DNA of 64,000 bases from the NCBI GenBank assembly GCA_002189035.1, contig NEEC01000010.1, positions 1,364,001-1,428,000 of the forward strand, written 5' to 3'. The DNA comes from Utricularia gibba. Taxonomy: Eukaryota; Streptophyta; Magnoliopsida; Lamiales; Lentibulariaceae. Shown in pieces: positions 1 through 64,000 of the stretch. Every line of letters begins with the position of its first letter. Within the stretch, counting starts at the first letter, position 1. The notes under the pieces are model-generated. The model was given only the letters and a program-made list of their open reading frames with translations. It was not told the DNA's origin and made no database searches. The position numbers and the translations under genes were made by a program.

Positions 1-907
1 TCTTAAAAATGATTAATAATATTTTTAATTATTTATTTTAAAATACCTTATTTTGGTCTTCCCATCATTTTTGATCATGTTACGCTACTGCCCTATATTT
101 AGATATTATGTAATAATTAATTTGCATATTTTTGTATTATATAACTTGTTCTTTACGGTAATAGTCAAAGTCAATGAAATGTGTTATTCAATATTTATGT
201 AAATGATGAAGAACAATGTCTTCCATGAGTAAAAAAATAAAAAAAAAAAACAATAAATTAGATGACAAACAAAAATAGTGAAAAAAAAAAACGAGCAATG
301 CATGCTTTGGAAGTGGAGTTCAAAAGCTGGATGCAGCATGAATTTTATGATTGAAGTCAGAATCATGCAGTCGAATAAGGATAAAATTATTGTTAGGGAT
401 TTTCACAAGTTTAAAATTCGAGAATGAAATAATAAATTATTAAAAAAATGATGTAATTTTGTAATTTAAGATAAAATTGTAGCAAAATGAACTATTACTA
501 CATGACAAATTTCCAAACCAAGAAATAAATATGGAAAGTAATGCATTTTTCCCTCAAAAAATTAAAAAAAATGAGAAAAAAATTCATTATATTTTATAAA
601 CACAGCAGCATTGCTTTGTGGTAGTGAGATGGGATACATGTACCACATAAAATTCACAAACACAATATCAAATGCTCCTCCCTCAGGTTCACAGACTCTG
701 AACCAGGAATCTGTTTGGCCCACTCTCACCCGCCTGTGAATAAACAAAAATCTAAGCTTTATCCCTTCGATTCCCCGCTTCTCCAATTGCATGAGATGTT
801 GAAATCTAAGCCAGCCAATCAGAGCTCGAGGAGCTTTCTCACAAGATAAAACAGCTATTCTTCGCATGCCAAGGAAGCATAGCCTCTCAGTGGTGTTAAC
901 CCCTTTC
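1..907. other. AT-rich intergenic region upstream of CHLH
   Basis: No coding sequence is recognisable. The left 600 bases are strongly AT-rich with several A runs. The right part is more balanced and holds promoter-type motifs for CHLH: a CCAAT box at 815-819 and a GATAA I-box core at 845-849. Short minus-strand ORFs here have no family features. Confidence 0.6.
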
Positions 908-917
908 GACACGTGTC
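908..917. promoter_or_regulatory. G-box in the CHLH promoter
   Basis: The 10-base perfect palindrome GACACGTGTC contains the CACGTG core at 910-915. It lies about 75 bases upstream of the probable TATA element and about 220 bases before the CHLH start codon. G-boxes bind bZIP (HY5-type) and bHLH (PIF-type) factors, and CHLH is known in other plants to be light- and clock-regulated. Use by those factors here is inferred. Confidence 0.7.
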
Positions 918-990
918 TCTCTTCCTCTCCACTAACGAGTGGAGCCAACTTTGCTGCTTCACTTCATTTCCATTGCACCCCATCTGAGGA

Positions 991-998
991 ATATAAGT
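991..998 (+). promoter_or_regulatory. Probable TATA element of CHLH
   Basis: The sequence ATATAAGT lies about 135 bases before the CHLH ATG, which would put the transcription start near 1025 and give a leader of about 110 bases. That leader contains no upstream ATG. The match to TATAWA is imperfect. Confidence 0.45.
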
Positions 999-1133
999 GA
1001 AAACTGGGAGCACTTCTCCGTTGAAAGCTTCGTGTTGAAGCACCACGAATTTTGCTAACCCAGATTCTTGGGTTGTGTTTGATCCTATTGTTTTAGGATT
1101 TATTCAGACCTTGCTTGTTTTTTTTTTTGAGCT

Positions 1134-4100
1134 ATGGCTTCCTTGGTTTCATCACCATTTACTCTTTCAAACCCAAAAGTTGAGCATCTTTCATCGCTTT
1201 CTCAGAAGCATTACTTTCTGCACTCGTTTCTTCCCAAGAAATTCGGTGGAAACATCAAGCAAGCATCCCAAAGCTTCAAATGTGCTGCAATTGGAAATGG
1301 TTTGTTCACTCAAACCTCGCCGGAAGTTCGGAGAATATTACCGGAGAAATCAAGGGGACTCCCCACTGTGAAGGTTGTGTATGTTGTACTGGAAGCACAG
1401 TATCAGTCCTCACTCACAGCTGCAGTTCAGTCCCTCAACAGCAAAGGGGAGTTTGCGTCGTTTGAAGTTGTGGGCTATTTAGTTGAGGAGCTTAGAGATG
1501 AAAATACCTATAAAGCTTTCTGTAAAGATCTTGAAGATGCCAATATCTTTATTGGGTCATTGATTTTTGTGGAGGAATTAGCCTTGAAAATAAAGGCAGC
1601 TGTGGAGAAAGAAAGGGAGAGGCTTAACGCAGTTCTTGTTTTCCCATCAATGCCTGAGGTGATGAGGCTTAACAAATTGGGTTCTTTTAGTATGGCTCAG
1701 CTCGGACAGTCAAAGAGCCCATTTTTCCAGATGTTCAAGAAGAAGAACAAGTCATCTGCTGGTTTTGCTGACAGCATGCTAAAGCTTGTAAGAACTCTCC
1801 CTAAGGTTTTGAAGTATTTGCCAAGTGATAAGGCTCAAGATGCCAGATTGTATATCCTCAGCTTGCAGTTTTGGCTCGGAGGCTCGCCGGATAATCTTAC
1901 CAACTTCCTGAAGATGATTTCGGGGAATTATGTTCCTGCATTGAAATCAACGAAAGTTGAGTATTCCGATCCAGTTTTGTACTTGGATACAGGAATTTGG
2001 CACCCTTTGGCTCCTTGTATGTATGATGATGTTAAAGAATACCTCAACTGGTATGCCATCAGAAAGGATACAAATCAGCAGCTCAAGAGTCCGAATGCTC
2101 CTGTGATTGGACTTGTTCTACAGCGTAGCCATATAGTTACTGGAGATGAAAGCCATTATGTGGCTGTGATTATGGAGCTGGAAGCCAGAGGAGCAAAAGT
2201 TATTCCAATTTTCGCTGGTGGGCTTGATTTTTCAGGGCCTGTTGAGAAGTTCTTTATTGATCCAGTGACCAAGAAACCGATGATAAACTCCGTGGTGTCG
2301 CTCACCGGCTTCGCTCTCGTTGGTGGACCTGCAAGACAAGATCACCCCAGGGCTATTGAGGCCTTGATGAAGCTTGATGTGCCTTATATTGTAGCATTAC
2401 CTTTGGTGTTCCAAACCACAGAGGAGTGGCTTAATAGCACATTGGGGCTCCACCCTATTCAGGTCGCTCTGCAAGTAGCTCTCCCTGAGCTCGATGGTGG
2501 CATGGAACCAATAGTTTTCTCTGGCCGGGATCCAAGAACAGGCAAGTCTGAACTACGTTTCAGTTTCTCACTTCCCATTTTGCTACTTGTTGAGAAAACT
2601 TCCAGCATTCATCGACTCATTCTTCCATCAAAATATTACAGGTAAGTCACATGCTCTTCACAAAAGGGTGGAACAACTCTGCACCAGAGCTATCAAGTGG
2701 GCCGAGCTCAAAAGAAAAACAAAGGTACATTTGTGTTGGTGACTTTGCTGGAAAAATCATGGAACTAGCAAAAGAGAATTGGAAAAGTGTTTGTTTTGAA
2801 GTTTTTGGATGATTTGATCAGTAGCATACTTAAAGGTAAAGCTGATATGTTAACAAGTCTTGAACTTGAACAATTTCAGGAGGAGAAGAGGCTAGCTATC
2901 ACTGTATTCAGTTTCCCTCCGGACAAAGGCAATGTAGGAACTGCTGCATACCTCAATGTGTTTGCCTCCATCCACTCCGTTTTGAAAGATCTCAAGAATG
3001 ATGGGTACAACGTAGAGGGCCTTCCAGAAAACGCAGAGGCATTAATTGAAGACGTTATTCATGATAAAGAAGCTCAATTTAACAGTCCAAATCTCAACGT
3101 TGCATACAAAATGGGAGTGAAGGAGTACCAGAAACTGACTCCTTACGCCACTGCTCTTGAGGAGAACTGGGGTAAGCCCCCTGGTAACTTGAATTCTGAT
3201 GGAGAACATCTTCTGGTTTATGGGAAGCAATACGGGAATGTGTTCATCGGCGTTCAACCAACCTTTGGCTACGAGGGAGATCCAATGAGGCTTCTATTCT
3301 CCAAATCAGCAAGTCCACATCATGGATTTGCTGCTTACTATTCATACGTTGAGAAAATCTTCAAAGCTGATGCTGTACTGCACTTTGGCACACACGGTTC
3401 TCTTGAGTTCATGCCTGGGAAACAGGTGGGCATGAGTGATGCTTGTTATCCTGATAGTCTGATCGGAAACATCCCAATGTCTACTACTATGCAGCTAACA
3501 ATCCATCAGAGGCCACCGTTGCTAAACGTCGTAGTTATGCAAATACTATCAGCTACTTGACTCCTCCTGCTGAAAATGCTGGTCTGTACAAGGGGCTTAA
3601 GCAGTTGAGCGAACTGATCTCTTCATACCAGTCTCTGAAAGACACCGGGCGAGGAGCCCAAATTGTGAGCTCTATCATAAGCACAGCCCGGCAATGCAAT
3701 CTTGACAAGGATGTTGATCTTCCTGAGGAAGGAGTGGAAATCTCAGCCAGAGAGAGAGACCTTGTTGTGGGAAAGGTGTATTCCAAGCTTATGGAGATAG
3801 AATCACGATTACTCCCCTGTGGACTTCATGTCATTGGAGAGCCTCCATCTGCCATGGAGGCAGTGGCCACCCTTGTCAACATAGCTGCCTTGGATCGCCC
3901 TGAAGAGGGCATTTTATCTCTTCCGAGTATATTGGCGGAGACAGTGGGCAGAGAGATTGAAGATGTCTACAGGGGAAGCGATAAGGGAATTCTTCGTGAT
4001 GTTGAGCTACTCAGGCAGATAACCGAGGCATCACGAGGGTCGATCACTTCATTTGTGGAACAAACCAGCAACAAGAAAGGCCAAGTTGTCGATGTTGCCG

Positions 4101-5701
4101 ACAAGTTGTCAAAAATGATCGGATTTGGAATCAACGAGCCATGGATTCAGTACCTCTCCGACACAAAATTCTATCGCGCTGACAGGGGGAAACTGAGGAC
4201 TTTGTTCCAGTTCTTGGGAGAATGCCTGAAGCTAGTTGTGGCTGATAATGAATTAGGAAGCCTGAAGCAGGCACTTGGAGGGAAGTACGTCGAGCCAGGC
4301 CCTGGAGGCGATCCTATTCGAAATCCAAAAGTCTTGCCAACAGGTAAGAACATTCATGCACTTGACCCACAGGCGATTCCTACTGCAGCAGCCTTGCAAA
4401 GTGCAAAGATTGTCGTTGAGAGGCTGCTCGAGAGGCAGAAGTCCGAAAACGGAGGCAAATACCCAGAGACTGTGGCTCTTGTGCTGTGGGGAACTGATAA
4501 CATCAAGACATATGGAGAGTCACTTGCTCAGGTCATGTGGATGCTAGGAGTTACACCAGTTGCAGACACTTTAGGACGTGTGAACCGTGTCGAGGCCGTG
4601 AGCCTCGAAGAGCTTGGAAGGCCCAGAATTGATGTAGTTGTGAACTGCTCTGGTGTGTTCAGAGACCTCTTCATCAACCAGGCAATGCTTCTTCCCCAAA
4701 CTTCCATCGAAGACAAACATTCATAAATAGTCCATGCTCTGAAGTTCATGTTTTCTGATTTTCAGATGAATCTTCTTGACCGGGCTGTGAAGATGGTAGC
4801 TGAGCTGGATGAGCCAGAGGATCAGAACTTCGTGAGGAAGCATGCCTTGGAGCAAGCAAAAGAATTAGGCGTCGAAGTTCGTGAAGCTGCAACAAGAATC
4901 TTTTCAAACGCCTCCGGCTCTTACTCCTCAAACATCAACCTTGCTGTGGAAAATTCTTCATGGAACGATGAAAAGCAGCTACAAGACATGTACCTCAGTC
5001 GTAAGTCATTTGCATTCGACTGCGATGCTCCAGGTGCAGGCATGACGGAGAGGAGGAAGATTTTCGAAATGGCTCTCAGCACCGCTGATGCCACCTTCCA
5101 AAATCTTGATTCCTCAGAGATATCCCTCACGGATGTCAGCCATTACTTCGACTCGGATCCGACCAACCTTGTACAGAACCTGCGTAAGGATGGCAAGAAG
5201 CCTAATGCTTACATTGCTGACACCACCACAGCCAATGCACAGGTTAGCTCCCACATTCCAAATCTGATCATGAGAACTATTGCTTCTAGATACAGTTTAG
5301 TGAGGCCGGTTTCGTGGATCCAGGTTCGGACACTCTCCGAGACCGTCCGTCTTGATGCAAGAACAAAGCTTCTTAATCCCAAATGGTACGAGGGGATGCT
5401 GTCAAGTGGGTATGAAGGGGTGCGTGAGATCGAGAAGCGCCTTACAAACACGGTTGGATGGAGTGCAACTTCAGGGCAAGTAGACAGCTGGGTGTACGAG
5501 GAAGCCAACACAACTTTCATTGAAGATGAGCAGATGCTGAAGAGGCTGATGGATACGAATCCCAATTCATTCAGGAAGCTGGTGCAGACTTTCTTGGAGG
5601 CCAACGGAAGAGGATACTGGGAGACATCCGCTGAGAACATAGAGAGGTTAAGGCAGCTTTACTCGGAGGTTGAAGACAAGATTGAAGGAATTGACCGCTG
5701 A
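1134..5701 (+). CDS. CHLH: Magnesium chelatase subunit H, chloroplastic (with one apparent 1-nt frameshift)
   Basis: Large porphyrin-binding subunit of Mg-chelatase, which with CHLI and CHLD inserts Mg2+ into protoporphyrin IX in the plastid (GUN5 in Arabidopsis). Exons: 1134-2541, 2642-2724, 2880-4681, 4766-5242, 5324-5701, giving about 1382 residues after correction, the usual family length. The first 50 or so residues are Ser-rich and transit-peptide-like. Family blocks include [54 protein letters not shown] and the C-terminal [15 protein letters not shown]. Exon 3 lacks one base at about 3476: two A's stand where the expected Asn codon after GNIP needs three, and the expected reading resumes in the next frame. 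Introns 1 (2542-2641) and 3 (4682-4765) begin with GC instead of GT. Intron 4 (5243-5323) is 81 nt, in frame and stop-free. Identity is certain; whether the frameshift is real is not. Confidence 0.96.
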
Positions 5702-5758
5702 TTCTTACCCCTGTAAAGCAAACTACTGATTCTGTGCTGAGCTGAGCTATGCTGCTGT

Positions 5759-5764
5759 AATAAA
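5759..5764 (+). terminator. Polyadenylation signal of CHLH
   Basis: AATAAA lies 58 bases after the CHLH stop codon, a normal position for a plant near-upstream polyadenylation element. Confidence 0.55.
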
Positions 5765-7263
5765 TTCTTTCACATAAATGGGAATCTTTCCAATGTACAA
5801 ATTACACTGGACTTGCCAATCATGCCAGGTGAAGAAAAAACATTAGCCTTGAAGACAAAGACCCCACGGCCATGCAGTCTGACTCCACCGCCGTGGCGCG
5901 TTGTAGCTTTTGTAGATGCTTCATAAAAGGTTTGTAGATGGATTTTTGCGTCTGAACATGGAGCATATGAGGATAGCTGAAGCGATCGTAGCCGCAACGA
6001 GAGATGGGAAAGGGGAAATGCCTCTGCGGTCAATGTGGCTGCTTGCCTTGACCTCCTCTTGTGTGCCAAACCATCTTCATCTTTTGAGAGCGATTCCCGT
6101 TGCATAACAAGAGAAATGTGGACCTTGTTCCTGACTCTGAGGAGGGGGATCTTGATTCTTAGGGTTCGTCTTGACTTCAGGCTCCTCTCAAGATTCATAA
6201 GAATCTGGTAAACCGCACACTCCGATCGTTAAGCGAAACTGGAATCCTTCGATATCTGAACGAAAACAGTGAAGAAGATGTCTATCCGATTATCTAGACA
6301 GGCTGGGAGTCATGGAGGCTGTGGTTTTATTAGACCCAGCAACTGCAGAAGCTCTCCATATTCTAGAGGAACCATCCAGCACCTCTTGAAGCGGTTAGCG
6401 ATAACCAGGGGAGTGGGGTGCAGCTGTGTGTGGCATTTTACAAGGACTACAATACTGATGTTGTGCTTCCAGCAAATGGGTCGTGTGTTACAGGAATTAA
6501 AATTCCTGGTGTTGCGTTGTCTTCTTGTATTACATTTTGCATTACAGTGGATTTTTCCGGTCAGGAGATTTCCCAGTTCTGTTGGGTTTTACCTGGTCAA
6601 TTGATTGAGAATTATTGTGCGAGTTCAACAATTGGAAGGACTTGAGATATAGACTCTGCTGCTGCATAGGAGCGGTTTTTCTAGGTGCTAATTCCTACAA
6701 ACAGGAGACCGCAACAAGCAGAGTGGATGGGAGAAAACTTGGAAATCGGAGACTATCAGAGTTGCAATACTGTTTTGTGGTGTGAGCAGTAAAAGCAGAT
6801 GACTTGTTAAGCCAAGCCCACCCAATCTATCGTGACAATATCAGTGATGCATTTTTTTTTTTTTTTTTGCATCTTCAGTAGCAACTTGTGCTGGTCTTCC
6901 AGCAGATGGGCGCCACTCATTCAAAGAATGGAGAGCATCAAGAAGACTTGGAAAAAGTATACGTGGTGTGCTTCAGGGTGCCACTCTTACACGGCAAGTT
7001 TTTTTCCATATTGAAAGTTGAATTACATCGCATGAATTTTGTTTTTGTGTGGGCAGTTTCCAATCGAGGGAGAATTATTCAGAAGAATTTTCCAAAACGC
7101 GTAGAAGTTTTCTATTTTGTGGGCACGGTGTGAGTCAAATTTATTTTATTTTCATTTCATGCGTAATGCTGTTTTAATGCCTTGGTAGGGGCTTGCCCTA
7201 AATACTCTATTAAAAAAATGGAACATTTGACCAGGTATTATGTTTCCTTATACGGACTGACTC
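5765..7263. other. CHLH-GLR intergenic region, no gene recognised
   Basis: About 1.5 kb with only short ORFs on both strands and no family features. Base composition is less AT-rich than other spacers here, so this may be a decayed sequence, but nothing can be named. A T run of 18 lies at 6851-6868. The TATA box at 7264 suggests the region is not part of the GLR transcript. Confidence 0.5.
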
Positions 7264-7270
7264 TATATAA
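7264..7270 (+). promoter_or_regulatory. TATA box of the glutamate-receptor-like gene
   Basis: TATATAA in the context CTCTATATAAACC, a close match to the plant consensus. It lies 144 bases before the preferred start at 7408. A start site about 30 bases downstream (near 7295) would begin close to the alternative in-frame ATG at 7297. Confidence 0.6.
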
Positions 7271-7407
7271 ACCTGTGGCAGGTCAACTTGCTGCAGATGA
7301 TAAATGCCTTGAGCTTTAACACGCTCATTCATGAAGCTGAAGTCAAATCCTTCGCAACTCTGTCCTTTCCAAGATTCTTAATACTCCAGGATTGCTGGCT
7401 GTCCATC

Positions 7408-10319
7408 ATGATTCTGCAGATACCATCATCATCATCTAAAATTCTTAATCGGTTCATTTGTTTTGCGGCTCTTCTATCAAGCATCTTTGTTGTAGCAAAC
7501 TCAAGGGTACATGTAGGTGTGTTAGTTGATAACACTTCTCGCATCGGAATGGAGATCCGGACTGGAGCAAAAGTAGCTGCCCAGGGATTGTTCTATCTTG
7601 ATTATCTGGATCCTGGGGATGGCGACTCTCTGCAAATTGCTCGTGCAGGTAATGATAAGCTCTCTGTTTTACAGATTTCTGTTTCGGATTTTCTGTGTTG
7701 ACAATGTGAAAAGAGAGGTTGTTTTTGCAGCTGAATTCCTTGTCAAGGAAAAGGGAGTGGAAGCTATAGTTGGGATGACAACATGGGAAGAAACAGCTTT
7801 GGTTGCAAGTGTTGGAAGTAGAGCAAAAGTACCAACCATTTCTTTCTCAGGGTCAGTAACTGGAAACCATATGCAAAACCAGTGGCCATTTCTGGTGCAG
7901 ATGGTTCCAGACATGAAGATGCAAATCAAGTGCATTGCTGACATTGTTACTTCATTCCCATGGCGAAAAGTTGTGGTGATCTATGAAGTCGATTCTCATG
8001 GTAGTGATTCCGGTGCACTTGCAATGCTATCCGAGGGACTTTCAGTTTCTTCAGTCAACATTGATCATCATTTGGCTCTTCCACCTTATTCTTCTCTTTC
8101 TGATCCTGGAAGTTTTATTCGTAAGGAAGCTAGTGCTCTGCTTTCCAAGAAGTCAAGGGTGTATATTGTCTTAAAGACATCATTGGCATGGGGTGTTGTT
8201 CTATTCAAAGAAGCCAGGGAGCAAAGGCTGATGGATGAGCATTCTGCTTGGATAATATCCGACCCATTAGCTGGTTTATTAGATTCGATGTACATTTCTG
8301 AGAATTCCTCCCTGGAAGGTGCCCTTGGAGTGACATCCTTTTTCTCTGTGAAAAGCCGTCTGTATCAGCACTTCAAGCAGCAATTTAAAAGAGTTATCAG
8401 GGCAGATTACCCTGAAGAAGAAAATTCTGAGCCTGGAATTTATGCTTTACGTGCTTTCGACAGCATCATGGCAATGACAGAAGCTATAAGGAAAGCAAAT
8501 GGCAGCAGCATAAGCAATTCAACGGACCTTGTGACAAGGCTATTGTCCAGTAATTTCACAGGATTGAGTGGAGTTATTAGCTTTCAAGATGGAGAGCTAA
8601 CACAGCCATCAGTGATCAAGATTGTGAATGTTATTGGAAGAAAATATAGAGATTTGGGGTATTGGAAATCTGATCAAGGCTTTTCAAGAGTTCTTGATGA
8701 TGAAGGAAGCCCCTGGGAGAAAAAAATGAGCAAGTGGAGTGATTCAATACACTGGCCAGGGGAGTTGAAGGAGGTGCCCAAGGGGTGGTCTGTGCCTACT
8801 GAATCAAACCCTCTGATCATTGGGGTCCCTGGGAGGACAGTATTCGAAAAGTTTGTGAAAATTAGGACGAATCCACGCACAAACACTACAGTTTTTTCAG
8901 GGTATTGCATTGATATCTTTTATGAAGCATTACAAATTATGGAGAAAGAGAAGAACTATCGCCTCCCTCACAAATTCATTCCATTTTATGGCAGCTACGA
9001 TGAACTTGTAGAAAGTGTTGCAAACAAGGTAATGAAAAGAAAAAATGCATGCTACTCTAGACAGACAACTTTCTCTCATACTTCCTGGTCTCCTAAGCTA
9101 CTTCATGTGTTGCAGACATTTGATGCTGCTGTTGGAGACTTTACCATCCTGGCGAATCGCTCTTTAATCGTGGATTTCACTCAGCCATATGCAGATTCAG
9201 GGTTGACAATGGTTGTAACTGTGAAGTCACAGTCTCAGAATCAGGCATGGATATTTCTTCAGCCATTCACTGGTCACATGTGGGCAGTCACTGGTGGAAT
9301 GTTGTTCTACACAGTGCTTGTAGTTTGGCTGCTTGAGCGGCAAGATAATCCAGAATTCTCTGGCCCATGGTGGAGTCAGCTGAGCACTTCTGCTTGGTTC
9401 ACCTTTTGTTCCCTTTTTTTTGTTCACCGTAAGTTCAATCTCTGACCTCATCATTCCAACTCTCATTTCTTTATTCTTGTGATGAAACGTCTTCCGTGTT
9501 GCAGGGGAAAAGGTGCAGAACAATTACACTCGTGTGGTTGTACTAGCATGGCTCTTTGTAGTCTTGGCTGTAAACTCTAGCTACACCGCTAGCTTATCAT
9601 CTCTGCTTACAGTTCCTCGCCTCACACCATCTGTTCCAGACATGCAGTGGTTGAAGAATGAGAATAAAAACGTTGGCTGCGATGGTGACTCCTTTGTTTT
9701 GAAATACTTGGTTGATGTCTTCGATTTCAAACCTGAAAAAATCAAAAAGGTGGCAAGAGAGCAGGACTATCCAAAACAGCTTGAAAGTGACAACATCTCA
9801 GCTGCGTTTCTTGAACTCCCTTATCAAAAAGCCTTTTTCAGCATGCACTGCAAGGAATATACCATCGTGAAAAACAACTCGCATTTCACCGGAGACAGAT
9901 TCGGCGGACTAGGCTTTGTAAGTCATCCCTAAACCCGCTACATGCAATGCACATGTTGATCATCAAATTGTTAAGCATCTGGTTTCTTACGTTGGCTCCA
10001 GGTATTTCAGAAACAATCTCCATTTACTGATGACCTTTCCAGAGCCATTCTAACGTTATCAGAAAATGGCCGGTTGAAGCAACTGGAGCTTGACTACTTC
10101 TCACCATCCCCTGAATGCTCAAAACCTGATAATAACTACAGTTTAAACTGGTCGAGTTTCTGGGGGCTTTACCTCTTCTCTGCAGGGACCTCTACTATTT
10201 GTTACTTGATTTTTTCACTTCGCCAGATGCATCAACAGTGGCGCTGGCCACATTTGCTCATTCTCAACTTCAGATCCATCAACGATTGGATGCGAAATAA
10301 TCTCAGACAAATGGTGTAG
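7408..10319 (+). CDS. Glutamate receptor-like cation channel (GLR family)
   Basis: Plant ligand-gated cation channel of the plasma or endomembranes. Exons 7408-7648, 7731-9028, 9116-9428, 9505-9917, 10002-10319 give 860 residues. Order: signal peptide about 1-32; amino-terminal (ANF-receptor) domain about 36-400; ligand-binding S1 from about 439 (NPLIIGVPG); M1 about 568-588 (GGMLFYTVLVVWLLE); pore segment before FVHRE; M3 about 628-652 with the SYTASL gating motif; S2 ending in exon 5; M4 about 808-828. The start at 7408 was chosen because it opens directly on a signal peptide; an in-frame ATG at 7297 would add 37 residues. The protein is somewhat short: the first lobe runs straight from AAQGLFYLDYL into DSLQIARAAEF with fewer residues than usual. 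Intron 2 (9029-9115, 87 nt) is in frame and stop-free. Family certain; clade not assigned. Confidence 0.93.
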
Positions 10320-12193
10320 GAAAGGCTTACCGATCCCCATGCCTCATCCAACTCGAGAATTCTACACTGCTAGAGTTCCTGTAGTCATGTACTAATTACA
10401 AACGTCGCACTGTAACAAAATTCTTTTGTGTAGTACAGATTTTATCACCCATGAAACAGAAAAACTGTAGCATTCACCACCACAGCACAAGTTCACCAAG
10501 AAACCCCATGGCCACAGGCTGTTCAATAGGGTAGTTTATAAAACTATTCAAGCTATATTTCTCTCATACACTAAATACAAAAAATTATACATAGGATGAA
10601 TAATTTTTTCACGTAATTATTTAATGGTTATTTTTCAAAATCATCTTTTTCATTAAACTCGTTTATAAAACTATCCATATTATATTTCTCTCCAAATACT
10701 AAGCATAACAAATTTTATATAGAATGGATAGTTTTTTCACATAAATATTTGACAGCGATTATTTTTCAAAATCAACCAGTATAAATTTTATAAAACTATC
10801 CATCCAATATTTATGTCACATACACTATAAGATTCATTTTGTCACTATGACATTCATTTGCGCATTAAAGCATGCACGAATTTCAAAAAGATAGAAGCTG
10901 GTTATCACGAAAAGCCTGCATAAATGAGCATCACTAAAGAGACTGCAGTTACTTCACAAATCAATCAATAGGTGACAGTCGACAAGTATTTCCTTGAGAA
11001 CGAATTCTGAAGAATCACTCTCGGGTTACCCGGCAGACTCACTTCTCCTTTAATTAAGAGGAGCAAAGAAGCATATGTACCACATTAATGCACCGTAGGC
11101 AATGCTCTAAGTTGCTGGTTTCACGAGAGTGCTTCTTCACATGCCACCGGAATTCATCCCCATCACCCTAATCCATGCCAACAAATATTCCATTTAGTGA
11201 CAAAAAGCTTCACTCAGTCATGCAATATATTTGGACCATCCTCTCTTCTAGCACGAGTTGTCATCCATCCAAAGTGATGGAAGATCACATCCCTCTCCTT
11301 TTCCCATGCTTGCTAACCGCAGCAAATGGGCCAGTTGATGAGGGAAGACTCGTAGGTTTGGTTTTGAGAAAGCATATGCACCGAAACCGAGAGAGAACAT
11401 AGGCCATTAACCATTCTTCTCGTCGCATGTGGGGCTCAACTGCACATGTAGTTGAGTGGACTAATCTTTCTGGAGCTGACAATACCCATGGCATTAAAGA
11501 CTAATGCCAGATGTGCTGAAAATCAAATCACAAGTTAGGATTCATATAGTTTGACTACATGTCTTCTATCACACAGAAGGTTCGAAAGACGGTCCGGGTA
11601 GCACCTCACTATTACCATAAACGATTCTACAAGACAAACAGCACCTTGGATTCTGTTGCTGGTGAGAGAGAAAGAGGAACCAAGTTAATATTCAAACGCC
11701 AGATTCCATAACAATTCATGCCCTTCACGTGTTTGCATGCAGTCATTTATGATTTATTGACATCAATTCCATAAACTTAAAAATAAGCATATTTTTAAAA
11801 CCACGATCTCAGCACCAGCTTCACTTCGTGGTCACAAGTTTCTACAGTAACGACAAAGGTTTCAGCAGTGATAATGAGTACCTTGAGCTCTGAGGTATGA
11901 TTTCGTTTGCTTTTCTACTAGGAGATTAAACTAGACCATTCTGCAGATGAGTGGCTAAGTATGACTTATTAAGTAAACAAGCAACAGAAAAAAGGAGTCA
12001 AAAAAGAAGATGAGAGATTTTGTTGGCATGTGACCTGAAGCAGCACGAGTATTCATTCATTCAGTAGGAGCAAGTCACTAAAATCTCGGTGAACTAACGG
12101 TCAGATGTGTGTGTTTCTTCATAAACTTCTTCCAAACGTGAAGACATTTACACCTAGCAAGGCTCTTCTTGAAAGCTTCATCAAGTTCCTTGC
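10320..12193. other. GLR-DREB2F intergenic region
   Basis: No gene recognised. It contains the GLR 3' flank, a diverged tandem repeat (10534-10826, listed separately) and about 1.3 kb upstream of the DREB2F-type gene. Short ORFs have no recognisable features. Confidence 0.55.
10534..10826. repeat. Diverged tandem repeat, period about 127 bp
   Basis: Two full copies and one partial are visible. Copy 1 starts at 10534 (GTTTATAAAACTAT) and ends near 10643 with TTTTTCAAAATCA. Copy 2 starts at 10661 with the same opening and ends near 10775 with the same closing sequence. A third opening (TTTATAAAACTATCCAT) starts near 10787 and fades by 10826. Copies differ by many substitutions and small indels, so the duplication is old. 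No coding content. Confidence 0.8.
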
Positions 12194-12199
12194 TATAAA
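12194..12199 (+). promoter_or_regulatory. TATA box of the DREB2F-type gene
   Basis: TATAAA in the context TGCTATAAAACACC, 53 bases before the start codon. A start site 30 bases downstream gives a leader of only about 20 bases. Confidence 0.5.
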
Positions 12200-12246
12200 A
12201 CACCACTCTGCTGTCAAAGAAAAGGTAACATGTATGCTTTACCTTC

Positions 12247-13152
12247 ATGGATAACGGTCGGAAGTTGCCATTCAAGCCATGGAAGAAGGGTCCTGCACGG
12301 GGAAAAGGAGGGCCACAGAATGCAATGTGTGAGTACCGCGGGGTTCGACAGAGAACATGGGGAAAGTGGGTGGCAGAGATCAGAGAACCACAGAAGAGAA
12401 CGAGGCTGTGGCTTGGCTCCTTTGCAACAGCTGAGGAGGCTGCCATGGCGTATGATGAAGCTGCAAGAAGATTATATGGACCAGAGGCATACTTGAATCT
12501 GCCACATTTACGTGCAAACTTCAACCCTTTGAATAAATCACAAAAGTTCAAGTGGTTCCCAGCCAAGGACATCAACGACTTTCCTAGTACCGGGCTCCTG
12601 AATTTGAATGCACAGCCTAGTGTGCATGTCATTCATCAAAGGCTGCAAGAACTCAAGAAAACAGGTGTGATAGGTCAGAATTCTTCAACGTGGTCATTAT
12701 CAAATAAGCCCAAAGAAGTACTGCATGATACAATTGAGCATCCCCAGACAGAAAGTTACAATGAACAAAACAAGGATGCTGAAACGTCGTCAGGAAATAA
12801 AGAAATTGCCTCCAAGGAGAAGCCACAGATTGATCTCAATGAATTCCTCCAGCAGATTGGTGTCCTGAAGAGGGAGGGCCAGCTTCCTGCAAGTGAAATA
12901 CCAAAGATTCTAGAAAATACAAAGTCGTCAACAAAAGATTCCGTAGAAGAATTGGGGAATGTCATAGAAAAAGATATTAATTGGGAAACACTGAGCGCCA
13001 CAGTTGGAGGAAGCATCATGAGCCTGGGAGCTGAAGAGAGTAGCTTCCAATCCCATGATGGTAGTGGAGAGTTAGTTTTCCCATCATCTATCTGGGATTT
13101 TCACGAGAATCAAGATATATTCAAAGGCTTTGATCTCCCATACATAGAGTAG
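12247..13152 (+). CDS. DREB2F: DREB2F-type AP2/ERF transcription factor
   Basis: Single-exon gene of 301 residues. A basic leader ([16 protein letters not shown]) resembling the DREB2 nuclear-localisation region precedes one AP2 domain at about residues 27-86 ([18 protein letters not shown], then [19 protein letters not shown] and YLNLP). The WVAEIRE strand has the Val typical of DREB rather than ERF proteins, so DRE/CRT (RCCGAC) binding is expected. Two further blocks match what I remember of Arabidopsis DREB2[21 protein letters not shown] after the domain, and [13 protein letters not shown] in the acidic C-terminal half, which ends with [10 protein letters not shown]. Likely a nuclear, stress-related regulator (inferred from family). 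Two ATGs at 12230 and 12234 lie just upstream in other frames. No frameshift. Confidence 0.92.
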
Positions 13153-14001
13153 CAAAGCTTTGAGGATGTGTACAGAGAAGTTGCCAGATAAATAAACAAT
13201 CACACTTCTCTTCAATACAAAGGAAACAACAGCTCTGTGCAGGATCAACATTCATTTAACCAAGCCTAATTCTAGTGAGAATAACCAAGATCTGTTCAGG
13301 GCAAAAGATCCTCAACAGATGCTTCCAGTCATTGCTGGTTTGCCCAGTGGCATAACATCATGCACTCAACTATCCTCCATGTTCCATCAATAATATATAT
13401 TGCGCTTCGAGGATCCATCACTACTGATAGCAATAGAGTCCCAGATAGTACAGACAGAACAACAGTTAGATGAAATCACCAGTAAAAGGTACTAGACTCA
13501 CATGTTTCAAACGCTGAAACCAGGGAACTTAAGAGGGAAACTCCTAACGTTGGTTAGAAAACGAAAAATATAGAAAAAAGGAAAATAGCTATTCTTCTCT
13601 TCATCTATAGTTAGTTTCAAACATGCTGCAGATTCCCAAGAACAATAATCACGGTTTCAAACTCAAATAATGAGTACATATAATGTAGGTAACCCTTCAG
13701 AGAACCAATAATGTATTTTTTCTTTCAAACGCCACTACATCAATGTCTCTGTGGACAGTGCAAGAATTTTATTGCACGTAAAAACCTACACGAAATTCTG
13801 ACTAACAAAGGGTACCTTCCTGTGGTGTATCTAAAAATAAACTCACTGTTATAGAAGTAGACACCTAGTTCTAGATTTCCTGAGATTTAGCACGATTCAT
13901 TACAAAATCTGAGAAAGTGGAGGGCAACCAAAACGTCTCACAATACATGGCATTCCGTTGTATATATATTTTTTCTATATCGAGCCGTTTCTATATGTGA
14001 T
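13153..14001. other. DREB2F-ExAD convergent spacer
   Basis: About 850 bases between the 3' ends of two convergent genes. It must hold both 3' UTRs. No ORF with family features and no repeat was seen. Confidence 0.5.
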
Positions 14002-17000
14002 TCATGGTCTTCCCATACATTCCATTGGCAAACCAATGTCTTTGTTCTTTCGGAGAGCAAAGTTTCTTCTCCATGGATCATTGTGCAACTTGTAATGCAG
14101 AATCTGCAACAAAAAAATGAGCAAGATGTGATATTGATGTTTGGGTAAATCAGTTGGAAGTAATGCCATCATGGATCAATGAGATTGATTTTGCTGCATG
14201 TGATTTAGGAATCTGGGATGAAACAATGAAAAGGATTCTTCAACATTAAACAGGGGTAACATATACCTGCATGAGAGTGGCAAAGACATCATCTTCCTTC
14301 AGTTCCGAGAACCTCACAGCCCAATTTTCAACCAGGCCAACAGTATCTTTCTGCCGCTTGGCTTCTAGCATGATGGAATCCCGATACACAAACCTCTGCC
14401 ATATTTTCTTCACATTTGACAATTTCATTTCTACCTCAGTCTCATTTATGCTCTAGAGAAACCAAAAAAAAAAAAAAAAAAAAAAACAAAACAAAACAAA
14501 ACACTATCAGTCGAGTTACTCAAAATTTCAGTGCAAGTAACGCATATACCCTCAGAACATGTATCATATTTGGAATGTCATCCTCCAATACTCGAACAGC
14601 AAAGCTTTCATAGTTGAAAAAATTCTCGTAAGGAAGGTAAATTCCATCCTGTAAAACGAACAAAAATTACCAAGCGATAAGTGATATGATGTATATTACT
14701 AAGGTACAGAGTTCAGATGGTCAAAGGTCATCACATTACAGGCAATCACCATAAGTGAGAACCCAATGCAGCCCTCGCTTCTATTTGATTGTATTTCACT
14801 CAGGAAATTATTTTTCTCGAGGTCATGAAGGAGGAAATAAGTAAGCAACCTGGATGATAACGGGAATGCAGCCTTGCAATATGCTATCTTCCATTCGACC
14901 ACTCCACCCATCTCCAGGCATGACGCCACAGAAAGTAGAATTTGCTAACTCATCTTGGTAATGATCTGTGCGTAGTGGTGTGACAATAACATCATGAACA
15001 TGCTGTTTCCCGAGCTTTCCTTCCTTGTTAGGTACTGATCCAAACTCCTTAGCCACTTTCTGCCTTATCCCCATGCTATATCTGCATACATCAACATCAA
15101 TCCGTTAATTCAACTATAATGTCAGATATTATCTACTGACAGCTCTTCCCCTAATCTTTTTCCGATTTACATGCTCAAAAAGGCAAAACTGCTTATGAAG
15201 CACTCACAGATGAGAGAATAGACAGGGAATTAAGTTCAACGAAAGCATTTCAGTTTGAATTCCCCATTTGCACCTACACAGTAATTTAATGCTAATGGAA
15301 AAATAAATATCACCCACAGAATAAGACTGGTTGCTGTGAAACGTAGTCTGGAGATGGAAAGGAAACTAGAGAAAACAAAGGACAGGTAGAACTTTCCAAG
15401 TTTGCAGAGGCTACCGAAAAAACCATTGTATATGCAATTTTCAGAGAAGACTAAGGAAAAGGCTGAAGAACAATGAGCCACACTTACGTATCTTCAGGTC
15501 TTCCATGTTCATAAGCTGGTCCAAGATTTCCATTGAAATAGAACAATGTGTTCCTTTTCTCACGAGGTCTGCACAAGCAATTTTTTTTTTCAAATATATA
15601 GGAACAAAATTTGAAGCAGTTTTAGTTGTTTATCAATTATACCTAGACCAGAGTTTGGCTGTAAGAGAATATTCATCTGGGCTTTTCCACGCGGGAAGTA
15701 CAATATCTTTCATTGGATCGAAGCATGGGTGGGTGCCCCTTCGATCCTTGGAAATAGAATCCCAGTTGTCAGCCCAATATGCTGTTGTTGAATTCTTATG
15801 CTTTATATTTGTATTGCCCCAGTGGACTAACATGATGCTGCTCCATATTTCCTTGGGGGCATAGCAAGCACCTTCGTCCCATGAAAAGAACTGCCTTCCA
15901 AAGACACATCAACAGCATATTTAGCCTCTGAATAAAAGCTAGAAGACAACGTAGAGTATTGTTTTTCAGTTCGCGTTAGTGTGATACCCATATGTGATCT
16001 TTTCCAGAGGATTGGTTCCAGTAAGAGTATTTAAGCATAATATGCTCATATGCCTTCTTATAGAAATCAAGAGTGAAAGAACTCCGCTTGCCACCATGAT
16101 CCTGCCAAGGAAGCAGCACATACGAGTAGCATGAATGAACTACAATTTTCCCAACAAGGAATTTTTATTTTGAGAGGAAGTGTGGGAAGAGGAGGTGTGT
16201 AAAATGTTACAGCAGAATTTACCTTCATGCTCAAATGAGGAGCATCATCTGCACGAGTAATAATACAAGAATCAAGCACCGGAACAAAGAAATAGTCTGC
16301 TTCATCACCATTCAGTGTCCTGTGTGGGCTGGCCAATAAACTCTCATAAATAGCCATCTGAAAACATTTGAACGGTTTAGTTCATCACTAAAACATTGAA
16401 GATACACCAGCATTTTGTAATATTACAATCCATCACCTGTGAACCATACAGTTGCCCAAACCACACCGTAGCATTTCTGTCATCATAGTATCTGTTTACA
16501 CACTCTAACTTGAAATGACGTCCCTTCATATAAGAGCAGAGGTGTAAAAATTTCCAACTCACAACAAGGCTACACGTGGATTCATATTATAATCAGTTAC
16601 CTCCAGCAGAAGACTGTTGAACTCGGGAGGCAAATCATAAATATATATAAGAGGTCGTTTCTTCTGAACTACGGAATTAAGATTAGTGATCTTTTCCGTG
16701 ACATTTTCACTGTTAGGAAGATTAAGCTTTGCTGGTAGCAACCATTCGGGCCACTCTCCAACAGATGATTTAACTGAAGGCACACTACAGTCTACACCAT
16801 ACCATCCATTTCTGCACTGAATACATCATTGGAAATTCAATCTCAAGATGAAAAAAACATATTTCATCACAATAAGGTAGCTGAGAAAGTATGAATACTT
16901 CTCAAAGACCACAGAGGAGTCACTGGAACAGAGGAGCTAAGGAAAAAGAATCTGAAAACCCAGTTAGCTTAATTTAAAAGAAACTTCAACATCTTGCAAC

Positions 17001-18510
17001 CAGCAGTTTTCGCTTGAAGCACATTTAGTGAAGCGGCAATCATAACCAGAATAAAGGAAAACTTGCAGGAGAAAGTTATTACTTTGTACCTGACAAAATC
17101 CACCTCGGCAGTGCCCACGCCCAGAGCACTGATTTATGCACACACTTTGTACAGGAATTTCGCAGTACCGGCCCCAAAGACCATCATACTTGCAGTCACA
17201 TTCTTCTTTTACTTTAGCCCTAGAAGCATACGCCTCAGCAGGTTCTACATTACACCATCCTGGTATGCTGACGTTTGTAGTAAAAATATTCGTTTCTACA
17301 AGTGACCAATCAGTCCAACGTGGACCACCAGGCTCACGAGGTGGACTGAAATATGGTGGAAACCAATGAATCAAAAATTTCAAAATGTTGAGTGGATTAT
17401 GAATACGAAATCAACACCAAAAAATTCATAGGCTTACTTAATTTTAAAACCACAGGTCTCTGGTGCTGGGCGCTCGGGGTATTTTGTACCTTCTCCACAA
17501 AAGCACATGGCTCGAGATTTATCACAATAAGCAGGGCAAATGGATACAACCCAGCGTCCAAATGGCTCTTTTTCCGATTTTGGATGATTGCAGTCCAACT
17601 GCAGTCTTTCTAAGCATCCCTCTCCTGAATCCAAATAACTCAGAGAAGAGGTATCATCCAGTGGAGCAAAAAAGAAAATCATTTATAAAAACAGCATTAA
17701 CTAAGACGACTACTACTCCCTGGTGATGAAACAGCACCAACACCATGAAATACATGATACAGGAGAATTTTTCATATTCCATATTGACAACAAATGTATA
17801 AACATTAATGTACAGTACGTTAATTCATAAAAGACTCACCAGCATAGCCATGAAAACATCGGCACAGACCCAATTCATGATTGCAAACACCTTTGCCGTT
17901 GCATTCCTTTTCACAGCTCCTGCCCCCAATTTTCTGCATTCAATGGACATTGAGTTGAGAATAGCACTCAATAAAAAATGAACACCAACGAAAATAAGTC
18001 CTTTCAAAAGCAATAGTGTCGATGAAGCACAAGATGAAAAACGAAGATCTGAAACATCTATCCTGAATGCCACATCTAGGAGCAACTTGAGTAACCATGG
18101 TGTATTTCTACATCGCATCATCACAGGAGGTACCTCTGAAATTGCAACTGAGGTTACGTTTGAGTCACAACCAGATAACCATTGGCCAATTTCAGCCTTC
18201 CAAGGGCATTGCGATAAAATACAGCATTCCTTCTATCAGCTGGGAATTGAGCACTAAATTTAATGATGCGTCGAGAGGGCTCCATGTCTCCTCCTTTTCC
18301 ATCATCAGACAACAATCCTGGAGCATCCATTTGTCCATTTTCACTAGAATTAACGACGGTACAAGAATTCTGTGCTTGCAGAAGGCTTGAATAGTCGAAA
18401 GATGGGGCCAGACGGAAAAGAAATAGGTGAACCACGACAACAACCGCCAAGATTAAAGCAGCCACGGAGCATGAGCACTTGAATTTCCGTAAGGGAAATA
18501 TGAGCCCCAT
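14002..18510 (-). CDS. ExAD: Extensin arabinosyltransferase ExAD-like, GT47 exostosin family (with one apparent 1-nt frameshift)
   Basis: Type II Golgi glycosyltransferase. Arabidopsis ExAD adds the fourth arabinose to extensin hydroxyproline side chains. Exons: 18134-18510, 17840-17933, 17438-17624, 17090-17345, 16601-16816, 16437-16523, 16223-16357, 15988-16101, 15643-15890, 15488-15568, 14850-15081, 14550-14648, 14267-14452, 14002-14103; about 804 residues. Order: membrane anchor at about 15-31 ([16 protein letters not shown]); EGF-like repeat near 127-160 ([17 protein letters not shown]); a Cys-rich linker; second EGF-like repeat near 290-320 ([14 protein letters not shown]); then the exostosin domain from [17 protein letters not shown] through [27 protein letters not shown] and [17 protein letters not shown]. 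In exon 1, CCC at 18204-18206 should be CCCC to join RNA to [13 protein letters not shown]. All introns are GT-AG. A 23-base A run lies in the intron at 14464-14486. Confidence 0.93.
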
Positions 18511-20278
18511 GCTAAAGCTTCTAAAAGACTAGGTCAAGATGACCAAGAAAAACTTGTAGGTAGCAACCCCTCCAAAAGATAGGCCTGAAAATACCAGCGA
18601 AATCAACACTACAAGAGTTCATGTACAAAATGCAATACAATAGACACGGAAAACTTGTCTCATTATGCCATATGCGTAGAAAAAGATGGAGGAAGAACAT
18701 CGATCAGCACAAGAAACACCATTTTAATCAACATGTAGTTTAAAACACCATTTTACCGGCATTTCAAAATATTAAAAACAACCGTAGTATTCATCTCAGC
18801 ATCAAGACCAAACATTGGGTACTGTTAACACTACGATAGCTACAAAAACATCGTTAATTCGCAACATTATCACCATCAACGATTCGAAAGTGAAAATGGC
18901 GTACCCCTGTTTCTCAGCAACCGCCGGCAACTAGCCATGACGGGGTAAAAGACCGAACAAACAAAAATAAAAGAAACAACGAGACATCGATTACTTCCAG
19001 CTGATGATTCATCCATACAATAATGCGCAGATCATATGCAATTTCGCAACGAACATACAAAAGAAAAGAAAACTTCGCAGCTCTGGTTGAAGACGATTTG
19101 GAGTCGTGGATCGAAATAAGAAGACTTGCACAACCGTTGGGAGCGCCGTCTACATGGCTAGGCAACCCAGCTGCAGCTCATATAACAATTATTCACAATT
19201 TAAATATTCATTAGATTCTAAATATGCCTTTAAATATGAATTAGACGTTAGGGTACGACTTTAGTGTCGCGTATAATTCCCGTTGTTGAGTTATTTCATT
19301 AAATATCTTTTAAATTTACGTCACCAAATGTGGGTGGGTATGTTTAACCTAAGATGTATTTGATTAATACGATTATATAGGTTTAAAACTAAAATTATAA
19401 ATTATAAGATGTTTCATTGATAAATTTTAAATAAATTCGAAATTACAAGAGTTTTTTTATTCCCATATACATAGATTTATATAAATCACATCTTCTTTCT
19501 TACTTTACTTAAAACCAATTAATTTCATTTCTAATTTAAATAGTTAAATACTAACTAAAAAATTAATTTCATTATATTAACTCTATTTAAATCTAATTAA
19601 ATTAAACTAATTTTATCTCGTTATTGATTTATTCTACCCGGTAATTCAAATTTGATGTAATAATACATGCATTCTCATGCCTCCACCCAGAATAAGAAAA
19701 AATGATTATTCGGCCGTAAATAAACATAATAATCAGATATGTTTATATAAAAAAAAATATTAGTAATTTTATTATTAAAAATAAACCTAAATTCTCTCTC
19801 AGGTGCAATCTCCATTCTTTTGGGAAGTATGACACGATATTAAACTAAATGAAGGAGATATTTTTGGTTGTAAGCCAAGTGCTGATTACCAATTTCCAGA
19901 TCGTTTGAATCCGTCCCGTAAAAATGGATCGTTTTTCTCTACCGGTTCGGCGTTTCATATTCCAAACCCTAGGGTTTGCGCGAATGAGCACCGACTGAAT
20001 CATTCTCGCATCTCCTCGACGAATGAAGCGGCAGCGTTGGTCGGAATTTCACCCATTGATGTTTGCGCGAATTGGTGTTTCGACGGCAATCTTTCTGAAT
20101 TATTCAACTTTGGAGTGAAAGCCACAAGGTGCTCGTGCTGCTGTCTGTGAGTGGAAACAATTACATGGAAGGCCATTTGCAGAGGTCTATGTGAACGTCG
20201 TGGTAGGTATATCTCCGCCGAGCTTGCTTCGCTTTACAATTGAATCGATGATATGGAAGCTTTTGAAGGGATCCGCCG
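18511..20278. other. Spacer between ExAD and the gar2-related gene
   Basis: Holds the ExAD leader and promoter (about 18511-19200), an AT-rich stretch (19200-19880) and a more GC-balanced stretch (19890-20278) that contains a palindromic telobox (listed separately). Short plus-strand ORFs in the last part are not recognisable proteins. Confidence 0.5.
19964..19977. promoter_or_regulatory. Palindromic double telobox
   Basis: AAACCCTAGGGTTT is a perfect 14-base palindrome made of two overlapping AAACCCTA teloboxes in opposite orientation. Teloboxes are usual near the start sites of plant ribosomal and cell-cycle genes. No such gene is seen within 1 kb; the nearest gene is the 3' end of the gar2-related gene on the opposite strand. 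Confidence 0.6.
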
Positions 20279-23249
20279 TCATTCGCCTTCCGCAGATTTC
20301 CAGACTTCACGGAGGAGGTCATACCTGACATTGCTTCTGTTCAGCTCAGCTGCATCTCCGTCGCCACTCGTACTCTCTGTACCAACAACAGACGAGAGAC
20401 AGGATTCCAGTTCATCCAGCTCTTCATCGCTGGTGTACCCTTTCCTGTGAATGAACGACGCGTTCGGTGATGCGCGAGGGGTTGTGTTGGCCTCCGCAAC
20501 CTTCTCCGATACGTCACGAGAGGAAGGCAGGGTGTAGACAACGGGAGCAGCAGTGTAAGGGAAGCTTCTGGTCGATTCTTCAGATGATTCATGATCCATG
20601 GTGCACTGTACAGAAAATGAGTGGTGTTGTCAAAAGGTTCGGAGTACATGGACACTGACACACTTCCTCGTCTTGAAAGTGCCTCTAACACGAGAAAAAC
20701 AGAATACCTCTGCATTAAGTGCCTCTAACACAGCTCCTGGAACAGGATCTGGGCAGAACTCATCGGGGGAGAAATTGCAGAGTACTCGCTTAACTAAGGG
20801 AATACTGATCAACGGACACACCTGCAGGGATGAAACAATGTGATATGAAAGGAGAAAAACAAAGATATGATGCGGGAATGGAATGAGAACAAGAGCATAT
20901 GTTTGTCAACCTCCATTCTGACAATTGTATCCAGGAGCATATCTTTGGGAAGCATTAGAAGATCACTCAATTCGTTAAGAAGTGGGAAAGTTTTTTGGCC
21001 CTCGGGTACGCTCTGATCATCAATGCACTGGGTTTCGGTTACTTCCTTTGAGGATGTATCAAAATCCATCCCTAGGGAGTTTGAGAGCCATCTAGACCAA
21101 TTGCCGACCTGATAGAAGGAACATCAGCATCATTAAAACTAAGAAGAGCATTTCACCTGAAGCAATCAATGGTTTACTATTGAAAAGTCCATTGCAGCAT
21201 CATTAACCTCCGCTGAGAAGATAAAATTGGTAATGAAGTAACGAAACACAGCATAATGCAGTGGATCAAAGGCAATTACAGTATTTTTAAGTTGAGCACC
21301 AGACCCAAAACTCAGATCTCCAGCAGGAATAGGCAAGACATTCGGGTCCAGAATTGGATCAGAAACAGGATCAGTAGGCATCTCGTGTGCGGACTCTCGG
21401 AGAAGAGCATTGAACATTGCTGTGTCGAGCCGCCCAATGCAGTGCTCCACCACCTAAAGTAACACAAATATGCACGGTCACATGGGTATATGCATCTAAA
21501 TATGCACACAAGTACAATGTTGGACCATTATAAGAACTCTACTATGGTTGCACACCTTCCTTGCCAAGACAGGCAAACAGCCACATTCATGTCCTAGAGC
21601 TCGAAGAGGACAAAGTCTTTTATAGGCATCATGAAAAGCTTTTTTCCACAAGTTAATCGAGAATTCTCCTTGCTTGGGGCCACCATCTCCTGCAGGAGGG
21701 GATCTCTCAAACTCTGGATCAGCAGTGGGATCACCACCAGGTGATTGCATATTAGGGGTCAGACTCTGAAGTTCATTTGAAAATCCATCAGACGGTAAAT
21801 CCTAAAGCATGCACTAGGCACTTGGTGCGGATATTAACAAAAAGAGTATGTATGTATTTGGCAAGGCATGCACACCTGCCACCATATCAACTCCACCATG
21901 CGACAGAAAATCCAGGACTCCACTCTTTCTAAAGCAGAAGTGAAGGTTCTTGTCTCTTCCCAGTCATCAACTAACTGTATAAATCTCTCCTTGTTCTGTT
22001 TTCGCATTGTGTTACCGTTGCTCATTTTGAGAGGTGAAAATTTTTCCTCAACTCCACTAGACTGAGGTTCAATTTTCAACGTTTTTGATACACAGGAATT
22101 CCATGTTTGAGATAAAATTTCCCTCAGAACAACGACATTTGACAGCCAAAAACTCAACCTTATCACAAGAAAGAATGAATTAAAAGATCAATCAGAGATT
22201 ACAGGTGACATAAACGACAAAAAAAGTATTTCAAAAATTGAAGCTTCTAACCTGGAGACATCACTGCCACAGGACTTGGAAACCAGAACCAGCCCAGAGA
22301 CAGTGTTTCTGGTAACTGAAGCCCGCTTATCCTGGGAAAAGTGTTTACACGCATGCATGTATAGCCTCGAAAGGCGCCTTGCAGGTGTATGAACTTTGTA
22401 GACTGAGCCACCATGCTCAGGTACCACAGAATACAATGCAAGTTCAAGAGCAGCAACTTCTCTCAATTCGCCCTCAAGATTCTCGATCCTAGTTTCCAAC
22501 TCCTGTATTTTATTGTCCATAGCTGTGTCCCCATTCTTGAAAATTTTCTCAGCGTTTTTCTCATCTTCATCACTATGCAAGCTGATGTCTTCAGTGCAAG
22601 CATCATTAAGAACTTCTAGCAGATGGTTCGAGCCAGCATACTGGCCATTACTCATTTTTGATTGATTTGTCTGAGGTTTTGGCTGTGTTTTCATGCCATT
22701 GGACAAGGACCTACCTGTAATTGCAGTTTCAAGATTGCCCTCTTGCTTCAAATCGGCTTTTGACTTCTGAGGTTGGCCATCTAAGGACTGATTGGTATCA
22801 AGTTCTTCAGAACCATTACTACTAGCCTTTTGGGCTTGCTCACTGTCATCAGTAGGAAAAGTTCTATGGGAAGAAACCCAACCATTAGTCTTCTCAGGAT
22901 CAGATTCATCCGCAATTTCCATATCACTTGAATTATTATCAAGTTTTATGTTATCAGGCCTATGGTCCATATCGGTGTTTCCATTGTCATCTTCATTGTG
23001 CACATGAGCATCATTTACAGAAGCCACAGCCATATGTTCAAAAGTCTCGATAGTTTCAGCACCAACGTCTATATTACTTGCGGTCCTGCTATTCAATTTA
23101 TCAGATGAAGGCCCAGCACCACCACCATCTTTGGCATTCGAGCTTCTTCGGCTGTTTCTCTCTACCAACTTTCCATCTTTTTTGTCAGGTTTCTCAGTAT
23201 GTCTTTTAACTTTCTTGTTCGTTCCACTTCCCATGTTAGTCTCCTTCAT
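20279..23249 (-). CDS. Plant 'nucleolar protein gar2-related' family protein
   Basis: Exons 22252-23249, 21876-22158, 21556-21765, 21280-21453, 20911-21108, 20708-20821, 20279-20605; 767 residues from the ATG at 23249, or 763 from the ATG at 23237. The first 230 or so residues are low-complexity, rich in Ser, Asn, Asp and Lys, and probably disordered. A short coiled coil follows (IQELETRIENLEGELREV), then a conserved block (PARRLSRLYMHACKHF) and RLSFWLSNVVVLREI with VELIWWQSLTPNMQ, which resembles the dilute (DIL) domain of class V/XI myosin tails. The rest contains LGHECGCLPVLARKVVEHCIGRLD and LSDLLMLPKDMLLD. I recall the family name from Arabidopsis annotation (At2g42320/At3g57780). No GAR or RRM domain is visible, so the name says little about function. 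All splice phases close without frameshift. Confidence 0.82.
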
Positions 23250-25304
23250 TCCCTATGCATTCCCCCTTGCCAAACCAACAACAAACAATGAATACCAGAA
23301 ATATAAAGAAAAAAAAAGCTCCTGGCCACATTATAACAATAAAACTTCAGAAAAGACAATCGATTGTCCACCTGATCAACTAAACCAACATATAAACCAT
23401 GATCCGACCAATCTAATTGAATAGGCCGAACCTTACCACAGAAAACATAAGATCTATGAGCACAAGAAAATATCATGCCCTGAACTAAACGTAGATCTAC
23501 AATCTTGAGTGACTGAAGGGAAGTAAAAAGAGACAGATACATAAAAAAACAAAAAAAAAACTCCACGTTAAGATCCCAAATGAAAATAACACCCGATGCC
23601 AGAAGAACACATCATGTCAGAGAAGTGCAGTGATGGCAGAGTTTGCCGGTAGCCAAGCGAATGTCATACAGTACAAAAAATAATAAAGAACAACTTACTC
23701 CACCCCAGTTGATAATGCTGAAGAAACAAGACGGCAAGCCAACTTTTTGCATCTAAAAACAACAGTCAGGCCAACGAAGGACGACCATTGCCGACAGTTA
23801 CACAATATCGCCAGTAACTGTCATTCGCTTTAGACTTTTTTTCCAAAAGTAAAATCAACTTGAAAAAAAAGAAAGATCTCCCGCAAGGAGAAAAATAAAA
23901 CAAAAGAAAACCTCAGGAAGGGAATTCAAGTTCAACCGCATTCGCAAAATCGCCTCCTGACGAATTCATCAATCATTCATCCAAACAACAAGATCTCAGA
24001 AGCACGATAAGGACGTACAGAGGAGGAGGAGGAGGAAAAAGGAAATTACAGCAGCAACTAAATGCCACGAAAACGACCTCTCAAGTCTCATTCCAGATTT
24101 TACGTATCGGTAAAAAGACATTGGTATCGCATCAAACTTTACCGGCAGCTCTGCGGGGAGTGGCATCGCCGGAGATTGTCGAAGGAAGTTTCTTGCTTAA
24201 CCGGAGAAGAATCTCCCAAGGCCGATAAAAATGAGGATCCAACCTGTGGACGCAGCGCCCAATTCTGGAGCGGGTGCGATGCGGTTGCATTTATGAGGAG
24301 TGATGGAGGCAGTGCGGGCGCTTCTCTCGCATTTCAATTCTATATTTTATTCCCCAAAATTCAAGATGTGACGGATCAGATGGTAAACCTTGCCATAATT
24401 AGAGCATAATTATCATATCAAATCATGATTATAAAACTAAATATAGCTGTAATAACAGAAAGATCATAATTAAAAATGTGTTAGAGTGCGACAACAATAA
24501 AAATAATATAATCCATTTTCTCGAAAAATATAGTTGTTTTTTCAAAGAGTCAGTGTGGGGCCGAGGGTGGGCCCCAGGCCCGCCGTCGGTGGAGAGAGAT
24601 GAGTGAGTGGAGGGGGGTCTGCGGCTCGAAAAGAACTATTTTGTAGGAATTTTAGAAAATTATTTTGCGAGACGGAAGTTTTGATATATTGGGGTTTGGT
24701 CCCAAGAATTATTGAAAAGAGGGCATTGGTCCAAATATTAAAAATGAATAGTGACGCACACCAACTTTTTGGGATATGTATGTATTTGGCAATTGGCACC
24801 TTCAAAGTTGCTAATTACGTGCCGGTCCTCCCATTTTTCAATCCCACTCTCAAATCCTCTTGGTATGGTATAGTATTAGCATTTGATACCATTTTTATAA
24901 TATGATGACCAGTTTTGAAATAAGATGAAAACAATGGAGTGCTATTTTCCTCAGCTTTTCGATTTCTGGTAGCTGGAAAAGTTGTGAAATGTGTGTTCTT
25001 GAGAAGTGGCAGTGATGATATGAGGGGAGCACCGAAGCATTCAAGTGGCCGGCCACAACAACCCCCACGCACATGCAATGTTTTCTTCAGAAGGGCGCTG
25101 AGCTGAGGTGTATCCATCCTCCCAAACACAGCTTAGGTGATAAGCAGCTGCTGGATGGCATTCGGAGTGACTGACGAGTACGGCCTATTGGGCATATCGA
25201 TTTGAGGTGAATTTTCTACACTTTGACAGATAAAATGATGTACTGTTACTTTTATACATCAAAAGTTAAGACAAGTAGACATATGTATAAAAATGTTAAT
25301 CAGC
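23250..25304. other. Leader of the gar2-related gene and intergenic sequence
   Basis: The part next to 23250, to about 24060, is probably 5' UTR with one or more UTR introns and promoter. Beyond it, sequence to the tRNA shows no recognisable gene. A GC-rich patch lies at about 24555-24630. A plus-strand ORF of 100 codons at 24603 starts with a non-ATG codon and has no recognised features. Confidence 0.45.
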
Positions 25305-25310
25305 AAAAAA
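25305..25310 (-). terminator. Pol III terminator of tRNA-Val
   Basis: Six T's on the minus strand, ten bases past the discriminator base of the tRNA: the expected RNA polymerase III stop. Confidence 0.8.
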
Positions 25311-25320
25311 GGTCTTCAAG

Positions 25321-25394
25321 TGGCGTCGCCCGGACTCGAACCGGAGACCTTCAGTGTGTTAGACTGACGTGATAACCAACTACACCACGACACC
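25321..25394 (-). tRNA. tRNA-Val (AAC)
   Basis: The 74-base minus-strand sequence folds as a cloverleaf. The acceptor stem pairs GGTGTCG with CGACGCC (one G-T pair) with discriminator A. The anticodon stem TCAGT/ACTGA encloses the loop CTAACAC, with anticodon AAC at 25358-25360. The internal A box (TGGTGTAGTTGG) and B box (GGTTCGAGTCC) are present. There is no intron, and the genome does not encode CCA, as expected for a nuclear plant tRNA. Confidence 0.95.
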
Positions 25395-25515
25395 AGATAG
25401 TGTGAATGAAATGATCAACAGTTTAAACAACTGCCTTTCCAACCAACGAACAAGATCATAAGTCCCTTCCATCGTCACCGGACCAGTCATTCCAACTGGA
25501 AGAAAATCCGAATTG

Positions 25516-25602
25516 TTATGTCAAAACATCTTTCAAATGAATTCCCCATGCAAATGCTAGCTGAACTAATAGTTGATGTGGATCTGGTACTTCCCAATCC
25601 TT
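25516..25602 (-). pseudogene. TORTIFOLIA1/SPIRAL2-like gene fragment, distal C-terminal piece
   Basis: On the minus strand this reads KDWEVPDPHQLLVQLAFAWG and ends IHLKDVLT-stop (stop at 25516-25518). It matches the extreme C-terminus of TOR1/SPR2 microtubule-binding proteins, where EDWE is followed by a (P)DQLLVQLASAWGI block. It continues exactly the reading frame that breaks off at 28556, so it was separated from the rest of its exon by the hAT element between them. Confidence 0.85.
25595..25602. repeat. Target-site duplication, left copy
   Basis: CAATCCTT, to be compared with TAATCCTC at 28556-28563. The rejoined coding frame (GAG GAT TGG, Glu-Asp-Trp) implies the ancestral 8-mer CAATCCTC, so each copy has changed at one end base. 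Eight bases is the duplication size of hAT elements. Confidence 0.75.
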
Positions 25603-28555
25603 AGTGGTGTTGTACATGGATCGGGCATAAACCGGAAATGTATAGATATCGATGTGAATTTGAGGATATCCAATATGGTGGATTATCCAATTTTTCAAAA
25701 AATATGAATTGGATTGGTTTAAGGATTCTATGATCAAAAATCTGATTCGATCTGTATATATATATAAATTATAAATTCATTATTTTTTTTTTTTACACAA
25801 AACTAAATCCAAATGTCAAAGCCCGAATTCCAAAACCCTACATATTCTTCTCACACATTTCAATATCATGAACGGTTGTGCAGACTTCAATCATAGTATT
25901 TTCTTTATGTAGTCTTGACTCTTGATCAATATTCAACTAAAGCTCATGTCAATGACATGAGAAAATGAAGAGCAAGCAACTGAACAGCCACCATCTTCTT
26001 CAATGTCATCTTAAGCCCCTACTCAAAGTCAAAGTGATGGAATTGAAAATAAGCATTGTCTGGATGAAGTGAGTAAAGAAAAACCACAAGATATACAAAA
26101 ATCTTGGATTTGGGAGCATTTTAATATTATCGAAGGATTGACTCAAAATGAAAAAAGAGTAGCTTATGTATACTGTTACACAGTAATTCTTTGTCCTCTA
26201 GAATAGGTACTTCTTGTCTAATCAATCATTACAATAGGTGCAAAAGAAAAAAAATCATGGAAACACATTTGAAAAAAAGCAGAAAACTATTGAATTCAAA
26301 ATTACAGAAGGTAAGAGTTCTAAAGAGATGACCACACATTCCTTTGATCAAAACATTTGTAGGAAATCAATTGCTAGAATGATTATTGTGGATGAATTGC
26401 CCTTTAGAATAGTAATAAAATATGGGTTTATAGAGTTCTGTTATCAAATGAGACCATAATTTGCAATTCCTGCTCGTACTTTTATTGCTAAGGATTGCTA
26501 TAAATGCTTTTTGGAATTGAGAGAAAACTTGAAGGTATGTTTTCAGAAGTTATCTTCACATATTTACCTTACTACAGATACATGGACTTCTATTCAAAAT
26601 TTATGTTATATGTCTTTAACATTACATTATTAATTTTTGTCCAATCAATGGTCACACAGGTGAAAAAATAGCCATGTCTATAGAGAAATACTTGTTAGGA
26701 TGGAAAATTAGTAAGGTTTTTACAGTTACTATGGATAATGCTCGTGCTAATGATAGTGGTTTGATATATTTGCAAAAGAGGTTGAATAGTTAGAAGGGCA
26801 TTATTATAAATGGTGAGTATACGCACATGAGATGTGCTGTGCATATTTTGAACTTGATCGTGAAGGTTGGCTTGAAAAACTTTGAATGAATCTATTTGTA
26901 GAATTAGAAGTGCAATAAAATATGTCAGGTCATCACCTTCCCAAGCCTTAAAATTTAAGTCATGTATAGAGAAAAAGAGAATTCAATGTAAGAGTAGTGT
27001 TTGCTTAGATTTTAAAACTAGATGGAACTTGACATATTTGATATTAGAATCAACAGTAAAATTTGAGAAGGCTTTTGAATTGTTGGAAACAATTAATAAA
27101 AGCTAAATAGAAGAGCTGAATCCAAAGAATTCCAATGATGATAAATATCAAGACAAACATATTGATATTGGAAAAAAAATATATAAAATAAAAGATGTAC
27201 CTATATAGGTTGATTGGAAAAATACAAATAAATTATTATTATTTTTGAAAGTTTTTTATAAAACTACTCTAAAGCTTTCAAGATCATTTTATGTCATTGG
27301 AAATGATTATATGAAAGAAGTCTATGGGATTGGATTTTTTCTTTCCAAAATGTGTGGTAATCATGACAAGGATATTACTTCTATGACATCAAGAATGAAA
27401 AAAAACATGACAAATATTGGGGGGACATTGATCGTATCAATATCCTTATTTTTGTTGTTACTATTCTTGATCTAAGATACAAATTGATCTATGCAAACTT
27501 GATTATTGATAACACATATGATAAAGAGGCTACTACGATTTTGAAAGAAAAGGTGAATTATGTTTTTCACGCCATGTTTGATATTTATTCTATTCCTTTC
27601 TTTAATGCTTAACAAACAAAAAGTCAAGTTGAAGAAAGATTCATTATGGATATTGATAATATCTTTAGAGAAGGTATTTTATTTATTTATATAAACATAT
27701 TATTGTTTATTCTTTCTCTCAATGTGGTGATATTTGAAGTTTTGATATAGGTGATTACATGAATACAATGTTTAACGATCAGCTTGGAGAGTTTGACAGT
27801 ACTAGAAATAAATCTAAATTTGACATATATTTATTAGAGGTGATGGCTAATCAAAATGCTAAAGATTTCAACATATTAGAATGGTGAAAATCAAATGCCT
27901 CAAGATATCTCATACTTGCTACCATAGATATGTGATGGCTATACCGGTCTCTACGGTAGCTTTAGAATTTTCCTTTAGCATAGGAGGTCGTGTTCTTGAT
28001 CCTTTTCGAAGCTCTTTAGGTCCAAAGATGGTAGAAGTTCTTGACGTGCACAAGATTGGATGAAAAAAGATCACAAGATTATCAACAATGAAGAAATTTA
28101 GAAGAGATGGAAAGCTAGAAAAAAAAAACAAGTTAAATTTTTATACTTTTATGCAATGATTTTTTTTTTAATTTTTTCATTTGAAACTCATTTTGTTTTC
28201 TAAATTAAATTTGCATAAATTGGTAGTGAAGAACATCATGTTATCAACATTGATGTTATTATGTTTTTTGATGATATTTTGATTTTGTAATCATTTACTT
28301 TAAATGAGTGTTTTGTCATTGAAAATTAACATATTATAACATTTTACATTGTTTATCATAAGAAAAATGGTTAATATTCAGTAATAATTTTTCTTATAAT
28401 TTTTTAGATGCAAATCGGTTTGATACATGAATTCCAAACCGATCCAATCCGATATATGCAGTTTGAATTACTGATTGCAATTCTAATGATCCGTAATATG
28501 CAGATCGATTTGGAATTTAGGGCAATGGATCGGATATCCGATCCGTGCACAGCCA
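25603..28555 (+). mobile_element. Decayed hAT-family DNA transposon (BED-finger, RICESLEEPER-like)
   Basis: A 2.95-kb element between an 8-bp target duplication. The ends form imperfect inverted repeats: TGGTGTTGTACATGGATCGG at the left, TGGCTGTGCACGGATCGG read inward from the right. The right subterminal region is rich in CGGAT/ATCCG motifs, as in many plant hAT elements. Inside is a plus-strand transposase relic (listed separately) broken by several stops. The end base pairs differ from each other, so terminal decay or an error of a base or two in the boundaries is possible. The element is non-autonomous now. Confidence 0.85.
26100..28065 (+). pseudogene. hAT transposase pseudogene
   Basis: Family motifs appear in order but in changing frames. 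A BED-finger-like start (SWIWEHFNIIEGLTQNEKR) lies near 26104-26160. TTDTWTS is near 26575. TVTMDNARAND, the second acidic catalytic block, is near 26720-26755. MRCAVHILNLIVK is near 26830-26868. A stretch RIRSAIKYVRSSPSQALKFK starts near 26900. The hAT C-terminal dimerisation block, AIPVSTVALEFSFSIGGRV, is near 27937-27995. Several in-frame stop codons and frame changes separate them, for example after WLKNFE near 26885. No intact ORF longer than 80 codons remains, so it cannot encode a working transposase. Confidence 0.85.
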
Positions 28556-28563
28556 TAATCCTC
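28556..28563. repeat. Target-site duplication, right copy
   Basis: TAATCCTC, partner of the copy at 25595-25602. On the minus strand it reads GAGGATTA inside the TOR1-like codons for Glu-Asp, the point where the coding exon is interrupted. Confidence 0.75.
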
Positions 28564-29490
28564 AGGAAGTTCAAGTGAGGAAGATGAATCATGCAAATTC
28601 AACAAAATGTCCCTTTTGACTTCCATGGAGATGCCAACTGCATCACGGCCATTTTCAATCACAATATCCGCAAGGTGAGAGGGGCGGAAAAAATAAACAG
28701 AATAGCAAAAGTAACATGAAATCACGTTAAAAACAACTGCATCACATACCTGTTGAACCCAACACAAACATGTATCAAATGAATTCTGGTGCATGAGTAA
28801 TTGTGAAATGGCACCTATTACTTCACTAGCTATCTCATGCGACAGCTGATCCATAACTGGGAATGATCTGTCCATAAGCTTCACCAGCAATGCATCGTCT
28901 CCGATTGACAAAACCTGAGCAAAAGCAGAATCAAGCTCACCAGCATGTAGTGCATCCATTGAATTGCTCCAAGCATTCCAAACTGGGTTACGATCTTGAA
29001 TGGATCCATCATCCCCTAATGCTTCAGCTGTCATTTCAGGAATCCCCACTCGAGCAACTTGACCCACACCTCTGTCTTCACCAGCAACTCGGATGGCTTC
29101 CAAGGTTGCTTCATCTTTTGATGCTTGCCATACACTTGTTGCAGAAGGTCCCTCACCAAACCTGATTGGCCCTCCTCCCTTTTCACATGACCTTTTTCTG
29201 CAAGCATGATCAGCCTCATTCTCAGGGTCTCCAGGCCTGATATCTACAACAGCACCACTTCTCCTTGAGCCTGTAGTGCCGTTTCTCCCATATGCATGGA
29301 AATCCCAAGAGTTTGATGCATCAGGTCTCCAACAAGAACCCCTAGAGAACCTCTCACCAAAGTTGATGTGGTTATCATTGCGTCTTCCAAACTTGGAACT
29401 GGGAAAATCAGGAAAGCAATTATGCCTGCTGAGGTACCTACTCGAAGATCCATAAACAGCAGCTGAAGAATCGCTGTTAACTCTCTTACT
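28564..29490 (-). pseudogene. TORTIFOLIA1/SPIRAL2-like gene fragment, main terminal-exon piece
   Basis: TOR1/SPR2 proteins bind microtubules and control their dynamics and organ twisting. The open stretch contains C-terminal family blocks: SSKFGRRNDNHINFGERFS, GGPIRFGEGPSATSVWQASK, DEATLEAIRVAGEDRGVGQV, RVGIPEMTAEALGDD, DALHAGELDSAFAQVLSIGD and DQLSHEIASEVIGAI, then after an intron IVIENGRDAVGISMEVKRDI. The N-terminal HEAT-repeat exons are absent: upstream is AT-rich sequence, then the 3' end of LARP6 on the same strand. The intron (28675-28750) has a good GTATGT donor, but its acceptor reads AC instead of AG. The exon is then cut by the hAT element and continues at 25602. A gene remnant, not a functional gene. 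Confidence 0.85.
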
Positions 29491-30361
29491 AGATGAAACA
29501 GATGTAATTAGTAATAAAATCAATAGTGTTTTAAAAATTATTTTTGAAAAAATTGTATTGAATTAATAAATTAGAAAAAATTACGATACAAACACCTTAA
29601 GTTTTAGTTGTATTGTTGCATCTCATATTATTTAAATCATGTAATGAAGATTTAAATGATTTTCAAAATTTTTAAAAAATAAATTAGTTCACAAATGCTG
29701 TAAATCAACTCTAATTTCGCATCTAATAAAATTTTATATTAGAATTTTTCACATTCATATATGAAGTTTGATGAATCGAAATTCATTGTTAATGTTATAT
29801 TACATTCGTGTCTCATGATTTTTGGATCAATGAAGTTAAAACTATTATAAAAAGAAATGGAAATTATGAATACTATTTATAATGATATATTTTGATTATA
29901 ACGTTATGATCAAAATAAATTAGTTTTGATAATATAAAGTATTAAATATGTAATTTAATAAATTTTTAAAAAATGTTTACAAAAAAAATAAATTAAAATA
30001 TCTGTAATACAATTTTAATTGCAGCTTAAATGCTGCCAACAAACTCCAATACTTTTAATTTGTATTCATTAAAAGTAAAAATAAGTTACATTCTATATAT
30101 AAACTATTTTAATTTTTTAAAAAATTTTCTGAAATCAACGAATTCAGGGGCTATTGAATTTCTGAGTATACGTACTATGGATGGGCATGTTCACTGTGAA
30201 ACAGAAGCACCACAAACCAACGCAGAGGAGACCAATATCAACTATCAAGGGGCGGATTTCGTTCGTTCATTCAAAACATGGATGGGCATGTTCCCAGGCA
30301 CTGAAACGCATTGGATCACCTCCGGAGGTTTATAGGAGAAAAGACAAGCGATGTTCTTCTC
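29491..30361. other. AT-rich spacer and LARP6 3' flank
   Basis: 29491-30130 is very AT-rich and holds no recognisable exon, although the TOR1-like fragment would need upstream exons here. 30130-30361 is probably the LARP6 3' UTR. Plus-strand ORFs at 30030-30480 are not recognisable. Confidence 0.5.
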
Positions 30362-33241
30362 TCAGCAGCTACCTGAAGGCAGGTGCTGTCCCCTTCCCAT
30401 TGCAAATCCTCTGGTTCCATCGGGCATTCTCGGCCCAGGTGGTGGTTTTGAAGGCTCAGGAGCAACACCTAGAGGAACAGTAAAACTGAGTAAGGGTCCA
30501 GGTGGAATTGTAGATGAGTAAGAACACAATCACCATGACTGTTTGCGTGATGATAGTTCAGTCTCCTCCCACGCCCTCGAGCTTTTTGCTCATTTTTGTC
30601 TTTCGGGTGCTGCATTATGTTTTTCTGCTTCGTCTCATTCTCGTCCTGAAATCATCAGAAGCATAAAGTGCATCACGTGGCAAATTCTGCAAACGTGGAT
30701 GGACACCGGCATTGCTAGTAACTTTTTCGGAATGAATAAATACCTCAACGCCATGTGGATCACCGTGCTGGATCGATGTATCGCAGTTCTCATCCTCCCC
30801 AGCTATGTCAGATTTCTGAGCTCTATTGCTAACTTTCCCCGGATCCAACTTCTTTGAAGTTTTTTTCTTATGATCGTTGGCTGGAATAGCACTCTGGAAA
30901 AACGCACATCAGTGCTCTGCCAGAGATGAAAGAATGCATAGAAAATGAGATAAGTATGAATACCGGTTTCTTAAGAAGCTTAACCCTTAACCCATATCGC
31001 CAATCTTGTTCATTGTTTAGCGTGGCAGCCTGTATCAAATTACAAATTATCATCAAAGGGATAAGAGAGATACTCAAAGTACAGTGTGGGATGGTATGCC
31101 AAAAGCAGGACATTTAAAGCTTACAGCTTTCTTTGCAGCCTCCACGTTTTCATATTCCACAAGGGCATGCAACTTCAAAGATGAAGAAAAGAAGAGTAAA
31201 GAAAATGGCTTTGATTCTGAAAGACAATGCAACCATAGGACACACACACACACACACACAAAAAAAAAAAGAAAAGAAAAAAACTACACATCCTCCCCAA
31301 GGGATCAACTCTATTCACCCTTAAAGCCGACAAGACGCTCAACTCTCAATGCTTCCTTACCCACAGTGATTACCATTCGATGAGTATTAAGTTATTATAC
31401 ATTAGCAATATTCTGCTACTTCAGTACAATTCATGAGGCATACACAAAGTGCAAAGTTCATGTTAAACACTTGGCGCAATCATGCTTAAAACCTGAACAT
31501 TTTCTCTCTTGATGATATGTATCAACGTTCATCTAAAAGCTCACATATGCTTGATATTCTTGAAAATCAAAGCTTAAAATCATGTTCCCCAGGTACCAGA
31601 ATATCATAACCTTATGATAACATTCTATCTTCCAGCTTGCGCATGTTATACAACAGAAATGCGTAACTTTCTTTCCTGTCATTCTTTTCAAGATAAATAA
31701 AAAGTCACTGAGACTAGATGAAAAATATAACCTTTGCGAAATCCCCACAATGTGAAGCTACCCTGCTACTCAGGGTTCCCCATTTCCACAACTAACAAAA
31801 ATTAGGAAAGTTGGATAAGTTGGGGTATACCTTCCCACTTAGAAGCTTCTCAGCAACTGTGAGCATTTGTGACTCTTTACCATCATGCGGGGTTCGCACG
31901 GTAATTTGTTTAATTCTGAAGCGTGCAAGTAAAATTTAGAAGGCAGTAAACTTGAATAACAACATAAAAAGCCACCTACTTTCCAGCTTCACTGAAAATT
32001 CTTTCAAGGTTCTCCAATGAATGATTTTCTGGTAGATTCTCCACCAATACAGTGCAGGCCTAAAAAGTGATGCAGGATTTTCAATTTTACTAGCACTACT
32101 TTCTTCATTGAAATACTGATGTTATGAAAATATACAGATTCAAACCTGAGCATCTTTAGCATCTGTTAATGACAGCGGATGAAGCCGTTTAACACCTTCC
32201 CCATCAGAGCTAACAACCTGCAGAAATTATCTTGGCGGCTTTAAGCATAAGCAAAGTAGAGTAAATAAGCAATGGCATCAATAGGTTTGCACTCTAAGAA
32301 ACTGACCACTTTGGGGGTCAAAGAAAAGAACACTGGGAAACTTAAAAAATACTAGCAATGGGACCATTTGAGCCACTTACAAGAAACATTGATTCCCTCA
32401 ATGCAGCAACGATTACAGACGGGTCTTTTGTGAGTTTCTTCATTTTTCTAAAAGATGCAATGATTCCAATGGGAACTGAAAATAGAGCAATAAATATAAA
32501 TTAACAAGGGTGAAAGATCTACCCAACTAAATACATCATCAGAGTCTCATATGCATCCAAATAAGGCTTGGTAAAAGTCAGATGGAAAGGAAAGGGCAGT
32601 ATAGTTTCGGAATGGGAATCACTCACCAAATCCATCACTGTTGGCCATTATATGCTTCAGTAGAAAACTGTCCTTCGGCAAATTTTCATCACTGAAGTAA
32701 TACTCCACCTGAAAAAACAACAGGAAAAAATGATTTACAAAATTATCAACTCAAAATAGAAAAAACACATTACATGAGAACCCCGCCGAAACGCTCCAAA
32801 CAATGAGTCATGAAGATCAAGATCAACCAAGAATAACTTAAACGCACAGTGACGACCAGAACGCTCCTACAACAGTTCTGTACCAGCCGATGTTGAGATA
32901 TTTTTTTCAAACGGTTATGCATGTAACATGTTTGCATACAACCCACGATGAAGGATTCAAGAAAAAAAAAACATGAACAGATAGAAAACAAGAATGAAGA
33001 GTTCGAAGCTGACACGCCAGTTAATTTTAAAATGCAAAAAAACACACATGCGCTTCAAGAAACCACAACGCGCGTTAATTTTCGGAGCCCTAGTCCCTAA
33101 ACTCGCAAGAAATCGAAAAGGCAAAAAAGAAAAAGAAAATAAAAAAACCTGTTTGATAATTTTTTGACGGAGATCCTCCAACGCTGTAGCCGGCGGCGAA
33201 GGAGCGCAAGGAATCCGGTCTCCAGATTCTTCGGATTCCAT
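30362..33241 (-). CDS. LARP6A: La-related protein 6, LARP6A-like (with one apparent 1-nt frameshift)
   Basis: RNA-binding protein with a La module. Exons 33149-33241, 32627-32708, 32381-32475, 32146-32217, 31980-32059, 31831-31915, 31125-31172, 30964-31029, 30744-30893, 30362-30645; about 351 residues after correction. The La motif is at about residues 18-100 (IIKQVEYYFSDENLPKD, PIGIIASFRKMKKLT, VIVAALRESMFL). An RRM-like domain follows (CTVLVENLPENHSLENLERI through LHALVEYENVEAAKKA and WRYGLRVKLLKK). The tail is basic (KARGRGRR) and ends with PPPGPRMPDGTRGF, the LARP6 C-terminal block. Only about 17 residues precede the La motif, so there is no room for the N-terminal PABP-binding PAM2 motif of LARP6B/C. 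In the last exon one base is missing near 30515-30523, between HGDCVL and SSTIPPGP. A CA repeat lies in the intron at 31241-31260. Confidence 0.88.
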
Positions 33242-34034
33242 CTTGGAGGAGGAGAGCAAAGAAGATCAACTACAGCACTGCGAGAAGGTCAATCGACAAC
33301 ACCGCAGTGTTTCATCGTTCTCCAGTTCTCTCAGGAAGCCGCCTCTAATGCAGACGTTTATATAGGTCTCCCTTTTGGACCAGGCGGTCAAACACTAACG
33401 AAACCAGCTGCTCTGCCTGTGTTGGCACAGAGTTTTCAAAGGGACCCGCCAAACAAAGTAATTAAATAAAGTGTTTTTTTAGTGCATAAGATTGATTTGA
33501 AAAAATTATCGTCAGTTGACCATGATTTCTTAATGACTATATTACCCTTCATCGCATACTAAATTCCACCAGCTACTTGATGTTCATGTGATTCACTAAC
33601 CACAGACAGTTAACTCATATTCTTTCATTTTTTCTAGTGGATTATAAATATTTACAATAAATAAAAGAATTATTTAAATTTAATATTTTAAAATCTTAAA
33701 AAAAAATTACTATTTATAAAAATTATTGAATTGAATTTTAAAAATCATGGGTTCAAATTTCAAAATGAACATATAACAAGATAAAATGATCAGACCTTAT
33801 AATTTACAATGTTAGTGTCTCACAGTTACACCTTCAAGTTAGTGCTCGTTTTCAAGATCATGATTTCAAATCCTCAAAAGTTATCTTCTAAACTCATTAA
33901 CTATATCAATTCATGTGTTCGCGAATGACAACATATAATAAGCTAGAAAACGCATTGCACCAGACGTACCTTAGCGTAAGATCCGACAATCACCTGGTTG
34001 GGTTAGTACTTTGGACCTGCAGTGTGTCCTGCTC
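33242..34034. other. LARP6 promoter and MSH5 3' flank
   Basis: The LARP6 leader and promoter occupy the left part. The AT-rich right part includes the MSH5 3' UTR. No further gene is recognised; the plus-strand ORFs here are antisense shadows. Confidence 0.5.
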
Positions 34035-37000
34035 CTACTCTACTGTTTTACGGAGTGAAGATGGAAGAATGCTTTCAAAGAATTCATGCAAGTCACCATT
34101 TGAAGCATCAAACTCAAGCATCTTATGAAGAGCCTCCTGGAAATTCAGTGCTTTGATGTTGGATTTGATAGGTGAGTTAAAGAATGCAACATGAACTCGC
34201 ACCTGATACTGCAGATCTCGTGCGCCCATGCGCCCATCAACATGTCGCTCAATACTCTCATTCTTCCCACAGTTGACAAGTATGGATGCGGCTCTCTTTA
34301 TTACTTCCTCCGGAACACCTGCACGAAGGGCATCATGACATTTTACAAATAATTAAACACAATTGATTGGGTTTATGAAATAAAGCCGACATGACCAGTT
34401 CCAAAGGTCGAGCTAAGCTGGAACTGATAGAATTGAACCAGATGTTACCATGCTCGACTCATGGTTGCATTAGCACACGGAAATATGTAAGAGGAAACAC
34501 CTGCGAGAAGTGCACAATGCAATCCTGCAAGAGCAATTGTGGAAAGTTCTCTGAGAGATGGAATCTGTGAGCAGATCTGCTCTAGGAGAAAGTTCATTTA
34601 CTTACCGTAACTGAGGCGTGCACGCCCAGATACTAACCTGCCAACCGCAAGATGAGTTACTTCAGACATCAATAGAGTAAAATTTGTGCTTCATGCATAA
34701 ATTATGAATTCAAATTTATGGTGCGATCTGATGTCACATCTAAAGTACGTTGATCTTACGGAAATCATATTTACTTTTTAGAAAATATAAGGATTATCAA
34801 TGCCACAAACCATGACCAACAAATGAAACAAGGCAATAAGCGGCTAGCTGACTGGACAAGAACTAAACTACGAATGAATGACAAGGCGAGACTGCAGAAA
34901 TGAAGTGATATTTAGTAAAATACTACAGTATATGCCTTATTTCAAGATACGAAAACATTTGGTAATCTAGTAGTTCAACTTAAACTTTCTGAAAAGAAGA
35001 TTCAAATAAGAGAGAGATATTTTTAGTCTCTGATTGCAACTTGCAACAACGCATTTCTGAATTATGGAAGAAATGCAGTTACCTATATAAAAACACGATA
35101 TCATCAGCATCTGTGTGTTTGTCTTCTGGACTTAGCACGCTCATCGTGCAACACTTGATCTTGCTTGACTGTAGTATGCGTGAAGCACAATTAGAGAGGT
35201 GTAGTAGAATTTCACAGGGAAACACGAGACCAGGATTAAATCTTCGTACCTCCAGCAAAAAGCCTTTCTCAAATATCTCACTCAAGTGTGTAGACAGCAT
35301 AACCTGTAAAAGATCAAAAAAGTATCTTCAGGTTCAAGCTTATGATTCGTATAGTATTAGTTAAGTTCTAAAAACATCTTTTGAGGGAAGAAGCAGAGGA
35401 TAGGTATGTGCCGGTGGTGTCCTTCAAATGCAAAAATAATGCTTGGTTGAATTTTCCTTTTGAAGCATCAATCTTCAGTGGCGAAAAACATGAAAAGCAC
35501 CATCAATAGGTTTACCTTGGGAGGATTATCACACGAGGCAAAATAATTTATCACACCACCAAGAAGAGCAACTCCATCTGCCATATGCAATGTCAGGAAT
35601 TCGAGCATTGAAATAGAAATTAAGAAAGACAAAAATGGTAGTCTGGTTATGCACAACCTTCGGAGAGAGTCCCCTTTCCAAATTCATCCACTAAACACAA
35701 CGATTGAGAAGTTGCATGCCTGAAGTTGTATGCGACAATGTTGTGAAAATGTAAACTACATCTTTAGAAAAGTAGAAAATTCAACAAAAAAAAAAGCAAA
35801 TTCGATAGGAGAATGGACTTCCGAATCTTTTCCAGACTTAAGGAGCACCTCAACATCATAGCAACTTGCTGAAGGTCAATCATGAACGTTGATTGTTCAG
35901 CTGTCATGAATGTGCAACCCATGGCACAGAAAATCCTATTTTTGATTGGAGGAATGAATGCTATGCATTCTTATAAATATGAAATTTCAGATAAGATGCA
36001 CAAGGACAATGAACCAGATACGAAACCTATCCGTCAGGCCTACAATAGCTGATTCTGCAGGTACAAAGCTTCCAATGTGGGAGAGGTACACTATCAATGC
36101 AACCTGAAAGGTTAAGGCAGTTCAAGAAGCGAGTATGTAACTGAATGAAATGCTGTATACCAAATGCCACTGATTTTTCAAAATAAATCAGCAAAATTTT
36201 ACAGAAAAATATCCTGGGATACCAATAGACATTTGCCATAACTGGTGGACAAAAGGAATCTGTTAACAACCTGTTTCATATAGATACTTTTCCCAGAGTA
36301 ATTTGGCCCAGTAATGACGTTGATCCTTCCTACAAAGGGAATCCATGGAATTGGAATACGAAGAAAAATATTTTAACTGTAGCAGTAAAAACTTGAGTTC
36401 ACACAGTCAAAACTCACAGGCACCTTCGTCCAAAATTCTGGTATCATTAGGGATAAAGGTATCAACTGTCATTTCCTGCAAAACATGCCTGAGACCAACA
36501 AAAAAGTGCAGCTGATTTTGATGACAAAAAACATGACCGAAGAGTCTTAGGGTAGCATGTATCTCTAACCTTCCATTTTCTATAATAAGAGTACTTTCCA
36601 TGGTCAAAATGGGTCTGACGTAATTGTTTTGTTGTGCAACCAATGCTAATGACAATAAGCTAAATAATTTCACGTTGTCACAGAGCCAAATACAGTAGAG
36701 TGGAAAACTAGCTGAAAAGATCACTTCACATACCAATCAACTTCAGCAACGTAAGAAACCGCTTTCAGTAAAGGTACAGAGAAATCAAGGATGTGCATGA
36801 CAAGATCCCGGGTTATTGCCCGTTCCATGTCTGAAAATTGCACCCCAATGTGAAGAGCAAATAAATTGCTATGCGTAATTTTGAGTAAAGCTGTTTAACA
36901 GAATCACTGCATATCAGCAACTTACCCAAGATTTTGTGATATACATCACCAAGAAGGTTATCCAGCTCCCTTGTCTTAGCAGTGCGATAAAAGAATTTCT

Positions 37001-40000
37001 TAGAATTTTTATCTTCATCTGAGAACTACGGGTTGCATCACTATTGAGTTTTTGTCTTCATTGCATGGATGTTTATAAACAGGAAGCAGATGCGATTAAC
37101 TCACAATAAACTCAAAATCCTGAAGTTTCGCCATAACAACATCTGCAAGTTTTTCTTCAAAAATGCACATCAAGTAACCTGAATAAAAAATTAAGATCAA
37201 CATAGTTTATAGCTGGGTAAAAATCACACTATATTTAAGTTGGGATAAAATAAAAAAAATGAAGACAAAACCAGCATTTTTCCATGATCAACTAAACAAA
37301 CTGAAGGACCAAACCTACCAATCTGATAAATGTAAACAATGCATGGCACAAGCTTGTTATGTGATGCATGAGGCAACCGCGCAAGTTCCAAAGATGAGAC
37401 CTGGAGATGCAGTTGATGTCAGATTTATGTATGAGGTTTTTGAAAGATTTCTACGAATAAGATTAATAACCTCTTCGAGAAACTCAGGCAATTCCTCATA
37501 TATTTGCCTCAGTTCATCCAACTGCATGCAAGAATTGAATTGGATCATGCAATTGAAGAGGAATGGAAAAGAACATATATCGTTTTTGTTTTTTTTTTTC
37601 ATCACTTGCTAAGTCATCTAAGAATATTCTACCTCTTCGCAGAAACCATCTTTAACTAGTGTCTCGTATCCTTTTTCCTTACTTCTGTTCACATCGATAA
37701 CACCAATTATCTTCAAAAGGAAGTTACAGAAAAAGGGTCAATAGAATAAATACTGCAAGAAAAAAGAAAATATGCACATCGCACTACAGAAAATGTGGAA
37801 CTTTTTCAAACGGTACGAGTTTAAATTAGATACAAAAAATTCACAGATTACTTTATGTATATGATCAGGTGTATGCTATGGTTTCAAGTTTAACTGCATA
37901 TTGAATAAGTTACAATTTTAACCTTGTGGCAACACAAAAATATTTTTATATTGAAAAACTGATAGGGATTAAAGTAGAATTGAAAAAGGGAAGCAAAAGA
38001 GGAGCAGACCAGCTCGTACACATATGCCAGGTCTGAAGAGATGCAAAGGTCTGCCTGCAGTTTCGTATAATAAAAACAGACAAATTAATTAAATGGAAAA
38101 CAGCTCTTATTTTTTGTTATTACTAATCGTTACATAATGGAAACAAAACTGCTAGATGCCAGCTAGGATTTACCTTCTCAATGACATCCACATCAAAATG
38201 CTCCAGTTGCTCTTTAGTTGTTCCAGAAAAGCCTACTTCAAGTATCTTGTTTATGTGCAGAATACAACATATGCTCTGAAAAAGCGAGTACCATATCATC
38301 ATATTTAAAAGTAACATGAATATACTACCAGTGAGCAAATGTAAGCAAAGAATGCGACACTACAATCCTAAAATTCAGTAAGTGCAAATCATATTCAATT
38401 ATATAAGTACGAAAATATGAACAAAATGGTCTCTGAGAGTGAATCTGTGATTGCTAAATAAAGAAACTCTAATAAGACAAGAAAAACAAGGGGTTGATTA
38501 AGCTAGGAAAAGCCCATAATGATCAACAGATAAAAGTTTTTTTCAGAGATTTCTTAATCTGAAATGGATGTCATACCTTTAAGAAAGAGCTCCAGTCACT
38601 AGACGTGCATACTGAGCTTGGGGAATTAATTTTCTTTGACAAATAAAAAAGCGTGTGAAAAGTGGGTTTCAAATGAAGTTCCAATGAAACAAAAACAGCG
38701 CATGCATTGACAAAGAACAATAAGGAACCAGAGAAACATATAAGATGGTGAACCTTGAGAATGTGCGGAATATCTTTCACATTTTTTAGTGTTTGACGCA
38801 ATGAAACTGATAGCTCTTTGGCACAAACAAAGAAAGATATCTAAAATGGTTAGGACAACTTCCAAGTACATTGACAAGATAGAGTGTAATTACTCAAACA
38901 AAATGTTTATTTTAAATCTCCAATCACGGGAAAAAAATTATGATTAAAGATAAACTAGAGTGATGATGTGCTCAAAAAAGTATCCCTATGCAAACAGAAA
39001 TGAATCAAGCAGATCAACATATTAAATTATTTGCAGTAAAATTAAATCAGAAGACATTGGAAATAACAAGGATACAGCATTCAGGCGACTGTTTAACTTT
39101 TCAAGGTCAAGTATGGGCCTAAGGAACCAGCTCCTATTCATATGGCAAGATTTTTATGGTATAAATGATGATAAAAGATGATGCAGCTGTACTAACATAC
39201 AATATTACCTTAACAGGCGTCTTCCCATTGGAGTAACACACTGAAAAAAAATGTAAGAGTAAGCCCCACAGTAAATTAGCAAGAAATTTGAAAATAAATG
39301 GCAGATTTATACAGAATACCTTATTCATCATTCCGAATACAGAGAACCTGCAATGAGAAAATTAGAGAGTATTTAAGTAAACAGCTTAAAGATAAATCAT
39401 TCCATGATTCTAAAGCCTTATCAAAACAAACGCTGGCATGAACAGAATATCAAGAATGGTAACCTACACCTTACCCTTCCTTGGATCTTCCGATACCCAT
39501 GTGACTAGGATGCTTGTCGGTTTGGAAAATTTGTAATGCTTCATGGGCTGCTGAATCAACATTGAGGAAATTGCTCCTTAGTTTCTTTCGTCAAGGTTTT
39601 CTTTCTCAAATAGATCAGGTTCCACCAGAAAAAATGGACAGAAGAAGCTAAAACAAAGAGCTGAAATCCATGTCAAGAGAAATTTAAAGATACAATGGAA
39701 CTTCAGCAAGTGCATTGATTGCTATTGAGGTGCCTCTGCCTTCCTTCTGTTCAAGACTATCTATAATCCTTTCATTTTCTAATATGGCTAGAAGGCCCCC
39801 AGTTGCACGGACTTGGACGTCACTTCTAATATCCATCATTGAACTAAGCTACAAAAAGTCAAGACAATAGCATAAGATACATTCGATTATGAAGCAACGC
39901 CCCTTTTATCATACATCAAGATCATGACAGTACGTTTATAAAACGCCAGAAGCATCCAAATCATTTTTTATCTGGCGGGTGCTAACAGGTCTACTGACCA

Positions 40001-41697
40001 GATTGTATGACAGTTTCAATGAGTCCTACTGTACCCGGGACTGTTAATTATCATTTTTCGTTGCAACAAAATGAGCCATGTAAATGAACTATCTTTCAGT
40101 TTTCCCATGCTTATCTTACAGAAAATAGAACCGAGATTAAAAAAAAAGCCAATCTATCAACACTTCTTCAACATTCAGTAAAACCAGTTCCAATGAGTTT
40201 CTATTACCATGGACATTTTTTTATTTTTAGTCTAATGTAATAACATATAGCTCAACTTTTTTTTTTCATTTTTTGGATTCCTCTCGGCAGTATCTAAGAG
40301 GACAAGGTACAAGCAAAAGGAAAGAAAATAGTTTCTATTGCTAGAGAACACATAAATGTCACTAAATATGGTTCCCAAGGGGTAGCGCATCAATGTTTTA
40401 CAGATTATAACAAAGATCCTACGCCACACCCAAACACATATACAAACTCAAAAAATTTCAACTTACAACAGAAGTCCTTTCTTTGATATTCAAGTCTTCG
40501 CCCATCCCTGTAACTTTTAGGTACATCAATCTGTTTTTTCCAAGCAAAGGAGTATACGGACAAGAAATCATCATATGAAAAGAATAGCCACGTGTATAGA
40601 ATGTGAAATTTGAAATTTTGTGTTTGAGGGAGGAAATGGAAGTATGTGACCAAAATTCTCCAAATATAACGTAAATATGGTTCAAATACACTGCTATCAA
40701 CGCTACAGATAACTATGTAGTGCTACACTCACCTGTGCCATGCTTGCTCACAGCTGAATAGTGAACTTTTCATTAGCTTGACTGTTGGAGTAGAAGCTAT
40801 CCTATCTATTTAAGTCGTAAGACAGAGAAAAGTGAGAAAATTTCAAGTATCATATGAATGTTGAACCGGATATCAAGCTTGCCATTGTTTTGCAAAGCAG
40901 CAACCAGAGGTTGTTCACTCTTGGTGCTAGTATATATGATGCTCGGCTGGGCTTGATATTTGACTATACAAGCAGACAAAACGTAAGAGTACAGAATCAT
41001 AGATAGCAATACAACACGAAGTTTGTCCTACATACCCATTTGAACCAGTGGAAAATCTTCGTTTGCATCCTCCCAAAACTCCATAACACTGACCTGAGAA
41101 ATGCTGGAATCATAATAAGAGATTCCCACTCTGCAAAATGGCATTCCGGTTAGTTTCCCCAGCTAAGGCCTACCATGCATAGAAGAAACTATTTTCAAGA
41201 GAAAACACCAGTTACCTATGGCCTTGCATGATGCATGACATATAGACCTGATTGTTGAAAAAAAAAAAAAATATCACAGCAGAATGAACACCAAAGTAAG
41301 ATATTTAAAGCATCAGGACGAATTGTAACACGACTGAAGAAAACAGCACTCAGCACGGCCTGTGCACTGTTCCGTTCTCGGAAAAGAAAAATATTAGACA
41401 AAACCACACAGGATACTGAACAAGAGATGTTGATACATTGCAACATCATCAGTTTGACACGTTAACCAACCGCTCTTACGAATGAAAATACTATTAACTT
41501 AACATGATTACATTTCGAAACACGCGCCGCTTGTTAAACAACAGGAATCGCAAGCCGTTCATTTATGATCAGCAACAAGGCGAAATGTGCAGTGAAACAA
41601 ATGACTCCGAATATCCAAAGTAAAAAGTAAGAAGCAGCAAAGAGAGACAATAGAAATCAACCTGAGGTTGAGCATCCGTTTCCTCGACTTCCTCCAT
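34035..41697 (-). CDS. MSH5: MutS homologue MSH5, meiotic crossover factor
   Basis: Partner of MSH4 in the MutSgamma clamp that stabilises crossover intermediates in meiosis. 34 exons: 41662-41697, 41216-41247, 41036-41130, 40867-40963, 40733-40801, 40467-40530, 39694-39848, 39475-39576, 39320-39347, 39209-39240, 39076-39133, 38754-38840, 38577-38633, 38174-38275, 38010-38054, 37633-37710, 37471-37521, 37319-37400, 37105-37178, 36926-37025, 36734-36830, 36570-36659, 36424-36488, 36271-36329, 36027-36103, 35849-35935, 35658-35719, 35516-35577, 35250-35303, 35083-35168, 34606-34637, 34501-34524, 34203-34318, 34035-34136. Total 818 residues; Arabidopsis MSH5 is about 807. Core blocks: [38 protein letters not shown], Walker [19 protein letters not shown], Walker [17 protein letters not shown] and [10 protein letters not shown]. 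The N-terminal mismatch-recognition domain of MutS is absent, as in all MSH5. All introns are GT-AG and the frame is unbroken. Confidence 0.97.
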
Positions 41698-43221
41698 GGA
41701 TCATCGACAAGACTAAGAGCAAGAGAGAAAACGTGACCGATACGTTTGAGTACGCTGAAATGGGGAGCGCATTTTGTATCCGTTACAACCTCATCTTAAC
41801 GGTTGAAAACGAATCTGGTTATTTCAAAGTATCACACATTTTTGTTAAACCTCAAATAAATAATAACCTGAAAATTAAATTCTGAATAAAAAAGTAAAAA
41901 CCATTACTGAATTTAAAAATATATATATGCAAAATGCAGGTTTATTTACATCATTCTTTCCCAGATTAAAATAGTTAATTTAGGATTGTTATATCAAACA
42001 AACTAATATGAATACCTATATTTGTGTTACTTTATTAAAATTAACCAAATAAAAAAATTATTTATATTCATTTATTTAAAATTTATGATACTCTTGCACA
42101 TATAATTTATGAATTATTATATTTATTTGTATTTGAAATTAATTGATAGAAATAATATATTTATATAATTCAAATTTAAATATAAACATTTTATATTAAT
42201 AGTTTTTGATAAAGTATGTAAGAAATAAAATAATTGAATATCAATTTTAGAAATCAAGGTATATAAATTATTAAATTGCTGTAATAATCATTATTTTATA
42301 ATTAAAATTTGATATGATTCAAAAGAAACATAATATTTAAATATAAATTAATATTTCATATATTTCAATCAAAAAAATGATCTAAAATCATTTATAATTT
42401 AACTATTAACACTAACAATAATTTATAATATCACATATATTATAAGAATAATCACAATTTACTTATAATATAAATTAAAATAATATAATTTATATTATTA
42501 TTTTATATCAATCCAAAATAATAAATTTTGATATGAGATTAATATTATAGTCAAATGAAATCGAACACAATCAAAAATCAAAATATCAATCTCATTTGTG
42601 TTAGTTTATTGAATTAATTGAATATAACTTTTATACATGTTTGCTTATTTATACTATTCAAAAAAATAAAAAATCTTGATTAAGTCATACACAAGTTGTT
42701 CGTTGATTATAACAACCCAAAAAATTTACATTAATTCAACCAATTGATATCTCCGGTTTTTTTTTCCCTTATTTTGCATGGTGTGGCACCGAATTCTTGG
42801 CCTTGGGCCCGGCCCCCATGGGCTACGCCACCGTGAATCAGGCAGGCCTTGTACCTGAAAGAGGCCTCTTTCAAGGGTCCGGCAGGGAAAAGTCCGAGCG
42901 GACGGTCTACCGGCGCCGAGCCGGCCGGCCGGCAGTCTTTCTCGATGGTCTGGCAGGAGTGTAGTTTTTCTGGGCATACTAAAAATTACTATTACCAACC
43001 CTTAAAGACACGGACTGTTCTCGAAATGTTGTTGCACAGTCACTAACCACTCTTTCTTCTATTACTATTCCGGCATGCTCACACGGCATTCAGAAAATGA
43101 GGGCATCGGTGCTGACGTGGAAGTCACGACTGTAAAACTCTTGCAATGAGGGCATCTGCGTCGAAATTCTTGCAAAATTCGACCAAAGAAATGAATTAGT
43201 TGTAATGGGGAAACGATGGAT
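41698..43221. other. MSH5 upstream region and spacer
   Basis: 41698-41830 is the MSH5 leader and promoter. 41830-42770 is extremely AT-rich with no features. A sharply GC-rich island follows at about 42777-42965, then the 3' flank of the first GT61 gene. No gene recognised. Confidence 0.5.
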
Positions 43222-44656
43222 TTACAGAGGGGAATCTCTGACGAGGCTCATCGCTTCAACCATCGTTTCTCTGAATCGCTGGACATCCACTCTAACGTTC
43301 TGGCCATTGAGATACACTTCTCTGCCCACACTGCTGGAGAAAGCTTCAGTTGGATTACTGAAGACAGTGGAATTCCTGGCGGCGAACACTTTCCAGAGTG
43401 AGCTTTCCTCAGGCCTGATCTCGTACTTGAGATAATGGACACGCATTGCTCTGGCAGGGTCCCCGTAGTACGCCGCGGCGGCCCAGTTCAGGCCGATGAG
43501 ATCAAGCTGCACCATCACCGCGCCGTCCGGCAAGAAAACCTCGTTCGTCAGGCCGGCGCCGTGTGCCCCCACGAACACGCTGCAGGAATTGACGATCCTG
43601 GAGAAAACTTTGAGATTCGATATTGTTTTTGATCTATGGATGACGATTACTTCGAAACCCAGTTCTCGCATCATGGTGACGAGTTGTTCTTCGTTCAAGA
43701 TCCGTCTTGTTGATCTTCTGGAGAGGAGCAGTAGTCTCGGCTGGCTGATTTGGGAGACGTGGTTGAATCTCAGGTTAAGTGATCGCCGGAGGAAATTTCG
43801 GAAGTCAACTATCGAGAGCCCAGTTGGAACATCGCCGGGATCTATGGAGAGGTGGTTGTGGAATTTCAAGCCGATTACGCCTCCGGGGAAGCAATGAACC
43901 GTTCTGTTTGATTCCCGATTTATGATCTCCGACGAGGTCAGGGCCGCCAGTACGGCGGAATATTTCTTCATGAAGGCCTGATTGTAATCCTCCACGATGA
44001 ACACGACATCGGAATTCAACCGCCGCGTGGTGATGAACAGAGGGATTATGATCTCGTTTATTTCGTGGAAAACGTTGCCGACGAATCCGCTGGTGGAGAA
44101 AACCACAGCCGGGAATTTGTGGTTATGCTGGCAAAGCGGCTGAGAGAAATTCCCGGCGGATATCTTCACCGGCGTAATCCTCTGCATAAGCACTTGATCT
44201 TCCTGCCGCGCGTAAGGCCTAATAACCGTTTCTTCAATTGACGACGGCAACGGAGACTGCACAGTCACCGTCATCGTGGTTGTGTCTATCAGCAACGGTG
44301 CGTCCGCTACACAGTGCTTGGAATAAACTCCGGTGTTACAGGCGAAACCGGTCGCCATCATTCTTTCCGATCATCTCCTGTTGATTTCACATCCCTGCTT
44401 AATAGAAATCCAAAACAGAGCCACTTGACAATCAATTACCTCTGAGTAGAATATCAAGAGAACCACCGCTCCGTCTCTCCTCCTTCTTCCCCTGGCCGGA
44501 AATTCGCCGGAAAAAAAAGTGCTTCGAAGCTTCGATGGCCCGCGAACGAGGAACTCCGTTACCCCACGAAACCTGAAGAAGCAACCAGGGGAAAAGGATA
44601 CAGAGGAACCAAAAACACAAACTCAGAACGAATCCCTTCCTCTGCTCTGTCTCCAT
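43222..44656 (-). CDS. GT61 family glycosyltransferase, copy A (with one apparent 1-nt frameshift)
   Basis: Golgi type II glycosyltransferase of CAZy family GT61 (DUF563), whose plant members add xylose or arabinose to xylan or glycoproteins. Exons 44440-44656 and 43222-44377, separated by a 62-nt intron; about 457 residues after correction. Membrane anchor at residues 9-29 (LSLCFWFLCILFPWLLL). Family blocks: GFACNTGVYSKHC, FVGNVFHEINEIIIPLFIT, CFPGGVIGLKFHNHLS, QPRLLLLSRRSTRRILNEEQ, FVGAHGAGLTNEVFLPDGAV and the C-terminal RPEESSLWKVF. Exon 2 opens with GDDRKE and then goes out of frame; one base more near 44362-44368 restores the reading into MATGFAC, matching GEDRR...GFAC of copy B. Substrate not predictable from sequence alone. 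Confidence 0.9.
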
Positions 44657-47600
44657 ATACAACGCACCCTTCTCTTTCCCCACAAACCCGAACCCCACCC
44701 TCGATCAGAAATCCGCCATAGCCATGGAGCTTCCCCACTCCGATGCTCGTATTGCAACGAAGTCTCTTTAGTTTGTGTAGGGGAAGACTTTTTTTGTTAC
44801 TTGTTTGCTTGCAACGCCGGGTCAAGAATCCTTTTGCTGTGAGTCACAGAAGAAGACATTTATCCTTTATGTTAAACGCCTAAAACAATCAGCTCCATCT
44901 TCAACTACGATTCCGGAAATCATTCTCCAAATCGATTTCATTATTTATTCAATTTTTTACTCATAATTTAAAAATCAATTCGGTATTCTTTTTTGCTGAA
45001 ATAATTGAAAATTCATGCACGTAACCCATATTTTAGATTGATTTTTTTTTCTACAAGATTAAAAATGATTATCTTAATTTTAAAATACAGTTCATCAGTA
45101 GGTGTCCAAGTGTCATGAGTTTTTAATTTGGTTTAACGAATCAATCTATTCTTAGATGATATTATATGTTTCTATTCAATTTTCATAATTTTACGTTCTT
45201 TTCTCTTAGAATGAATATATTATACAAGATTTAGATAATCATTCTACTTAATTTCTTTTTCTTACTCATTTCTAATCTATGGAAGATTCATCTGAGGTGG
45301 TTATGCCACCGGCCTTACAATATAGGGAGGCTAATTTTTAATCAAGTGATTTTTAATTGGCCGTTTGGCTAATCGAGTGTTTACCACGGCTACGGATTAA
45401 TTAATTTTCTCAGCTGTAGATAATGCCTTCCCATTTGTAACCGTCATTAAGGACCACCCAAATCACACCCATAAAAAAAAGGAGCAATTTGTATCGATTT
45501 GACCATTTTTATTTATTTATTGCTAGTTTATTCGCTGTAAAAAGCACAAGCTGTTTCTATAATTTGGAGGAGATTTCGCGTTTCAAAAATAAATTCAAAA
45601 ACTGTAATTTATCTCCAAATACATTAGGGGTGTGACTACTAAGAAAGCATAGGTTGATGGAAGTATAATAAAATAGGTTTAATTTATTTGAATTTAAATA
45701 AAGATATCATAAAAATATTCAATTTTCATATAGTATTTGATTATTAGTATTAGAATTCTATTTTATGTATAAGGTAAATGTATTAGGTATGTAAATAATA
45801 TGGTCTATATTTTCAATGTATTTCTTTTAGATATCTATATAGGAGATGATCATTTTGCAAATAAATTTTACCATAGAGGAATGATCATCTTTTAAATTTA
45901 CATTTTTTTAATTAGTAGCTTGAGTGGTCATCAGAATCTTGGAAAAAAAATTAAAAAAAAAACTAAATCCAAAAATGTATTGAAAGATGATTTTGGATAC
46001 CTTCCCAAATAGTATACTAAATCATATTTTTACCGACGTTATTAAATTTAGAAAATCATTAAAAAAAACAAGAAAATCAATCATAACCAGCCTGTGATTT
46101 TGACCTGCAAAACCAGCCACCAAATCATTTTACTCAATAAAGAGAATGGAAATGTATTCTATATTATAGTCTAATTCCGTGAATTTTTTATTCGAATAGA
46201 ATAAATTTGAGAGAATCTATACAGAATCCGTTTAAAGACATTTGTCCCAATGGACCGATCCTATCTCGGAGGTAGACTATTTAATATCATCCAGGCTATT
46301 TTGATTTAGGCCATTTAGAAAATTGTATATAGAGATTTCTCTCTCACACACCAAATTTTTATATATAAGATAACTATTTTTATCATATTATATAATGATC
46401 ATTTTTATCACACATTTAAAATAAAATATCCATTTTGTAATACATCTCTTTTCTATTTGACTTTCGGGTACGCCTACCAGTCCCGAATTCAAAATCACGT
46501 AACACGCGCATCCCTCCCTTTTCTAACACACAAAACACACAGATTTGACCGTAAAAAGATTGCAGAGATGGATTTTTTCTTAATTAGAAAAGACAAAACT
46601 ATCCCGACCTCATATTATTTCTTCAGTTTTCAATAAAATTGTATATGTGGTTTTGATTTATCTTACATAGATTTTAAATTAAATTATTAGTTTAATTTAA
46701 AAATGAGTAATTTCATGATCAATCACCATGCAATGAACGGCTTTAATCATACTTATGTTTCATTCGATATTAGAACATAGATATAATAATTTAAAAATAT
46801 CATGCATATATTAAATAAATCATATTTTAAACCCAATATCTGAATTTCTTCCAGGATTTCCTTTTCATTTTAAAAAAAAAAGGGGATGGTGTCACGCAGT
46901 GGCAGTCTGTCGTGTATTGGACAAGGGCTATATAGGGTTTTCACAACTCTAATACAAATCAATTTAATTCGTTTCGGCGAGTGAAAGGTACTCTCGATAC
47001 GACGCCGTGCTGTTTATTCAGGGAAAGTGACGTAAACCATCAGTTACGTGGACGTGCCATGCCGCTGATCACGTTCTGCCCAAGTGACCTCATTTCTTGA
47101 TTTGTTTAATTCACGCTTAAATTAATAAACAATATTAAATTGAATATCTATTTGGGTTAATTATAGTGACTGATGTGACGTCGATCATCACGTCTAACCA
47201 TTTCGAACCCTTGATTCCTCTGATACTCATTGCCCATAATTAATAAAATACTTAATTAAGGTTCAATTAAGCTGCTTTTAAAAGCCGAGCGAGCTGTTAA
47301 CCAGTTGGGTTGCCGATTTTGACCTCTGCGGTTTTAACGGAAAAAAGCCTCAGCCGAACCATTTGACGGATCAGGAAGCTTAGTCTTTCTGATTTCCAAT
47401 TCAATTAGTGGTTCATATTAAATCAAATACTCCTATATTAGGAAATTAAATGAAAATAATCAATTATATAATAAATTATAAATCATTAATAATAAATTAA
47501 ATCTAATATTTTAAATTTTGATTAATATTTATGATGTATTTGAGTTTCACATATAATTGTTCAATTCGTTGAATAGATGTATTACAAATTTGAACATTCT

Positions 47601-48089
47601 TGATAAAGTGTGTGAAAAAAGTGATCAATCTCAATTAAAAATTTTTACATGAGTGATAAGAAAGAGTGTAAAATTGATCACTTTTATAAATGAATTTACA
47701 TTAAATAGCTTGTAAATGATTATATTATATATTAATAACTAATGAAGTACTTGGATGGTGTGGTATGTGATATTGGGTCACTCAATCAAATTTTTATATC
47801 ATATCATGTTTGGTATGTTTTTTTTATAATTTCAAATACATATGTAATGATAATTACGTTTTTTTATACGTATTTTTTTATATAGGGTAATTTGCAAATA
47901 TGTAATAACCTCTATAATTATATTTTTAAAAATGATTTTCTCATAAAGTTATGTTGACCAAATTAGTTATGACTTTTTTTCATTATTTTGTATAGAATAT
48001 CATTTTAAAATATGTTCATTTATGAAACATATTTAATAAAAATAATTTAAATAAATGAATAATTGAAATACAAATTAAATTACGCAATT
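44657..48089. other. Long AT-rich spacer between the GT61 copies
   Basis: About 3.4 kb with no recognised gene on either strand. 44657-44880 is the promoter and leader of copy A. The rest is AT-rich with A/T runs. Isolated ACGT-core motifs occur near 47045-47055 and 47173-47181, too far from the copy A start to be assigned. Confidence 0.5.
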
Positions 48090-49613
48090 TTATTCCCCTG
48101 TGTCGTCTGTTACAAAACTGAGTGCTTCCACCAAGATGTCTCTGAAGCGTGTAAGATTCACCCTGACGTTCTGAAGATCAAGGAATACCGCCCGTGCCGC
48201 TCGGTAGCCGCCTTTCCGATAAACGGAGTCGGGGTCGGTGACGACGGAGCTGTTTCGGCCGTACAGTTTCACAAGTGAACTCTCCTCTGGCTGGATTTTG
48301 TACCTTAAATAGTGGACCTTCATGGCTCGGGCTGTGTCGCCGTAGTACGTGTCGGAACCCCACCCCGTGCCGAGAAGCTCCACCTGAATCATGACGGCGC
48401 CGTCCGGAAGGAAAATCTCGTTCGTCAGGCCGGCGCCGTGAGGCCCCATTAGAACTTTACAGGAATTGATCATCTGCGCGAATCTTGTCAAATTGGACAT
48501 CATCCTTGATCCTTTGATTACTACCACTTCGAATCCCACTTCTTGAATTAAGGAAATCAGAGCTTCCTCGTTGAGGAATCTTCGTGTGTTTGTTCTGGAG
48601 AGGAGTAGCAGTCTGGGCTTTCGAATCTGGGAAACGTGGGTGAACTTCAGATCATAAGCTCGCCGGAGGAGTTGCCGGAATCTCGACATGGAAGCCCCCT
48701 TTGGAACCGCGCTGGAATTCAACGCTAAATTGTTGTGGTACTTTAATCCCACGACCGCCGCCGGGAAGCAGTGGATGCTCTGGTTTTCCGATGGATTAAT
48801 CAATTTGTAGGCTGAAAGTTGGGAGAAAATCCTGCTGTACTTTCCCACGAAGGATGGCCTGTAGTCTTCGAGAATGAATTGGACTTGAGATTTGAACTGG
48901 TGGGTGGTGATGAAGAGGGGGATTATGATTTCGTTCATCTCGTGGAACACATTTCCGGTGCTGCCGGAGGAGAATACCACGGCGGGAACGCTGTGGTTAA
49001 AATCACACGACTCCGGCGGTGCCTCTGTTGTGTTTCTGATGTGAACCATAGTCACCGGCGATATGTCCTTTAGAGGTTCTTCCTGCTTGGCGTATGGCCG
49101 GACCACCATATCGGCACCCGAAGACTCCCCTGCATTGATGTAAACCGTGATGTTCTTCTTCTTCGTGTTAATCATCACCGGAATCTTCGATACACAGACG
49201 ATAGAATCAAGAGCTATGTCACAAGCAAATCCCTCCCGATCAAAATTTCTCCGATCTTCACCTGTTTCCCCAAAAACATCAATTCATCTAATCAACACAA
49301 AACCCACAACCAGAAAGCCGAGGATCACAAACCTTCAAAAAATCTCCCCAACCGGTCTCCCTCCAAGTCTCCCCCGCCGCCGCCCCTGTTCCCGGCGAAG
49401 AAAAGTACTGGTCCCCTGCCATTTTCACGACTCAGAGGCAAAGAAAGGAACAAATTCCATCAACCCACAAAGCAAAAACCAAGATGTACGTCGGAAAAAA
49501 GGCGCCCTCTTTCCCAACCAAAAGTCAGCGCCGCCGTAAACAAGCAGCAAAGCGACCAACATAACCATCGGAGTTGAGCTGAAGACAAGAAGACTCTTCC
49601 CCTTCTCTTCCAT
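48090..49613 (-). CDS. GT61 family glycosyltransferase, copy B (N-terminal frame uncertain)
   Basis: Tandem paralogue of copy A. Exon 2 (48090-49261) is continuous: GEDRRNFDREGFACDI, then STGNVFHEMNEIIIPLFITT, CFPAAVVGLKYHNNLAL, KPRLLLLSRTNTRRFLNEEA, LMGPHGAGLTNEIFLPDGAV and a C-terminal QPEESSLVKLYGRN. Exon 1 probably runs 49333-49613: it starts MEEKGKSLLVFSS and has a hydrophobic anchor (MVMLVALLLVY). Its length is 281 nt, while the phase of exon 2 needs a remainder of one, so the frame breaks between about 49333 and 49440. Either one extra base or two missing bases would fix it; a T6 run near the donor and the segment around 49435 are candidate sites. Same predicted role as copy A; substrate unknown. 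Confidence 0.85.
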
Positions 49614-51220
49614 CTCCAGAGAGTGATCTCTCCGTCTGTCTCTATGGCGCTGATTCCGCCATAACCGAGAAATCTTGTTCAATCATAGCTGATGCCGATA
49701 TATCCATGCGTGATTTACTTGATCCCGGATGCCTTTCAGCGTAGGCAAAGCATTTCAGAAAGGTATTTGGGAATACGCGTCAGTTGAATTAGCGAGCACG
49801 AAAGTAAACTCTCTCATTGAATACCCTCAATGGGTTCTACTAATGGCTACTGCCCTTCTTTCTCCCCATCTTAGATTGCCTATTTTTTAATACAGAAATT
49901 ATCATAAACTTTAAGTAAGATTTAATCTGGGGGTGGGGGGATCATTGAATTGGATTGAACCCTAGATTTAATTAATTGTGGGTTTGGAACACTCAATTAG
50001 ATGAAGAATATGGCCAAATTTGATAGATCCGTTTTGATATCATGCATACATATACACAGCGTTGGTCATTCATGCTATCATTTAAAAAAAACACACACAC
50101 ACACAAAATAAAAATGGGGACACAGATTTGATGTGAGATGGTGTGGGCCCCTATTTACCAAAATGACTTCGGGTCGAACATTGGGCTTAATGCACGTTTG
50201 GTGACAAACCGAATAGAGATCGAGGCCCAGACATTTAATTGGGCCTGGACCCTAGATTCAGAATCCAAACACGGCAGACGCTTCGTTATATTTGTTACAT
50301 TAAATGCTCCTAGTGATCGATCATTTACAAAAATGATACTCTCCTACTCTCTCACACACTCAATTAAAAAATTTTAACTGAGTTTGATAAATTTTTTTTA
50401 CATATTTCATCAAGAATGATTAAATTTATAATATGACTTCTATTTTGGAATAATAGGTTCCCAACTCTGCTTTGTCCATGTTTGGATATTTTTACATTAA
50501 CCTCCTAAGTCTTCTCCTCATGTTTTGGTCTTCATTTAGAAAATAGTTTGGTGTGAATTAAATTTTTTACATTAACGATGACTATTTTTATCATACACTG
50601 ACAAGGAAATAACCAAAATTTTAATAGACCCATTGTTTGAGTTTTTATGCATGTGTATCTGATATTATTGACAATTCTGAATCAGTGTATAACCTATACA
50701 CAAGCCATCAACATTATGGCATTTCGTTATATAATAAAGAAACACTAAATAGTCTCATTTTGCAAATAAAAACTATAAGCCAACACACACAATTTATTGT
50801 AAGGTTCAATTGCTTTACAATAGATTTTCTATTGTACCATAACTTATATGGTATTTTTCTTGATTATTGTCCAGCTGTAAGGGATCATTTTTGGATATAT
50901 ATTGTTGTGTTTATGATTTATGTTCCAAATTTTTCAGGAATATTTTTTCAAAATCATAGGTTGACTCATTTGAGTCCTTCAATAAAATGCCATAGCCTAT
51001 GAATCTCTGCATCCTTATTTATAATAGTATTACTGTAATTATTTTGTAGTATAACCCATAATTCTTTTGGAGTTTACAACTTAGGAATTTTTTGTAGATA
51101 CTCCACGATTAGTTCAAGATTCATTCATGGTTTTTAAGCATTCACGCATTGGCTCTTCCTTTTTCTATCCCGTGTGTTTCGTTGAAGTGAGTACAATTTG
51201 ATCCCATCTCGGGTTGGGAT
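49614..51220. other. GT61-GDSL spacer
   Basis: Promoter and leader of GT61 copy B, then AT-rich spacer to the GDSL stop codon. It contains a short AC repeat at 50091-50105 and a G-rich tract at 49929-49940. No gene recognised. Confidence 0.5.
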
Positions 51221-52986
51221 TTACAGTTGAATGAGCTGGGAAACAGTGATCGGAGTCACGTACTCACCGGAATCGTTGAAAAAGGCGCCGATGGCTAGGC
51301 GCGCGGCTCTCTCAGTTGGATGAAAAATGTCCCAGAAAAGATGATTACTTCTGTTGGAACAGAACAATGCAACTGGTACGCAGGGGACGTCCGATCTCAG
51401 CTTCCCAAGGCCGCAGCACGCAGATCTCGTCTCAGCAAATCCTAACAATAAAAATCAACGATCGATGAACAACAAGTGCGATGAATTCGATGTGAAGAAA
51501 TCCGTACCGTAATCTTCAGCCTTCTGAATGAAATTCATCAGAAGACGATAAGTATCGAGGTAGACGTAGTGGAAATCAACAAGTTCCGACTTCAGCTCAG
51601 GCAGCACCCGCGAGAATTCCGCGTTAGCCTTCGCGCACATCGAATTCGTCTGAATGTTGCATTCTCCACCGGCGACCTCCGATCGCTGTTTCGGCGCGCA
51701 ACCTATCGGCGGCAATGAGGCGACCAAGAACTTGCGCGCTCCCATACCATGAGCCTCCTACAAGCGATTTCCCCAAATCAAAGCGCGGTAAAGATGCGCA
51801 AGCTTCTCAAAATTGAATTACCTTGATCAAGATCTTGAATGTGGAAGCCATTAGGGCAGCGTACTGATCGGCGGATAAACCTCGAGTGAATGCGGATCTG
51901 TTAGCGCCGCCGTAATTGAGGACATCGTTGCTACCGACGACGAAGAGGAAGATGGATTGCGAGAAATGCTCCAACGCTGCAGATTCCGATCCCAATTCCT
52001 CCACGCGCTTTGCTCGGACCTCGGAGAAATACCGTAACTGATTCCGCAGGGTAATTTGTTGCTCCTACAACACGCGGACACAGGGTAAGTTACAAAAATG
52101 TACATCATTAATTTAAAAAATACCTCAAATACAACCAATAAAAAACTATTTCTTTTATTAAAATACGTTTTTAATAATTTTAATAATTTCGCTTGGGTCA
52201 TGAAGTGGCCGCAATCGCGGCCATGGATGGCACTGTGGCAGATATTTCCAGCTCTATAGAGAATTTCAAGATATTAATATTTTTCACGCATTATATATAT
52301 TTTTTCATTTTAAAAATAGATAAAAATATATTCGTTAACTAGGGAAACTGTAATAAATGAGTGTAGTAGCTCACAACGACGGCGTTGTTGGTGGTGTTCA
52401 GGATCCCGGCGCCACCGGAAGCGAAGTTTGCACCCGCCGTGAATGTGCCGTCCCGCCGGGAAAGATAAGGCGGCACCGGCAAAAGATTCAACTGCTCAGC
52501 TGCCAGATAACACGTAAATATCAGTCAGCCACTTTCGTATCTTCCAGCCGCAGATACAAACACTAAGGAACCAGAAAAGACAACCACATTTCAAACCAGC
52601 AAACAGTGTATGGGTGAACATCTGATGTGTTATAATTGGATTGTATTCGCAACTTAATATAATAAGAAAAATGGGAATAGCCTTCTGGGTTGATGTTTTT
52701 GTAGAAGAGAAGATTATCACAACACACCTATAAAATCGGCGACGTTTTTGCCGTTGGAGAATCTGCCGGTGGGTCTCCTGCCGGAGTAATCGATACCATT
52801 GTGCGGAAAATTTGCTTTGAGGATCGACAGCGGCAAGTGATTGTTGTTGCCAGCATCCACCAGTGAATCTCCAAACACGTACAGCGCCGGCACTGCCTTG
52901 GCTCCGGCGAGCCCTCCGCATAAACAGAGAATCTGCGCCAAGAGCAGAACGGCGGCGGCCAATCTGAAGCTGAGGAGAGAATCCAT
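51221..52986 (-). CDS. GDSL esterase/lipase, secreted
   Basis: SGNH-fold hydrolase acting on ester bonds of lipids or cuticle/cell-wall acyl groups. Exons 52728-52986, 52375-52499, 51822-52064, 51508-51757, 51221-51441; 365 residues. N-terminal signal peptide, residues 1-29 ([20 protein letters not shown]). Block I is [12 protein letters not shown] with the nucleophile Ser, followed by [14 protein letters not shown]. Block II is [11 protein letters not shown] (oxyanion Gly). Block III is VGSNDVLNY (oxyanion Asn). Block V is DIFHPTERA with the catalytic Asp and His. All catalytic residues are present. The exon 2 donor was placed at GTT|GTGAGC by phase; one codon upstream, GTC|GTTGTG, would also keep frame. 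Substrate cannot be deduced. Confidence 0.95.
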
Positions 52987-55900
52987 TACCGGAATCTTGG
53001 ATGAAGAGGAGAGAAAGCGCGGGGTGGCCTTTTATGGAGAAAGATGAAAGAAGCCGTAGGTGTGAACGCCGACAGCAAATGTGAGTGGAGAGACTGCGCT
53101 TGTGTGCCGCTTCATCAAGTACTCCGTGTGAATTTGATTTTCGGTCACGTCAAATATATATTTTCTTATTTTAATATTTTTACGCACCACAAATTTTGAT
53201 TCCTTAGATTTTTAATATATTTTAAAGTTTAACATTTTTTACCCGTCAAATTAAACATGGGGATCTTTAGTTAAATGCACTATCCAAACTTTAAGGTTTA
53301 AAACGTTACATACCATTGACGGCTGGGCTTGGTTTGGTAGGATTTTAAATTATATTATATGTTAAATAACATATAATAATCAAATATATAATAAATAATG
53401 ATATTTAGTATTATATATTTGATATTTAAATATTTTTGTTTAAAATATTATTAATAATGAAACACGAACACGTACGGTTAATTTCATTATATAAAAAATT
53501 TTAGAATAAAATTTTTATTCCAATTATCTAATATTGACATTTTAGTAATATTATAAATCTAATTATAAAGATTTATATCAAATGTGTAATAAATAATTAT
53601 TTTTTAAATAACGATTTCTAACATATTCATATTTTTTTAAAATCATTCTTTTTTATATATAAATTAATATCGAAAAAAATAAATGCACTACTAAATGATC
53701 ATTAAATAATTACAATTTTGGGATTCATCGTTTGTTGTTTAAGACTTTAATGTATATTTGATATTTTGTTATCGTTGATTTTAATAAATATTATTTATAA
53801 AAACTAGATTTAAAAAAATAAAAGGTGTACAATATTACTTCGAAATAATATTTAACATTAAAATAAATTCTATTTTAACATCCTTAGATTTAAAAATTGA
53901 AAATAGATAGTGTAAAGTTATGTCTTTTAAAAATTATTAGGATTCAAGATGTCTTGTATCTAAAATAAAATAAATTTACATTCATGAGATTCCCGGCATT
54001 AAGAATCCACAAGCACCAACATTATGATTAAAAAAACATCTTCCTTTTTTCGTAAATGCAAATAATCTATGTTTTCTAATTTGTACACCACATAGGATTA
54101 GTTTATGTTTCATGTTTTCATATCATACAAGAGAATTTTCAATGAGAACACAAATTTGTAGTACATGTGGATGGGCATCCACCCCTACCTTAGTTGTATG
54201 TGTGTCCAAATTCTGTGCATAATCTTGAACACAATTCTGGACTTATTATTTAAGATTTTGCTGGTATGAAGTTTTAATTTAATTAATACGAATATAAATG
54301 AGGTTAATTTATAAAAATATGAAAAAAATGGTATTCTATCAAATTGAAAGAAGGTAAAATAAAGATCACTTATTTGAAACTTGATGGAGGATAGTGAGTG
54401 GACCAGATTCGTTAAGACATCTCGGAAGAATCATGTGCATAAAAAAAAATCTCTGGGGGGGGGGATTTTCTATTTAGGAAAGGAGAAGAATCCTGCGGTA
54501 AATCGAACACAGTGTATTATGAGGCCGACGTGAGAGTCAACTACACTGTGTTGTCCGAACCTATATTGTATCTTTGTGTGCCTGTCATGGACACGCGGAG
54601 CCCCTCACTCGCTTTCCCTTTCCAGGGGTTTCATGATTTATTCGACATGTTATGTGTAAATTTTGACTCGTTTACTGCAGCTGCGGCAATCCCTGCAATG
54701 CGTGAGGAGAGGAAACATCTTACAGCGGGGAAACTGGAAACACACACACTGAACATATGTTTTCAAATCGGGTTTACAAACCGAGCTGGTAGGGAACTGG
54801 TTTGGTTCAAAATCCGGTTTTGACCGGTCAAAATAGAATTTTAAACCCTGAATTTAAAAAAAAAAAACAAATTTTGGACTTAATGAAAATTTCAATCCAA
54901 AAATAAATGTAGATATAAGCACCGTGCATATAATTTAATAAAAAATAAAAACTGATCAACTTTACAGAAGAGGGCCACAATCCATTTTGAAAAACCATAA
55001 ATCCATTTGCTGGTTAATCGATAATTTGATAAAAACCCGTTAACGGGTTTCACCAGGTGCTAACCGGGTGGTTTGAAAACATAGCACTGAAGTGGAGTTT
55101 CAGAAATACTCATGTAAATTCCTTTTAACCTCTGCTGCGGCTGGGTGAACTTGAAAAGTAACTATTCTATTGTTATTGTGTGTAAAAAATAACTATTTTA
55201 AGTGTAAAACTTTGATTTTAATGTGTGAAATAGAATGTAAGAATGATTATTCTTCATGCAGATTCAGGTGGTGCCCAACTTCTTTATACGTCCTCAGGAA
55301 TGATATCACCAATCTTAGTAAGACTATTACATATACATTTAAATTTGAGTAAGTATTCATCTAAAGGTTGATCCAATTTTTTCCGACATTGAGTGAGTTG
55401 ATAACACAAAGAATAGGGATGTACCTCAGATTTTTGGGCATGGGCATCATGAAGAGCAATCCATACACCTTATGAGAATACATATTGATTTGATCTTGAA
55501 TTCTATAAATAAAAAATTAGGAAATGAATTAAAATAGATAAAAATGATATTATTGAAAAAAATCATTAAAATGTGAATGAAAATTCAGAATAAATTAAAT
55601 GATTCATTTTAACTTGATATTTTATTTTTTATAATTAAAATTTATATTTTTATTATAAAAATAATAAATAGCCATGTTTTACAGAATTATTAATTGTTTA
55701 TTTTAAAAATGAAAAATGAGAGGATGAAGAATATGTGCACACACGAAATTTTACTGACACACAACCACGTAATAGCGTTAGTTTTATTTATTTTATTTAC
55801 AAGTTGGCACAGCGAATTCCCGCTGTCTCTGCTCTCCATTTTAGATCGTTCCCGGATCTCCTTCTCCTTCTCCCCAGTGTAGATTTCGACTCAGGTAGTT

Positions 55901-56078
55901 TTGCCTTTCTCTTCTTTTTATCCTTCTCGTGCCGTTTGATTTTAGTGTTGCCCTGTGCTTGACTTCGTTCCATTTTCTGCGATGCGTTCCTTCATTGAAA
56001 CCGCAATTCTCCGAGTTGTTTTCCATGTTTTCAGGGCGATGTGATTTTGCCGCGATTTTCAAACACCCAGTTTGGTTT
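52987..56078. other. GDSL-LPAT divergent spacer
   Basis: About 3.1 kb between divergent genes. 53150-54440 is very AT-rich. A G10 run lies at 54455-54464. 54480-54830 is less AT-rich and has a 103-codon plus-strand ORF with no family features. 55780-56078 is the likely LPAT promoter and leader. No gene recognised. Confidence 0.5.
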
Positions 56079-58755
56079 ATGGGCAATTCAGGTGTTCTTT
56101 CCTTGTTAAAAACCCCTAGATTCGGAATCTACTTCTCCCCTGGTTCCTGGTTAAAGACGGCGGCCCCCCGCCGTCCGACCAGCAGCCACTGCTTACTGGG
56201 GAGGCCATTGAGGGCGTGTTTTACGAGGATTACGTTTCCGAGGATGATGGGTTGTTGCCGGATTTGATTTCCTGGGTTAGAATCGTTGTGTGCTTTGTGT
56301 TGATGATGGTGATGACACTGATGTGGTGTATGGTGATGCTGATTCTGCTGCCATGGCCTTATCTCAGAGTGAGGCAGGGAAACGTTTATGGGCATGTCAC
56401 AGGGAGGATGCTGGTGAGTCTCTTGCTTCCTCATATTCTCAGAAAGCATATGCTGCAAAACATAGGATTAAAAACTTTTTCCTTAGAAATGAAAAGCCAA
56501 GTAGAAGAGCTGAAATGCCAATAAAAGGTGGTGAATAAAGATGTGGATTAGAAGCAAATCAATCAACAAATGAAAACACCAAGTCTAAATGTGAATTATC
56601 ATGTTGCAAATCTTAATATACCAAACTGTTTAGGTAAATTTGATGCATTATTATAAAATAATATTACTTTATATCCGTTATAAATTCATTCCTTATTTCA
56701 TATGAATGCTTGGTCAATGAGATAATCTTAAAAATCAATTTTCTATTTGGTATAACTAATGTTTGTATATTCAATTCTAGTTACTGTAACTTACATGTTG
56801 ACAAACAAACTATATTAAAATGTATCTTCAGTACCATATCCCACTGATTCATTCATATTGGATTCTTTCCAAGAATCATTTTACTTTTTGAGAAGGTACT
56901 TGGAATAAAACAAAAGTTATATATCTAAAATTTATTAAAATTTATTGTTTTTAGATTTATATTTTTTAATAAATAAAAATCATTTGTTAAATTATTTCTA
57001 TTATGTTTTTTTGTAGAAGAGGTATTCAAAACATACCCTTAATCTAGTATTTTCTCACATATTCTTAAAAAATTATGATTATAAAGAAAAAGATTACAAA
57101 AACATAGTAATAGACATGGGGAGAATTGTACAAACAACCACTGTACACAAAATAGGTGACCCAACTAAATATTGCAAGTGTATGAATTTTTGGAAGTATT
57201 TCTTTTTTTTTTGTGTCTGTTTGGAGCAAGATGGCGTGTAATAATGCTGTCCAGCTTTTCTATATTGGCGTGTGCGCGTCTGCCTGGATCTTGTGGTGGT
57301 TCTGCTTTGTGCGTGGCCGTCACTGTCAGTAATATGTATTAAAATTAAAAATTGATTTTACATTTTTGTCATATATGATATATAATTTGTGATACTAAAT
57401 ATAATTATTTAACAAACATGTATTCATAATTATTATTATTATAAATTAATTTTTTATGTCCTATGAAACAAAATTTAAGCAGTGTTCTGGAAATTAAAAA
57501 TTGTTTTTATTTTTCAAAATTAATAATTTTGAAAAATATAAATAAAAATTAAAAATAATCAACTTCTTATTTTTTTAAAAATAATTTTTATAGTTATAAT
57601 TTTAAAATTTTTTTGATAAAATTATTTGTACAATTAAAAGTATTTTAGAATAAAATTATTTTTACTTCTGAATAATAAAAATAAGTTTTAAAAATTTTTC
57701 AAAACATTACTTTAATGATTTCCACCAAAAAAATCTTTTGATATCTTGATAAAAAAAATGTCATAATTGTTGGCAGTGCCCCACGTTTATTTTCTGATGC
57801 AATATGGAAGATGTAAAAGTTGCAGGTTTCATTTCTTTTTTGTTTGCTTTCCTGATTTGAATCTACGAAGAAGAAAAAGAAGAAGAGAACAGTAACCTGA
57901 CGTCCGATGATCATGCTGACTGCAGATGTGGGTCTTAGGGAACTCGGTGAAGATACAGGGTGCGGAATACTCGCAAGAGAAGGCGATCTATGTGTGTAAC
58001 CATGCGTCTCTGCTGGATGTTTTCCTCATCATGTGGCTAACTCCGACGGGAACCGTCGGCATTGCCAAGAAAGAGGTGGCTGACTCTTTTCCCGAAGTGG
58101 CTGCAAATACCCCTCTGTATGTGTTTGTTGATGCCATGGCTCCATGATCTGCAGATCATTTTCTACCCCCTGTTCGGTCAGTTGTATGTCCTAGCGAACC
58201 ACCTACGAATCGATCGGTCGAATCCCAGTGCAGCCATCGATTCCCTGAGAGAGGTACCGCTTCTCCATCGTACAAGTAGCAGCAGCCGCAGCAGCATTGG
58301 ATCCTAAACATCTCTGTGTTTCAGGCTGCTGAGGCGGTGGTCAGGAACCATCTTTCGTTGGTCATCTTCCCTGAAGGGACGAGATCAAAAGACGGGCGCC
58401 TCCTGCCGTTCAAGAAGGCAAGTCAAGAGCTCTCCTCACCCCCTTCTTCTCCGGCACCATCATGAATATGAAAATCCGATGCCTTCTGGAACAGGGTTTT
58501 GTGCACTTGGCTCTGCAGACACGCCGCCCCATCGTCCCGATCGTCTTCACGGGCACGCACCGAGCATGTCGGAAGGGCGGGTTGCGGATCAGGCCGGCCT
58601 CCATAACTGTCAGCTTCCTTCCTCCAATCCAGACAACGGATTGGGAAGACAGCAAGGTGGATGAATATGTTGCACTGGTTCATGACCTCTACATGGAGGT
58701 CCTCCCGCCGTGTCAACAGCCCATCCCAGGATTCAAAACCGGGGACTCGTGCTGA
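56079..58755 (+). CDS. Class-B 1-acyl-sn-glycerol-3-phosphate acyltransferase (LPAT), with one apparent 1-nt frameshift
   Basis: Membrane enzyme that acylates lysophosphatidic acid at sn-2 to phosphatidic acid, in the ER glycerolipid pathway. Exons 56079-56413, 57926-58075, 58155-58253, 58325-58417, 58495-58755; about 312 residues, against 308 for the coconut class-B enzyme. Order: short N-terminus; membrane segment with MVMLILLPWPYLRVRQGNVY; motif I NHASLLD (NHx4D catalytic pair); PLFGQLYVLANHLRIDRSN; motif FPEGTRSKDGRLLPFKKG; VPIVFTGTH. Exon 1 has six C's at 56164-56169 where seven are needed to join LKTAAPP to PSDQQPLLTG. The match to coconut and meadowfoam class-B LPATs is clear. Intron 1 is 1512 nt. 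Intron 4 (58418-58494) starts with GCAAGT, a GC-AG intron. Confidence 0.93.
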
Positions 58756-61461
58756 ACACACCCAGTCCAATCCAGGGGCCCAATCTGAAATGGGCCGTGG
58801 TTGTGGATATACGATACGCACATATATATAGCATTTGAATTCATTGGTTTTATTTAAAACCTACATTTTTATTCTATCGTTTAATGTGACAGATGAGATG
58901 CCTAGTCTATGGGATGATGCCATCACCACAACATCCATATAAAACAAACAAAAATTATAAAATCAAAATTAGTTTCAATAAATTCATAATTGATCCAAAA
59001 TTAATTTAGATGATAGAATTCAAGTTAAAATCATATGTAAATAATACATTCTATAATCTATGAACTAAATCATTCAATATATGGGCATGTTCTGTTTTCA
59101 TAATTTATTGAATATGATTATATTTAATTTTTGAAGATTATAATCTTTATCCATTATATAATAAAATTAGAATTTAGATTTTTTTATTAAATTCACAAAT
59201 TATTGATTAAATAAAAAAATTATATATACTTTATTTTATTAAATTTTATAATATAATATTATAAACACAATTTTATAATTTCAAAATGATTTTATTTACA
59301 TAATCTTAAAATTGATCCTGTTTTACAAATTTTAGCACAACTTTAAATTAGAAAATATGCCCTATATCCTTATATAGTCTACGAAATTTGGATGGGTTTA
59401 TTCAAATCCATTTCCTTTCCATAATTTTATATATTATTATTCATATATGAATTGTGCTTTTTTTTTTTTTATACCTGCTAAATTTTTCAAGTGGTGTGGA
59501 ATGAAATCAAGAAAATGGAGGAATCAGAATCGCGGTTTGTTCACATTCAGAGGGGAAGCGTACCGTGATAACCATTTCATAATTAACTTTAACGGGAGAT
59601 TATCTGAGGGTTTCTTCCGTGCAGAGTTATCTCGAACTCTAATTCCGGGATTGACGGAGGTAAATTGTCTCTTTTACCGGCAATGCATCGTATTGATGTG
59701 CATTCTCGTTCCAAGATTCAATTATTATGCCTCATTTTTTTTGATGGGATGGCGAATGCCTTTTCTCGTTCATCTGGGTTTTGTTTCATTTCTTTGTTCA
59801 TTTGAGCTGATACTGGGGTTTCCTTAACGTTGGTTACTTTTTCCAGTCTAAATCATGTAACGAAGTGAAATGCTGAATTTCATTTAGATCTTTTATCTTC
59901 GACATAGTGATTAAATCTCGTGGAGTGATTAGGAGTTTGAAGATGTGGGATATTGGAGCTGATACGATTTTAAAGTGATTCGTGTCTGTGCATTGTCGAT
60001 GGCCATATTTGGAAGTATGTTGTTTAATCTTTATATATGGAAACTTTACCCCACTTACTGTGGTATAACTCCTTTTCTCGTAAATGGTTTTTCTTGGTTT
60101 TGATTCAAGCATTCTTTGCCTATTGATGTTCACATTTGTCCCATTCGATTCAGAAATTCAATACAACACCATATTCCTGCCTCTTTTTACATTACTTTTG
60201 TATTAGTAGTGATATTATTGCATAAAACTTGGGTAACAGAAGATTGAATAAGATCTCAGTGGATTCACATTTTTAAAGCAAGATAATTTTGTTTCATATC
60301 TTTGAAGAGAAAGCATTCTGTATTTAGTTTTGAAGGTTTAGATTCAGTATGTTGTTTGATTTGATTGATTGTCGATATTATATGCTTCCATATTATTACA
60401 CCGACTGTTATCTGCTATATGGAAGATTCCCCTTCAAATGGTGTGGAGCAGGACAAATCTACTAGAAATAATGATATTAAGTGTGACTTCTTAATCTGTT
60501 TAAAGCAAAAGGAAGTAATAGTTGTCATCACAACCTTGTATTATACGATGCCATTGCTTTAACTTTTGCGTAATCTCAGCATTGTCATATTTGTCGTTAG
60601 CGCTGGACTTCTCCTTTTGAAGTAAAAGTTCCTCGTTTCGCACTATTTAATGTTTACATCTCTGTGAATGGGTTTATGGTTGTCACTTGTCAAGAAGAAA
60701 TGATAGTCATCCCTTGAAGGTATATGGGTGATTCTGACATGTATCTTTCTTGGTTTTGATTCTATCTATTTACATTAAATTTCAGTTCATGAATCATCAC
60801 ATTTCGTGCATATTATGTACATTGTTTGGGGTAACTAGTTGTCTTAAGCTTAAAATTCTTGAGTTGATACTTCATTGTATCTGTAGAGATACGTTCCTGA
60901 GTTTTCATGTACTTTAAATAGTCTTGCATACCATGCTAATGGGAGGATATGAAGCTCATCACAAATGCTACATATCAGTTTTATTTCTTGCTCGTTGCTG
61001 ATTTATGTGAGGATACGACAGTTGATACTGTGACTCTGCAACTTTGTTTTTTAAACAAATAGTCGACATTCCAACTGAATCTTTTCCGGGGATGTTCTAG
61101 CTTGAGAGTTTTATGAAAATTTTAGTTCTTTCATTTATTGCCTCATATACGCAAACCCTTTGGTGCTCTATATGTTAAAAATGAAATTAGCAGTTCAAGC
61201 CATGTTTACACCCAACATCAACCACTTCTATATAACGAAGAATAATTCTTTCTAATTTGGGATGTTCTGTATGCATGGTGCACAATAGTGTGTCAATGAA
61301 AATGCATCAACGAACTGCAGATGAAAGTTGTCAAAGGAAATTATTCTTATTCGGCATACTAGCCTTTTGGTTGATGAGTAGGTTTTCATATTTATTTGCT
61401 GTAAATTTCGTGATTTCTTGAACTTCCAGGGTAGTCAATTGAAATAATACAAGTGCAGAAC
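58756..61461. other. AT-rich spacer and probable 5' UTR intron of the AT-hook-like gene
   Basis: 58756-59440 is AT-rich with no gene. A possible 5' UTR exon lies at about 59480-59660, ending GACGGAG before a GTAAAT donor. The roughly 1.8 kb to the CAG at 61456-61458 would then be a leader intron; it is T-rich on the plus strand and has no coding signs. This model needs transcript support. Confidence 0.4.
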
Positions 61462-62456
61462 ATGAGTCTAGCTATTCAAGGAGAAGGATCATCCGAACGG
61501 CCAATAAAGAGGAGGCATGGTTGTCCCTCTAATGATTTATTGCTAAACCATGCAGCAGCTGCCGTTGGATCACCTGAATCTGGTGGAGTGAAGCAATATC
61601 TTTCTCATTCATCTGATACAAAACATGGAACTGACGCAATCCTGGGGCAGTCAGTAACTGGGTTCATCGAAGCCACGTTTGATGGTGGCTATTTGCTTAA
61701 TGTAAGAATTGGCGGTTCCAGTACAAGTTTGAGGGGTCTGGTTTTCAAACCAGGCTACTACGTCCCCATAACAGCAGCAAATGATGTTGCACCGCATCTT
61801 CCAATGATCCAAAGAAGTGATATCAGTTTTTATCCTGGGAATCTTGGCATGTTTCAGGGCAGAGAACATGCTTTTCCGGAAGCATCTGCCATGCTAACTT
61901 CGAAAACAAAATATGCTTCCAGAAAAGATGCCGTTGCATCTGCTCCTCACTCTGCTGGAGGAAGTGCTGTGTTTTCTTTTGGGGTTCAATCTCCCACCAG
62001 TGTTTCAACGGGGATTGGTAACAACATGACAATGGCTGATCCTACCCTGGCCCCTCATCATTGTGCGCCTGCTAGCACGATGATGGGGCAACAACACAAG
62101 GGCCAGCCATCCGCAGCTGAAGGCATTCATATGCCTGACCCTCCCAAACTGCAAGATGCCAAATCCGAGATGAAAAAGGGACCGTTTAATGTGGTGAACG
62201 CAGCAAACTCGGTTGTTCTTACAGTACAGGAAAATCCAAAAAGAAATGAACCCTTGGAGTCACAAGCACAAGCTTCTTCATCCACTCCTGCAATGAATCA
62301 TGTGGCCGGACGAATGTCAGAGCTTTTAGAGGTGCGAAGTATACATATAAGGTGTTGAAAGTTTTCTTGCTTTCTCTTATCTGAATATAATGGTTTTAGG
62401 CCATGGAAGAGAGCACGATGGAGAGTAGCTCGGTGAAACCGCCAGGGTCATGTTGA
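61462..62456 (+). CDS. AT-hook-like plant protein, conserved domain of unknown function
   Basis: Exons 61462-62331 and 62400-62456; 308 residues. The start is the first ATG after a likely leader-intron acceptor. Near the N-terminus is a basic stretch, RPIKRRHGCPSND, that looks like a degenerate AT-hook in which the central GRP core has been lost. A compact conserved block follows at about 60-120: GQSVTGFIEATFDGGYLLNV, then LRGLVFKPGYYVPITAANDV. I recall this block from plant 'AT hook motif-containing' proteins (for example At5g54930), probably nuclear. The rest is low-complexity (Ser, Ala, Pro, Gln). The C-terminus (RMSELLEAMEE) crosses the intron. Function unknown. Confidence 0.75.
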
Positions 62457-63333
62457 TCACCAGCCACCATTTATCCCAGGTGTGGAACAAAAGATCGAGG
62501 CCACTGAAACTCCAAATGCTAAGAACAACATATCATGTTTTATTTTATTTTTTTCAATACTAGAGGCATTTGAGTTCGAGTCGCAACTGAGTATTTTTTG
62601 CTAATGCAAGGTTCAATCAAGGTACTGAATATTGCTTTCTTGTGTTCTTTTTCAGACAGAATTAGCAAAAAATACTACTTACTAACCACCAAGTGGAGAT
62701 GGCTTAGCAGCAGGCCTAACGAAGTGGCAAAGAGTAGGAGAAACAAACAAAAAAGAAAAGCATATTAGCCTTGGGATAATTTGATTCACGCACAAGACCC
62801 TTGATCTTTTCTGATATATTTTATCATATTTTCCATTCAACAAAGGGAGAGGGGCACATTTGATGAGGTTTTGAAAGACGGAAGCTTCCTCGAATTCCTT
62901 GTCTTCCGGTTTCTCTATGTACACTGTTTCATTTTCAATCCGAGGATTCGGAGATTCTCTGTAGAAGTCTGTGTTCTCGCGTACAGCATCTTCTGTTGCT
63001 GTTTCATCGCGGAATTTGACTGCGATTTTGTGGTGGTTGTGAGAACATTCGTCCCACGTGCCGGGCGGCGGTCCTCCTCCGTGCGCCATTAAGGATATGA
63101 ACGCCCTTCTCCACTCTGATTAAAAATACCAGGCAGAGACATCTCGGAAACACAACGATGGCGGCTGCTAGAACATTCCGTCCGGTACGTCTATAGAATT
63201 CCCTCAACTGTATCATTTATAGGGGAACAGTAGGAGTTAGATATGAAATGCTTCATGAAAGTAGGAAGTATGCAGTGTATAGAGTCTATGCTAAGAAAAG
63301 AACTCTTCACTTACGAGTGGGTTTTCTCAATTC
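62457..63333. other. Spacer with unassigned short ORFs
   Basis: Holds the 3' UTR of the AT-hook-like gene and an unrecognised 135-codon minus-strand ORF (62682-63089, starting MAHGGGPPPGTWDE). A plus-strand ATG at 63158 begins nine codons ending at a good GTACGT donor (63185). Neither can be confirmed as a gene. Confidence 0.4.
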
Positions 63334-64000
63334 TCATGATGTCTTCTTCACACGGTCATTTTTTCCCTGCCTTTGGTCTCCAACCATAGACTCAAAGACA
63401 CCCAGCAGCCCATCAAGGCCACCGTGGATGTCACAACCGAGCGCCTTCATTGCGTAAACAACGCTCTCGATAGTCGACAAGTAGCCTGGCTGCGGTTGAT
63501 GACGCACCTCACGGTATAAGCTCCCTTCCTGCACATCCAACTTTACATGGGGCACGAGCCTCAACCATGGGTTCTCATTGTACATTCTTCTAGCTTTTGC
63601 CCATGTTCCATCAAGCACGATCAAGTTGTTCACCTGTATTCATCATAATACATACAGCAAACAGGGGAGATGCCTTAGCGTTAACTAAACCTAAATGTAG
63701 AGTCTGCTGGTATTCTGATATGTGAGTCTGTTTTCGTTTCTTGCCGCACCTGGAAATCAATTTCCTCCAGACCAACAGATGATTCCGATGGAAACAAGAG
63801 CACTGAGCCACAAGGAACTCGGATGTCGAACTCTTCAACTTCTTCAGCACCATCTAAACCGACAAAAGGGATATAATGTGAGCACATGATATTCAAGGTG
63901 AGTAGCACTGAATTTGAATTGAAATCATATCCAAAAGTTTTCGGGTTTGCTTTGAGATATCTCCACATACATGTGGAAGTGAATCATGGTGCGAAATGGC
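63334..64000 (-). CDS. DTW-domain protein, probable tRNA-uridine aminocarboxypropyltransferase (C-terminal part, runs off the window)
   Basis: DTW/TapT-type enzymes transfer the aminocarboxypropyl group of S-adenosylmethionine to uridine in tRNA (acp3U). Two exons are clear: 63334-63633 (to the stop) and 63750-63853. The first reads VPCGSVLLFPSESSVGLEE; the second carries the signature NNLIVLDGTWAKARRM, with the D-x-T-W box, then REVRHQPQPGYLSTIESV and YAMKALGCDIHG, matching the conserved R..P...STIE.. end of the domain. The exon at 63853 starts in phase 1, so at least one more exon lies upstream. A possible donor at 63970 is out of phase, and that boundary is unresolved. The N-terminal part is beyond the right edge. 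Confidence 0.82.

Follow-up and report, generated by a model that had tools for sequence, protein, structure and literature searches.

The errors most similar to those considered here have been described in genomes assembled from PacBio reads with HGAP. A genome of E. faecium (ATCC 700221) still carried 561 single-base homopolymer deletions after HGAP and Quiver (PMC4888979), and HGAP assemblies of P. falciparum contained 25,352 indels against 1,798 substitutions prior to Illumina correction (PMC5964635). Our observations in Utricularia gibba resemble the former in that single bases are deleted from runs at a rate of the same order per kb, and the latter in that indels greatly outnumber substitutions and give rise to apparent frameshifts in genes. 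However, the E. faecium deletions came to light directly when Illumina reads were mapped, whereas those discussed here were deduced from reading frames and from doubly assembled loci; and P. falciparum is AT-rich, with very long runs dominating, whereas here it is short runs of C or G, 3 to 7 in length, that are chiefly affected in coding sequence. A tool named Kastor, according to its abstract, addresses gene-fragmenting errors, which are spotted by comparison with conserved proteins (PMC12007338). The error class is recognized via conserved proteins there as it is here, although the tool was designed for small genomes, whereas ours is a 100-Mb plant assembly. Both the signature of the losses and the order of magnitude of their rate agree with published HGAP/Quiver assemblies before Illumina polishing.

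The long-read assembly of U. gibba has been reviewed as an HGAP assembly from 88-fold PacBio coverage, with an N50 of 3.4 Mb and 581 contigs (PMC5793159). The assembly that we searched comprises 100.09 Mb in 516 contigs, a number that differs from the published one, and appears to be an HGAP/Quiver assembly of this species. The original prediction spoke of “unpolished” reads, a term that does not suit this likely source, as HGAP includes Quiver (PMC5793159); “not short-read polished” would be a better fit. Four contigs (C1, C2, C505, and C507) have lengths of 8,500,000, 6,192,500, 3,452,500, and 642,500, which are exact multiples of 500 and may reflect consensus calling in windows.

Our starting point was a stretch of 64,000 nucleotides, hereafter the window, in which five neighboring genes had been proposed to be each exactly one base short. 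This proposal is sustained for CHLH, ExAD, GT61 copy A, and LPAT, and not for LARP6, where a 65-nt intron would suffice; we grade one of the five breaks as certain, one as likely, two as probable, and one as unproven. The certain case is that of CHLH, which encodes Mg-chelatase subunit H (1134..5701, + strand) and whose PF02514 pieces run on across the break. The reading frame is open on both sides of a single frame change at 3471-3475, and the frame asks for one more base at the CCC at 3473..3475. A frameshift- and intron-aware alignment to Synechocystis ChlH, in which 416 of 597 residues are identical, contains one 2-nt codon at the break, and no second break was found over the approximately 600 residues aligned. 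Since the break lies inside a 22-residue motif that aligns without gaps to cyanobacterial ChlH, an intron is ruled out as its cause, and the frame break is certainly genuine in the sequence as given. CHLH had been described as usually single-copy, and indeed the window copy is its sole match in the assembly.

The break in the ExAD-type GT47 gene (14649..18528, − strand) is graded as likely. This gene has 12 exons, with a match to Exostosin_GT47 (PF03016) in the joined exons, and its exon 1 appears to be one base short at a CCC (18204..18206, −). In the spliced alignment, one 2-nt codon is placed at 18206-18207 (−), and the other junctions are 11 ordinary GT-AG introns. The reference for this alignment was a protein assembled from the window, so that it attests to internal consistency only, and the family match of exon 1, which we take to be that of plant ExAD proteins, is not independent. 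In LARP6 (30365..33241, −; La and RRM domains, PF05383 and PF00076), a missing base is unproven. Here, a candidate 65-nt GT-AG intron (30469..30533, −) restores the frame with no added base, and the spliced alignment of the gene runs without a shift. We considered this intron as a sure explanation and dropped it as such, given that roughly 20% of 100-nt segments of exon contain a pseudo-intron that equals its weak splice-site score, and that no Pfam match to the C-terminus of LARP6 was found. No other close copy of either ExAD or LARP6 was found in the assembly.

The two breaks graded as probable both fall in poorly conserved N-termini, where other gene models are possible. GT61 copy A (43222..44704, −; PF04577) is 51% identical to its tandem duplicate, copy B (48090..49580, −; PF04577), which served as the comparison sequence. 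A three-frame comparison of the two suggests that exon 2 of copy A starts one nucleotide short at the AA of AAAGAATGATGG (44361..44362, −) when it is read in the phase of copy B, and the downstream domain is open after this point. A DNA alignment of the copies also gives a net one-base deficit at 44361-44362, but with gaps that are spread. The first exon of copy B (49325-49580, −) itself seems frame-changed, and this copy may carry an error too. The second probable break is that of LPAT, a class B type acyltransferase gene (56080..58755, +; PF01553), in whose variable N-terminus a C6 run (56164..56169, +) would be one base short: the sole open reading frame with an upstream ATG reaches the conserved frame only if C6 lacks one base. 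A further LPAT break at 58418 was considered and rejected, as 58418..58494 (+) is a GC-AG intron (AAG/GCAAGT) with no break, and an intron of the GT-AG type occupies the equivalent position in a paralog on contig C328. This diverged paralog (L057) is the only second copy of LPAT in the assembly; it shows a frame change of its own, at a G6 run in the same N-terminal exon. Two of the genes that had been described as unbroken are so in our analysis: DREB2F is one open frame, and the joined exons of GDSL match their domain without interruption.

The frequency of breaks in the window can be compared with that of the assembly at large. As controls, we used four gene families with few or no introns, namely GRAS, KCS, BAHD, and HSP70, across the whole assembly and many contigs, amounting to 139 kb of coding sequence. 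A shift was scored wherever adjoining matches to a single gene lay in different frames, and its class was taken from the net displacement between them; loci assembled twice were excluded from the counts. Shifts of the −1 class numbered 27, against 3 of the +1/−2 class, at least one of which consists of two separate one-base losses (L031). This corresponds to one shift per 4.6 kb of coding sequence and predicts approximately 4.3 shifts in the window, with its coding sequence estimated at 20 kb, where 4 were found. The window is thus typical of the assembly in its frameshift rate. It is also situated mid-contig, at 1.36-1.43 Mb of a 3.55-Mb contig, and these two findings lead us to reject a local patch of low coverage, or the proximity of a contig end, as the reason for the breaks. 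The original prediction of long-read homopolymer error identified the cause correctly but not its reach, as the rate in the four control families shows it to be genome-wide and not local.

The positions of the losses follow a clear pattern. By aligning broken GRAS genes to intact paralogs, we located 19 events, all but one of which are one-base losses. C/G runs of at least 4 account for 44% of the located losses, compared with 7% of random coding positions, and runs of at least 6 for 17%, compared with 0.5%. In intact GRAS genes, 2 C/G runs of 6 were observed where 4.6 were expected, and 0 runs of 7 where 1.4 were expected, in a depletion test that is too weak to use. Two GRAS loci look like real pseudogenes: one has stops as well as shifts (L047, C244:2104500-2107000), and the other is partial and has a stop (L050, C321:1545000-1547500).

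A more direct view of the losses comes from loci that were assembled twice. Over 4.1 kb, contigs C316 and C412 (L017/L018) are separated by 1 substitution and 10 indel events; each indel is a loss in the small contig, and the large contig, C412, shows none. Between C422 and C416, a comparison of 1.6 kb reveals 6 substitutions, five of which sit side by side, and 2 one-base losses. Through one of these losses, a GRAS gene is broken in C416 but not in C422, and its 295 aligned residues are identical in every other respect. Relative to C422, the end of C414 has many losses and a single gain. The same locus, assembled independently, thus comes out with different run lengths and few substitutions. 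These pairs cover 1.6-4.1 kb each and involve less well covered parts of the assembly, namely small contigs or the ends of contigs, so their loss rate is likely above that of mid-contig sequence; the error itself, however, is seen directly in them. No second assembled copy of any of the window break sites was found in the assembly. More generally, small contigs duplicate parts of large ones and differ from them almost only by single-base losses (L017/L018 and L026/L049/L038, as well as C241 and C304:2.235 Mb). These duplicating contigs were probably left unpurged in the assembly.

The assembly itself therefore exhibits a genome-wide bias toward one-base losses, an enrichment of these losses at C/G runs, and disagreement between copies of one locus. 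Together, these features argue for consensus error at the window sites as well. In this explanation, consensus calling on PacBio reads alone would have shortened short homopolymers, chiefly of C or G, by one base, about once in every 4-5 kb of coding sequence throughout the assembly; the window would contain the expected number of such drops, and its genes would be intact in the plant. We consider it highly probable that the breaks are PacBio-only consensus errors in intact genes, with the same cause presumably acting at all four window sites. A different possibility, that several neighboring genes have recently become true pseudogenes through one-base deletions, would take the breaks at face value, as they are present in the sequence as given, and signs of decay, including several stops, are indeed seen in some GRAS loci elsewhere (L047, L050). 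However, CHLH is required for chlorophyll and has only the one match in the assembly, and the four breaks come without an accompanying stop or larger indel: none was found in CHLH and ExAD as aligned, nor in the frames downstream of the breaks in GT61 copy A and LPAT. Moreover, HSP70, DELLA-like, and other conserved genes lose single bases at an equal rate genome-wide. We therefore find such pseudogenization very improbable, and the preference of the original prediction for homopolymer shortening is borne out by the 27 to 3 imbalance of shifts, the C/G runs, and the disagreeing duplicate copies. That one of these four genes, CHLH for instance, should be truly disrupted in the plant, with a single-copy chlorophyll gene being read by frameshifting or replaced, is in our view scarcely credible.

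The chances are about even, by contrast, that some of the breaks reflect a misread gene structure, with missed introns or other starts and no base lost. LARP6 is readable with its 65-nt intron, 58418-58494 of LPAT is an intron of the GC-AG type, and an ATG lies just past the break in GT61 copy A, all of which would be consistent with this reading. On the other hand, it is impossible for CHLH, with its break within a gapless conserved motif, the splice sites of the LARP6 intron are weak, and a start past the break would leave GT61 copy A with no N-terminal exon. One could also suppose that programmed ribosomal frameshifting or RNA editing mends the frames, considering that the well-supported shifts are all in the same direction. 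The affected sequences and genes are unrelated, however, and events present in one assembled copy are absent from its duplicate; to our knowledge, no such system operates at this scale for plant nuclear genes, and we assign this idea a negligible probability. Consensus error in PacBio-only sequence remains our preferred account, and what was observed is then real, but an artefact of a commonplace kind.

The rate of false frameshifts, one in every 4-5 kb of coding sequence, is a measure of the quality of this reference genome, and it implies that a large share of the longer genes would enter an annotation as truncated, split, or missing. Before a gene is called lost or a pseudogene from the assembly alone, short reads or transcripts thus need to be consulted. 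UgDCL3 has been published as truncated (PMC8333044). A six-frame search of the assembly identified four Dicer-like loci with an RNase III pair, one of which (C213:2761967-2762970) has no Dicer_dimer match in that search, in agreement with the published report. As the six-frame search tolerates frameshifts and found no Dicer_dimer there, the truncation of DCL3 does not, on present evidence, appear to be due to one-base errors. Finally, the window also harbors a remnant of a hAT transposase at 26600-28063 (+), whose C-terminal dimerization region matches PF05699.
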